DNA of 48,442 nt from Betaproteobacteria bacterium (lineage in GTDB: Bacteria > Pseudomonadota > Gammaproteobacteria > Burkholderiales > Methylophilaceae), in contig VGIC01000011.1 in NCBI GenBank assembly GCA_016867975.1, positions 1 to 48,442 of the forward strand, read 5' to 3'. Positions within the stretch are counted from its first letter, which is position 1. Each line of letters begins with the position of its first letter. Positions 1-48,442 of the stretch are shown piece by piece. Position numbers and translations under genes: made by a program. The notes beneath the pieces were generated by a model. It saw only the letters and a program-made list of their open reading frames with translations. It made no database searches and had not been told where the DNA came from.

Positions 1-165
1 CAAACGGGATATCTTCGATTACATTGAGGGATTTTATAACCGGAGACGCCGCCACTCCACACTAGGATATGTCAGTCCGGCAGAGTATTATGCTAACTGG
101 CTGATCCAGCAAAAGATGGCAGCATAAAGGCTATGCTTGGTATCCGAAAAACAGGGGCAAGCTCA
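1..165 (+). mobile_element. Right end of an IS3-family insertion sequence (left part outside window)
   Basis: The window opens inside an insertion sequence. The last 41 codons of an IS3-family transposase are followed by about 38 bp of non-coding end. I place the right tip at the CA dinucleotide at 164-165, because IS3-family elements end in TG...CA. The base after it (g166) also fits as the last base of a Trp codon in the DUF486 gene that resumes there. The left end and any target duplication lie outside the window, so the boundary is inferred from these two clues only. Confidence 0.75.
2..127 (+). CDS. IS3-family transposase OrfB, C-terminal fragment (5' end outside window)
   Basis: The frame is open from the first bases of the window and stops at TAA 125-127. 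It encodes 41 residues with the typical end of the rve integrase domain of IS3-family Orf[20 protein letters not shown] followed by SPAEY. The tyrosine-asparagine-arginine block and the HSTLGY motif are characteristic of this family. The DDE catalytic Asp residues would lie upstream. Whether the whole gene is intact cannot be judged from this piece. Confidence 0.85.
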
Positions 166-442
166 GTATGCACATTTAAAAAACCTCAATCACAAACCTT
201 GGATCATTGCCGCGTTGGTAAGTTGGGGCGTGGCATTGTTGGAATATCTGTTTCAGGTGCCGGCAAATCGCATTGGTTTCACAGTAATGTCGCTAGGGCA
301 GTTAAAAATCTTACAAGAGGTGATTATGCTGGCGGTGTTTGTGCCATTTGCGGTGTTTTACATGCAGCAGCCATTAAAACTCGATTTTTTATGGGCAGGC
401 TTGTGTCTGATGGGGGCGGTCTATTTCATGTTCAGAACATAA
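166..442 (+). pseudogene. DUF486 (DMT-like) small membrane protein, 5' end removed by the IS
   Basis: From Tyr at 167 to the TAA at 440-442 the frame encodes about 91 residues that closely follow the DUF486 family: a HLKNLNHKPW start, LVSWGVALLEYLFQVPANR, GQLKILQEV, and a final LWAGLCLMGAVYFMFRT. Family members are about 110-115 residues long and begin with a hydrophobic segment ending in TFAWY or similar. Here that first segment is missing and IS3 end sequence takes its place. The ATG at 137 lies inside the IS and would add ten IS-derived residues, so a truncated hybrid protein is possible but probably not functional. Substrate of the family is unknown to me. Confidence 0.8.
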
Positions 443-450
443 TGTAGTGC

Positions 451-593
451 GAGACTTTCGCAAAAGTGCTTATTGTGGATGAAGCATAAGGCGCACGGAA
501 TGCAGAAACTGAGATAGTATGGGTTATACAGCGAGGTTGCGAGTACCGCGTAACGCAGTGATTCGCCATAAGAAGTAGTTTTGCAAAGGTTTC
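451..593 (-). repeat. GAGACC-family miniature element, copy A (shortest complete copy)
   Basis: 143 bp, flanked by GAGACTTTCGCAAAAG and, at the other side, TTTTGCAAAGGTTTC. Read on the minus strand it has the left module (GCGAATCACTGCGTTACG), the CTCGCAACCTCGCTGTATA module, the CAGTTTCTGCATTCCGTGCG module and the right end (CATCCACAATAAGCAC). It lacks the central cassettes of the longer copies. Its left end lies 4 bp after the stop codon of the flavoprotein gene at 598-1845, in the same direction. The flanks AGTGC and AGCGT are not identical, so any target duplication has decayed. Confidence 0.85.
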
Positions 594-597
594 AGCG

Positions 598-1845
598 TTA
601 ATCAGCGACTTTTAGCCAAGTCAGAGCGCCTTTCCCTGCGGCATGACCGCTTGCAAAGCAGGCAGTGAGTAAATAGCCGCCAGTCGGCGCTTCCCAATCC
701 AGCATCTCTCCAGCACAAAATACGCCGGGCTTGTCACGTAGCATCTGGTGCACATCAAGCGCTTTAAACACAATGCCCCCGGCGCTGCTAATTGCTTCAT
801 CCAAGGGGCGTGTTGCAATGAGTTTTAGCGGTAATTGCTTGATGGCAGCGGCTAATCGTACTGGATCAGAAAAGTCTTGTTTTGAAACCAGTTCACGCAA
901 CAGCCCTGCTTTTACGCCTTTGATGCCAAGTCGGCTTTGCAGATGGCTAGATATTGAGCGCGATCCTCTAGGGTGAGCAATTTCGTGGGTGATGTGCTGA
1001 ATATCCTTGTGCGGAAGTAAATCCAAATAAATGACCGCTTTGCCTGTTGCATCTATGCTATTGCGTAGGTCGGCGGACATGGCATAAATCAGGCTACCTT
1101 CAATACCGTTTTCCGTGATCAGGCATTCACCTTGTTTCTGATGCTGAATCCCGCATGCATCCGAAAATGATAGGGTGATGGTTTTGAGAGGTTCTCCGGC
1201 AAATCGGCTACTGAAATGTTCGCTCCAAACGACCTCAAAACCACAGTTCGCCGGTTTAAGCGGTGCAACTTCAATGCCACGTTGTTCTAGCAAAGCTACC
1301 CATTTTCCGTCAGAGCCCAGCCGTGCCCAGCTGCCACCGCCTAAAGCCAGGATAACTGCATCTGCATAGACTGTAGTTTCTCCTTGGGGTGTCGAGAATA
1401 ACAGCTGATCATTGTGATCCCACCCCAACCAGCGATGGCGCATATGAAAACTCACGCCGGACTCTCGAAGGCGATGCAACCATGCACGTAACAGCGGTGC
1501 AGCTTTCATGTTACGTGGAAAAACGCGACCTGAGGAGCCGACAAAAGTTTCAATGCCGAGCTCATGGATCCACTCGCGCAGGGCGCTAGGGCTGAACTGA
1601 TTTAACAGAGGGGTGATAGCCTGTTGATGTACTCCATAGCGAGATAAAAATGGTTCGATAGGCTCAGCATGCGTGATATTCATGCCGCCTTTGCCCGCCA
1701 TTAAGAATTTTCGCCCAACCGTAGGCATGGCATCGTAGACATGCACCATGATATTTCCCTTGCTCAGTGCCTCTGCCGCCATCAGACCAGCCGGTCCGCT
1801 ACCGATGACTGCAACAGTGCGCAGAGTAGATGAGTGTGATGACAT
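598..1845 (-). CDS. HI0933-family (BaiN/RdsA-like) FAD-dependent oxidoreductase
   Basis: 415 residues. The N-terminus carries a dinucleotide-binding fold with the GSGPAG motif (Gly15, Gly17, Gly20) for FAD. It is followed by the VGRKFLMAGKGGMNITHAEP signature typical of the HI0933/YhiN family. The C-terminal part closes with a second FAD contact region (GVFCAGEMLDWEAPTGGYLL). Overall it resembles the subfamily often labelled TIGR03862. Members are soluble flavoproteins of uncertain substrate, and some relatives reduce steroid or bile-acid double bonds, but nothing here fixes the substrate. It is the last gene of the minus-strand block and ends against repeat copy A. Confidence 0.85.
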   Translation of the reverse strand: MSSHSSTLRTVAVIGSGPAGLMAAEALSKGNIMVHVYDAMPTVGRKFLMAGKGGMNITHAEPIEPFLSRYGVHQQAITPLLNQFSPSALREWIHELGIETFVGSSGRVFPRNMKAAPLLRAWLHRLRESGVSFHMRHRWLGWDHNDQLLFSTPQGETTVYADAVILALGGGSWARLGSDGKWVALLEQRGIEVAPLKPANCGFEVVWSEHFSSRFAGEPLKTITLSFSDACGIQHQKQGECLITENGIEGSLIYAMSADLRNSIDATGKAVIYLDLLPHKDIQHITHEIAHPRGSRSISSHLQSRLGIKGVKAGLLRELVSKQDFSDPVRLAAAIKQLPLKLIATRPLDEAISSAGGIVFKALDVHQMLRDKPGVFCAGEMLDWEAPTGGYLLTACFASGHAAGKGALTWLKVAD

Positions 1846-1866
1846 GGCTACTAAGAGAAATAAGGG

Positions 1867-1890
1867 CGGTAGCAGGATAGCACGCTACCG
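1867..1890 (-). other. Stem-loop downstream of feoB
   Basis: CGGTAGC at 1867-1873 pairs with GCTACCG at 1884-1890 around a 10-base loop, in the gap between feoB and the flavoprotein gene. No U-tract follows on the minus strand, so it is not a canonical intrinsic terminator. It may mark the 3' end of the feoAB transcript. Confidence 0.35.
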
Positions 1891-1954
1891 TAGATACTAC
1901 AACCGCTTGTGTTCCGCCAGATTTTAGCGCTTTTTGTGCCTGAGATCGTGAGAC

Positions 1955-3745
1955 TTAGAACCCCAGTGCCCTAGCACCTTGGTAGAATACAAAGCTCACA
2001 ACCCAGGCAAGACCCAGCGACCATGCGATTGATAGCCACATAAAGCCCGTGCTCTTAGACTCGTTTCTGAGGGTGGCAATCGTAGAAAGACACGGCGTGT
2101 AAATAAGGGTGAATAACATGAAACTCATGGCCTGTACCCAGTCAATCTGGGTGGTCATATGGGCCATCAGGGCGTCGCCTTGTAAGCCATAAATCACAGC
2201 GAGTGATCCGACGACTATCTCTTTTGCCACAAACCCAAAAATCAAGGCAATGGATAGTTCACGGTTAATGCCAATGGGGTCTAGGATGGGTGCAAACAAT
2301 AATCCTATTTGACCTGCGTAGGTGTCTACACTGGCAGGGGCTGCATTCGTTGGAAAATTGGTCATCAACCAGACCAGCACCACGCCGATGACGATAAATT
2401 TGCTGGCACGATTGAGAAAGTGCTTCACCTCTTGCCAGCCACGCAAGACAATTTGTCTGGGAGTCGGAAAGCGGTAAGGGGGGAGTTCCAGAATGAACGG
2501 TTCGGTGTTTTGGTATTGCCCTTGGAATAAAATCGCAGTAATGAACATGGTTAAGAAACTCATGACATAGAGCGTAAATAAAACCAGGGGCGCATGTTCG
2601 GCAGTAAACAATGCGGCTATCATGAAAATAAACACTTGCAACCGTGCAGAGCAAAGTGAGAACGGAATGACCAACATGGTAAGCAGTCGCATGGCGCGCG
2701 AACGCATCACGCGCGTGCCCATCAGCGCAGGTACGTTGCAACCGAAGCCCATGAGCATCATGACAAATCCGCGACCATCCAGCCCCATTCTGGCCATTAA
2801 TGCATCCATCAGAAATGCAGCACGAGAAAGGTAGCCACTGTCTTCAATCATGGACATCACCAGGAAGAACAGAATGATGATGGGGACAAATGCGGCAACA
2901 GTTGCTAACCCGTTATAGATCCCATCCAGCAGAAGTCCGCTCAACCATGCTGGACTACTGGAAAGGAGAGGTTCCAGTGTGCTCGTGCGCACGAGGTCGA
3001 GTAGCCATGCAATGCCCTCCTGTAATGGTTTTCCTGCTGTGAAGATGAAATCAAACATTGCATACATAGCAATAAAGAACAAAGGCAGTCCCAACCATTT
3101 GTGTAACAGTACTTGATCGATTTTATCGGTGGTGTTGTCATTCAGCATGACGGGGATTTGTACATTGTGTTGAATCAATGACTCCATCTCGCGTTCGATT
3201 TGGCTATCTTCTTGTAGTGCGTGATAGATTGTTTCAGGGGTTGGTGCGGTTTTGTGCTGATGTATAACGCTTGCTGCGGCCTGCAGCGCCTTCGGTAGGC
3301 CATCGCCATATTTTGCACTGATCTGGATGACTGGCATCTGCAACTCTTTTTCCAGATTTTCCGTGTCGACGGTAATGCCGACACGTTTGGCCTCGTCAGC
3401 CATGTTGAGCGTCAGTACAGTTGGCAAATTTAACTTTTTAATCTGCAATAACAGTGAAAGCTGGCGATCAATCTGTGTACTGTTGAGTAGCACTATCACC
3501 AAATCCACGGTATTGTGGGCCAGAAAATGACGTACGACCTGTTCGTCATCAGAAAACCCATGCAGGTCATAGATCCCTGGTAGATCTATCAGCTCTGCGA
3601 TGTGCCCCCCCATTAGAATCTTGGCGCTCATTAGGTCAACCGTGATGCCAGGCCAATTTCCAACTCTGGCTGAAGCGCCGCTAATGCGGTTAAATAGCGT
3701 AGATTTGCCAGTGTTTGGCATCCCTAATAGTGCAATACGTTTCAT
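1955..3745 (-). CDS. feoB: Ferrous iron transporter FeoB (short form)
   Basis: 596 residues from the ATG at 3745. The open frame extends to a TTG at 3769, but the ATG gives the normal FeoB start MKRIALLGMPNTGKST. The N-terminal G domain shows G1 (GMPNTGKST, residues 8-16), the G2-region threonine in GITVD, G3 DLPG and G4 NMAD. The membrane part has both Gate motifs: GFGCNVPALMGTR, and the IPFSLCSARLQVF region with its Cys. It also has the YTPCLSTIATLRNE segment near the C-terminus. It moves Fe2+ across the inner membrane with FeoA. At about 600 residues it is shorter than the roughly 770-residue enterobacterial protein. It follows feoA with a 54-bp gap and probably shares its Fur-controlled promoter. 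Confidence 0.93.
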   Translation of the reverse strand: MKRIALLGMPNTGKSTLFNRISGASARVGNWPGITVDLMSAKILMGGHIAELIDLPGIYDLHGFSDDEQVVRHFLAHNTVDLVIVLLNSTQIDRQLSLLLQIKKLNLPTVLTLNMADEAKRVGITVDTENLEKELQMPVIQISAKYGDGLPKALQAAASVIHQHKTAPTPETIYHALQEDSQIEREMESLIQHNVQIPVMLNDNTTDKIDQVLLHKWLGLPLFFIAMYAMFDFIFTAGKPLQEGIAWLLDLVRTSTLEPLLSSSPAWLSGLLLDGIYNGLATVAAFVPIIILFFLVMSMIEDSGYLSRAAFLMDALMARMGLDGRGFVMMLMGFGCNVPALMGTRVMRSRAMRLLTMLVIPFSLCSARLQVFIFMIAALFTAEHAPLVLFTLYVMSFLTMFITAILFQGQYQNTEPFILELPPYRFPTPRQIVLRGWQEVKHFLNRASKFIVIGVVLVWLMTNFPTNAAPASVDTYAGQIGLLFAPILDPIGINRELSIALIFGFVAKEIVVGSLAVIYGLQGDALMAHMTTQIDWVQAMSFMLFTLIYTPCLSTIATLRNESKSTGFMWLSIAWSLGLAWVVSFVFYQGARALGF

Positions 3746-3758
3746 GGCGTAAACTTTG

Positions 3759-3779
3759 TCATAGTGCAATAAGTTTCAT
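3759..3779 (-). other. Duplicated feoB start region forming a 6-codon minicistron
   Basis: On the minus strand ATGAAACTTATTGCACTATGA (3779 to 3759) repeats the first codons of feoB, ATGAAACGTATTGCACTATT, with one internal base change. In the upstream copy the frame closes at once (Met-Lys-Leu-Ile-Ala-Leu-stop). The two ATGs are 34 bp apart. This looks like a small tandem duplication of the initiation region. It could be inert, or a leader peptide whose translation feeds into feoB. Neither ATG has a strong Shine-Dalgarno. Confidence 0.6.
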
Positions 3780-3799
3780 AGTGAAGCGATGTGCTGCAC

Positions 3800-4021
3800 T
3801 CAGCCTATTTTAATGCGCTCAGCATCGATTCTACGCAAAATAATGTCAGTGGTGCCAAGGCGCACATGAATCGGGCCGTTAAAGATAGCCCGTCGCATGA
3901 CGCTTAAAGGTTTTCCTACGCGGAACCCCAGTGCGGCAAGGCGATGAAACAGTGATTCTTCTGCTTCGATTGCTGCAATCACAGCCTGTTGCCCAACTTC
4001 TAGATTAGATAAAGTATGCAT
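3800..4021 (-). CDS. feoA: Ferrous iron transport protein FeoA
   Basis: 73 residues with the SH3-like FeoA fold: the early LEVGQQAVIAAIE strand region, the central LFHRLAALGFRVGKPLSVMRRAIFNGP block and the closing strand with LRRIDAERIKI. The length is normal for the family. FeoA is a small cytosolic partner needed for full FeoB activity. It is the first gene of the feoAB pair and starts 15-35 bp downstream of a Fur-like site. Promoter and operator overlap, which suggests repression when iron is plentiful. Confidence 0.9.
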   Translation of the reverse strand: MHTLSNLEVGQQAVIAAIEAEESLFHRLAALGFRVGKPLSVMRRAIFNGPIHVRLGTTDIILRRIDAERIKIG

Positions 4022-4035
4022 GTATACAGAGGTGT

Positions 4036-4058
4036 AAATGATAACAATTCTTATTATT
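4036..4058 (-). promoter_or_regulatory. Fur-like box upstream of feoAB
   Basis: The minus strand reads AATAATAAGAATTGTTATC followed by ATT. This is an A/T-rich imperfect palindrome matching the NATWAT hexamer array of Fur sites (AATAAT, AAGAAT, then the inverted half TTATCATT). Its position directly before feoA, a classical Fur target, supports the call. Confidence 0.65.
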
Positions 4059-4099
4059 GCATAAAGATTGGCTGTGCGCGAACTATTTGATGGTATTTA

Positions 4100-4178
4100 C
4101 CCCCAGATTTCCCATAGGGCTTGAAATGAACCAGTTGGCATTCAAGTAGATGAAAGTCGCCTAATGGAAAATCTGGGT
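4100..4178. repeat. Nested palindromic element (REP/MITE-like), feoA-ppiC gap
   Basis: Outer arms CCCAGATTTCCCATAGGG (from 4102) and GCCTAATGGAAAATCTGGG (to 4177) pair with few mismatches. Inside them CTTGAA (4120-4125) pairs with TTCAAG (4141-4146). The whole element is about 78 bp and would fold as a long hairpin with a second internal stem. I saw no other copy in the window. The ends resemble terminal inverted repeats of a mobile element, but no target duplication is clear. Confidence 0.5.
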
Positions 4179-4179
4179 T

Positions 4180-4206
4180 AAAAATGAAAAAGCTCGCAAA
4201 GCGAGC
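4180..4206 (-). terminator. Intrinsic terminator after ppiC
   Basis: On the minus strand GCTCGC-TTT-GCGAGC is followed directly by TTTTTCATTTTT, a strong short GC stem with a U-tract. It lies about 40 bp past the ppiC stop codon and before the feoAB promoter region. Confidence 0.8.
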
Positions 4207-4219
4207 CTGAGGGGTGCAT

Positions 4220-4245
4220 CAAACCAATCCTAATGGATTGGTTTG
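4220..4245 (-). other. Stem-loop abutting the ppiC stop codon
   Basis: CAAACCAATCC (4220-4230) and GGATTGGTTTG (4235-4245) form a perfect 11-bp stem with a 4-base loop, one base from the ppiC stop. It has no U-tract of its own. It probably protects the mRNA 3' end or works with the terminator just downstream. Confidence 0.6.
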
Positions 4246-4246
4246 A

Positions 4247-5035
4247 TTACTTGTCCGCTTCGATTTTGGCTTTGCTGTGTAACTCTGCCATCATTTTTTC
4301 CAAGTTGCGTTGTTGCAGATTCTTTTGTAAGCCATCCTTAACTTTATCGTAAGGTAGTGGTTGTGCGACGCGCGTGTCCACCATTTTAATCACATGCCAG
4401 CCGAATTGCGTTTGTACTGGGCTTTGTGAGATACCACCTTTTATTAAGTTGGCGACAACATCACTAAACGGTTTGACCATAGTGGCAGGTGAGAACCAGC
4501 CTAAATCACCGCCTTTATCTTTAGAACCAGGATCCAGTGATTTTTCTTTGGCAATTTTCGCGAAATCACCGCCCTTGCCAAGTTGTGCAATGATGTCTTT
4601 GGCTTCAGCTTCTGTCTTGACTAAGATATGCATCGCACTAAACTCTTTTTCACCATAAGCTTTTTTATATTGTTCGTAGGCAGCCTTGGTGTCAGCGTCA
4701 GAAATAGGGTGTTTTTTTACATAGTCTTGTAAGTAGGTGTTTGTTAGAAGTTCGCGTCGCGCCAACTCTTCACGCGCAATGTAATCCGCTTGCTTATCCA
4801 GGCCTAATTTTTGAGCCTCTTGATATACAAGTTCAGAATCGATCAGTTTTGCGATGATGGCTTCTCTGACTTGGGCATCGACTTTTTGTCCTTTTGCTGC
4901 CGCGTCTTTGGCAATGAAGTCATAGACCGATTGCTTGATGGCTTTGCCGTTTACGGTCGCTATAGCGTCGGCAGCGTTAGCTGTTGGCGCCAATGACAAA
5001 ATCGCCAAAGTCAATAAAGTATGTGTCAGTTTCAT
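4247..5035 (-). CDS. Periplasmic parvulin-type peptidyl-prolyl isomerase
   Basis: 262 residues. A Sec signal peptide (MKLTHTLLTLAILSLAPTANA) should be cleaved after about residue 22. A helical N-terminal chaperone-like region follows, then one parvulin domain at about 132-220, with MHILVK, the GGDLGWFSP block and FGWHVIKM. This is the PpiC/PrsA/SurA-like layout. It should assist folding of exported proteins in the periplasm. It is the last gene of the yciB-yciI-bolA-ppiC run, and a pair of hairpins ends the unit. The 67-bp gap before it may hold its own promoter. Confidence 0.88.
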   Translation of the reverse strand: MKLTHTLLTLAILSLAPTANAADAIATVNGKAIKQSVYDFIAKDAAAKGQKVDAQVREAIIAKLIDSELVYQEAQKLGLDKQADYIAREELARRELLTNTYLQDYVKKHPISDADTKAAYEQYKKAYGEKEFSAMHILVKTEAEAKDIIAQLGKGGDFAKIAKEKSLDPGSKDKGGDLGWFSPATMVKPFSDVVANLIKGGISQSPVQTQFGWHVIKMVDTRVAQPLPYDKVKDGLQKNLQQRNLEKMMAELHSKAKIEADK

Positions 5036-5102
5036 GTGTAAATCCTCGTGAGTGCTAGATTAAATTGGTAAGTGGTAAAAGTGTTCAGGACAGTCTCCGA
5101 AA

Positions 5103-5363
5103 TCAGCTTTCATCAGGTGCGATTGCATGGATGCTGAGGGCGTGTATCCTATTAGGTATCAGATCGTGCAGGGCTTGGTAAATAAGGCGATGACGCATTA
5201 TCATTGATTTTTCACAAAAAAGCGAGCTGGTAATGGTGAGTCTGTAGTGCCCGCCACCGCCATTGCTCCGGTGTCCGACATGGTGCTGACTTTCATCAAT
5301 CAGTTCCATGGCGATAGGGGTTAGCGCCTGTAGTCGCTGCTGAATTTCTTCAATCACAGACAT
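5103..5363 (-). CDS. bolA: BolA family protein
   Basis: 86 residues with the BolA fold: N-terminal helix IEEIQQRLQAL, the strand carrying IDESQHHVGH, and the conserved late segment RHRLIYQALHDLI followed by IHALSIHA. The conserved His in the RHRLIY region is the usual ligand position for [2Fe-2S] clusters shared with monothiol glutaredoxins. Family members act in iron-sulfur trafficking and stress responses. It starts 6 bp after the yciI stop, so the two are almost certainly co-transcribed. Confidence 0.88.
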   Translation of the reverse strand: MSVIEEIQQRLQALTPIAMELIDESQHHVGHRSNGGGGHYRLTITSSLFCEKSMIMRHRLIYQALHDLIPNRIHALSIHAIAPDES

Positions 5364-5369
5364 GGATGC

Positions 5370-5669
5370 TTAGGGGAGCGTTTTTCTAAAAGGTTTCACT
5401 GTGACGTTGGCATAGACACCTGTGACCACAAAGGGGTCGTCAGATGCCCAGTTCTGCGCTTCTTCTAGATTAGCGAACTCGGCAACAATCAGGCTCCCAG
5501 AAAAGCCTGCGGCGCCGGGGTCGCTACTATCTATAGCCGGAAATGGCCCCGCCAGCAGCAGGCGTCCAGTATTCTGAAGCGCATTCAGTCTGGCCAGGTG
5601 CTCTGGTCTTGCAGCCAAGCGCTTTTCTAGGCTGTTAGGGGTGTCTTCCGCGACAATGGCGTACCACAT
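5370..5669 (-). CDS. YciI family protein
   Basis: 99 residues from the ATG at 5669, beginning [28 protein letters not shown]. That start overlaps the yciB stop as TAATG, which favours it over the longer frame that begins at 5786 inside yciB. The ferredoxin-like YciI fold shows the conserved Arg-Pro-x-His near residue 20, [11 protein letters not shown], and the [15 protein letters not shown] strand. The biochemical role is not settled, though relatives include dehydrochlorinases and putative active-site His-Asp enzymes. Linkage to yciB and bolA is common in betaproteobacteria. Confidence 0.85.
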
Positions 5670-6220
5670 TATTGGTGATCCTCTTTGTTGTCCTCTTTGG
5701 GTAAGTATTGACTGATGAACATGGTTTGCAAGATGATGAACGCAAATAGAATGCCAGTGATGCCGAATAGCTTGAAATTGACCCATGTATCCTGCGAGTA
5801 GTTATAGGCTACATAAAGATTGATAAAGCCAAGTGCGGTAAATAAGCCAGCCCATGCGATGTTCATCTTGGCCCAGACAAACTCAGGTAATTGAATCTGT
5901 GACTCCATCATTGCCTTGATTGGATTCTTATTGAATATGAATTGTGCACTTAGCAGAACTGTGGCAAAGAGCCAGTAGAGCACGGTCGGCTTCCACTCAA
6001 TAAATTTCGGGTCTTTAAGCAAAAGTGTAGCACCACCAAACACGGTAATAATGACACCGCTGATCAGTAGCATTTTATCAACTGAGCCGTGGCGTATTTT
6101 GACGTAGGCAATCTGGGCAAGAGTAGCACCAATAGCGACTGCGGTGGCGGCAAAGATGCCATACAATTTAAACGTGGCAAAAAACAGAATCACTGGAAAC
6201 AGGTCAAACAGAAACTTCAT
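5669..6220 (-). CDS. yciB: YciB/IspZ inner membrane septation protein
   Basis: 183 residues, strongly hydrophobic, with about five or six membrane spans. Hallmarks are the start [21 protein letters not shown], the KMLLISG span, the [19 protein letters not shown] block and [20 protein letters not shown]. YciB is an inner-membrane protein linked to cell envelope synthesis and septation. It heads the four-gene minus-strand run. The 350-bp gap before it contains repeat B and must hold its promoter as well as that of the divergent yciV gene. Confidence 0.9.
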
Positions 6221-6278
6221 ATAGGCTCATCAGGTTAGGTGGAAGCTTGCTAAAACAAATTTGAAACAATGGGTTAGA

Positions 6279-6508
6279 GCGTCTCTATAAATGCAGAGTT
6301 TTTAGTCGCAGTACTACCCGTACAGTACCTGTCCGTGGAATATACCAGCTAAAGTTGGTTATTCGCACACCAAAGGTGCAGCAGGGTTGCGACAATGCCA
6401 GTTGCGGTGCAGACCAGCTCGCGTAGCAACGTTAAGCCACGAAGTGGCGGCTGTAACCAAAAAACCGCGCAACGCAGTAATGCGCTAAAAATGTATTTAT
6501 AGAAGTGC
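6279..6508 (-). repeat. Element B: interior of the GAGACC family with different ends
   Basis: About 230 bp in the yciB-yciV gap. The interior, read on the minus strand, matches the other copies: CTGCGTTGCGCGGTTTTTTG, GCCGCCACTTCGTGGCTTAA, then GTTGCTACGC, and TATATTCCACGGACA followed by CTGTACGGGTA. The termini are not GAGACC. They are imperfect inverted repeats around TCTATAAAT (left GCGTCTCTATAAATGCA, right on the complement GCACTTCTATAAATACA). I could not find a convincing target duplication. The exact ends are uncertain by a few bases. Confidence 0.65.
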
Positions 6509-6576
6509 CCTTTAGCGTAAGTTGCTATTTTGCTATGATAGTCATCTATTCGCAAGGCGTAATTTAAACAGTTCTG

Positions 6577-7428
6577 ATGATAGACTTACATTCACATTCC
6601 ACTATTTCCGATGGGTTGCTGACGCCTGCCGCATTGGTTGGTTATGCGGCCAAGCAGGGCGTGCGTGTGTTGGCACTGACTGATCATGATGACATTGATG
6701 GTTTAGGTGAGGCAAGGCAGGCTGCTCAAACACATGGGGTTCATTTGATTAATGGCGTCGAGATTTCAGTGACATGGAGAAAACGTACTATCCATATCGT
6801 TGGTCTGAATATTGATCCAGATAACGAAGCACTCAAGCATAGGTTAGCAGAAGTTCGACATAATCGTTTAGAGCGCGCAAGGCGGATCGCAGACGGACTG
6901 GAGAAGGCGGGGATATCCGGTAGTTTTGAAGCGGCTTCGGCTTATGCCCAGAACGGCATTTTAACGCGCATGCACTTCGCTCGCGTTCTGGTCGATCGCC
7001 ACTATGCCAGAGACACCAAATCGGTGTTCAAGAAATACCTGGTGCGGGGAAAGCCTGGTTTTGTCGACCATCAGTGGATGACGCTGGAATCGGCCGTTAA
7101 TTTAATTATTCACAGTGGTGGAGAAGCCGTATTGGCGCATCCCGGTAGGTACGACTTGAAGCGCACCAGTATGCTGGAATTATTGGAGGAATTTAGATCG
7201 TTAGGTGGGGCGGCAATCGAAGTTGTGACGGGCAGTCACACACCGCCTCAGTTTGTGGAATATGCGAAGTATGCGCAGCTGTTCGGGTTAAAGGTTTCTC
7301 AAGGCACAGATTACCATGGTCAGGGAATTAGTTTTATGGAGATGGGACGCATGCCAGACATGCCGAGTGGTTGTGTACCCGTATGGCAGGACTGGGTTCA
7401 TGCTCGTCATGTCAATTTCAGTGTATAG
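6577..7428 (+). CDS. PHP-domain phosphoesterase, YciV (RNase AM) family
   Basis: 283 residues of a PHP metallo-phosphoesterase. Metal ligands are visible in IDLHSHSTISDGLL (His5, His7), LALTDHDDIDG, NGVEIS, VLAHPGRY, and GTDYHG near the C-terminus. In E. coli YciV (Rnm) is a 5'-3' exonuclease that trims rRNA 5' ends and hydrolyses pAp, and the same is likely here. It is the first gene of the yciV-yciO-protease-trpS-scpAB-rluB run. yciO follows after 32 bp. Confidence 0.87.
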   Translation: MIDLHSHSTISDGLLTPAALVGYAAKQGVRVLALTDHDDIDGLGEARQAAQTHGVHLINGVEISVTWRKRTIHIVGLNIDPDNEALKHRLAEVRHNRLERARRIADGLEKAGISGSFEAASAYAQNGILTRMHFARVLVDRHYARDTKSVFKKYLVRGKPGFVDHQWMTLESAVNLIIHSGGEAVLAHPGRYDLKRTSMLELLEEFRSLGGAAIEVVTGSHTPPQFVEYAKYAQLFGLKVSQGTDYHGQGISFMEMGRMPDMPSGCVPVWQDWVHARHVNFSV

Positions 7429-7460
7429 CTTCTGGGCGCTTCTGTTAATTAAGAGATATT

Positions 7461-8090
7461 GTGTCACAGTTTTTTCACATTCATTTAGATAATCCACAAC
7501 CTCGTCTTGTGTCACAAACTGCAGAAATTTTGCGTAGGGGAGGCGTTATCGTGCATCCGACCGATTCAGGGTATGCGATCAGTTGCATGCTGGGTGATAT
7601 GGATGTGCAAGGGCGTATTCGCCAGATTCGTGGCGTAGATGAAAAGCATTTGTTTACGCTGTTGTGTCGAAATTTGAGTGAGTTGGGTAATTATGCGGTG
7701 GTGAACAACAGTCAGTTCAGATTGTTGAAGGCCAATACGCCCGGCCCCTATACCTATGTACTGAAGGCAGCAAGAGAAGTGCCGCGCAAGTTGCAACATG
7801 CGAAACGCAGCACGGTTGGAATCCGTGTGCCACAGCACGCGATTGTGCAGGCTATCCTAGAGGCCATTGACGCCCCTTTGTTGAGTATGACCTTGTCGCT
7901 CCCCAATGAACAGGCGGACTTCATGGAGGGGTGGGAAATACGGGATCGGTTGGAGCATCAGGTGGATTTGGTGATTGATGCTGGCTACTGCGTGACTGGA
8001 GGCACGACGGTTATTGATCTCACTGAAGATGTGCCGACACTGATTCGTGCAGGTCTTGGCGATTTGGCACCCTTTGGATTGTCGTTTTAG
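7461..8090 (+). CDS. yciO: YciO, Sua5/YrdC/YwlC-family protein
   Basis: 209 residues from a GTG at 7461, the natural start (SQFFHIHLDNPQPR). The YrdC domain shows GGVIVHPTDSGYAISC, the KxR-like segment with RQIRGVDEKHLFTLLC, and STVGIRVPQH. Sua5/TsaC proteins make threonylcarbamoyl-AMP for tRNA modification. YciO is a divergent paralogue whose exact role is less certain, and the IRGVDEKH replacement of the usual KxRp segment fits YciO rather than TsaC. It is sandwiched between yciV and a site-2 protease gene that starts 11 bp later. Confidence 0.85.
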   Translation: MSQFFHIHLDNPQPRLVSQTAEILRRGGVIVHPTDSGYAISCMLGDMDVQGRIRQIRGVDEKHLFTLLCRNLSELGNYAVVNNSQFRLLKANTPGPYTYVLKAAREVPRKLQHAKRSTVGIRVPQHAIVQAILEAIDAPLLSMTLSLPNEQADFMEGWEIRDRLEHQVDLVIDAGYCVTGGTTVIDLTEDVPTLIRAGLGDLAPFGLSF

Positions 8091-8101
8091 AAAGACACGG
8101 T

Positions 8102-8737
8102 ATGGAATTATCACTAATACAAAAGATCATCATATATACCCCGCCAGTGCTATTGGCGATTACTGTGCATGAAGCTGCACATGGGTATGCTGCAAAACAT
8201 TTTGGTGACCTGACTGCGTATCATGCAGGGCGCATTACCTTAAATCCTGTGAAGCATATTGACCCCTTTGGCACTATCCTTTTGCCTGCAATCACGATCC
8301 TATTGGGGGGGATATTGTTTGGCTGGGCAAAGCCTGTCCCCGTCAATTTTGCACGCTTACGTCAGCCGAAAAAAGACATGCTCTGGGTGGCGGCAGCAGG
8401 GCCCGTTTCCAATTTTGTCATGGCGCTGCTTTGGGCGTTATTGATGAAGTTCAGTGTTGGCATGCCACCTGTTTTTTCTACCCCACTGTTCTTAATGGCT
8501 AAGGCTGGGGTGGCGGTCAATGTCGTGCTGATGGTACTTAATCTGTTGCCATTGCCACCGCTGGATGGCGGACGCATTGCAGTTAGCTTGTTACCAATGC
8601 ATTTGGCCCGTTCTTTTGCGCGGGTGGAACGTTATGGATTCTTGATTTTGATTGCACTTTTATTCACCGGAATTTTGGGGCAAGTGCTGGGGCCTATGGT
8701 CTCAATGGTGCATCAGTTGATACTGAGTCTGATTTAA
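8102..8737 (+). CDS. Site-2 protease family (M50) membrane metalloprotease
   Basis: 211 residues with about five membrane spans. The zinc-binding HEAAH motif is at residues 23-27. The second metal ligand is Asp155 in NLLPLPPLDGGRI. There is no PDZ domain, which puts it among the small standalone S2P-like proteins rather than RseP. Such proteins cleave inside membranes, but the substrate is unknown. It sits in the conserved yciO-S2P-trpS-scpA-scpB-rluB order seen in many betaproteobacteria. Confidence 0.87.
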   Translation: MELSLIQKIIIYTPPVLLAITVHEAAHGYAAKHFGDLTAYHAGRITLNPVKHIDPFGTILLPAITILLGGILFGWAKPVPVNFARLRQPKKDMLWVAAAGPVSNFVMALLWALLMKFSVGMPPVFSTPLFLMAKAGVAVNVVLMVLNLLPLPPLDGGRIAVSLLPMHLARSFARVERYGFLILIALLFTGILGQVLGPMVSMVHQLILSLI

Positions 8738-8738
8738 T

Positions 8739-8758
8739 GCAAGGCCTGAAAGCCTTGC
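8739..8758 (+). other. Stem-loop after the M50 protease gene
   Basis: GCAAGGC (8739-8745) pairs with GCCTTGC (8752-8758) over a 6-base loop, immediately past the stop codon. The following bases are only moderately T-rich (TCATTGTTTC), so this is a weak terminator or an mRNA-end stabiliser. Confidence 0.5.
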
Positions 8759-8788
8759 TCATTGTTTCTGCTAAATGCCCCAACTTGT

Positions 8789-8794
8789 TATAAT
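8789..8794 (+). promoter_or_regulatory. Putative -10 box for trpS
   Basis: A perfect TATAAT (8789-8794) lies about 48 bp before the trpS start, after the protease-gene hairpin. No good -35 hexamer is visible at 16-18 bp. It suggests trpS has a promoter separate from the upstream genes. Confidence 0.35.
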
Positions 8795-8841
8795 GGCTTC
8801 ACATTTACTATTTTAAGCACTATTTTAAGGTTTTTTACTTC

Positions 8842-10044
8842 ATGGCAATCGATCGTGTTTTATCGGGCATGCGCCCTACAGGTAATTTGCACTTGGGACA
8901 TTACAACGGTGTACTCAAAAATTGGATACGCTTGCAGCATGAGCATGAGTGTCTTTTTTTTGTTGCAGATTGGCACGCGCTGACCACGCACTATGACACG
9001 CCTGAGATTATCGAAGAGAGCGTTTGGGAAATGGTGATTGACTGGCTGGCGGCGGGGGTTGACCCTGCCAATGCCACGATCTTTATTCAATCTCGCGTGC
9101 CTGAGCATGCTGAATTGCATACCTTACTTTCCATGATTACGCCACTGAGCTGGCTGGAACGTGTGCCAACCTATAAAGACCAGCAGGAGAAATTGAGTAG
9201 CAAGGATCTTTCTACCTATGGTTTCCTCGGTTACCCCTTGTTGCAAAGTGCGGATATTTTGATCTACAAGGCCACGCAAGTGCCTGTGGGCGAGGATCAG
9301 ATCCCACACATCGAATTTACACGTGAGATTGCGCGTCGTTTTAATCATATTTACGGCAAAGAAAAAGGCTTTGAAGAGAAGGCCGAGGCTGCCATTAAGA
9401 AATTGGGCAGTAAACGTGGTGCTTTATATGAAGAGCTACGTACTGCTTATCAGCAAAGTGGTGACGAAGAAGCATTAGAAACAGCCCGCGCCATGATCGA
9501 GGAGCAGCAAGGCATGAGCATGGGAGATAGGGAGCGCCTGCTTGGCTATCTGGAGGGTGGTGGCAAGATTATTCTGGTTGAGCCTGATTACAAGCTGACG
9601 CCTGCTTCCAAGATGCCAGGCTTGGATGGTCAGAAAATGTCTAAGTCTTATAACAATACGATTTCGCTACGTGAAGATGTGGATACGGTGGCGAAAAAGA
9701 TCAAGACCATGCCAACAGATCCAGCGCGTATTCGCCGTACAGACCCAGGTGATCCAGCTAAATGTCCGGTTTGGCAATTGCATGAAATCTATTCGGATGA
9801 AAGTACGCAGAATTGGGTGCAGGCGGGTTGCAAAGGCGCTACCATCGGCTGTATCGAGTGTAAAGGCCCGGTGATTGAAGGTGTACTGAAAGAACTGAAG
9901 CCCATCCAGGAGCGTGCTGCACAGTATGCGGAAGATCCTACTTTAGTGAAGAATGTTGTGGCAGAAGGGTGTGAGAAAGCCCGTAAACTGGCCCGTGAAA
10001 CGATGCGGGATGTTAGAGACGCCATGGGCTTGAATTACAGCTAG
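8842..10044 (+). CDS. trpS: Tryptophanyl-tRNA synthetase
   Basis: 400 residues, a class I aminoacyl-tRNA synthetase. The HIGH-type signature is TGNLHLGH (13-20), and the KMSKS loop is at 265-269 in LDGQKMSKSYNN. The tryptophan pocket region with LLQSADILIYKATQVPVGEDQ is intact. It charges tRNA-Trp in the cytosol. It is longer than the roughly 334-residue E. coli type because of an insertion of about 65 residues (about 175-243, rich in charged helices) before the KMSKS region. Similar long forms occur in other proteobacteria, so this is not a sign of damage. Confidence 0.95.
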   Translation: MAIDRVLSGMRPTGNLHLGHYNGVLKNWIRLQHEHECLFFVADWHALTTHYDTPEIIEESVWEMVIDWLAAGVDPANATIFIQSRVPEHAELHTLLSMITPLSWLERVPTYKDQQEKLSSKDLSTYGFLGYPLLQSADILIYKATQVPVGEDQIPHIEFTREIARRFNHIYGKEKGFEEKAEAAIKKLGSKRGALYEELRTAYQQSGDEEALETARAMIEEQQGMSMGDRERLLGYLEGGGKIILVEPDYKLTPASKMPGLDGQKMSKSYNNTISLREDVDTVAKKIKTMPTDPARIRRTDPGDPAKCPVWQLHEIYSDESTQNWVQAGCKGATIGCIECKGPVIEGVLKELKPIQERAAQYAEDPTLVKNVVAEGCEKARKLARETMRDVRDAMGLNYS

Positions 10045-10106
10045 AGACCATTTGTAGAAATGACTGCGCTCGCCAATTTCCATAAAGGTCGCTGTTAGGT
10101 GCAGGT

Positions 10107-10889
10107 GTGATTGAAACTCCACTCAACGCAAAGATCAAAGGGGAAGACTTTACCGAGTTACCCAAAGATCTGTATATCCCGCCCGATGCGCTGGAGGTGT
10201 ACTTAGAAGCCTTCGAGGGGCCGCTGGATTTACTGTTATATCTGATTCGCAAACATAATCTGGATATTCTGGATATTCCCATGGTGGAGTTGACTCGCCA
10301 ATACATGGTGTATGTGGAAAAGATGCGTGCAATCAAATTGGAGTTGGCTGGAGATTATCTGCTGATGTCTGCGATGTTGATTGAGATCAAGTCGCGCATG
10401 TTGCTACCCAAGCCGTCAGAAATAGTGGAAGACGATGATCCCAGGGCTGAGTTGGTGCGGCGTTTAATGGAGTACGAGGCGATCAAGCTGGTAGCGCAGC
10501 GTTTGGACGAGATGCCTAAAGTGGATGATGGCATTCATGTGGCCAGTGCCTATTATCAACACATCAGCCAAGTAAAACCTCCGGAAGTGACGCTGGATGA
10601 TTTGACGGAGGCTTGGCGTAATGTGCTGAAGCGTGCTAGTCATTTCAAGCACCATAAAGTCGGGCGTGCTGAATTGTCTGTACGTGAACATATGAGTTCG
10701 ATTTTGCGCCGATTGAAGCAAGACAAGCTACTGGAATTTAGCCAGTTGTTCGATGTGGTCAATGAAGGTCTTTCTAAGCTGGTGGTGTGTTTTTTAGCAA
10801 TACTGGAGTTGGCGCGTGAAGGCTTGCTCAGATTGACCCAGCAAGCCGCGTTCTATCCTATCTATGTGCAGATTGTCTGCGATGAGTGA
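10107..10889 (+). CDS. scpA: Segregation and condensation protein A
   Basis: 260 residues from a GTG at 10107. The kleisin N-terminal motif is clear: YLEAFEGPLDLLLYLIRKHNLDILDIP, followed by the helix with YLLMSAMLIEIKSRMLLP. The C-terminal winged-helix has FLAILELAREGLLRLTQQ. ScpA bridges the Smc dimer with ScpB in chromosome condensation. The start lies about 60 bp after trpS. The stop codon overlaps the scpB start region by 8 bp, so the two are translationally coupled. Confidence 0.93.
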   Translation: MIETPLNAKIKGEDFTELPKDLYIPPDALEVYLEAFEGPLDLLLYLIRKHNLDILDIPMVELTRQYMVYVEKMRAIKLELAGDYLLMSAMLIEIKSRMLLPKPSEIVEDDDPRAELVRRLMEYEAIKLVAQRLDEMPKVDDGIHVASAYYQHISQVKPPEVTLDDLTEAWRNVLKRASHFKHHKVGRAELSVREHMSSILRRLKQDKLLEFSQLFDVVNEGLSKLVVCFLAILELAREGLLRLTQQAAFYPIYVQIVCDE

Positions 10890-11433
10890 ATCTACCAGTC
10901 CGACAGAGTTGAAAAATGTGCTTGAAGTTGCATTATTGACTTCGCCTGCGCCATTGTCGCTGGATGATTTATTGCGATTATTTGCTGGGCGCATGGAGCG
11001 AGCAACGCTACGCATGTTGCTGGACGAACTTCAGCAGGATTGGTCTTCCCGTACCATGGAGCTGACGCAGGTGGCTTCAGGTTATCGTTTTCAGGCGCGT
11101 GCGGAATATGCTGATTATTTGGTGAGACTGAATCCGGAGCGGCAGGCGCGCTACTCACGTGCGGTGATGGAAACGCTGGCGATCATCGCATATCGTCAGC
11201 CGGTGACGCGTGGTGACATTGAGGCGATCCGCGGTGTCACGGTGAACCCGAATGTGATGCGCCAGTTACAAGAGCGTGACTGGGTCGATGTGGTCGGTCA
11301 GCGAGAGGTGCCAGGCAGACCATCTCTTTATGCTACGACTAAGCATTTTTTGGATGATTTTAATTTGCGTTCATTGGCAGAGTTGCCACCTATGGTGGAT
11401 TTTGTTGATTCTGCTGATGCCGAAAGCGTATAA
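10882..11433 (+). CDS. scpB: Segregation and condensation protein B
   Basis: 183 residues from the ATG at 10882 (MSESTSPTELKNVLEVALL). This start overlaps scpA by 8 bp. An upstream in-frame start at 10864 would lie deeper inside scpA. Two winged-helix domains are visible, with VMETLAIIAYRQPVTRGDIE and the wing RDWVDVVGQREVPGRPSLYA that define the family. ScpB binds ScpA in the Smc complex and promotes chromosome segregation. Confidence 0.93.
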   Translation: MSESTSPTELKNVLEVALLTSPAPLSLDDLLRLFAGRMERATLRMLLDELQQDWSSRTMELTQVASGYRFQARAEYADYLVRLNPERQARYSRAVMETLAIIAYRQPVTRGDIEAIRGVTVNPNVMRQLQERDWVDVVGQREVPGRPSLYATTKHFLDDFNLRSLAELPPMVDFVDSADAESV

Positions 11434-11496
11434 GCACCTGCTCTAAGACCTGATGAGGTAAAATGCCTCCATTCAATTATTCTATTAGCGAACACC

Positions 11497-12615
11497 ATGG
11501 CACGTCCATTTAGAACCCAGCGAGATCCCCAACGTCCTATACGTAGACCCGCTACGCAACCGCCCCAAGTGCAAAATGCGGATGCGCCCGCAGCACCTAC
11601 GCAGCGCCTGCATAAATTGCTGGCACTCGCTGGCTTAGGCTCACGTCGAGACATGGAGGAATTAATCGCGAGCGGACGTGTGACGGTGAATGGGCAGGTG
11701 GCAACCGTGGGGCAAGGGGTGACGGAATACGATGTGGTGAGATTAGATAGTCGCCCGTTACGTTTGCCATTTGAAGCAGAGTTGCCGCAAGTGCTCCTTT
11801 ATCACAAGCCGGAGGGTGAGATCGTCAGTCAGGATGACCCAGAGGGGCGTGCCAGCGTGTTTGATAAATTGCCCAAAGTGAAACATGGTAAGTGGATCGC
11901 GATTGGTCGTCTGGATATGAACACCAGCGGCTTGCTGATATTCACGACGTCAGGTGAGTTGGCAAATCGTTTTATGCATCCGCGTTATGAAGTGGAGCGT
12001 GAGTATGCAGTGCGTATTTTTGGCGAGCTGACAGAGGGGCAGATGGCGCAGTTGAAAGAGGGGATCGAGTTGGAAGATGGTCCCGCCAATTTCGACTCGA
12101 TCATTCCGCAGGGAGGGGAGGGGGCCAATCATTGGTATCAAGTCATTCTGCGTGAAGGGCGTAACCGTGAAGTGCGCCGTTTGTTTGAAGCGTTCGAGCT
12201 ACCAGTCAGCCGCTTGATGCGTGTGCGCTTTGGCCCAGTGAATTTGCCATCGCGAGTCAAGCGTGGGCAGATGCTTAAGATGGAGCAGAAAGAGGTCGTA
12301 GGATTGCTGGAGTGGGCAGGTCTACCTGTTCCCAATGCTCCTTTGCGCCAACTTACTCAGCGCGAGAAAGATAAGGCGACCACCGTATTTACACCGAAAG
12401 TACGTAAGCAGCGTCCTCGTGTGTTGAGCAGACCACCACGGGATGCTACAGAGGGAGAGGTTAAGAACTCTCGCGGTAAATCAGATAATGTGCGTGGACC
12501 AGTGGGCAAAAAACCGGTACCAAGAAAATCGGCTAATCGTCGCGTACGTCAGAGCAGTGATTTAAATGCACCGCAGATGCAGAAGAAGAGTGATAGGAAT
12601 AGAGGTAGAGGCTAG
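11497..12615 (+). CDS. rluB: 23S rRNA pseudouridine(2605) synthase RluB
   Basis: 372 residues. An S4 RNA-binding domain spans about 36-82 (QRLHKLLALAGLGSRRDMEELI). The RsuA/RluB-type catalytic domain contains GRLDMNTSGLLIFT with catalytic Asp140, and the HPRYEVEREYAVR and EGRNREVRRLFEA blocks. The short N-terminal basic extension and the roughly 85-residue Lys/Arg-rich C-terminal tail (about 288-372) are low complexity and probably contact rRNA. It isomerises a uridine in the peptidyl transferase region of 23S rRNA. Downstream it converges with the methyltransferase gene on the other strand, with no clear terminator in the 86-bp gap. Confidence 0.92.
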   Translation: MARPFRTQRDPQRPIRRPATQPPQVQNADAPAAPTQRLHKLLALAGLGSRRDMEELIASGRVTVNGQVATVGQGVTEYDVVRLDSRPLRLPFEAELPQVLLYHKPEGEIVSQDDPEGRASVFDKLPKVKHGKWIAIGRLDMNTSGLLIFTTSGELANRFMHPRYEVEREYAVRIFGELTEGQMAQLKEGIELEDGPANFDSIIPQGGEGANHWYQVILREGRNREVRRLFEAFELPVSRLMRVRFGPVNLPSRVKRGQMLKMEQKEVVGLLEWAGLPVPNAPLRQLTQREKDKATTVFTPKVRKQRPRVLSRPPRDATEGEVKNSRGKSDNVRGPVGKKPVPRKSANRRVRQSSDLNAPQMQKKSDRNRGRG

Positions 12616-12701
12616 TCTCGGTCTTGTCTTACTGGCGTGGTAGCAGGGGATTGAAAACTGGGTAAGTTTTAGCGTAGTTGTATTAAGGTTACGTTCTAGC
12701 T

Positions 12702-13871
12702 TTACAGTTTTTCCAAGCGCCACAATGAAGTCACTTCAGCTTTTCTCGCAATATGTAGCGGGTCACTGGCATCCAGTGTTTTTTGATGGGTGGCTTTGGT
12801 GTCAATTTTCTCAATGATTTTTAAGCCCGCACTCTCTATCCAGCCTGTGAGTTCTTCACGCGATCTCAAGCCGAGATGCTCAGCAAAGTCTGAGAGGATG
12901 AGCCAGCCTTCGCCAGTGTCGTTTAAGTGCGATTTCAGGCCGTTTAAAAAACCTTTGAGCATTTTGCTGTTTTCATCATAGATTGCCGATTCAAGTACAG
13001 AGCTTGGACGCGCTGGTAACCACGGCGGGTTGCATACAATCAAGTCAGCTTTGCCATATTCATCGCTAGGGAATAAGTCGGCATTCAGCACTGTGACTGT
13101 GTTTTTCATATCAAGCTGGTTGATATTTTTCTGAGCGCAATCCAGTGCGCGTTGAGCGTTGTCAGTGGCAATGATTTGCTTGATACCACGATTTGCCAGT
13201 ATTGCAGCTAACACGCCCGTGCCAGTGCCAATATCAAATGCAAGGTCACATGGCTTAGGGAGTGATGTGGTGTCGACTAGTTGCAAGTATTCACCACGTA
13301 TCGGTGAAAATACACCATAACTCGGGTGGATCTTGTTGTTGATGGTAGGGATGTCGACACCGTTCTTATGCCATTCATAGGCGCCAATCATGCCCAGAAC
13401 TTCACGTAATGACACGATAAATGATTGTGTGCTTTTGCCATACGCGTGTTCGCAGGCGGCTTTGACATCGGGTGCGCGGCGCAAGTTGATATGGTAGCCA
13501 ACGCTGACTTCTATCAGCAGCATGCCTAAGATGCGCGCTTTTTGTGACTGCGCCTGACGGTGGAAATGAAATGCCTCGGTCATGTTGCTGGCAGGTTTTC
13601 TGGGTTTCTTTCCAGGCCGGTCGATGCGGCGGGTCAGTGCTTGTAGCAACTGTTTTGCGTTCTGAAAGTCACCTCGCCAAAGCAGTGCCGTGCCTTCACA
13701 GCAGAGTTTGTAAGCAGCATCCGCGCTGATGGTGTTGTCTGCAATTTGAACGCGTTTTGGCACTGGAGTGTTGTTTTCTGAGTGCCAGATGCTGGTTTTG
13801 GTTTTGCCGGCTTCTGACCAGTTTATGGTTTGAAGAGGTGTTTGGGAGGCGTTCCCAGAAGTAGTGTTCAA
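12702..13871 (-). CDS. Class I SAM-dependent methyltransferase, HemK-like, unknown target
   Basis: 389 residues. The C-terminal half is a Rossmann methyltransferase: motif I DIGTGTGVLAA (from 213), an acidic residue ending strand 2 in IIATDNAQ, and the NPPW tetrad at 281-284. NPPY/NPPW tetrads mark enzymes that methylate amide or exocyclic amino nitrogens (HemK, RsmC, RlmG types). The N-terminal 190 residues contain a Lys/Arg-rich stretch (RRIDRPGKKPRKP) and no domain I recognise. The gene lies 18 bp after prmB on the same strand, so it may be a second protein- or RNA-methylating enzyme made with it. Substrate unknown. Confidence 0.75.
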   Translation of the reverse strand: MNTTSGNASQTPLQTINWSEAGKTKTSIWHSENNTPVPKRVQIADNTISADAAYKLCCEGTALLWRGDFQNAKQLLQALTRRIDRPGKKPRKPASNMTEAFHFHRQAQSQKARILGMLLIEVSVGYHINLRRAPDVKAACEHAYGKSTQSFIVSLREVLGMIGAYEWHKNGVDIPTINNKIHPSYGVFSPIRGEYLQLVDTTSLPKPCDLAFDIGTGTGVLAAILANRGIKQIIATDNAQRALDCAQKNINQLDMKNTVTVLNADLFPSDEYGKADLIVCNPPWLPARPSSVLESAIYDENSKMLKGFLNGLKSHLNDTGEGWLILSDFAEHLGLRSREELTGWIESAGLKIIEKIDTKATHQKTLDASDPLHIARKAEVTSLWRLEKL

Positions 13872-13889
13872 AATGGTTGGGTGCCTGTA

Positions 13890-14816
13890 TTAGTGATTAT
13901 GGGATAGGAGTTGTGATTTGGTGAGTAAAAATACGAACTCGTCGCCAGATGAAACTTCCAGCCAGGTAAATGGCAGATTTGGGTAGGCTTCCAGCAACGC
14001 ATCTCGATTGTGGCCGATTTCGACTACCAGTAATCCTTCATCTGTCAGATAATTGGCTGCTTCACGTAATAGTGTATGTGTGTGGTCTAGCCCCGCAGTG
14101 CCGCTACCCAGTGCCAATTGCGGTTCGTTGCGGTATTCAGCCGGCAGTTCTGCCATGGAAGGTGCATCGACATAGGGTGGGTTGCTGATGATCAAGTCAT
14201 ATTGTTTGCAGATCTTGTTCTCGTCGGTGAGCGCGCCGAACATGTCAGACTGAATAGCTGTCACTCTATCTTGCAAGCCATAATTGGCAATATTGATATT
14301 GCATACATCAATAGCGTCCGGCGATATATCAACAATATCAACATTCGCATCCGGGTAAGTATCCGCGAGTAGAATCCCTAAGCAGCCGCTACCGGTACAG
14401 ATGTCCGCTGCACTTTGCACTAGTTCAGGATATTCGATCCAAGGTTGTAATCCACCATTGACTAATAATTCCGCGATAAATGAACGAGGAATCAATACGC
14501 GCTCATCGACATAGAATTTAAAGCCATGCAGCCACGCTTCTTTGAGCAAATAGGCTGTGGGCGTGTGTTCGGTGATACGTTGTTCGATGAAACTAGCCAG
14601 CTTGTTGCGTTCACTGCTGGTGAGTTTTGCGTCTAGAAAATTATCCAGCGTGTCCATGGGTAGATGTAAAGCCCCCATGATAAGCCATACGGCTTCGTCA
14701 TAGCTATTGTCGGTACCGTGCCCATAAAAGATGTCAGAATCTTCAAAACGGCTGACGGCATAGCGTAGCCAGTCGCGGAGGGTGAGAAGTTCGGTAGTGA
14801 TTTGTTGTGTTGTCAT
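13890..14816 (-). CDS. prmB: Ribosomal protein L3 N5-glutamine methyltransferase PrmB
   Basis: 308 residues from the ATG at 14816 (MTTQQITTELLTLRDWLRYA). The N-terminal helical domain carries YGHGTDNSYDEAVWL and VDERVLIPRSFIAELL. These are typical of PrmB, as opposed to PrmC. The catalytic domain has motif I ADICTGSGCLGI and NPPY at 212-215, which binds the substrate glutamine. PrmB methylates a glutamine of ribosomal protein L3. An upstream in-frame start at 14846 lies inside a palindromic repeat and is unlikely. It is the next gene after dapE on the same strand. Confidence 0.92.
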   Translation of the reverse strand: MTTQQITTELLTLRDWLRYAVSRFEDSDIFYGHGTDNSYDEAVWLIMGALHLPMDTLDNFLDAKLTSSERNKLASFIEQRITEHTPTAYLLKEAWLHGFKFYVDERVLIPRSFIAELLVNGGLQPWIEYPELVQSAADICTGSGCLGILLADTYPDANVDIVDISPDAIDVCNINIANYGLQDRVTAIQSDMFGALTDENKICKQYDLIISNPPYVDAPSMAELPAEYRNEPQLALGSGTAGLDHTHTLLREAANYLTDEGLLVVEIGHNRDALLEAYPNLPFTWLEVSSGDEFVFLLTKSQLLSHNH

Positions 14817-14824
14817 CTTTTTAG

Positions 14825-14891
14825 CCACAGAGTGCACAGAGAACACAGAGGTGGTCAGAGGTTTTCCCTGTGTATTCTGTGTTCTCTGTGG
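14825..14891. repeat. CACAGAG-type inverted repeat between dapE and prmB
   Basis: Two arms of about 24 bp (CCACAGAGTGCACAGAGAACACAG from 14825, and the complement of the arm ending in TTCTCTGTGG at 14891) match at about 20 positions. Each arm is itself made of short CACAGAG units. Such CACAGAG/CTCTGTG palindromes recur in many proteobacterial genomes as REP-like elements. Here it fills the whole 76-bp space between dapE and prmB and would fold into a long hairpin in the shared transcript. Confidence 0.65.
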
Positions 14892-14892
14892 T

Positions 14893-16382
<1,490 letters not shown>

Positions 16383-17210
16383 TTAGATACCGCGTAACAA
16401 CTCGTTAATCCCTACCTTACCCAAAGTCTTGGCATCCACTTTTTTCACGATAACAGCACAGTACAGGCTATAGCTACCGTCTTTGGAAGGCAGATTCCCA
16501 GAAACTACGACTGAACCTGCCGGTACGCGGCCGTAGAATACTTCGCCTGTTTCACGGTCATAGATTTTTGTTGATTGGCCGATGTAAACGCCCATAGAGA
16601 TGACGCAGTTGTCTTCAACAATTACACCTTCAACCACTTCTGAGCGTGCGCCGATGAAGCAGTTGTCACCGATGATGGTTGGGCCAGCCTGTACGGGCTC
16701 CAGTACGCCACCGATACCCACGCCGCCGCTTAAGTGTACGTTTTTGCCGATTTGTGCGCACGAACCAACGGTTGCCCAGGTGTCTACCATGGTGCCTTCA
16801 CCGACATAAGCGCCGATATTCACGTATGAGGGCATCAATACCGCGTTTTTGCCGATAAATGAGCCGCGACGCACGATGGCGTTTGGCACCACACGGAAAC
16901 CGCCAGCTTTGAAGTCTTCTTCACTGTAATCTGCGAATTTAGGCGGGACTTTGTCAAAGTATTTGGTGACGCCGTCATCCATCAATTCGTTATCTTTTAG
17001 GCGGAATGACAGCAACACGGCTTTTTTCAGCCATTGATGTGTTTCCCACTGTTGTGTGTCACCAATACGGCTGGCAACGCGTAATGTGCCGCTGTCTAAA
17101 TCGGCCAATACGGAAGCTACGGTTGATTTAACTTCTGCTGTAGCGTTGGCTGGGTTGATGTTAGCGCGGTCTTCAAACGCGGCTTCAATAATGCTTTGAC
17201 GTGGATCCAT
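16383..17210 (-). CDS. dapD: 2,3,4,5-tetrahydropyridine-2,6-dicarboxylate N-succinyltransferase
   Basis: 275 residues. The middle is a left-handed beta-helix of hexapeptide repeats ([50 protein letters not shown]). The C-terminal cap is [26 protein letters not shown]. It transfers succinyl from succinyl-CoA to tetrahydrodipicolinate, the committed step of the succinylase lysine pathway. It is the first gene of the dapD-(arsC-like)-dapE-prmB-methyltransferase run. Its promoter should be in the 130-bp gap after the kup hairpin. Confidence 0.96.
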
Positions 17211-17290
17211 AAAAGTCTCTAAAGATTGATTAAGTAAGTAAATTGGATAATGCGCTATTTTAACTCAAACCGAGCTGGTGCCCAAAATTA

Positions 17291-17317
17291 AAGCGCATGC
17301 TGTTAAGCAATGCGCTT
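17291..17317 (-). terminator. Terminator-like hairpin downstream of kup
   Basis: AAGCGCAT (17291-17298) pairs with ATGCGCTT (17310-17317) around an 11-base loop. Read on the minus strand it comes just after the kup stop and is followed by TTAATTTTGG, a weak U-tract. Confidence 0.55.
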
Positions 17318-17342
17318 CATCTCGTTGATTGATTGTGCTTTT

Positions 17343-19220
17343 CTAGAAGGTAATCTGTGAGCCCAGCTCTACCACGCGGTTGGGCGGCAAATTGAATTGG
17401 TTGGTAATGGTTTCGGCACTTCGGAATAAGCCGATAAAGATTTTTTTGCGCCAATAAGCCATTTCGGAAGACTCCCTTGCAATCAAAATCTCTTTGCCGA
17501 TGAAGTATGAGGTGTCCATGGGTTCCAACGTCAAGCCCTTTTCTGCACACAATGCTAAGTCCCTTGGCAGATCTGGCTCATCTTTGAAGCCGTATTGAAC
17601 AGTGACACGATAGAAATTGTGCGGTAATCCTTCGACCTCAACGCGATCTTCAATGGAGGTGTTCGGAAAGTCCATGAATTTGACAGTGAGGATGACAACT
17701 TTCTCATGGAGGACTTTGTTGTGTTTCAAATTATGTAGCATCGCATGAGGAACCCCCTCCGGGTTGGGGGTCATAAACAAGGCTGCGCCAGGAACACGGG
17801 TAGGCGGATGTGCATCCATTGCTTCAATAAACGGGTCAAGCGCCATGGATTCGTTTTTGATCAGTCTGTATAGCATGGTGCGACCTGTCTTCCACGTGAG
17901 CATGAGTGTGAAGATGATGGTGCCGATAATCAAAGGTACCCAGCCGCCATCGGGGATTTTCAGCACATTCGCGCTAAAGAAAGCCAAATCAACCATCAGA
18001 AATAGTGCTACTAGGGCACCTGTACGCAGTTTGCTCCAGCCCCAAATGTAGTGAAAAACAATGCCGGCGAGTAAGGTGGTAATCACCATATCACCAGTGA
18101 CGGCAATGCCGTAGGCCGAGGCCAGATTCCCGGATGATTGAAAGCTTAGCACTAGTACCATCACGGCAAGCATCAACCCCCAGTTGACTCTAGGCATGTA
18201 AATTTGCCCTTCTTGGCTTGCTGAGGTGTGTTCTACATGCATGCGTGGAATATAGCCCAGTTGTAGCGCTTGCCTAGAGACGGAAAACGCCCCAGTAATC
18301 ACAGCTTGAGAGGCGATGACAGCGGCTAATGTCGCCAATGCAATCAAAGGGTACAGCATCCATCCCGGGGCCAATAGGTAGAACGGGTTGATTACACTTT
18401 CTGGGTGTTCAAGCACCAAGGCCCCTTGGCCAAAGTAGTTCAAAATTAGCGCAGGAAAGACAAAGCCGAACCAAGCCAGTCTAATAGGGAAGCGACCGAA
18501 GTGCCCCATGTCGGCATACAACGCCTCTGCACCGGTGACAGAAAGAACCACCGCACCTAATGCCACAAAGGCAATCCACGGGCTGACTTGAAAGAATTGG
18601 ATAGCGTAGATGGGGTTTAACGCATTAAGAATCGCAGGGTGGTGCAAAATGCCGCCGATACCCAAAACGGCCAAGGTTGAGAACCATAGTAGCATGATCG
18701 GACCGAAGAGTGCTCCCACCATGCTGGTGCCCTTGCTTTGTGCCCAAAATAAGGCGAATAGGACAATCAGCGTGATAGGTAGGATGAGTGGATGAAGTAT
18801 CGGCGCTGCCACCTCAAAACCTTCCACTGCAGAGAGCACAGAAATGGCAGGGGTGATCATGCCGTCAGCATAAAACATACAGGCACCTAAAATGCCTAAC
18901 AACATGATATTGCGCTGTTTAGTGGGGTTCCCGCCAGCGTTTCTGCTGGCGAGCGCCAATAGCGCCATGATGCCACCTTCACCGCGGTTGTCTGCCCGCA
19001 TGATGAATGCGACATACTTGATGGATACCACCATGATGAGTGCCCAGACAATCAGTGACAGAATCCCGTACATATTGACTTCGTTCAGTGGCACGGGGTG
19101 AGCGCCTACTGAGAAAATTTCTTTAATGGTGTACAACGGGCTGGTGCCGATGTCGCCGAAAACGACGCCTAATGCTGCGAGTGTCAGCGCAGGAGTTTTG
19201 TGTTGGCTGTTGGTGAGCAT
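17343..19220 (-). CDS. kup: Low-affinity potassium transporter Kup
   Basis: 625 residues. The N-terminal 430 residues contain about twelve membrane spans. Family signatures include LGVVFGDIGTSPLYTIKE at the start, ADNRGEGGIMALLAL, ADGMITPAISVLSAVEG and TGAEALYADMGHFG. The C-terminal 190 residues are the soluble domain. Kup imports K+ with protons through the inner membrane. It is a single-gene unit. The 143-bp space before it should hold its promoter, and repeat copy C follows beyond that. Confidence 0.95.
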   Translation of the reverse strand: MLTNSQHKTPALTLAALGVVFGDIGTSPLYTIKEIFSVGAHPVPLNEVNMYGILSLIVWALIMVVSIKYVAFIMRADNRGEGGIMALLALASRNAGGNPTKQRNIMLLGILGACMFYADGMITPAISVLSAVEGFEVAAPILHPLILPITLIVLFALFWAQSKGTSMVGALFGPIMLLWFSTLAVLGIGGILHHPAILNALNPIYAIQFFQVSPWIAFVALGAVVLSVTGAEALYADMGHFGRFPIRLAWFGFVFPALILNYFGQGALVLEHPESVINPFYLLAPGWMLYPLIALATLAAVIASQAVITGAFSVSRQALQLGYIPRMHVEHTSASQEGQIYMPRVNWGLMLAVMVLVLSFQSSGNLASAYGIAVTGDMVITTLLAGIVFHYIWGWSKLRTGALVALFLMVDLAFFSANVLKIPDGGWVPLIIGTIIFTLMLTWKTGRTMLYRLIKNESMALDPFIEAMDAHPPTRVPGAALFMTPNPEGVPHAMLHNLKHNKVLHEKVVILTVKFMDFPNTSIEDRVEVEGLPHNFYRVTVQYGFKDEPDLPRDLALCAEKGLTLEPMDTSYFIGKEILIARESSEMAYWRKKIFIGLFRSAETITNQFNLPPNRVVELGSQITF

Positions 19221-19363
19221 ATGTGAAAAAAGCTAGTTGAAAAGGCTATAGGTTCAATTGATCCGATTCAGCATTATCGGTGATGTTCTGCCCATCTCCA
19301 ATCATTTTCCTCTGCTTTTTCTTAAAAAGTAAAATGTTTGTTAAGGATTGCATATCCCCTTCA

Positions 19364-19646
19364 GAGATCTTTGCAAGAGTGCGTATTGTGGATGAGGCGT
19401 ACCAGTGCTTGGCATGTCTGTAGAATATATGCGCTGAAGCGCATTATTCACACGCCAAAGGCGCACACCCGCATGGGGCGTCCCCAACCTCGCTAAATGC
19501 TGAAGCATTAAGTCGGTTGTGACGGAATGCAGAAACCGAGAAAACCAACGCAGTGTTTCGGCGTAGGCTAACCTTAAGGTTATGCCGTAACCAAAAAACC
19601 GCGCAACGCAACGATTCGCCACAAGAAGTGGTTTTGCAAAGGACTC
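19364..19646 (-). repeat. GAGACC-family miniature element, copy C, with target duplication
   Basis: 283 bp bounded by GAGATCTTTGCAAGAGTG and TTTTGCAAAGGACTC and flanked on both sides by CTTCA (19359-19363 and 19647-19651), an exact 5-bp duplication. On the minus strand it carries the GCGTTGCGCGG module, AACCTTAAGGTT hairpin, the GCCTACGCCGAAACACTGCG module, private hairpins (AATGCTTCAGCATT, GGGGACGCCCC) and the GCGCTTCAGCGC hairpin. The duplicated bases include the xseA stop codon (TGAAG on the coding strand). The left end begins 2 bp after that stop. Confidence 0.93.
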
Positions 19647-19648
19647 CT

Positions 19649-20854
19649 TCAGTGAGTGTTGGTAACGGAAGCCTCTGCGCTGCCATGTTGGAAGGTGAGC
19701 CTGACAGTGTCCCCAAGGCGTAGGTCTTGGCTGTTCTTGATGATGGCGCCAGAGTCGTTTTGAACGAGGGCATAGCCACGGGTCAGCACTGACTTAGGGT
19801 TAAGATGCGTCAGATTCTGGCTGAGTCGGGCCAAATTGAACTGCCAGTGGTTGAGTTGTTGCTGGACACCTCTGTTGAGGCGGTCATCAATTTGTGCCAG
19901 TTGCCGCTGCTGTTTCTGAATGTACTGCTGAGGTGAAATCAGTCTACGTATCAGATAATCGAGCGCCTGCACGTGCTGTGCAATCACAGTATTCATGGTC
20001 TTGTGCAGCTGCGATTCGAATTGATCCAGGCGATGGAATAGATATTCGTGTGAGGGTGTGGCCAATTCGGCTGCGGCTGTTGGGGTCGCGGCTCTGCTAT
20101 CTGCGACAAAGTCGCAAATGGTAAAGTCGGTTTCATGTCCTACGCCACTAATCGTTGGGATATTGCAGTTGGCAATGGCCCTGGCGACGGTCTCTTCGTT
20201 AAACTGCCATAAATCTTCGATGCTACCGCCACCACGACAAATGATCAGTACATCGCATTCAGCCCGTTCGCTGGCAGTGTTGATGGCTTTTACAATCAAT
20301 TGTGCCGCACCCTTGCCCTGCACAGGGGTCGGATAAATGATGACAGCGATATTGGGCATGCGTCGCTTGAGTGTGGTCAGTACGTCACGCAGTGCCGCTG
20401 CGTCGGCTGAGGTGACGATGCCAATCTGCCGTGGATGGGGAGGGATACGCTTTTTGCGATTGGCGTCGAACAAGCCTTCTAAGCTGAGTTCTTGTTTGAG
20501 CTTCTCGAATGCCTCAAATAGAGCGCCTAAGCCGGCACGTTGAATGAATTCTACGGTAAGCTGAAAATCACCGCGTGCTTCGTACAGCGTTACGGTGCAG
20601 CGCGCCTCGACTTTATCGCCTTCGCGCGGTGTAAAATCCACGTAGCTGTTACGCCCTTTGAACATCACGCAGCGTACTTGAGCGCTGGCATCCTTGAGCG
20701 AAAAGTACCAGTGACCGCTCGCTGCTCGCGTAAAGTTCGAGATCTCTCCAGAAACCCAAAAGAGAGGAAAACTCTGCTCCAGAACCTGGCGTGCCAAACG
20801 ATTCAGTTCGGTGACGGTTAATATCGGGGTAGAATTGGGGTTGAAATCTGCCAT
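19649..20854 (-). CDS. xseA: Exodeoxyribonuclease VII large subunit
   Basis: 401 residues. The N-terminal OB domain includes VSGEISNFTRAASGHWYFSLKD. The catalytic domain has the family blocks IGIVTSADAAALRDVL, ICRGGGSIEDLWQFNEE and ISGVGHETDFTICDFVADSRAATPTAAAEL. A helical region and a short C-terminal domain with LTRGYALVQNDSG follow. The E. coli protein is 456 residues, so the coiled-coil region here is shorter. With XseB (not in this window) it degrades single-stranded DNA. The stop codon lies inside the target duplication of repeat copy C, which has preserved it. Confidence 0.94.
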   Translation of the reverse strand: MADFNPNSTPILTVTELNRLARQVLEQSFPLFWVSGEISNFTRAASGHWYFSLKDASAQVRCVMFKGRNSYVDFTPREGDKVEARCTVTLYEARGDFQLTVEFIQRAGLGALFEAFEKLKQELSLEGLFDANRKKRIPPHPRQIGIVTSADAAALRDVLTTLKRRMPNIAVIIYPTPVQGKGAAQLIVKAINTASERAECDVLIICRGGGSIEDLWQFNEETVARAIANCNIPTISGVGHETDFTICDFVADSRAATPTAAAELATPSHEYLFHRLDQFESQLHKTMNTVIAQHVQALDYLIRRLISPQQYIQKQQRQLAQIDDRLNRGVQQQLNHWQFNLARLSQNLTHLNPKSVLTRGYALVQNDSGAIIKNSQDLRLGDTVRLTFQHGSAEASVTNTH

Positions 20855-20897
20855 GGGCGATATTATCCATTACAATCTAACTAAATAATACCTCAGC

Positions 20898-21004
20898 TGT
20901 CATTCTGGCGTAGATCAGAATTCAGTCGAGGTGGGATTTAGCCGCCTATTGGGAGCAATCTAGGCGTGTAGTTTGTCTGGATTCTGGCTTGCGCCAGAAT
21001 GACA
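20898..21004. repeat. REP-like inverted repeat in the xseA-dsbB gap
   Basis: TGTCATTCTGGCG (20898-20910) and CGCCAGAATGACA (20992-21004) are perfect 13-bp inverted arms about 80 bp apart. Secondary units ATCAGAATTCAG and CTGGATTCTGG lie just inside them. This is the layout of the widespread GTCATTC...GAATGAC palindromic elements. It separates the divergent xseA and dsbB genes. Confidence 0.6.
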
Positions 21005-21030
21005 AGATTTGAGAGAATTGGAGTGGAAAT

Positions 21031-21516
21031 ATGAGGTTCTTGAAGGGTGGGCTTGGTTACTTTATCGGCTTTGTCGCTTGCTTTGGCTTGGTCGGGCTGG
21101 CGTTGTGGATACAAACGCGTTACAACCTTGAGCCGTGTCCGTTATGCATTACGCAACGTATCGTGTTTATGTCGCTCGGGGTGTTGTTTTTGCTCGCGGC
21201 AATCGTCAACAAATTCCCCAAGATTTTTACCGGTTTGCATGTGCTTACGGCCATGGTTGGTGCGGGCTGGGCGATGCGCCATTGGTGGATTCAGGCGCAC
21301 AAAGAAGAAATGATTGCGGATTGTGGCGTCGGTTTTGATTATATGTTTGAGAATTTTCCACTACAGAAAGCAATCAGTCTTGTATTTAAAGGTACAGGAG
21401 ATTGTGCTGCCATTGACTGGACATTTTTTGGGCTAACGATTCCGCAACTCTCCCTAATCGCATTTTTCGGATTTGCGCTGTATGCCGTCCATTTGTTTCT
21501 CATCAATCGAAAATAA
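21031..21516 (+). CDS. dsbB: Disulfide bond formation protein DsbB
   Basis: 161 residues with four membrane spans. The first periplasmic loop has the redox pair Cys36-Cys39 (EPCPLC). The second loop has Cys98 and Cys125. A quinone-side Arg follows the first pair (ITQR). DsbB reoxidises DsbA and passes electrons to the quinone pool in the inner membrane. dsbA is not in the window. cysM follows after 11 bp, so the two may share a transcript. Confidence 0.94.
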   Translation: MRFLKGGLGYFIGFVACFGLVGLALWIQTRYNLEPCPLCITQRIVFMSLGVLFLLAAIVNKFPKIFTGLHVLTAMVGAGWAMRHWWIQAHKEEMIADCGVGFDYMFENFPLQKAISLVFKGTGDCAAIDWTFFGLTIPQLSLIAFFGFALYAVHLFLINRK

Positions 21517-21527
21517 GAAAAGTAAGC

Positions 21528-22415
21528 ATGAATAAAACACTGGATAATTTTGTTGGCAATACCCCACTGGTGCTGTTGCAGCGTATGAACCCTAATCCAA
21601 GCAACACCATTTTGCTTAAGCTGGAGGGAAATAACCCTGCGGGGTCAGTAAAAGACCGACCAGCCTATTCTATGATTACGCGGGCTGAAACGCGCGGCGA
21701 CATCAAGCCTGGCGATACGCTGATTGAGGCTACTAGTGGTAATACAGGCATTGCCTTAGCAATGGTGGCGGCAATGCGCGGCTATAAAATGGTGCTGGTG
21801 ATGCCGGAGAATCAAAGCGTGGAACGCCGCCAGAGTATGAAAGCCTATGGAGCTGAGCTGATTTTGACGCCCAAAGACGGCAGTATGGAGCTGGCGCGTG
21901 ATGTGGCGTTGAAATTGCAGGCGGAAGGTGAAGGTAAAGTGCTGGATCAGTTCGGCAATAGTGATAATCCGCTTGCGCATTATGAAGGTACAGGGCCCGA
22001 GATCTGGCGCGACACCGCAGGCAAAGTGACGCATTTTGTTTCCAGCATGGGGACAACAGGTACCATCATGGGTACCTCACGGTTTCTTAAGGAGCAGAAC
22101 CCGGATATTCGCATCATTGGCGTGCAGCCAGAAGAGGGCGCGCAAATTCCCGGTATCCGCAAATGGCCAGAAGCGTATCTACCCAAAATCTATGATGCCA
22201 AGCGTGTGGATGAGCTGATCTATGTGGGGCAGAAACATGCCGAGGATACGACGCGCAAGCTGGCGACGATGGAAGGTATCTTTTCCGGAATCTCTTCAGG
22301 TGGTGCGCTATATGTGGCATTGCAGCTTTCAAAACGTGTAGAAAATGCCGTCATTGTCAGCATCGTGTGCGACAGGGGTGACCGTTATCTTTCTACGGGA
22401 GTGTTTCCCTCCTAA
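21528..22415 (+). CDS. cysM: Cysteine synthase B
   Basis: 295 residues, a fold-type II PLP enzyme. The PLP lysine is Lys42 in NNPAGSVKDRPA, and the phosphate-binding region includes EATSGNTGIALAM. CysM-type features include the KDGSMELARD region and the short C-terminus with SIVCDRGDRYLSTGVF. It makes cysteine from O-acetylserine with sulfide or thiosulfate. The stop is followed by about 60 bp that contain the right end of a GAGACC-family element. Confidence 0.94.
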   Translation: MNKTLDNFVGNTPLVLLQRMNPNPSNTILLKLEGNNPAGSVKDRPAYSMITRAETRGDIKPGDTLIEATSGNTGIALAMVAAMRGYKMVLVMPENQSVERRQSMKAYGAELILTPKDGSMELARDVALKLQAEGEGKVLDQFGNSDNPLAHYEGTGPEIWRDTAGKVTHFVSSMGTTGTIMGTSRFLKEQNPDIRIIGVQPEEGAQIPGIRKWPEAYLPKIYDAKRVDELIYVGQKHAEDTTRKLATMEGIFSGISSGGALYVALQLSKRVENAVIVSIVCDRGDRYLSTGVFPS

Positions 22416-22435
22416 CGATGCTGGCTTAAGGGTGT

Positions 22436-22471
22436 TGCTCCATCCACAATAAGCACTTTTGTAAAGGTTTC
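22436..22471 (+). repeat. GAGACC-family element, right-end fragment F
   Basis: Only the right end remains: TGCTCCATCCACAATAAGCA followed by CTTTTGTAAAGGTTTC, which matches the right ends of copies A, D and E with three or four changes. The left part is missing. The AAAGG at 22463-22467 lies 9 bp before the ATG at 22477 and is the only good Shine-Dalgarno for the next gene. Confidence 0.8.
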
Positions 22472-22476
22472 TTTTT

Positions 22477-23247
22477 ATGACACCCACCCTAGTATTTGAC
22501 ATTGAAACCATCCCAGATACGGAGGGGTTGCGCCTTTTATTAGACCTGCCCGCAGGCACTTCTGCAGAAGATGTGGCCAATATTGCCTTGCATCAGCGCC
22601 GCCAGCAAAACGGCTCGGAATTTCTACCTTTGCATCTGCATCGAGTGTGTGCAATCTCATGCGCACTGCGTGAGGGGCATCATTTTAAGGTGTGGACGCT
22701 AGGTGATATGGAAGCCTCTGAGGCAGAGATTATCCAACGCTTCTTTGATGGCATCGAAAAGTACACCCCCCAGATTATTTCTTGGAATGGGGGCGGGTTT
22801 GATTTACCGGTTTTGCATTACCGTGGATTGATGCACGGTATCAATGCCAGCCGCTATTGGGATCTGGGGGATGATGACAAAGACTTTAAGTGGAACAATT
22901 ATATTAGCCGTTATCACACCCGCCATCTGGATTTAATGGATCTTATGGCGATGTTCAATGCCCGTGCTAATGCACCGCTGGATGATCTGGCTAAATTATG
23001 TGGCTTTCCCGGTAAGTTGGGGATGGATGGTGGTAAAGTCTGGGATGCCTATAAAGCGGGGAAGGTTGAAGAGATTCGTAATTATTGCGAAACGGACGTT
23101 GCCAATACGCATTTGGTGTTTTTGCGCTTTCAGTTGATGCGCGGACACCTCACGCCCGCTGCCTATGAAGCAGAAATCCAGCTGGTGCGAGATACCCTGT
23201 CTTCTTACACAGCGCCACACTGGAAAGAGTTCTTAGCAGCTTGGTGA
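22477..23247 (+). CDS. Predicted 3'-5' exonuclease, PolB-like (DEDD) family
   Basis: 256 residues. The DEDD-superfamily exonuclease motifs are FDIETIPD (Asp8, Glu10), the second motif with SWNGGGFDLPVLHYR, and the late YCETDVANTHLVFLRF. This is the layout of the standalone PolB-like exonuclease family (PF10108). It probably trims single-stranded DNA or RNA, but the substrate is unknown. Its ribosome-binding site appears to come from the repeat fragment just upstream. Downstream 180 bp without a gene separate it from rlmD, and I see no strong signal in them. Confidence 0.85.
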   Translation: MTPTLVFDIETIPDTEGLRLLLDLPAGTSAEDVANIALHQRRQQNGSEFLPLHLHRVCAISCALREGHHFKVWTLGDMEASEAEIIQRFFDGIEKYTPQIISWNGGGFDLPVLHYRGLMHGINASRYWDLGDDDKDFKWNNYISRYHTRHLDLMDLMAMFNARANAPLDDLAKLCGFPGKLGMDGGKVWDAYKAGKVEEIRNYCETDVANTHLVFLRFQLMRGHLTPAAYEAEIQLVRDTLSSYTAPHWKEFLAAW

Positions 23248-23427
23248 CCAGTTGCAGCAGATTTGACTACTCTTCCTCTGGTTCGATTGCATCCTCTTCG
23301 ACCTCTCTCGCACCTCGTCTTCCCCGATGCCGCTGGCAATGAGCTAAGTTTGCCAAAATTACTTCATTTCCTCTAATTTGCCCGCTGCGTTAAAATCCCA
23401 CCTCATTTTGAAACACAGGTTTTTTTC

Positions 23428-24792
23428 ATGGCACGTCGTTCCCGCAATCGCAATGCTTCATCACAGATTGGAGAAATCAAGCAGGCTCGCATAGAATCTT
23501 TAGACCAAGAGGGGCGTGGCGTCACCCATGTGGAAGGTAAAACCGTCTTTGTAGAGGATGCGTTGCCAAATGAGACCGTGACATACCAGTCACACCAAAT
23601 CAAGTCCAGCTATGAAGTTGCCAAGGTGATACAGGTGCTCAAGCAGTCGAATCAGCGTGTCACTCCGAAATGTCCGCATTTTGGCTTGTGTGGAGGCTGC
23701 AAATTGCAGCATCTGGATTTTTCTGCTCAGGTTGCCGCCAAGCAACGCCTGCTAGAAAATGATTTATGGCATATCGGCAAGGTCAAGGCTGAAAATATGC
23801 TACCTCCTTTGTATGGACCGGCTTGGGGCTACCGTCACAAGGCGCGCCTGAGTGTGAAATATGTGGCTAAAAAACAGCGTGTGTTGGTGGGGTTTAACGA
23901 AAAGGCCACCAATTTTGTGGCTGACATGAACTCGTGCGAAGTGGTGGTTCCCGCTGTTTCAGCGTTGATTGAGCCACTTCAGCGTCTGATTTTTCGGATG
24001 AGCATTAAGGATAAATTGCCACAAATCGAACTGGCAGTTGGGGAGAAGATGGATGGGCAAGACGTCATCGTACTAATCTTGCGCATTTTGGATGCACTGA
24101 ATGAGCAAGATAAAGCCTTGCTCAAAGTATTTGCAGATGAACATGCTGTACAAGTGTGGACGCAAACCAAAGGGCCGGATACCATCAAGCCGTTCTATCC
24201 TGTGCAGGTACCCCAGTTGCAATATAGCCTGCCAGAGTTTGTTTTGACCTACCCGTTCAAGCCGAACGAATTTACACAGGTGAATCCACTTATCAATCAG
24301 GTCATGATCCGCCGCGCTATGCAGCTACTGTCTCCCCAAGCCCATGAAAAAATTGCAGATTTCTTTTGCGGTATTGGCAATTTTACCTTGCCAATCGCGC
24401 GTAGCGGTGCACAGGTGCTGGGCTTGGAGGGTTTGCAAAATCTTGTGGAACGCGCCAATGAAAGTGCGCAGCTGAATCAGATCAGCAATGTGCAGTTTGG
24501 TGTATCCGATCTCTTTAAGATGACACCAGCAACATTGAGTGAATTGGGGAATTTCGACAAGTGGCTGGTGGATCCGCCCCGCGATGGTGCGCATGAGCTG
24601 GTGAAATCGCTTGATGCCAGCAATCGTCCGCAGCGTATCGTGTATGTATCGTGTAACCCGGCTACCCTAGCGCGCGATGCTGGTGTGTTGGTCAATGAGA
24701 AGGGTTATCAACTCAAAGCGGCCGGTGTGATCAACATGTTCCCGCATACGGCGCATGTGGAGTCGATTGCTTGGTTTGAACGGGCTATCTAG
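23428..24792 (+). CDS. rlmD: 23S rRNA (uracil1939-C5)-methyltransferase RlmD
   Basis: 454 residues. An N-terminal TRAM domain (about 15-72) is followed by four cluster cysteines at 82, 88, 91 and 170 ([10 protein letters not shown] and MNSCE) for [4Fe-4S]. The methyltransferase domain has [21 protein letters not shown] and the catalytic Cys409 in [12 protein letters not shown]. It methylates U1939 of 23S rRNA. The length is close to the E. coli protein (433). Confidence 0.94.
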
Positions 24793-24863
24793 CGAACATA
24801 TCCCTGTGGGGAAATGAGTTTGTTGTAAAAACACAACGCCGTGTTGCTTTATTAGTAATTTTA

Positions 24864-24905
24864 TTGATTTAGGTCAAATGCGATTAAAAAATTTAGCCGT
24901 ATAAT
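24864..24905 (+). promoter_or_regulatory. FNR-type activator site and -10 box of ompW
   Basis: TTGATTTAGGTCAA (24864-24877) matches the FNR consensus TTGAT-N4-ATCAA with one change. A perfect TATAAT follows at 24900-24905. Taking a start 7 bp after the -10, the box is centred at about -41.5, the classical position for FNR class II activation. An fnr homologue lies 2.7 kb downstream in this window. Confidence 0.75.
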
Positions 24906-24960
24906 TCTCCCTATAAATTTTAGGTGTATGTTTGTTTTATTTCATGGAGATTAAAGGAAG

Positions 24961-25644
24961 ATGAAAAAATCATTAGTAGTATTAGCGTTAGCGGCTGCAT
25001 TCTCACCAATGTTGGCACAAGCTGAAGCAGGTGACTGGGTAGTGCGTGTTCGTGCAACAAACATCAACGCGGATGAAGATAGTAAACTAGGTCGTATGAC
25101 TAATAATGCTTTTCCAGCTACTGCGGCCTTGGTTTCTTCAGGCGCTGAGTTGGAAGTTGAAAGCAATACAATTCCTGAATTGGATATTTCTTATTACATC
25201 ACTAAAAATATTGCTGCTGAATTGATTTTGGCGGTTGGTTCTAAGCACGATGTGAATATTCATAAGAATACTGGATCTTTGGGTAGGCAAGATTTGGGCG
25301 AGGTGAATGCCTTGCCCCCAACATTGACACTGCAATGGCACTTCAACCCAGACCAAATGATTGATCCATACGTAGGTGCAGGTGTTAACTATACGCGCTT
25401 TATGGATAATGGGTTGAAGTTGCTTGACACTTACCCAATCCGCGTTGAGCGTAATAGCTGGGGTCCAGCTTTACAAGTAGGTGTTGATGTGAACTTGGCA
25501 GGTGGTTGGTTAATCAACGCAGACGTTAAAAAACTGTGGATTGATACAGACGTTAAGATGAATATGGGTACTGGGTATAGGAAAATCGATAGCTTAGACA
25601 TCGACCCACTGGTCGTGAGCGTTGGTATTGGTAAAAAATTCTAA
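24961..25644 (+). CDS. ompW: Outer membrane protein OmpW
   Basis: 227 residues. A Sec signal peptide (MKKSLVVLALAAAFSPMLAQA) precedes a small beta-barrel with alternating strands. Family blocks include the opening GDWVVRVRATNINADED, the IPELDISYYITKNIAAELIL segment, LPPTLTLQWHFNP, IDPYVGAGVNYTRF and the C-terminal Phe after VVSVGIGKKF. OmpW is an eight-stranded outer-membrane channel for small hydrophobic molecules. In E. coli its gene is FNR-regulated, which fits the FNR-type promoter seen here. A strong terminator follows. Confidence 0.92.
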   Translation: MKKSLVVLALAAAFSPMLAQAEAGDWVVRVRATNINADEDSKLGRMTNNAFPATAALVSSGAELEVESNTIPELDISYYITKNIAAELILAVGSKHDVNIHKNTGSLGRQDLGEVNALPPTLTLQWHFNPDQMIDPYVGAGVNYTRFMDNGLKLLDTYPIRVERNSWGPALQVGVDVNLAGGWLINADVKKLWIDTDVKMNMGTGYRKIDSLDIDPLVVSVGIGKKF

Positions 25645-25674
25645 TCTAAGCGGTTAGCGTTTTGTTCCACACTT

Positions 25675-25704
25675 GCCCCTGCCTGACCGGCAGGGGCTTT
25701 TTTT
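25675..25704 (+). terminator. Intrinsic terminator of ompW
   Basis: GCCCCTGCC (25675-25683) pairs with GGCAGGGGC (25689-25697) over the loop TGACC, followed by seven T residues. It begins 30 bp after the stop codon. A second small palindrome (TTCTGATTC-CCGT-GAATCAGAA, 25738-25759) comes after it, just before repeat copy D. Confidence 0.93.
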
Positions 25705-25760
25705 ATGGGGCTTTGTAGGCGTGACGACTACAGGAGGTTCTGATTCCCGTGAATCAGAAA

Positions 25761-26027
25761 GGGACCTTTGCAAAAGTACTTCTTGTGGCGAATCACTGCG
25801 TTGCGCGGTACTCGCAACCTCGCTGTATACCGCATACTATGGCTTCGGCCGCTACGCTTAACATCGCTTCGCGAGTTAGCCTACGCCGAAACACTGCGTT
25901 GGTTTTCTCGGTTTCTGCGTTCCGTGCGCCTTTGTCGTGTGAATAATGCGCTTCAGCGCATATATTCCACGGACATGCCCTGTACGGGTAATGCTTCATC
26001 CGCAATAAGCACTTTTGCAAAGGTCTC
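25761..26027 (+). repeat. GAGACC-family miniature element, copy D, with target duplication
   Basis: 267 bp from GGGACCTTTGCAAAAGTACT to GCACTTTTGCAAAGGTCTC, flanked by exact AGAAA duplications (25756-25760 and 26028-26032). It holds the left module, CTCGCAACCTCGCTGTATAC, the GGCTTCGGCCGCTACGCTTA cassette with the CGCTTCGCG hairpin, the GCCTACGCCGAAACACTGCG module, GCGCTTCAGCGC, and TATTCCACGGACATGCCC. Its right end lies 6 bp beyond the hemN stop codon, which is on the other strand. Confidence 0.95.
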
Positions 26028-26033
26028 AGAAAG

Positions 26034-27482
26034 TTAGATGATCTTGGAGAATTTAGCGCGGTTACGGTCAGTTTGCAGATAACGGTCAAACACCATGGCC
26101 ACGGCACGTACAAAGAACCAGCCAAAATCCGTGACCTGCATTCCCGTCTGTTCCAGTACCACCATATCAGTTTTCTCTAGCGCTTTGAGTGCTTCCAGTT
26201 CTGTGGAAAAGTAACTCTTAAAATCAATCATGTAAGCGAGTTCGATCGATTCATACTGCAATTCGCCTTGGCACATGATCGCCATAATCACGGCGCGGCG
26301 CACCAAATCATCACGCGTGAGCGCCAAGCCACGCACCACAGGGAAGCGCCCTTGGTTGAGCAGGTCGTAATATTCTTCGATGGTTTTAGCATTTTGGCTG
26401 TAGGTGGCTCCTACGCGACCAATGGCGGACACGCCTAGGCTGATTAAGTCACAATCCGGTTGGGTGCTGTAGCCTTGGAAATTACGGTGCAGCCTGCCTT
26501 GACGTTTAGCAATAGCTAAGGCATCGTTCGGTAATGCAAAATGATCCATCCCCACGTACACATAGCCTGCGTCTAGGAACGTTCTGATAGCGTTAGACAG
26601 CATGGCGATTTTGGCTGGAGCTGCCGGCAGTTCGTAAGCGTCGATACGGCGCTGGGGTTTGAAGCGCTCTGGCAGATGCGCATAGGCATATAGCGCAATT
26701 CTTTCAGGGCGCAGTTCAACAATTTGGAAAAGTGTCTTGGTGAATGATTCCGGTGTTTGTTTAGGCAGACCGTAAATTAAATCAACGTTTACAGAATCGA
26801 ATTTTAATTTTCTGGCGGCATCCATCAGTGCGAACACTTGCTCGGCGGGCTGAATGCGATGCACGGCTTTTTGTACTTCTGGGTCAAAATCTTGCACCCC
26901 AAAACTTAGTCGGTTGAAGCCGAGCGAGGCCAGATGCGCCAACCGCTCTTCGTTCACAGTGCGTGGGTCGACTTCGATTGAGTACTCGCCACCCGGTGCA
27001 AGCTTGAAGTTACGGCGTATCATGGCCATCAGCTGGCTTAATTCATCATCACTGAAGAAGGTGGGTGATCCACCGCCAAAGTGTAGCTGTGAGATGGTTT
27101 GTCCTGTGCCGATATGGGCGATATGCAAATCAATCTCACGATTTAGGTAGTGCAGGTATTCAGCACTACGCTCATGGTGCTTGGTGACGATTTTATTGCA
27201 GGCGCAGAAGAAGCAGAGTGATTCACAAAATGGAATATGCACATAAAGCGATAATGGCAATGTCAGCCCGCCGATGCGGCGCTGTTCTAGGGTCTGCTGG
27301 TAAGATTCTTCGGTAAAGGCTTCGACAAATCTGTCCGCAGTCGGGTAAGAGGTATAGCGCGGCCCGGAAACGTCATGCTTTTGCAGAATATCTGGCGTCA
27401 AGACCGGCACAGCACCAGCGCCTGAGGCACTGGACTGGCTGGTTGAGCCTACCGGAAAAAGAATGGTATTATTTTCTGCCAT
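26034..27482 (-). CDS. hemN: Oxygen-independent coproporphyrinogen III oxidase
   Basis: 482 residues, a radical SAM enzyme. The cluster motif is Cys86-x3-Cys90-x2-Cys93 with the extra HemN-type Cys95 (PFCESLCFFCACNK). GGGSPTFFS, the FNRLSFGVQDF block and the VDLIYGLPKQTPESF segment follow. It converts coproporphyrinogen III to protoporphyrinogen IX without oxygen in heme synthesis. A 25-residue Ser/Ala-rich N-terminal extension (GSTSQSSASGAGAVPV) is unusual. The gene diverges from fnr with an FNR box between them, so it is likely induced when oxygen is low. Confidence 0.94.
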   Translation of the reverse strand: MAENNTILFPVGSTSQSSASGAGAVPVLTPDILQKHDVSGPRYTSYPTADRFVEAFTEESYQQTLEQRRIGGLTLPLSLYVHIPFCESLCFFCACNKIVTKHHERSAEYLHYLNREIDLHIAHIGTGQTISQLHFGGGSPTFFSDDELSQLMAMIRRNFKLAPGGEYSIEVDPRTVNEERLAHLASLGFNRLSFGVQDFDPEVQKAVHRIQPAEQVFALMDAARKLKFDSVNVDLIYGLPKQTPESFTKTLFQIVELRPERIALYAYAHLPERFKPQRRIDAYELPAAPAKIAMLSNAIRTFLDAGYVYVGMDHFALPNDALAIAKRQGRLHRNFQGYSTQPDCDLISLGVSAIGRVGATYSQNAKTIEEYYDLLNQGRFPVVRGLALTRDDLVRRAVIMAIMCQGELQYESIELAYMIDFKSYFSTELEALKALEKTDMVVLEQTGMQVTDFGWFFVRAVAMVFDRYLQTDRNRAKFSKII

Positions 27483-27535
27483 GACGATACTCCTAATTAG
27501 ATGCCGGATTCTCGCACTGAAACGGTTTCTCGTCT

Positions 27536-27549
27536 TTGATTCAGGTCAA
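27536..27549. promoter_or_regulatory. FNR-type box between hemN and fnr
   Basis: TTGATTCAGGTCAA matches the consensus with one change and differs from the ompW box only in its spacer. For hemN, a -10-like GAGAAT on the minus strand (27508-27513) would put the box near -41.5, an activating position. For fnr, a TATGAT at 27555-27560 would put it near -24, a position that fits autorepression. The box assignment is firm. The two promoter readings are inference. Confidence 0.75.
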
Positions 27550-27631
27550 AAGATTATGATTTTGATACGCGCTACTAGCGTCGTAAACGCGAAAGCGGTA
27601 TCCTTGAGTCCATTTATCTTATCGTATCCCT

Positions 27632-28363
27632 ATGCAAGCTGCTACAAATTGTGAATCGCTCAAAGTCGCCTGTTCTAATTGTAACTTGCGCGAGATCTGT
27701 ATGCCTGTCGGATTCAGCCCTGAGGAGATGCAGCGCATTGATGCGGTGGTAGAGAAGCGGCGCAGAGTTAGACAGGGTGAGGCGCTGTACAATAATGGAG
27801 ATGATTTTACTGCGCTCTATGCCATTCGTAGCGGTTTTTTCAAAACTTGCGTTACAAGCAATGACGGGCGTGAGCAGGTGACCGGTTTTCAAATGGCTGG
27901 TGAGGTCATTGGCATGGATGGCATCGTGAATGACAATCATAACTGCAGCGCTGTGGCGCTGGAAGATGCAGAAGTCTGCGTGATGCCGTTTACGATGATC
28001 GAGGAGATGTCCCGTGATTTACCCGCATTGCAGAGGCATGTACACAAAATCATGAGCCGTGAGATCGTGCGTGAGAATGGGGTGATGCTACTGTTAGGCA
28101 ATATGCGAGCGGAAGAGCGTCTGGCGGCTTTTCTGTTGAATCTGGTACAGCGTTTGCATGCGCGTGGATTATCACAATCGGAACTGGTGCTGAGAATGTC
28201 ACGCGATGAGATTGGTAGCTATCTTGGCCTGAAGTTGGAGACTGTGAGTCGGTCGTTCTCTAAATTCAGTGAAGAAGGCATCATCGAGGTGAGGCAGCGT
28301 TACGTGAAGATATTGGCGCCTGATGCACTGAAGAAAATCTTCAATCCGCAGACTTACGTGTAG
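27632..28363 (+). CDS. fnr: FNR-family oxygen-sensing transcription regulator
   Basis: 243 residues. N-terminal cysteines Cys14, Cys17 and Cys23 have the C-x2-C-x5-C spacing of FNR. The fourth cluster ligand is Cys116 in EVCVMPF, equivalent to Cys122 of E. coli. A cNMP-like sensor domain and a long dimerisation helix come next. The helix-turn-helix reads GLKLETVSRSFSKF, with the Glu-x2-Ser-Arg residues that recognise TTGAT. So this protein should bind exactly the boxes seen before ompW and hemN. A [4Fe-4S] cluster would make it active without oxygen. A radical SAM gene follows after 6 bp. Confidence 0.93.
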   Translation: MQAATNCESLKVACSNCNLREICMPVGFSPEEMQRIDAVVEKRRRVRQGEALYNNGDDFTALYAIRSGFFKTCVTSNDGREQVTGFQMAGEVIGMDGIVNDNHNCSAVALEDAEVCVMPFTMIEEMSRDLPALQRHVHKIMSREIVRENGVMLLLGNMRAEERLAAFLLNLVQRLHARGLSQSELVLRMSRDEIGSYLGLKLETVSRSFSKFSEEGIIEVRQRYVKILAPDALKKIFNPQTYV

Positions 28364-28369
28364 TTATTT

Positions 28370-29215
28370 ATGAGCTTGGATCAGCTTACCTCGACCGATC
28401 ACAACCGTGATTTCGTTGGTCTTCGATATGTTTATCCGGTTGTTTCGCGTCGTGCCGGTGGCGTTTCGATCGGCATTAACCTGAATGTGAATAATGCGTG
28501 TAACTGGCGTTGCGTTTATTGCAACGTGCCCAATTTAACCCGTGGCTCCCCCCCCGCAATTGAGCTGGATGTGTTGGAGCAGGAGTTGCGTGCTTTTTTG
28601 CGTGATGTGCAGCATGGTGATTTTATGCAGCGACATGTTCGTGAACAAGACCGTCAGTTAAAAGACATCGCTTTTTCTGGCAATGGTGAGCCCACCAGTG
28701 CCAAAGAATTTCCGCAGGTGATTTCGCTAGTTGAAAAAGTGTTGGCGGACGTGGGATTGTTGGGCTGCATTAAAGTAAGGCTGATCACGAATGGTAGTTT
28801 GGTAGACAGACCCGCGGTGCTGGAGGCTGTCAGCCATTTGTCACGATTGAATGGTGAAGTGTGGTTTAAGGTGGATGCCGGCAGTCAAGCCGGTTTTTCG
28901 CGGATCAATGATGTGATCTTAAATCCGCAAAGTCATCTACAGCGCCTGAGAAGTTGCGCTGCAGTTTGTCCGACTTTCATACAAACCTGCATGTTTGCCT
29001 TGGATGGCATGCCGCCTTGCGAAAAAGATATTCTGGCCTATTTGGATTTTGTGTCAGAGGTCAAGGATGTGATTGCTGGCGTGCATCTTTATGGATTGGC
29101 GCGATGGTCGATGCAGCCAGAGGCGGGACGCTTGAGTCGCCTGTCTGCTGAATGGCTTGAAGCGTTAGCTGGGCGTGTGCGCCAACTTGGTGTGCAGGTG
29201 TTTGTTAGTCCTTAG
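28370..29215 (+). CDS. Radical SAM protein of unknown function, linked to fnr
   Basis: 281 residues. The cluster motif is Cys44-x3-Cys48-x2-Cys51 (NNACNWRCVYCNVPN), followed by AFSGNGEPTSAKEFP, the glycine-rich SAM-binding strand, and ITNGSLVD. The family resembles COG0731-like proteins often annotated as wyosine-type enzymes, but that name is not justified in a bacterium. A further Cys cluster (SCAAVCPTFIQTC) in the second half could hold an auxiliary cluster or be structural. It lies 6 bp after fnr, so it is probably made with the oxygen regulator. Substrate unknown. Confidence 0.8.
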   Translation: MSLDQLTSTDHNRDFVGLRYVYPVVSRRAGGVSIGINLNVNNACNWRCVYCNVPNLTRGSPPAIELDVLEQELRAFLRDVQHGDFMQRHVREQDRQLKDIAFSGNGEPTSAKEFPQVISLVEKVLADVGLLGCIKVRLITNGSLVDRPAVLEAVSHLSRLNGEVWFKVDAGSQAGFSRINDVILNPQSHLQRLRSCAAVCPTFIQTCMFALDGMPPCEKDILAYLDFVSEVKDVIAGVHLYGLARWSMQPEAGRLSRLSAEWLEALAGRVRQLGVQVFVSP

Positions 29216-29218
29216 AGC

Positions 29219-30352
29219 CTATGCCAGTAAGCGCAGTTTCACTATTCGTGCTATCTCAGCCTCTTCATCGGCAGGGATGATGAGTATCGGTTTTGAACCG
29301 GCTGTTTGGATGGATGTCGCATTTTGCTGATTTGACGTCTCATCTAGTTGAAAGCCTAGCAGCCCTAACGGTTTGCAAATCAGTGTGCGAATTTCGGCAC
29401 TATGTTCACCGATACCGCCGGTAAAAATCAATGCATCTATCCCCCCAGTCTTAGCAGCGAATCCACCAATGCTTGCTCTGACTTGCCTTGCAAAAAAATC
29501 GACTGAGAATCTGGCGTTTTTGCTTGGGCTGGCAATCAACCTGGACATTTCGCTACTTTCGCCGCCAGATAAAGCTAGCAGACCCATTTGATGGAACACG
29601 AGGTCGGTCAGGTCTGTGGAGTTGTAACGCGACATCAGTTCCAGCATGATGCCAGGGTCCAAATCGCCGCTGCGCGTCCCCATCGGGATGCCACCCGCGG
29701 GGGTGTAGCCCATGCTGGTGTCCGTTGAACGTAAACTTTCTAGCAGGCACAGGCTGGCGCCGCTCCCAAGGTGCGCAATTACAATCTTACCGTGAGCTGT
29801 TTCGCCGAGTAGGTCGGGCAGCTGTCTGGCAATATGTGCATAGCTAAGGCCGTGGAAACCGTATCGCCGAATGTTCAGGTGATTGGGGATGGGCAGGCGG
29901 TAGGCGATTTCGGGGAGAGTAGCGTGAAACGCCGTATCGAAGCAGGCAAACTGGATTAGATGGAACTGCTTTGCCAATATTTCACTGCAATATTCAACGC
30001 CCAACAGGTTGCCCGGCATGTGTAGCGGGGCTAGGTGAATAATGCTTTTTAATCGTGAAATTTCGTCTGCATCAAGCAAACGCACTTCATCAGTCACCTC
30101 ACCGCCATGCACAAAACGGTGGCCAATCACTAACTGGGGTTTATGTTCAATCGATAGATAAGATGAATTCAAATCACGCTGGATATCATCTAGCAAGTCA
30201 GTAAAGGTTTGACGATGGTCATGATCACTCGGGTGCTCATAGTGATAGTGGGTGCGTTGCCCACTGGTCAGAAATAAGCTGGCTTTCAGAGTGGATGAGC
30301 CACAATTGAGGGTAAGGATGTCCACGTTGCTATCTAGTTCTGCCATGTCCAT
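29219..30352 (-). CDS. ackA: Acetate kinase
   Basis: 377 residues. Acetokinase signatures are the N-terminal [24 protein letters not shown], the [19 protein letters not shown] block, [13 protein letters not shown], and [10 protein letters not shown] with the [14 protein letters not shown] segment. It converts acetyl phosphate plus ADP to acetate plus ATP. Its start overlaps the end of xfp by 19 bp (an ATG two codons further in is an alternative), so the two are translationally coupled. Together they turn sugar phosphates into acetate and ATP. The phosphotransacetylase gene that often accompanies ackA is absent here. Confidence 0.94.
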
Positions 30353-32721
30353 TGGTCTTCTTCAGGCAGGTCCACGCCGTGTTCGTAGGCATAGCGGCAA
30401 CATTCGATCTGGCGGTTTCTCAGTGCCTCATGCGCATGCGCGCCTATCCCCCTTAGGGCAGGGACGCGGTTGATGGCATCCATGGCCAGGCTGAAGCGGT
30501 CGATCTGGTTTTGTATCGCCAGCTCCAATGGCGTGTTGATGCTCCCTTTTTCCTTGTAGCCGCGCACATGCAGGTTGTGGTGATTATGACGTCGGTAGGC
30601 GAGCCGGTGAATCAGATAAGGGTAGCCATGGAAATTGAAAATAATGGGTTTGTCTGTGGTGAACAGGTTGTCAAACTCATCATCGGTCAGGCCGTGGGGA
30701 TGTTCGCAGCTGGGGGTAAGTTTGTACAGGTCTACCACATTGATGAAGCGGATCTTCAGTTGCGGAAAATGTTGGCGTAACAGCAAGGTCGCAGCCAAGG
30801 ACTCTTTGGTTGGGATATCGCCTGCGCAGGCCATGACTAGATCGGGAGGTGTTCCATCGTCATTGCTGGCCCACTCCCAGATGCCAAGACCTTTAGTGCA
30901 GTGGTTGATGGCTGCATCCATGTTCAGATATTGCAGATGGTCTTGCTTGTCGCTGACAATGACATTGATGTAGTCAGTACTGTTCAGGCAGTGGTTAGCC
31001 ACGGACAACAGGCAGTTGGCGTCTGGGGGCAGATAAATGCGGGTAATTTCCGGACTTTTATTGACCACGATATCCAGAAAACCGGGATCCTGATGCGTGA
31101 AACCGTTGTGGTCTTGCCGCCAAACGGTAGAGGTGATCAGCATGTTGAGCGATGAGATCGGTGCGCGCCATGAAACGGCTTTGGACATAGCTAGCCATTT
31201 TGCATGCTGATTGAACATCGAATCGATAACATGAACGAAGGATTCATAAGTCGAGAAAAAGCCATGTCGGCCGGTCAGTAGATAGCCCTCCAGCCAGCCT
31301 TCTATCGTATGTTCAGACAGCATTTCCATGACGCGACCGTCAGGGGATAATTCGCCACCATCTGCATCTTCCGGTAAATAATCGGCCATCCACGTTTTTT
31401 TGCTGACTTCGTACACGTCATCTAGTTTGTTGGAGGTGTTCTCGTCAGGACCGAAGATGCGGAAGTTGCTCCCGTTCTGGCGCATGATATCGCGCAAGAG
31501 TTGCCCCAGTGGCTTTGTATTGGGGGATGCAGTCTGGCCGGGTTGATCGACCTTGACCGCGTAGTTTTGGTAATCCGGCATACGTAGTGATTTTCGTAGT
31601 AGCCCCCCATTGCCTTGCGGGTTGGCGCTCATACGGCGGGTGCCTTGCGGTGCCAGTGCCTTGAGTTCAGGGAGCAGTTTCCCGCTTGCATCGAAGAGGT
31701 TTTCAGGCTCGTAGCTACGTAGCCAAGCCTCTAGCGCCTTTAAGTGTTGCGGGTTGGTTTTGATATTGCCCATCGGTACTTGGTGTGCTCGCCAGAAGCC
31801 TTCGACCTTGTGACCATCCACTGTTTTTGGACCAGTCCACCCTTTAGGACTGCGTAGCACAATCATTGGCCAGAGAGGGCGGATGGGCTGATGGCGTTCT
31901 CGGGCCGTTTTTTGAATCTGTTTGATGCTTAATATGCAGTGTTCCAGCGTAGTGGCCATCGCTTGGTGCATGGTGTGCGGGTCGTCGCCTTCAACAAAAT
32001 AGGGTGTCCAGCCATAGCCCTTGAACAGACTTTCAAGCTCTTGATGTGAGATACGTGAAAGAAGCGTGGGGTTGTTGATCTTGTAGCCATTCAAGTGAAG
32101 GATAGGCAGTACAGCACCATCTCGAATCGGATTGAGAAATTTGTTTGAGTGCCAAGAGGTGGCTAGTGGCCCTGTTTCAGATTCGCCATCTCCCACCATC
32201 ACGGTGACAATCAGGTCTGGATTGTCAAAGGCTGCCCCAAAAGCGTGGGAAATGCTGTAGCCTAGCTCACCTCCTTCATGAATGGATCCGGGCATCTCCG
32301 GGGTGCAATGACTGCCGATACCACCTGGAAAAGAGAATTCTTTGAAGAAGTGTTGCATGCCTGCTTCATCTTCGCTCTTGTTGGGATAGACCTCGCTGTA
32401 AGTTCCTTCAAGGTAAATCGGACCAAGTACGCCGGGTGCACCGTGCCCGGGTCCAGCAAGGAAGATCGCATCCAGGTCGTATTGGTTGATGAGCCGATTC
32501 ATGTGGATGTAAGCAAAGCTCAGACCCGGACTGGAGCCCCAGTGTCCTAGCAGGCGCTGTTTGATGTGCTCGGCTTGCAGTGGCTTTCTGAGTAATGGGT
32601 TGTCGCGCAGATAAATCATGCCGGCGGACAAGTAGTTGCATGCACGCCAGTAACGATCGATGACATCCAATGCCTGAGGAGAGAGTTTTTGCTGGGAGGG
32701 GCTGTCGGTCGAGTTTGTCAT
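30334..32721 (-). CDS. xfp: Xylulose-5-phosphate/fructose-6-phosphate phosphoketolase
   Basis: 795 residues, a TPP enzyme. Recognisable blocks are [34 protein letters not shown], and the TPP/Mg2+ motif [19 protein letters not shown] with ILHLNGYKI. The second half has the pyrimidine-binding domain ([18 protein letters not shown] and [15 protein letters not shown]). It cleaves xylulose-5-P or fructose-6-P with phosphate to acetyl-P and a shorter sugar phosphate. In a methylotroph using the ribulose monophosphate cycle this gives a route from formaldehyde-derived sugar phosphates to acetyl-P. It is first in the xfp-ackA pair. A possible -10 (TATAAA, minus strand 32733-32738) lies just upstream. 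Confidence 0.95.
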
Positions 32722-32846
32722 AGTTGAGCTCTTTTATACAACATGTTCTGATCATACTAGAGACCTTTGCATGAATCAAAATTCGGCTGAGTTTTCGCTA
32801 AAATTACCAAAAACCGTCATTCCAGCCTACGGATGTGTTAAAGAGC

Positions 32847-32860
32847 TTGGTGAAAATCAA
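32847..32860. promoter_or_regulatory. Possible FNR-like half-match in the xfp / binding-protein gap
   Basis: TTGGTGAAAATCAA matches TTGAT-N4-ATCAA with one change. It lies 126 bp upstream of xfp and only 15 bp before the lipoprotein ATG. The spacing does not give a clean -41.5 promoter on either side, so this may be chance. It is listed because two firmer FNR boxes lie nearby and xfp-ackA would suit oxygen control. Confidence 0.3.
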
Positions 32861-32874
32861 GTACACTTCAGCTT

Positions 32875-34341
32875 ATGAAAAATGTCATGATGATTGCACT
32901 TGTTTGCTGCTTTTTATGGGCTTGCGACCAGCCAATGCACACTGGTCGAGTAGATGTGCCGTTGCGTTTTTCCGTCGCACAGATGCCGTTGAATCTCGAT
33001 CCGCGCTACGCCACGGATGCGGCCTCAGCGCGTCTGAATCGCCTGATCTATCAGGCTTTGGTTGATTTTGACGCGGCGTCCAGGCCTGTGCCTAAATTGG
33101 CGCATTGGACCAGCCCTAATCCCCTTGAGTATCGCTTTACATTGAATGCCGCCCCCCCTCCATTTCATCATCAGTTGCCACTGACTGCAGAAGACGTTAA
33201 AGCGACTTATGATTCTTTAATCGGGCTTAAAGATTCGCCTCATGCGGCAGAGTTTGGGCATGTCGCCAGTATCGAGCTGGTGGATTCGCATACGTTGGTG
33301 TTTCATCTTAAGCAGCGTGATGTGCATTTTCCTGAAAAGCTGATTATTGGCATCCTGCCCAAAGATCTTATTTTGAAAAGGCATGACTTTTCTCGTGCGC
33401 CTGTCGGCAATGGACCTTTGCAGTTTGTGAGTTGGCACAATACACTGACGTTTAAAAGACGACAGGATGACCAGGTCATCACGCTCACTGAGGTGAGGGA
33501 TCCCACAGTGCGCGTACTCAAACTGTTGCGCGGTGAGGTGGATTTGCTACAGGGAGACTTGCCTCCAGAGTTAGTGGCTTATTTGGAAAAACAGCCAGAA
33601 ATTACAGTGAAATCAAGTGTCGGTGCTAATTTCTCTTATCTTGGACTGAATCTGCAGGATGCCATGTTGTGCAATATCAAGGTGAGGCAGGCGCTGGCGC
33701 ATGCTATCGACCGCAACGCCATTATCGCCCAAGTGATGGTCAAGGAAACTCGTGCTGCCTCGGTCATTTTGCCGCCTGAGCACTACGCAGGAAATCCAGC
33801 GCTGGAAGCTTACGTGTACGATCCACAGCGGGCTAGGCGATTGCTTCAAGAGGCTGGTATAAGCTTACCGCTTAAGTTGGTGTACAAAACGTCTACAGAT
33901 GCACAGCGAGTGCGGCTGGCTACCATTTTGCAGGCGCAAATGAAACCAGTCGGAATCAATTTGGAGATTCGCAGTCTCGACTGGGGTACGTTCTTTGACG
34001 ATGTGAAACATGGGCAGTTCCAACTGTTCGGATTGACTTGGGTCGGGATCAGCACCCCCGAAATCTATAGCAAAGCCTTTGGTTCAAATCAATTCCCGCC
34101 ACACGGATTTAATCGTGGACATTTTGTAGATCCCGTGTTGGACAGCTTGCTGGAAAAAGAAGAATGGACAGCGGCAACAGCGAGGATCAATAGGCAATTA
34201 CCCTACATCCCGCTTTGGTATGAAGGGCAGTTTGTTGCCTATGCTCAGGGGATAACAGGTTATGCGCCTAAGGCGGATGGTAACTGGGATGATTTAGCGG
34301 TGATAACGAAGTCAGCTACAATAAGCAACTATGCGCATTGA
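32875..34341 (+). CDS. Peptide/muropeptide-type ABC transporter substrate-binding lipoprotein (SBP_bac_5)
   Basis: 488 residues. A lipoprotein signal peptide ends in LWAC with Cys17 as the lipidated residue, so it sits in the periplasm on a lipid anchor. The family-5 binding fold shows MPLNLDPRYATDAASARLN, VDFDAASRPVPKLA, LPLTAEDVKATYDSL and the VRQALAHAIDRNAI block, as in OppA, DppA and MppA. It is the first gene of a five-gene plus-strand unit and overlaps the next gene by 11 bp. The presence of a YkuD enzyme and NagZ in the unit suggests that it binds murein peptides. The ligand is not fixed by sequence. Confidence 0.85.
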   Translation: MKNVMMIALVCCFLWACDQPMHTGRVDVPLRFSVAQMPLNLDPRYATDAASARLNRLIYQALVDFDAASRPVPKLAHWTSPNPLEYRFTLNAAPPPFHHQLPLTAEDVKATYDSLIGLKDSPHAAEFGHVASIELVDSHTLVFHLKQRDVHFPEKLIIGILPKDLILKRHDFSRAPVGNGPLQFVSWHNTLTFKRRQDDQVITLTEVRDPTVRVLKLLRGEVDLLQGDLPPELVAYLEKQPEITVKSSVGANFSYLGLNLQDAMLCNIKVRQALAHAIDRNAIIAQVMVKETRAASVILPPEHYAGNPALEAYVYDPQRARRLLQEAGISLPLKLVYKTSTDAQRVRLATILQAQMKPVGINLEIRSLDWGTFFDDVKHGQFQLFGLTWVGISTPEIYSKAFGSNQFPPHGFNRGHFVDPVLDSLLEKEEWTAATARINRQLPYIPLWYEGQFVAYAQGITGYAPKADGNWDDLAVITKSATISNYAH

Positions 34342-34813
34342 AATATCCATTTCTCAACAGACTTTAACGCTTTTCAATCACTTGGGTAGTGTGAAAGCCA
34401 AGTACAGTGTTTCAACTGCGACCAATGGCATTGGCTGCGAGAAAAATAGCGGCTGTACACCATTAGGCGAGCATATCATCCGTGCCAAGATTGGCGTGGA
34501 TGCACCGCTCAATGCGGTGTTTGTGGGGCGACGGGTGACGGGTGAGATTTGGTCGCCAGAATTAGCTGCGCAATTTCCTGAGCGCGACTGGATATTAACG
34601 CGTATCTTGTGGCTTTCCGGCAGAGAAATAGGCAAAAATCGGCTGGGGAATGTTGATTCGATGCAGCGCTATATCTATATTCATGGCACACCAGATGCTG
34701 AGCCGATGGGGGTCCCCTGTTCGCATGGCTGTGTGCGGATGCGCAACGCCGACGTAGTCCAGCTGTTCGATCAGGTGGATATTGGCACCTCTGTGCAGAT
34801 TGCCGTTGATTGA
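34331..34813 (+). CDS. YkuD-domain L,D-transpeptidase/carboxypeptidase without signal peptide
   Basis: 160 residues, a single YkuD domain. The catalytic segment is HGTPDAEPMGVPCSHGCVRM, with the Cys nucleophile in SHGCVRM and the upstream His. The protein starts directly with the first strand (MRIEISISQQTLTLF) and has no signal peptide or membrane anchor, so it should be cytosolic. Cytosolic YkuD proteins in other Gram-negatives act as L,D-carboxypeptidases in peptidoglycan recycling, removing the terminal D-Ala from tetrapeptides. That function fits its neighbours here better than wall crosslinking. It overlaps the binding-protein gene by 11 bp. Repeat copy E begins 2 bp after the stop. Confidence 0.85.
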   Translation: MRIEISISQQTLTLFNHLGSVKAKYSVSTATNGIGCEKNSGCTPLGEHIIRAKIGVDAPLNAVFVGRRVTGEIWSPELAAQFPERDWILTRILWLSGREIGKNRLGNVDSMQRYIYIHGTPDAEPMGVPCSHGCVRMRNADVVQLFDQVDIGTSVQIAVD

Positions 34814-34815
34814 TG

Positions 34816-35193
34816 GAGACCTTTGCAAAACTACTTCTTATGGCGAATCACTGCGTTACGCGGTTTTTTTGCTACGGCCGCCGCTATGCGGCTTAACATT
34901 GCTACGCAATATGAGCCTACACCGCAACTACGTTGTGCGAGCTTTGAGCTACGCTCAAATGCCTGCCAAAAACAAATTCGCAACCTCGCTGTATACCGCA
35001 TACTATGGCTTCGGCCGCTACGCTTAACATCGCTTCGCGAGTTAGCCTACGCCGAAACACTGCGTTGGTTTTCTCGGTTTATGCGTTCTGTGCGCCTTTG
35101 TCGTGTGAATAATGCGCTTCAGCGCATATATTCCACGGACATGCCCTGTACGGGTAATACTTCATCCACAATAAGCACTTTTGAAAAGGCCTC
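34816..35193 (+). repeat. GAGACC-family miniature element, copy E, inserted inside an operon
   Basis: 378 bp from GAGACCTTTGCAAAACTACT to GCACTTTTGAAAAGGCCTC, flanked by exact TGATG duplications (34811-34815 and 35194-35198). It carries all modules of copy D plus an extra 111-bp stretch with hairpins CCGC-TAT-GCGG, ATTGC-TAC-GCAAT and GAGCTTTGAGCTACGCTC. The target was a TGATG stop/start overlap: the upstream duplicate keeps the YkuD stop and the downstream one keeps the permease start. The AAAAGG near its right end is the permease ribosome-binding site. Confidence 0.95.
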
Positions 35194-35195
35194 TG

Positions 35196-36110
35196 ATGAT
35201 GTGGTTAATGCGTCGCTTTTTTGAGCTAATCATTGTTATTTTCGGCGTCCTGCTCATGACATTCCTGCTGATACATCTGGTGCCAGGTGACCCAGTCGAG
35301 GTGATGTTGGGGGAATCAGCCAGTGCGGCTGACCGTGTGGCACTGCGGGCAGAATTGGGCTTGGATCGGTCTTTGCTACATCAGTTTGGTACGTATTTAC
35401 ACAAACTTGCCCAAGGGGATTTTGGCCAGTCCATACACTCAAAAATGCCAGTAAGCACTTTGCTTCAATTGCGCTATCCGGCCACATTGAAACTGGCCTT
35501 GTGGTCACTGCTGATCGGTTTGTGTGTCGGCATTCCCCTGGGGGTCTATGCTGCGCTCAGGGCGGGGCGTTGGCAGGATCTGGTGGTGACGATCGTTTCA
35601 GTTAGGCTATCTGCTATGCCCGCGTTCTGGCTCGGTCCGATGCTCATGCTGCTATTTGCCGTCTGGCTGGGGTGGCTGCCGGTGAGCGGCATGGGGTCCG
35701 GAAATGCGATTATTCTCCCTGCGATGACCTTAGGGTTGGGCTTGAGTGCAATTCTGACGCGCATGACACGCACCAGTCTGCTGGAAGTGTTACAGGATGA
35801 TTTTATCCGCACAGCCCGTGCCAAAGGGTTGAGTGAGCGTGTCGTGGTGTTACGCCATGCCTTGCGCGCAGCTTTGCTGCCGATTATTACTATTGTTGGT
35901 TTGCAGATGGGCAGTCTGTTGGCCGGCACGGTGATTACGGAAACTATATTCAGCTGGGATGGCATCGGACGCCTGCTGGTTGAGAGCATCGAAAAGCGCG
36001 ACTATCCGGTCACTCAGGCGTGTGTGCTGGTGGTGGCATTGAGTTATGTGCTGGTAAATCTGTGTACAGACCTGCTATACAGATTGGCGGATCCGCGAGT
36101 AAGGGGATAA
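35196..36110 (+). CDS. Oligopeptide-type ABC transporter permease (OppB/DppB family)
   Basis: 304 residues from ATG 35196 (MMWLMRRFFELIIVIFGVLL), or 303 from the second ATG. A longer frame from TTG 35181 would translate repeat sequence and is not preferred. About six membrane spans are present. Family features are LVPGDPVEVMLGE after the first span and the EAA loop DDFIRTARAKGLSERVVVLRH, which contacts the ATPase. The C-terminal end is YRLADPRVRG. It forms the membrane channel with the OppC-type protein encoded 4 bp downstream. Its start codon and ribosome site are products of the copy E insertion. Confidence 0.9.
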   Translation: MMWLMRRFFELIIVIFGVLLMTFLLIHLVPGDPVEVMLGESASAADRVALRAELGLDRSLLHQFGTYLHKLAQGDFGQSIHSKMPVSTLLQLRYPATLKLALWSLLIGLCVGIPLGVYAALRAGRWQDLVVTIVSVRLSAMPAFWLGPMLMLLFAVWLGWLPVSGMGSGNAIILPAMTLGLGLSAILTRMTRTSLLEVLQDDFIRTARAKGLSERVVVLRHALRAALLPIITIVGLQMGSLLAGTVITETIFSWDGIGRLLVESIEKRDYPVTQACVLVVALSYVLVNLCTDLLYRLADPRVRG

Positions 36111-36114
36111 AGCA

Positions 36115-36909
36115 GTGAAGTGGGTTTCTTGCTCGATTTTATTATTCTGGGTGCTTGCTGTGGTGCTGGGGTATGTTGTGCAGCTGGATCCGAATGTGGT
36201 TGACCTCAAGCGTGTATTGCAGGCGCCTAGCCTGCAGCATTGGTTGGGTGCCGATGAGTTGGGGCGTGATCTGCTGGCGCGTGTTCTGGCTGGGATTGAA
36301 GTCTCGATTATCGTGGCGCTGAGTGTTACGCTGGTCACCATGATTGTTGGGGTGTTGATTGGTCTATTGGCCGGATTCTATGGTGGCTGGGTGGATGCCG
36401 TGCTGATGAAAGTGACTGATGTGTTCATGGCGTTCCCAGGCATATTGCTTGCAATTGCTTTTGCTGCCGTGCTGGGGCCTGGTGTGGGTAACCTGGTCTT
36501 GGCTTTATGTTTAACCGGCTGGGTCAGTTATGCTCGTTTGACCCGAGCGCAGACCATGAGTCTGCGTCGTCGTCAGCATGTACTGGCTGCCCAGTCTTTG
36601 GGTGCAAGTGTGCCACGGTTGCTGTTTCAGCATATACTACCGCTGTTGACCTCGGTGTTGGTGGTTGAAGCCACATACAGCATTGCCAGTGTGATGATTG
36701 CAGAGGCGAGTTTATCCTTCTTGGGCTTGGGTATCCAAGCGCCCGATGCCTCTTGGGGGGCGCTGTTGCGCGATGCGGTGCGTTATATGCTGGCGGCCCC
36801 ACATTATGTCTTGGTTGTAGGGGCATGTCTGATGAGTTTGATTCTGGCAATCAATCTCGGTGGTGATGTTTTACGTGATCAGTTAGATGTAAGAAAAGAG
36901 ATACCATGA
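36115..36909 (+). CDS. Oligopeptide-type ABC transporter permease (OppC/DppC family)
   Basis: 264 residues from a GTG at 36115 with AAGGGG just upstream. Features are an N-terminal span, the [19 protein letters not shown] motif and five further spans. The EAA-like loop is in [21 protein letters not shown], followed by [19 protein letters not shown]. It pairs with the OppB-type permease. No ATPase gene (OppD/OppF type) is in this unit, so the transporter must borrow ATPases from another locus. The stop overlaps the nagZ start (ATGA). Confidence 0.9.
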
Positions 36910-37952
36910 GTTTAGGTCCAGTCATGATTGATGTCGTCGGTACATCGCTCACAGCCGATGATATCCGTCGTTTACAGCATCCATTGGTGGGGGGGGTGAT
37001 CTTGTTTAAGCGCAATTATGAGAACAATGCGCAGCTCAAGGCGCTGACTGCCAGTATCCATGCAGTGCGCCATCCTCCATTATTGATTGCGGTTGATCAT
37101 GAAGGTGGTCGGGTGCAGCGTTTTAGAGAGGGCTTTACCAAGATTCCTCCGATGCGCGAGTTCGGCAAGATCTGGGATAAGCAACCCAAGCGGGCGAAAG
37201 AATTGGCTAAACAAGCAGGATGGGTGCTGGCAGCCGAGCTCCGTGCGCATGGCGTGGATTTCAGTTTCACGCCAGTGCTAGACATGGATTACGGCGACAG
37301 TCTGGTAATCGGAGATCGTGCATTCCACTTGCACCCTCAGGCTATCAGTGATCTGGCATTTGCCTTGATGCAAGGCTTAAAACAAGGGGGCATGGCGGCG
37401 GTAGGCAAGCATTTCCCGGGGCACGGGTTTGTGGTGGCCGACTCACATGTCAGTATGCCAGTGGATGAGCGCACCTTTGATCAGATTGCACAAAACGATA
37501 TGCAGCCCTTTCGTATGCTGATCGACGATGGTATTGCTGCCATCATGCCGGCACATGTGATCTATTCTGATGTAGATGATAAGCCGGCAGGTTTCTCTTC
37601 TCGCTGGCTGCAAAAGGTGTTGCGCGAACGTCTAGGGTTTAATGGTGTGATTTTCAGTGATGACTTAAGCATGGAAGCCGCGACGGCAGGAGGTGATGTC
37701 ACGACGCGTGCGCTGGCCGCGCTCAATGCAGGATGCGACATGGTGTTGCTATGCAATCAGCCTGCAATGGCCGATGAGCTGTTGCAAAATTTAAATTGGA
37801 ACATCTCAGCGCAAAGTTTGAGCCGTTTGGCGCGTATGCATGGACACAAACACCCACCCACTATGGATCAGCTGCATGAGAACGGTGAATTTGTGCATGC
37901 GGTGCATCAAGTGGCACGGGTCGGTGTCAGTGAACAGGAACTCTTTGCTTGA
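36906..37952 (+). CDS. nagZ: Beta-N-acetylhexosaminidase NagZ
   Basis: 348 residues, a GH3 enzyme. It has the substrate motif [13 protein letters not shown], the flexible-loop motif GKHFPGHG (Lys168, His169, His173) and the nucleophile Asp252 in FSDDLSM. NagZ is cytosolic and removes GlcNAc from GlcNAc-anhydroMurNAc-peptides during wall recycling. It overlaps the permease gene by 4 bp, which ties it to the import genes upstream. It is the last gene of the unit. The following 268 bp contain REP-like palindromes. Confidence 0.94.
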
Positions 37953-38043
37953 TGCGTGCCGGCGTGCGGATTTTCGACCTAAGATTTCTAGGCTAAGCGA
38001 TTAACTGTGGTTTTTTAGGGCGCGCGAACCATCTTATCCACTG

Positions 38044-38110
38044 TTTGGTCTGAGCTTGTCGAGGATCATCTAATCCATTCATACTTCGCAAGCTCAATAC
38101 GAACGGATGG
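38044..38110. repeat. REP-like palindromes (GAGCTTGTCGA type) after nagZ
   Basis: Two units lie head to head. TTTGGTCTGAGCTTGTCGAG (38044-38063) comes first, then a palindrome from TCCATTCATACTTCGCAAGC to GCTCAATACGAACGGATGGA (38073-38110). They resemble the common TTCGTCCTGAGCTTGTCGAA repeat of proteobacteria in diverged form. The rest of the 37953-38220 gap holds no gene that I can see. Confidence 0.55.
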
Positions 38111-38220
38111 ATGATTGATGTGCCAGATTATGTGCCATGATCAATAGTATAATGGTTGAAACTATTCTGATTAGTCGCTATCTTATGCAGTGTAGTATTT
38201 TATAAAAGGAAAATGACACA

Positions 38221-38910
38221 ATGTTTGACAATACTCCAGTTCTAGGCCGTTCAGAATCCGCTGAATTAGCCACCAATAAAGTTTTACGTAATACCTATGC
38301 GCTGCTAGGGTTGACCATGATTCCAACCGTGCTTGGCGCATTTATCGGCCTGAACGTGAACTTCAGTATCGCGCAGCAGCATCCATTTATCTTTGCGATT
38401 GGTGCAATGGCGGTGATGTTTGGCATGTTCTCGGCGATTTCGGCCAATCGTAATAGCAGTGTTGGCGTAGTACTTTTGCTCGGTTTGACTTTCTTGCTCG
38501 GTTTGTTGCTTGGTCCAATCTTGCAACATGCTTTGCATCTGAGTAATGGTGCCCAGATTGTTGGATTGGCCGCTGGTGGTACAGGGGTGATACTGTTCAC
38601 GCTTGCCAGTGTTGCGACCACAACCAAGAAAGACTTTAGCTTCATGGGCAAGTTCTTGCTGGTGGGGATTATCCTGTTGATCGTTGCTTCTTTGGCTAAT
38701 ATCTTCTTGCAGATTCCGGCGATGACTTTGGCGCTATCAGCCATTGGGGTGATACTGTTCTCTGGCTTTATTTTATTTGACGTGAGCCGTATCGTGAATG
38801 GTGGCGAGACCAACTACGTGATGGCGACTCTGAGCCTCTACATGAGCATCTACAACTTGTTCACCAGCCTGTTGCAATTGCTGATGGGCTTGATGGGCGG
38901 TGATGACTAA
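38221..38910 (+). CDS. Bax inhibitor-1/YccA family membrane protein
   Basis: 229 residues with seven membrane spans. The N-terminal soluble stretch (MFDNTPVLGRSESAELATNKVLRNTY) is followed by spans containing YALLGLTMIPTVLGAFIG. The Bax1-I signature LSLYMSIYNLFTSLLQLLMGL with the preceding FDVSRIVNGGETNYV is near the C-terminus. Members such as YccA interact with FtsH or act as pH-sensitive Ca2+ leak channels. The gene has its own AAAGGAAA ribosome site and a strong terminator, so it is probably monocistronic. Confidence 0.9.
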   Translation: MFDNTPVLGRSESAELATNKVLRNTYALLGLTMIPTVLGAFIGLNVNFSIAQQHPFIFAIGAMAVMFGMFSAISANRNSSVGVVLLLGLTFLLGLLLGPILQHALHLSNGAQIVGLAAGGTGVILFTLASVATTTKKDFSFMGKFLLVGIILLIVASLANIFLQIPAMTLALSAIGVILFSGFILFDVSRIVNGGETNYVMATLSLYMSIYNLFTSLLQLLMGLMGGDD

Positions 38911-38941
38911 GCCAATTCGGATTAGTGGTTGATGTAGCAAA

Positions 38942-38965
38942 GCCCATCGGTATGATGGGCTTTTT

Positions 38966-38967
<2 letters not shown>
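38942..38967 (+). terminator. Intrinsic terminator of the Bax1-I gene
   Basis: GCCCATC (38942-38948) pairs with GATGGGC (38954-38960) over GGTAT, followed by seven T residues. The preceding AAA and the convergent tadA gene suggest it can also work in the other direction. The T-tract touches the tadA stop codon. Confidence 0.92.
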
Positions 38968-39751
<784 letters not shown>

Positions 39752-42700
39752 ATGCAAGTGACCGATCCCACCGCTGAAAAATCTCCTTTGTTAGCGCCCA
39801 ATTTTGTGCACTTGCGTTGTCACAGCGAGTACTCCATTGTTGATGGCACCGTGCGGATTGATCACTATGTTCAGCAGTCTGTCGGTGACAGCATGCCAGC
39901 GCTAGCGTTAACCGATCTGAGTAATTTATTCGGGGCGGTCAAGTTCTATAAAGAGGCGCGTAGTAATGGTGTCAAGCCTATCATCGGTTGTGATGTCTGG
40001 TTAGAGAATACGCTTAACCGAGATAATCCTTCACGTTTGCTGCTGTTGTGTCAGTCGCATGCTGGCTATCTCTTGCTGTGTCAGTTGCTCAGTCTGGCCT
40101 ATCTGAGCAATCAGTACCGTGGTCGTGCTGAGTTCAAAAAAGCCTGGTTCTCGGAGTATGGTACGGAAGGTTTGTTACTACTGTCTGGGGCGATGGCGGG
40201 TGATATCGGTCAGGCATGCATGCAAGGTAATGATGCACTTGCGCTGCAACTTGCGGGTGAGTGGCAGGCCTTGTTTCCTGAGCGGTTTTATCTAGAAGTG
40301 CAGCGAGTCTCTGCTGAAAATCAGAACCAGAATCAGGAAAACTATATCCATCAAGCAAGGGATATCGGCATGGCGTTGGGGTTGCCTGTTGTGGCTACGC
40401 ACCCAATCCAATTTAGCACGCCTGAAGATTTTATGGCGCATGAGGCGCGTACTTGTATCGCAGAAGGCTATGTGCTGGCGGATACTCGTCGTCCACGCAA
40501 TTTTACCTCTGAGCAGTACATTAAGACGCAAGCGCAGATGGTGGAGTTGTTTGCTGACATGCCGGAGGCTCTAGCAAATACTGTTGAGATTGCTAAGCGC
40601 TGCAATCTAAGTTTAACACTCGGAAAGAATTATCTACCCCGATTTCCTACCCCTAATAATGTCAGTCTAGATGAGTATCTTATTTCCGAGGCTCGTGCGG
40701 GCTTGCAAAAGCGCTTGACAGTACTTTACCCGAATGAGGTGCAACGTGAAGCTCAACAAGCAGCCTACCATGCTCGCTTGGATTTTGAGACCAAGGTAAT
40801 TAACCAAATGGGTTTTTCCGGCTACTTTCTCATCGTGGCGGATTTCATTAATTGGGCGAAGAATAATGGCGTTCCCGTAGGGCCGGGACGCGGCTCTGGG
40901 GCAGGTTCGGTAGTGGCTTATAGTTTGGGGATCACGGATTTGGATCCTTTGGAGTACAACCTGCTGTTTGAGCGTTTTCTCAACCCCGACCGTGTTTCGA
41001 TGCCCGACTTCGATATCGACTTCTGTCAGGAGGGGCGGGATCGCGTCATTGACTATGTAAAACAGAAATATGGCATAGATGCGGTTTCTCAAATTGCGAC
41101 TTTTGGTACCATGGCGGCAAAGGCCGTAATTCGCGATGTAGGACGTGTACTAGACTTGCCCTTCAACTTTGTGGATGGCATCGCGAAGCTCATCCCGATG
41201 GAGCTCGGTATCACGCTTTCCAAAGCGTTAGAGCAAGAGCCGCAACTGGCCGAACGGCGAGAAAATGAAGAAGAAGTGCGCGAGCTGTTAGCACTTGCCC
41301 TAAGACTGGAAGGCTTGACACGTAATGTAGGCATGCATGCCGGCGGGGTGCTGATCTCACCGGGCAAAATATCAGACTTTTCCCCCGTGTATTGCCAGCC
41401 CGATGGGGCTAGCTTGGTCAGCCAATATGACAAAGACGACGTTGAAGCGGTCGGTCTTGTTAAGTTTGACTTTCTTGGCCTGCGCACTCTGACCATTCTG
41501 GATATGGCGCTGAATAGTGCCAATCAACAGCGCGCCGCCCAAGACCTGCCGCCATTAGCTTTTGAAACATTGCCGCTGGATGATAAGCCGACATTCCAAT
41601 TGCTAAAAACGGCCAATACCACAGCGGTGTTCCAACTGGAGTCGCGTGGCATGAAAGATATGCTGAAACAGGCGATGCCAGACTGTTTCGAGGATATTAT
41701 TGCTTTGGTGGCTTTGTATCGCCCTGGTCCAATGGACTTGATCCCCGATTTCTGCCGACGTAAGCATGGCAAACAACGCGTCGAATATCCGCATCCGCTG
41801 ACAGAGCCAATCTTGAAAGAGACGTATGGGATCGCAGTTTACCAAGAGCAAGTGATGCAGATCGCCCAAGTCGTCGCGGGCTATAGCCTGGGTGGCGCGG
41901 ATTTGCTACGTCGCGCCATGGGTAAAAAGAAAAAAGAGGAGATGGATGCACAGCGCAAGATCTTCGTCGAGGGAGCGACCAAAAATGACATGACCGAGCG
42001 TCAGGCCAGTGAGCTATTTGATTTGCTGGAGAAGTTCGCGGGCTATGGTTTTAATAAATCTCATGCGGCAGCCTATGCCTTGGTAGCCTATCATACTGCT
42101 TATTTAAAGACGCACTATCCGGCCGCGTTTCTTGCTGCGACAATGTCGGCGGATATGAACAATACGGACAGTGTGCATATCTTTTATGACGATTGTGCTC
42201 CCAATCAGGTAGAGGTGTTACCCCCTGATATCAATCACAGTGAGTTTAAGTTCAAGCCGCTCAATCAAGGCCAGATTTTGTATGGCTTGGGCGCCGTTAA
42301 AGGCACAGGTTGGGCTGCAATCGAAGTGATTCTGGAGGCGCGCCGAAAGGAAGGCCCATACAAGGATCTGTTTGATTTCTGCGCAAGACTTGACTTGCGC
42401 AAGGTTAATCGACGCGTGATTGAGTCTTTGATCAGAGCGGGGGCTTTTGACTCGCTGGAACCCAACCGCAATGCACTGCTCGCAGGCGTGGGTTTGGCAA
42501 TCAGCGCGGCTGAGCAGACCCATGCCAACAGTAATCAAAATAGTCTCTTCGGTGATGTGGTGGATACAGCGGCACATGTGTTGCCTGATGTGATGGCTTG
42601 GAGTGAGCAGCAAAAACTGCAAGAAGAAAAATCAGCGCTAGGCTTTTATTTTAGCGGTCATCCATACTGGTCGTATCAAAAAGATCTGAGCCAATTTATC

Positions 42701-43246
42701 TCGACCACCTTGGCGAATCTGACACCTAAGGAGCAGCCGCAACTGATCGCCGGCATCGTTTCTGGTGTTCGTGCTCGCATGACGGGGCGTGGGAAGATGG
42801 CGATTGTTGGGCTTGATGATGGAACGACGCGGATCGAAGTGGTGGTTGGTAATGAACTGCTGAATCAGTCACAACATCTGCTAAAGGATGATCAGTTGGT
42901 GATCGTAGAAGGGCGTGTCAGTCATGATGAGTTTTCAGGCGGAATCCGTGTTAATGCGAGAAAGCTACATGATCTTTCCAGCCTAAGAAATAGCCGGGCC
43001 AGCTTTCTCAAGGTCTCCTGTAATGGACAATCGGATGCGCAGAGATTAAAGTCCTTGCTCCAACCTTACTGTGTCGGATTTTCAGAAGAGCAGCGTGGTT
43101 GTGCCGTGAAAGTTGAATATTACAACCAAACCAGCAAAGTGGAGTTGATGCTGGGAAATGAGTGGCGGGTCGATCTACAAGACGAGTTGATTGCAGGCTT
43201 GACTGAGTGGCTAAGCAAGAATAACGTAAAAATCCTATATAATTGA
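39752..43246 (+). CDS. dnaE: DNA polymerase III alpha subunit
   Basis: 1164 residues from the ATG at 39752, where the usual N-terminus begins (FVHLRCHSEYSIVDGTVRID). The layout is the PHP domain first, then the polymerase with GPGRGSGAGSVVAYSLGITDLDPL and catalytic aspartates in PDFDIDFC (about 419-423). The RPGPMDLIPDFCRRKHG fingers region, a helix-hairpin-helix region with FCARLDLRKVNRRVIESLI, and an OB domain with GIVSGVRARMTGRGKMAIVG follow. It is the replicative polymerase. accA follows after 41 bp, an arrangement also found in E. coli. Confidence 0.96.
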   Translation: MQVTDPTAEKSPLLAPNFVHLRCHSEYSIVDGTVRIDHYVQQSVGDSMPALALTDLSNLFGAVKFYKEARSNGVKPIIGCDVWLENTLNRDNPSRLLLLCQSHAGYLLLCQLLSLAYLSNQYRGRAEFKKAWFSEYGTEGLLLLSGAMAGDIGQACMQGNDALALQLAGEWQALFPERFYLEVQRVSAENQNQNQENYIHQARDIGMALGLPVVATHPIQFSTPEDFMAHEARTCIAEGYVLADTRRPRNFTSEQYIKTQAQMVELFADMPEALANTVEIAKRCNLSLTLGKNYLPRFPTPNNVSLDEYLISEARAGLQKRLTVLYPNEVQREAQQAAYHARLDFETKVINQMGFSGYFLIVADFINWAKNNGVPVGPGRGSGAGSVVAYSLGITDLDPLEYNLLFERFLNPDRVSMPDFDIDFCQEGRDRVIDYVKQKYGIDAVSQIATFGTMAAKAVIRDVGRVLDLPFNFVDGIAKLIPMELGITLSKALEQEPQLAERRENEEEVRELLALALRLEGLTRNVGMHAGGVLISPGKISDFSPVYCQPDGASLVSQYDKDDVEAVGLVKFDFLGLRTLTILDMALNSANQQRAAQDLPPLAFETLPLDDKPTFQLLKTANTTAVFQLESRGMKDMLKQAMPDCFEDIIALVALYRPGPMDLIPDFCRRKHGKQRVEYPHPLTEPILKETYGIAVYQEQVMQIAQVVAGYSLGGADLLRRAMGKKKKEEMDAQRKIFVEGATKNDMTERQASELFDLLEKFAGYGFNKSHAAAYALVAYHTAYLKTHYPAAFLAATMSADMNNTDSVHIFYDDCAPNQVEVLPPDINHSEFKFKPLNQGQILYGLGAVKGTGWAAIEVILEARRKEGPYKDLFDFCARLDLRKVNRRVIESLIRAGAFDSLEPNRNALLAGVGLAISAAEQTHANSNQNSLFGDVVDTAAHVLPDVMAWSEQQKLQEEKSALGFYFSGHPYWSYQKDLSQFISTTLANLTPKEQPQLIAGIVSGVRARMTGRGKMAIVGLDDGTTRIEVVVGNELLNQSQHLLKDDQLVIVEGRVSHDEFSGGIRVNARKLHDLSSLRNSRASFLKVSCNGQSDAQRLKSLLQPYCVGFSEEQRGCAVKVEYYNQTSKVELMLGNEWRVDLQDELIAGLTEWLSKNNVKILYN

Positions 43247-43287
43247 TCCCTAAATTCTAAAACAAGCGATACAACCGAGTTGAATGC

Positions 43288-44259
43288 ATGAAAATTACCT
43301 ATTTAGATTTTGAGCAACCCATTGCTGAACTGGAAAGTCAGATTGAAGGCTTACAGGCAGCCCATGATGCGAATGAGGCGTTAGATATTTCAAAAGAACT
43401 GGCTGCGTTACAAAAGAAGCAAACAAAGCTTTCTGAAGATATTTACGGTAATTTGACTGCGTGGCAGATCTCGCAGGTGGCGCGTCATCCACAGCGTCCT
43501 TATACCTTGGATTATATTCAAGGGATATTTACAGACTTTGAAGAACTGCATGGTGACCGTGCCTATGCGGATGATCCTGCCATCGTAGGTGGCTTGGCAA
43601 GATTTGAAGGTCGGCCCGTCATGGTGATTGGTCACCAAAAAGGGCGCGATGTGAAAGAGCGTCAATACCGCAACTTTGGTATGCCACGCCCAGAGGGCTA
43701 CCGTAAAGCATTGCGCCTGTATCGTCTGGCAGAAAAGTTTAACATCCCGATCGTCACCCTGATTGATACGCCTGGCGCCTACCCAGGCATCGGCGCGGAA
43801 GAGCGCGGTCAGTCAGAAGCAATTGCACGTAATTTGTATGTCATGGCTGAGCTAAAAACACCGATCATCGGCGTGATCATCGGCGAAGGTGGCTCTGGTG
43901 GCGCGCTGGCGCTAGGGGTGGTTGACCAGTTGCTGATGCTGCAATACGGTACTTATTCGGTCATTTCACCAGAAGGGTGTGCGTCTATCCTCTACAAGAG
44001 TGCAGATAAAGCTTCTGTGGCGGCGGAATCGCTCGGTATTACTGCTGAGCGCCTCAAAGGATTGGGTCTGGTCGATAAAATTATTCCTGAACCCATGGGC
44101 GGGGCGCATCGTGCGCCAGAGGTGATGATGGCGACATTGCGCGCTGCCCTTAAAGAAGAGTTGACACGGTTTAAGAGCAAATCAATCAAGACCTTGTTAG
44201 TAAGTCGTTATGAGCGCTTGATGAGCTATGGCAAATTCAACGAAGTCGCCAGCAAATAA
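43288..44259 (+). CDS. accA: Acetyl-CoA carboxylase carboxyltransferase subunit alpha
   Basis: 323 residues. The N-terminal helix pair begins with [18 protein letters not shown]. The crotonase-like carboxyltransferase core has [34 protein letters not shown] and the [11 protein letters not shown] oxyanion region. With AccD it moves carboxyl from carboxybiotin to acetyl-CoA, giving malonyl-CoA for fatty acid synthesis. The stop overlaps the tilS start as TAATG, so the two are translationally coupled. Confidence 0.96.
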
Positions 44260-45641
44260 TGCCTCGCATCAACACTCATTGCGCCGTCAGTCAGCACCCA
44301 GCCCAACGGGCGTCTGATTTAGAAGGTGCGCTACTCGCCGCGCTTCATTCGTTTTTTTCTTGTTTTGTCCCCGCCCAATCTAAATTGCTACTGGCCTTCA
44401 GTGGCGGTTTAGATTCAACGGTCTTATTGCATCTGCTGTCTCAGATCAGGCCAACCCTGCCTTTTGATTTGCATGCGCTGCACGTGCACCATGGGCTAAG
44501 TCCCAATGCAGACCTCTGGGCAGAATTTTGTGTGGCGCAATGTCAGCAATTGCAGGTCCCCTTAAGCGTAGTGCGCGTCAAGGTGGATCGGGCAAGTCAG
44601 CGTGGCCTAGAGGCCGAGGCGCGCCAGCAACGTTATGCCGCCTTGTATGCGGCCCGTGTCGATAATCAGGCTTTTGATTATGTCATCACCGCGCATCATC
44701 AGGATGATCAGGCAGAAACATTGCTATTGCAGCTGTGTAGGGGGGCTGGGGTAAAGGGCTTGTCCAGTATGGCGCCCGTGGACCCAACCAGACGCTTGCT
44801 GAGGCCATTGCTCAATGTGTCGCGACAAAGTCTAAGTGCGTATGCACACCAACATCAACTGCGGTGGTGTGATGACGAAAGCAATGACGATACGCAATAT
44901 GAGCGTAACTTCGTCCGCCATGCCTTGATGCCGGTGCTGGAGTCACGCTATCAGAATGTAAAGACTACGCTTGCCAGAACGGCCTCTCATCTGGCAGAGG
45001 CCAATACCTTGCTGGATGAATTTGCAGAGCTGGATGCGCAGTCTCTGCTGGCTGACAACCACCTTTGCTTGCAAGGGTTGGGGCAACTGGAGCTACCGCG
45101 TGCTAAAAATGTCCTGCGCTGGTGGCTTGCCAAGAATCAGCTCAGCATGCCTACAACCGAACACCTGACGGAGATCATCAAACAGTTATTGAGTGCTAAG
45201 CCAGATGCTGATTTGAACATCAAACTGCAGCATCTATGTCTAAAGCGCTACCAGCAAAAAGCCTACCTGGTACAAGAGCAGGCGTTTGAGCCGTTTCATT
45301 TGGTGTGGAATGGTGAGCCGTCTTTAGGTCTGCCTAACGGTGGCCAGTTGATATTTAAAAATGTTACTGGTGCAGGTTTATCGCTTAAGCTAGGGATATC
45401 TAGGCTCAGGATCACGCATCGTAGTGGGGGCGAGCGTTTTAAGCCTAATCCACTGCGGCCGACCAGAACGCTTAAGCATCTATTGCAGGAAGCCAATATC
45501 CCACCATGGCAGCGTGACCGCTTACCTTTGGTCTATTGGCAGGATACGCTGGCTTGCGTGCCCGGTGTCGGTGTTGCACATGAGATGCAGGCAAAAGAAC
45601 AGGAACCGGGTTTGGAAATCATCTGGCAAGATGGTTTTTAA
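44259..45641 (+). CDS. tilS: tRNA(Ile)-lysidine synthase
   Basis: 460 residues, an N-type ATP pyrophosphatase. The PP-loop is SGGLDST (48-54) in LLLAFSGGLDSTVLLHL. It is followed by HVHHGLSPNADLWAEFC, the ITAHHQDDQAETLLLQL motif and the DESNDDTQYERNFVRH block. The C-terminal TilS domain (about 370-455) ends in GVGVAHEM. It adds lysine to cytidine 34 of tRNA-Ile(CAU), changing its codon reading to AUA. The accA-tilS order is common in proteobacteria. Confidence 0.95.
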   Translation: MPRINTHCAVSQHPAQRASDLEGALLAALHSFFSCFVPAQSKLLLAFSGGLDSTVLLHLLSQIRPTLPFDLHALHVHHGLSPNADLWAEFCVAQCQQLQVPLSVVRVKVDRASQRGLEAEARQQRYAALYAARVDNQAFDYVITAHHQDDQAETLLLQLCRGAGVKGLSSMAPVDPTRRLLRPLLNVSRQSLSAYAHQHQLRWCDDESNDDTQYERNFVRHALMPVLESRYQNVKTTLARTASHLAEANTLLDEFAELDAQSLLADNHLCLQGLGQLELPRAKNVLRWWLAKNQLSMPTTEHLTEIIKQLLSAKPDADLNIKLQHLCLKRYQQKAYLVQEQAFEPFHLVWNGEPSLGLPNGGQLIFKNVTGAGLSLKLGISRLRITHRSGGERFKPNPLRPTRTLKHLLQEANIPPWQRDRLPLVYWQDTLACVPGVGVAHEMQAKEQEPGLEIIWQDGF

Positions 45642-45692
45642 AATGCGCACCTAGATAGCGTAGATGACTCTTGTTGACAGTGTTTGAGAGCA

Positions 45693-45725
45693 TAAAAAAG
45701 GCTACAGCATGCTGTAGCCTTTTTC
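45693..45725. terminator. Bidirectional terminator between tilS and the TonB receptor gene
   Basis: A perfect palindrome (AGGCTACAGC and its complement, 45699-45720) has six A residues before it and five T residues after it. It can terminate both convergent genes. Confidence 0.92.
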
Positions 45726-45763
45726 TTGAAGCAATCGTTTGGATCGCCTCTTTGATAACGCAC

Positions 45764-48214
45764 TTATTTAGCGGCTGATGCCTTGGGTGCGTTAAATTCA
45801 TAACGAACACCTAACCATGCCGCACGTGGTGCACCTGGTAACAGGGCAAGTTGTTTGGTTTCTTCACCAAAAGCGCCATTTGCAGTAAACATGGTTTCAG
45901 CTAAACGACCACTCACATTGTATTCACGATCAAAAATATTGGTCGCTTTAGCAAACGCTTTCCAACCATTGCCGAAGTTGTATTGCGTGTCTAAGTTCAC
46001 AATAAAATAACCGCTGACTTTGCCCTTGCCTGTGGCGCACTCATCACCATCTTCGCAGTTGGCGGAATTGGCACGGTGTTTGTTGTTTTCGTTACCCCAA
46101 ACATAAGCGTCTGAGAAACCGATCACATTGGTACCGATTGACCATGTTGGCGTCACCGCATATTGCCCACGTAGTTTCAACTGATGCGCTGGAATAGATG
46201 GAATACGGTCACCTGGTTTAGCGTAAATAATCGATTCTTCATCTTCAGACGAGTTTGAAGAGTTTACAAATGAAACATCAGAATCATAAGTGGCGCGTAC
46301 ATAGCTGTATGAAGCACTCCATTTAAATTTATCGGCATTACCCGCTAAGCCCATATCAATGCCTTGGCGTTTAGTTCTGCCTACGTTTTTATAGTAGCCA
46401 GCGCCGTTTGATGAACCTGCCGCGGTAAATTGAATATCATCGTGGTTAATCGCCTGATATAAACCCGCATTCCAACGGATGTTCTCTGTGAGCAAACCAC
46501 GACCGCCAAACTCATACGTCTTAGCAACCACCTGGTTGAGAGGTGGGTCATCTGCCATGGCTGATGGTAGCAAGCAAGGTGCATCTGGGTTGGAGCAACC
46601 TACTTCAATTGCCGTCGGTGCGCGGCTAGACTCGCTATAAGAAGTATAGAAATTTAAATTGTCGTTAGGCGTATGCGTTAAACCAATGGTCGGGTTTAAG
46701 CGTGTGTAACTGTCTTTAGCGGTCAAGCTGTTTGGGTTAGTCGCTGAGCGAGGGCCTCTGAGCGTATCGGTATTATCAATACGGGTAAAGTTCCAGCTTG
46801 CGCCCGCAGTGACATGCCATTGGTCATTCAGTGACAGGGTGTCAGTGGCAAATAAACGTGCAGTATATTGTTTGCCAGTCAGGCCAGTAGTTTGTCTTTG
46901 TGGGAGCGAACCCTCGCCAGTCATGATAGGTGCGCGGGTGCTATCAAACACAGGGCTACTCAGATCATCCTCTTCAAAGTCATGAAACTCACCTTCTAAA
47001 CCGCCAATGTTGATTCTTTCGCTTTGTGAAAAGCGCATTAAGCTGTAATCATAACCAGCACCCACGATAAATTGGTTTTCCTTACCCATGAAGTTTTGGT
47101 TAAATTCCACTTGGCCAGTCAAGCCATAAGAATCTTGTTTAGTATTGGTTCTATTAAGAACTGACCCAGTCAACTCACAGCCTTCACCTTCTTCTTCCTC
47201 TTCATGACATTCGCCCAATTGACTATAACCTGTTAGCGATTCACCAATATCTGCACCACCCTCATATAAGTCACCATTCACAGTGTGGCGGTTAGCTTTT
47301 TTGTAGTACACGTTGCCGGAGAACATGGTGGTTTCATTAAACCAATGTGAGCCATTCAACGCTAAGAAATGTGAGTAGTTGTTAGTGAGGTCAGGGCGTG
47401 TATGAATTTGATCGCGGTCACCTCTTAACAAGTTTTCAGGGGTAAAACCGTTGCCGATTAAACTATTGTCGGCGCCGATATAGGTCAGGTCCAGCTTGGT
47501 AGCTTCATTCTGCCAGCCAGTTTTTGCAAACAGTTGGTTGACATGGGAAGGTGAATGATCTCTCCAACCATTTTCTGTGGTGTGCTGGTAGCCCAACATA
47601 TAATCCATAGAACCATCTTTTGATACACCGCCAGCTTCAATCAGTGCGCGTTGGCGACCCCATGAGCCAGCTTCGTATTCAACGCCAATTCCCTGGTTAT
47701 CACGACCGCTCTTGGTTTGAATGGCAATCGCACCGCCTAATGTGTTGAGGCCAAACATCGGGTTGGAGCCTGGCACCATTTGCATATTACCGATGGCAAA
47801 GCTAGGAATTTTGTCCCAAAGGGTAACATCGCCGAACGGCTCATTCACGCGAACGCCATCTACATAGGTAGAAAGACCTTGTGCGTTACCTAATAATGGG
47901 GATGATGAATAGCCACGGAAATTGATTTCAGGTTGCCATGGGTTACCAGCCATGTCTGATACTGTCACGCCCTGCATGTTGTTCATCATATAATCAGCAA
48001 CTGAAACACCGCTTTGGTTAGCTACTGCTTGAGGTGAGGTCATTTGAACATTGGCTGGCACTTTGTTCAAAGGTAGACCAATGCCTGGTAGCGGAGTTGA
48101 GCCGTACACTTCAACCTTTTTAATGTTGAGGGCGGTTTCCTCGGCTAATACTGGTGAACTGGCAAATGCAACCGCAGCCGCTGTGTATGTAAGTTTCAGT
48201 AGTGATTTTTTCAT
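45764..48214 (-). CDS. TonB-dependent outer membrane receptor, substrate unknown
   Basis: 816 residues. A Sec signal peptide (24 residues, ending SSPVLA) is followed by a plug domain with the VEVYGSTPLPGIGLPLNKVP opening and a GLSTYVDGVRVNEPFGD segment. A 22-strand barrel follows, with late blocks NPTIGLTHTPNDNLNFYTSY and FAKATNIFDREYNVSGR. Predicted outer loops contain Cys pairs around acidic runs: Cys336...Cys346 with five consecutive Glu, Cys720...Cys726 with Glu-Asp-Gly-Asp-Glu, and a third pair at 540/547. Acidic stretches at 411-417 and 656-661 add to this. It may bind a cation or a positively charged ligand. The C-terminus extends 9 residues past the usual aromatic end. No TonB, ExbB or ABC partner is adjacent. 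Confidence 0.9.
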   Translation of the reverse strand: MKKSLLKLTYTAAAVAFASSPVLAEETALNIKKVEVYGSTPLPGIGLPLNKVPANVQMTSPQAVANQSGVSVADYMMNNMQGVTVSDMAGNPWQPEINFRGYSSSPLLGNAQGLSTYVDGVRVNEPFGDVTLWDKIPSFAIGNMQMVPGSNPMFGLNTLGGAIAIQTKSGRDNQGIGVEYEAGSWGRQRALIEAGGVSKDGSMDYMLGYQHTTENGWRDHSPSHVNQLFAKTGWQNEATKLDLTYIGADNSLIGNGFTPENLLRGDRDQIHTRPDLTNNYSHFLALNGSHWFNETTMFSGNVYYKKANRHTVNGDLYEGGADIGESLTGYSQLGECHEEEEEGEGCELTGSVLNRTNTKQDSYGLTGQVEFNQNFMGKENQFIVGAGYDYSLMRFSQSERINIGGLEGEFHDFEEDDLSSPVFDSTRAPIMTGEGSLPQRQTTGLTGKQYTARLFATDTLSLNDQWHVTAGASWNFTRIDNTDTLRGPRSATNPNSLTAKDSYTRLNPTIGLTHTPNDNLNFYTSYSESSRAPTAIEVGCSNPDAPCLLPSAMADDPPLNQVVAKTYEFGGRGLLTENIRWNAGLYQAINHDDIQFTAAGSSNGAGYYKNVGRTKRQGIDMGLAGNADKFKWSASYSYVRATYDSDVSFVNSSNSSEDEESIIYAKPGDRIPSIPAHQLKLRGQYAVTPTWSIGTNVIGFSDAYVWGNENNKHRANSANCEDGDECATGKGKVSGYFIVNLDTQYNFGNGWKAFAKATNIFDREYNVSGRLAETMFTANGAFGEETKQLALLPGAPRAAWLGVRYEFNAPKASAAK

Positions 48215-48253
48215 TATTTAGTTCCCATAAAAAATGTAAGTTTACCTGTTAGT

Positions 48254-48281
48254 GCTTGTTGCTTGTTGCTTGTTGCTTGTT
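48254..48281 (-). repeat. Four exact 7-bp tandem repeats in the receptor leader
   Basis: GCTTGTT occurs four times without interruption (48254-48260, 48261-48267, 48268-48274, 48275-48281). On the coding strand this is AACAAGC x4. It lies 40 bp before the receptor ATG and right after a -10 box, at the predicted 5' end of the mRNA. Perfect short repeats in front of a surface receptor gene can change copy number by slippage. Confidence 0.85.
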
Positions 48282-48285
48282 GGGC

Positions 48286-48291
48286 ATTGTA
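48286..48291 (-). promoter_or_regulatory. Putative -10 box of the TonB receptor gene
   Basis: TACAAT on the minus strand is preceded by an A/T-rich stretch but no good -35 hexamer. A start about 7 bp further on falls inside the heptamer array. The assignment is a guess based on the hexamer and the spacing to the gene. Confidence 0.4.
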
Positions 48292-48328
48292 GCAAGTTTT
48301 GTTAATTATTAAAAAGGGGCTGTAGTAG

Positions 48329-48351
48329 ATTAGCTTAGATGATAAGCTAAT
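48329..48351. promoter_or_regulatory. Perfect palindrome upstream of the receptor promoter
   Basis: ATTAGCTTA (48329-48337) and TAAGCTAAT (48343-48351) form a perfect 9-bp inverted repeat with a 5-base spacer. It lies about 40 bp upstream of the predicted -10, so it may be an operator for a dimeric regulator. No U-tract makes a terminator likely. I do not recognise the motif. Confidence 0.45.
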
Positions 48352-48442
48352 TAAATGAAGATAACTCATTGTAAATTATTAAGAAAACAGCAGTTAAAGT
48401 TACTTGAATATTTTGTGTTAGAAGTAACGGCTAGATCTGCAG

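Follow-up and report, generated by a model that had tools for sequence, protein, structure and literature searches.

The miniature elements dispersed through the window (the whole stretch of 48,442 nucleotides that was analysed, contig VGIC01000011.1) are probably copies of an IS5-type MITE chassis which has exchangeable arms and is mobilised in trans, a reading to which the sequences compared here lend a probability of roughly two in three. The unusual part is that one structured core is common to different ends; the MITE features themselves are known. In the mechanism proposed, a self-folding core of about 70 bp would be flanked by two arms of about 36 bp which bear terminal inverted repeats (TIRs), and the arms would determine both the IS5-type transposase that acts on the element and the length of the target duplication, with GAGACCTTTGCAAAA arms giving 5 bp and GGGCACTTCTATAAAT arms 4 bp. 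Recombination among copies in one genome, most likely by crossover or gene conversion within the core and the subterminal modules, would swap cores between arm classes, and extra hairpin cassettes would enter at a small number of places in the core and thereafter move along with it. The arms, the duplications, an empty site at one locus, the shared cores, the covariation and the module order are observed, while mobilisation in trans, exchange by recombination, a REP-type entry of one hairpin cassette (m4) and an IS5-type helper for the GGGCACTTCTATAAAT arms are inferred.

A broader form of this reading defines the element by its core: a single chassis of about 70 bp would repeatedly swap its arms and so switch among many IS5-type transposases (with duplications of 4 bp, 5 bp and, on a few copies, 3 bp), spreading across Burkholderiales families and at least one conjugative plasmid and collecting hairpin cassettes at few sites. 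This broader form is tentative, and its chances are put somewhat below even.

Elements in the window

Elements are described here by their end type, A (GAGACCTTTGCAAAA) or B (GGGCACTTCTATAAAT), and the strand given for each is the direction in which its modules run from S1 to m7. When GAGACCTTTGCAAAA is searched for with at most 3 mismatches, the window yields 10 matches compared to a mean of 1.99 in shuffled sequences, none of 100 of which reaches 10, and these matches consist of the 8 ends of four complete copies, one fragment and one unpaired match (32760). A sequence-only reading had listed the four copies and the fragment, and every coordinate proved correct, as did the exact 5-bp duplications that it had assigned to three of the copies (CTTCA, AGAAA and TGATG); its list overlooked a B-ended element at 6277-6510 which contains the same modules. 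The source is a Methylotenera-group bacterium, which agrees with the earlier guess of Methylophilaceae, and the elements are small and non-coding.

The shortest complete A-ended element (451..593, minus strand, 143 bp) has the basic form of arms and core, with extra cassettes absent and with no exact flanking 5-bp duplication. A core model, R1, which was made from relatives with near kin among them, matches this copy at 487-558 with 77.5 bits (E 1.5e-16) and reads in the opposite direction to the element. The second A-ended element (19364..19646, minus strand, 283 bp) has modules S1-m4-m5-m6-m6b-m7 and no R1 match at E<=0.5; it is flanked by CTTCA at 19359..19363 on the left and 19647..19651 on the right, and the right copy holds the stop codon of an exonuclease VII large-subunit gene (19649-20854, minus strand). 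A fragment of 36 bp at 22436..22471 retains a single A end only.

The third complete A-ended element (25761..26027, plus strand, 267 bp) has modules S1-m3-m4-m5-m7, the duplication AGAAA at 25756-25760 and 26028-26032, and an R1 match at 25796-25871 (32.4 bits, E 1e-5). Its m4 hairpin cassette (25856..25888, plus strand) reads GCTTAAC-stem-GTTAGCCTACGCCG, and its m7 hairpin module (25937..25975, plus strand) reads GTGTGAATA-stem-TATTCCACGGACA. The fourth (34816..35193, plus strand, 378 bp) shows the same modules, S1-m3-m4-m5-m7, under strict motifs, to which looser motifs add m1, m2 and m8; the m4 cassette lies at 35022..35054 and the m7 module at 35103..35141, both on the plus strand, and TGATG flanks the element at 34811..34815 on the left and 35194..35198 on the right. 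The R1 match of this element, at 35009-35099, is weak (16.9 bits, E 0.054). The B-ended element (6277..6510, minus strand) has GGGCACTTCTATAAAT-like ends, with 3 mismatches in the left end, and modules S1 and m7; its flanks hold no exact duplication and it has no R1 match at E<=0.5, so that the model detects 3 of the 5 complete A and B elements of the window at that threshold, the third of them at 0.054.

These elements are MITEs: they are short and multicopy, they have TIRs and target duplications, and a transposase gene is absent from them. The earlier description of them as non-autonomous elements with 5-bp duplications is thereby supported.

The A-ended family and its helper

The home genome is a draft of 1.56 Mb in 44 contigs, 92.7% complete, in which the window is contig 11, and element counts for it cover 232 kb around matches out of the 1.56 Mb. 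Within these 232 kb there are 11 complete A-ended pairs, set by the end pattern independently of the flanks, and exact 5-mers flank 4 of them (binomial 3e-10); 3 of these 4 are the window copies, and four further pairs match, by eye, at 4 of the 5 flanking bases. Exact 5-mers also flank 9 of 22 A-ended pairs in other members of the genus. The best A-to-A matches of the home-genome copies are 67-97% identical, and the twelve 143-bp copies that were compared in a relative, G007, have a median pairwise identity of 97.9% and a minimum of 88.1%. The phrase “recently mobile”, which had been applied to the window's elements, therefore suits G007 better: in that relative the case is strong, and the family appears from these identities to have moved recently, while for the home genome the case is weak.

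The 15-bp tips of the window's A elements are identical to the TIR, GAGACCTTTGCAAAA, that is printed for ISNme1 of Neisseria, a member of the IS5 family, in the accessible part of PMC4596501. Autonomous elements with such tips exist: an IMG/VR contig (L256) contains an IS which has both A tips, is flanked by the duplication GGCCT and encodes an IS5 transposase of NF033581, and a further locus (L223) contains two more IS copies with A tips and without a duplication. Among 52 genomes of the genus, relatives of the IS transposase were found only in G073, as 3 matches of 34-37% identity; two of the three are intact NF033581 transposases which adjoin A-like ends, one set being GAGACCTTTGCACGAA with the duplication TAATT (by eye) and the other AAGACCTTTGCAAAAGC, with one end visible where the contig stops. 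The 5-bp length of the duplication agrees between the A-ended MITEs and the autonomous IS (GGCCT in L256, TAATT in G073).

An exact match to a longer A tip was absent from the viral-contig scan, and the draft home genome, at 92.7% completeness, has no match to PF01609, PF05598 or the IS protein. The earlier statement that the window has no transposase of the family is thus supported across the home genome by these three queries, and the suggestion that the ends are of IS5 type gains support from the ISNme1 tips and from the NF033581 IS with the same tips. Since the transposase is absent from the home genome and found in relatives, the identity of the A-end helper is drawn from the relatives. 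Judged by their ends, the A-ended elements are ISNme1-like MITEs derived from the IS5 family. Overall the window elements are judged to be real, mobile MITEs of IS5 type.

Elements with a second type of end

Elsewhere in the home genome, sequences that match the cassettes of the window often sit between different tips, GGGCACTTCTATAAAT. The 232 kb contain 28 such B-ended pairs; 13 of them, among which C21:2694 is a poor pair, are flanked by an exact 4-bp duplication, and most of these duplications are AT-rich. Cassettes common to A and B elements give 68 matches that are 40 bp or longer and at least 90% identical, and the longest shared stretch, in the home genome, runs for 354 bp at 94% identity between tips that differ. 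No IS with B ends was found in 11 viral-contig stretches and nine genus loci, and a 1,569-bp candidate for such an IS was rejected, as a transposase-like frame is absent from it. The B arms may also belong to an IS5-type transposase. One B-ended element (L096) scores 84.8 bits with the core model, whose alignment includes the core of this element (as L400), and the simple 141-bp B forms in relatives (L306-L311) have no core model match.

Loose module motifs gave doubtful matches, and a stricter motif set was used, under which 34 of the 44 elements examined (13 A, 21 B) contain at least two modules. All 34 follow the order S1-m3-m4-m5-m6-m6b-m7; with the looser motifs two or three elements are seemingly out of order, including C16:32922 and C6:46968. 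Of the earlier picture of one family with cassettes in a fixed order between one set of ends, the fixed order stands (34/34 under strict motifs), and the single set of ends does not.

An exact pattern for m4 detects this hairpin in 11 of 300 genomes of the order and in 10 of 135 genera, and m4 is also present there outside MITE-type elements. In the order-wide cores, m4-like sequence follows CCGAGA in some elements (e.g. L409, L429 and L431) and GGGAGCGA in others (L392, L394 and L420), and these insertion points are, by eye, those of the window's genus.

A core common to many end classes

Across the order, elements of about 143 bp with approximately nine classes of ends repeatedly contain the core, some 70 bp long, about 36 bp in from the end. 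When 399 genomes of the order were queried with a 28-bp motif taken from the core of the 143-bp form, 21 of them, from 14 of 159 genera, proved to contain it, with up to 34 copies per genome, while a reversed control pattern gave zero matches in the same set. Among the matches listed, 65 distinct core matches were drawn from 30 + 40 loci, and TIRs were found around 44 of these 65. The distance between the end and the core is 35-39 bp in 39 of the 44 TIR-bearing elements, where 20-60 bp was permitted, and the element is 140-147 bp long in 32 of the 44, again among the matches listed. Duplications of 3-5 bp flank 22 of the 44, as detected by a TIR finder that favours duplications and accepts the core only 20-60 bp inside; 15 of the 22 are of 4 bp, and 9 of these 15 fit YTAR.

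Assigned by eye, the tips group into about nine named classes and three single cases; examples are CAGGCYGTTGAAAAAC, GGAAACGCTGAA, GGAAAYGCTGATTAA, GAAACCCCTGCGAAAC and GAGCTTGTGAAAAA, and the home genome alone carries four classes, A, B and two more. Cassettes are shared by two end types and the core by about nine classes, and the ends are thus among the parts of the element that vary. For two of the other end classes, 64 and 24 viral-contig stretches yielded no convincing IS. A complete copy was found in 1 of 72,556 plasmid records, a conjugative plasmid of Nitrosomonas sp. sh817; it is 81.1% identical to the query and scores 88.7 bits with the core model, and an A-ended query also finds this place, over 62%. 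The search of phages found no core-bearing copy.

As a test of exchange, cores and arms were compared both within and between genomes for 42 short elements, one B-ended row with a mis-set right end being left out. Elements of different class in the same genome have mean identities of 89.0% in the core and 51.4% in the arms (46 pairs), those of the same class in different genomes 89.0% and 84.5% (78 pairs), and those differing in both 75.1% and 48.5% (711 pairs), where the pairs are non-independent and core identity is inflated by the use of the core motif to locate copies outside the genus. In the 42 core bases outside the search motif the corresponding core identities are 86.4, 87.0 and 67.3%. 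For the 24 elements that have both kinds of partner, the nearest core belongs to another class in the same genome in 8 and is tied in 3, and it belongs to the same class in another genome in 13, so that the cores carry class ancestry too. As judged from these identities, the cores keep some of that ancestry and also cross between classes.

Folding and covariation

The core covaries as a hairpin. In an alignment of 41 of the 76 core sequences, from which copies with core cassettes or length changes were excluded, 8 of 10 pairs are doubly changed; the central stem is 100% paired and the outer helix is weaker, at 72.4%. There are 68 doubly changed cells in the core compared to 24.3 in shuffles, and 27 compared to 5.2 in the m7 module (28 of 41 instances, those 39 nt long), counts which are inflated by relatedness and which template-switch correction of quasi-palindromes can also yield. 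The count of pair types in the core, 14, does not exceed that of shuffles (14.5). Compared to shuffles, the 378-bp copy folds with z -3.86 as RNA and, less clearly, with z -2.56 as DNA. Rfam gave no match in the window at gathering scores and none at E<=0.05 in six loci.

Insertion context

The 378-bp copy splits a TGATG at which two genes overlap, where the TGA of the left copy is the stop codon of a YkuD/ElsL-type gene (34331-34813) and a permease gene probably begins at the ATG of the right copy (35196). Because TGATG is duplicated, both genes stay whole. The YkuD/ElsL-type gene is present in 50 of 52 genomes of the genus, and the two genes are adjacent and on one strand in all 29 relatives in which the locus was examined, with an A or B end in the gap in 0 of the 29. 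Three relatives (L345, L356 and L372) have a tight junction with a single uninterrupted TGATG, and the remainder have different stops or larger gaps, of up to 276 bp. Since the joined flanks of the 378-bp copy are only 67-70% identical to these three where they align, the comparison with the empty site is one between species. A clean, single copy of the target in an uninterrupted orthologue had been set beforehand as the check on transposition, and it is what these three relatives show at the TGATG locus.

Stop codons were placed by crude gene calling, and 8 of the 13 A elements and 11 of the 26 B elements lie within 12 nt of one, compared to a window baseline of 9.5% of intergenic bases per side, which gives tail probabilities of 9e-4 (A) and 5e-3 (B) if two sides are assumed to amount to 19%. 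Selection may suffice to explain the placement near stops, as a gene readily tolerates an insertion by which its stop codon is duplicated.

Alternative explanations

Some results weigh against exchangeable arms: the core comparison is mixed when elements are taken singly, the searches yielded neither a transposase in the home genome nor an IS with B ends, the simple 141-bp B form does not match the core model, and only 4 of the 11 A copies of the home genome have exact duplications. One alternative is descent without exchange, in which the arms of an old MITE lineage drifted with their diverging IS5-type transposases around a conserved, structured core. In its favour, the end classes look by eye like variations on IS5-type tips, structural constraint acts on the core, and 13 of 24 elements have their nearest core within their own class in a different genome; but cores of different class within a genome are as similar as cores of the same class in different genomes (89.0% in each case) and more similar than those which differ in both (75.1%), the shared A/B core stretch of 354 bp is 94% identical under different tips, and one pair in a single strain (C4/C19) approaches the case of near-identical cores with different arms and a sharp breakpoint. 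Plain divergence of this kind is considered unlikely, at something like one chance in four. Far less probable still is an origin of each class by internal deletion of its own IS, with a common repeat captured independently as the middle: cassette m4 is indeed found outside such elements in the order, but the length of about 143 bp and the arm-core spacing of about 36 bp recur across most classes, which independent captures would not preserve.

Two further explanations concern the hairpins themselves. A structured RNA or regulatory hairpin that is selected at the 3' ends of genes, with mobility secondary, would account for the covariation of the core and m7 and for the proximity to stop codons (8/13 A, 11/26 B); however, the TIRs and duplications mark transposition, none of the 29 relatives examined has the element at the orthologous site, Rfam has no match in the window or in six loci, and quasi-palindrome correction could mimic the covariation, so this explanation is improbable, although clearly less so than independent deletion. 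REP biology as the source of the cassettes, in which GTAG-tagged palindromes moved by RAYT-type tyrosine transposases insert into MITEs, is compatible with the exchangeable-arm chassis, and on the sequence evidence it might equally well be right or wrong. On its opposite strand m4 has a terminal GTAG and a stem-loop, like GTAG-tagged REPs, and direct duplications of adjacent DNA bracket 16 of the 23 distinct m4 sites outside the genus, compared to 1 of 81 control points, with 4 of the 16 belonging to one tandem array (5.5 copies, 145-bp) at a gene 3' end; REP clusters are likewise reiterated with flanking DNA segments, and REPs lie near ORF 3' ends, according to the accessible part of PMC3733652. 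Against it, modules m2, m6 and m7 have no evident GTAG tag. A REP-type insertion may be the origin of m4 in particular.

Two other candidates were rejected: integron attC sites, whose motif is matched on a single side, and nesting of one MITE within another, since the tips differ on both sides and adjoin homologous subterminal stretches.

Implications

The usual practice is to attribute a MITE to the IS that has the same ends. A conserved, foldable middle under different ends suggests instead one parasite body that rides several helper enzymes, and if one body does wear the ends of several ISs, then MITE families are mosaics whose history must be read from the core. A MITE whose helper is lost could then survive by adopting another, which could explain MITEs in genomes without a matching transposase, such as the home genome. 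Arm-switching by a chassis would, if true, be a case of modular evolution in a bacterial parasite of parasites. The covarying core provides a concrete handle for testing the role of the middle of a MITE.

Comparison with known systems

The BOX elements of Streptococcus pneumoniae are modular repeats in which central units are gained and lost, like those of the window elements, but their end modules are fixed and their ends are not known to be exchanged between transposition systems. BOX clusters are mentioned in the accessible part of PMC10969869. TIMEs, the miniature elements derived from Tn3, are alike in being mobilised in trans, in their 5-6 bp duplications and in having mosaic derivatives, but, as described in the available text of PMC4133298, they have 38-bp Tn3-type repeats and a length of 262 bp, and their mosaics are composites made by TIME ends. 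With the GTAG-tagged REPs, so far as the accessible text of PMC3733652 describes them, m4 shares the GTAG, the stem-loop and the reiteration with flanking DNA; it differs in that the m4 hairpin is built into a MITE. RU elements, considered as a candidate for the closest system from the part of PMC2759123 available, are no closer than these and the systems below. Among the matches listed in the literature search no title concerns end-swapping in bacterial MITEs; cassette and core strings returned only off-topic titles, and the tips returned PMC4596501 and an unrelated primer, in a kind of text search that seldom finds sequences.

The closest likenesses in tips come from the accessible part of PMC4596501. 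ATR elements of Neisseria meningitidis have the same type of tip (ISNme1, GAGACCTTTGCAAAA) together with a MITE build, by both of which they are likened to the window elements; they are proposed to derive from ISNme1, of the IS5 family, the single parent IS that is named for them. BrickBuilt of Porphyromonas gingivalis is a MITE with near-identical tips (GAGACCTTTGCA) and a trapped repeat, but its interior is a 23-nt tandem repeat and its duplications vary in length. Other P. gingivalis MITEs share the tips of BrickBuilt and not its insides, while the window family presents the reverse.

The B-ended element at 6277-6510 of the window, which lies upstream of a PHP-domain gene, has modules in common with the A-ended copies, and it matches an A-ended copy elsewhere over 115 bp at 86% identity. 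In Nitrosomonas sp. Nm132, an 89-bp element with A tips is found at positions 2770-2858 of locus L155, with the duplication CCTTA identified by eye. Six contig ends in the Methylotenera relative G007 (loci L118, L131, L132, L138, L143 and L146) fall within an A-ended element, so that the A-ended copy number of this genome is probably underestimated.

The YkuD-permease junction, which in the window holds the 378-bp A-ended copy (34816-35193), is occupied in many of the relatives compared (L345-L373) by other sequence of 61-276 bp. Some of these stretches begin like a GTCATTCTGAACGAAGTGAAGAATCC repeat, and the junction is perhaps a repeat hotspot.

The hairpin cassette m4 also occurs outside the genus. 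In a genome from another family (L088, 1413-2209), a 145-bp unit consisting of the 3' end of a gene and the m4 hairpin is present in 5.5 tandem copies. In several Burkholderiales genera (L314-L343), m4 hairpins have duplicated neighbouring DNA on either side, and some of the duplicated segments look like parts of tRNAs.

In the home genome, a single A end near position 24981 of contig 9 (L040) is followed by a stretch similar to one adjoining a DDE_Tnp_1 frame in G007 (L151). The lone end and the stretch that follows it are possibly a remnant; the G007 frame is one which we take to be IS1380-like.
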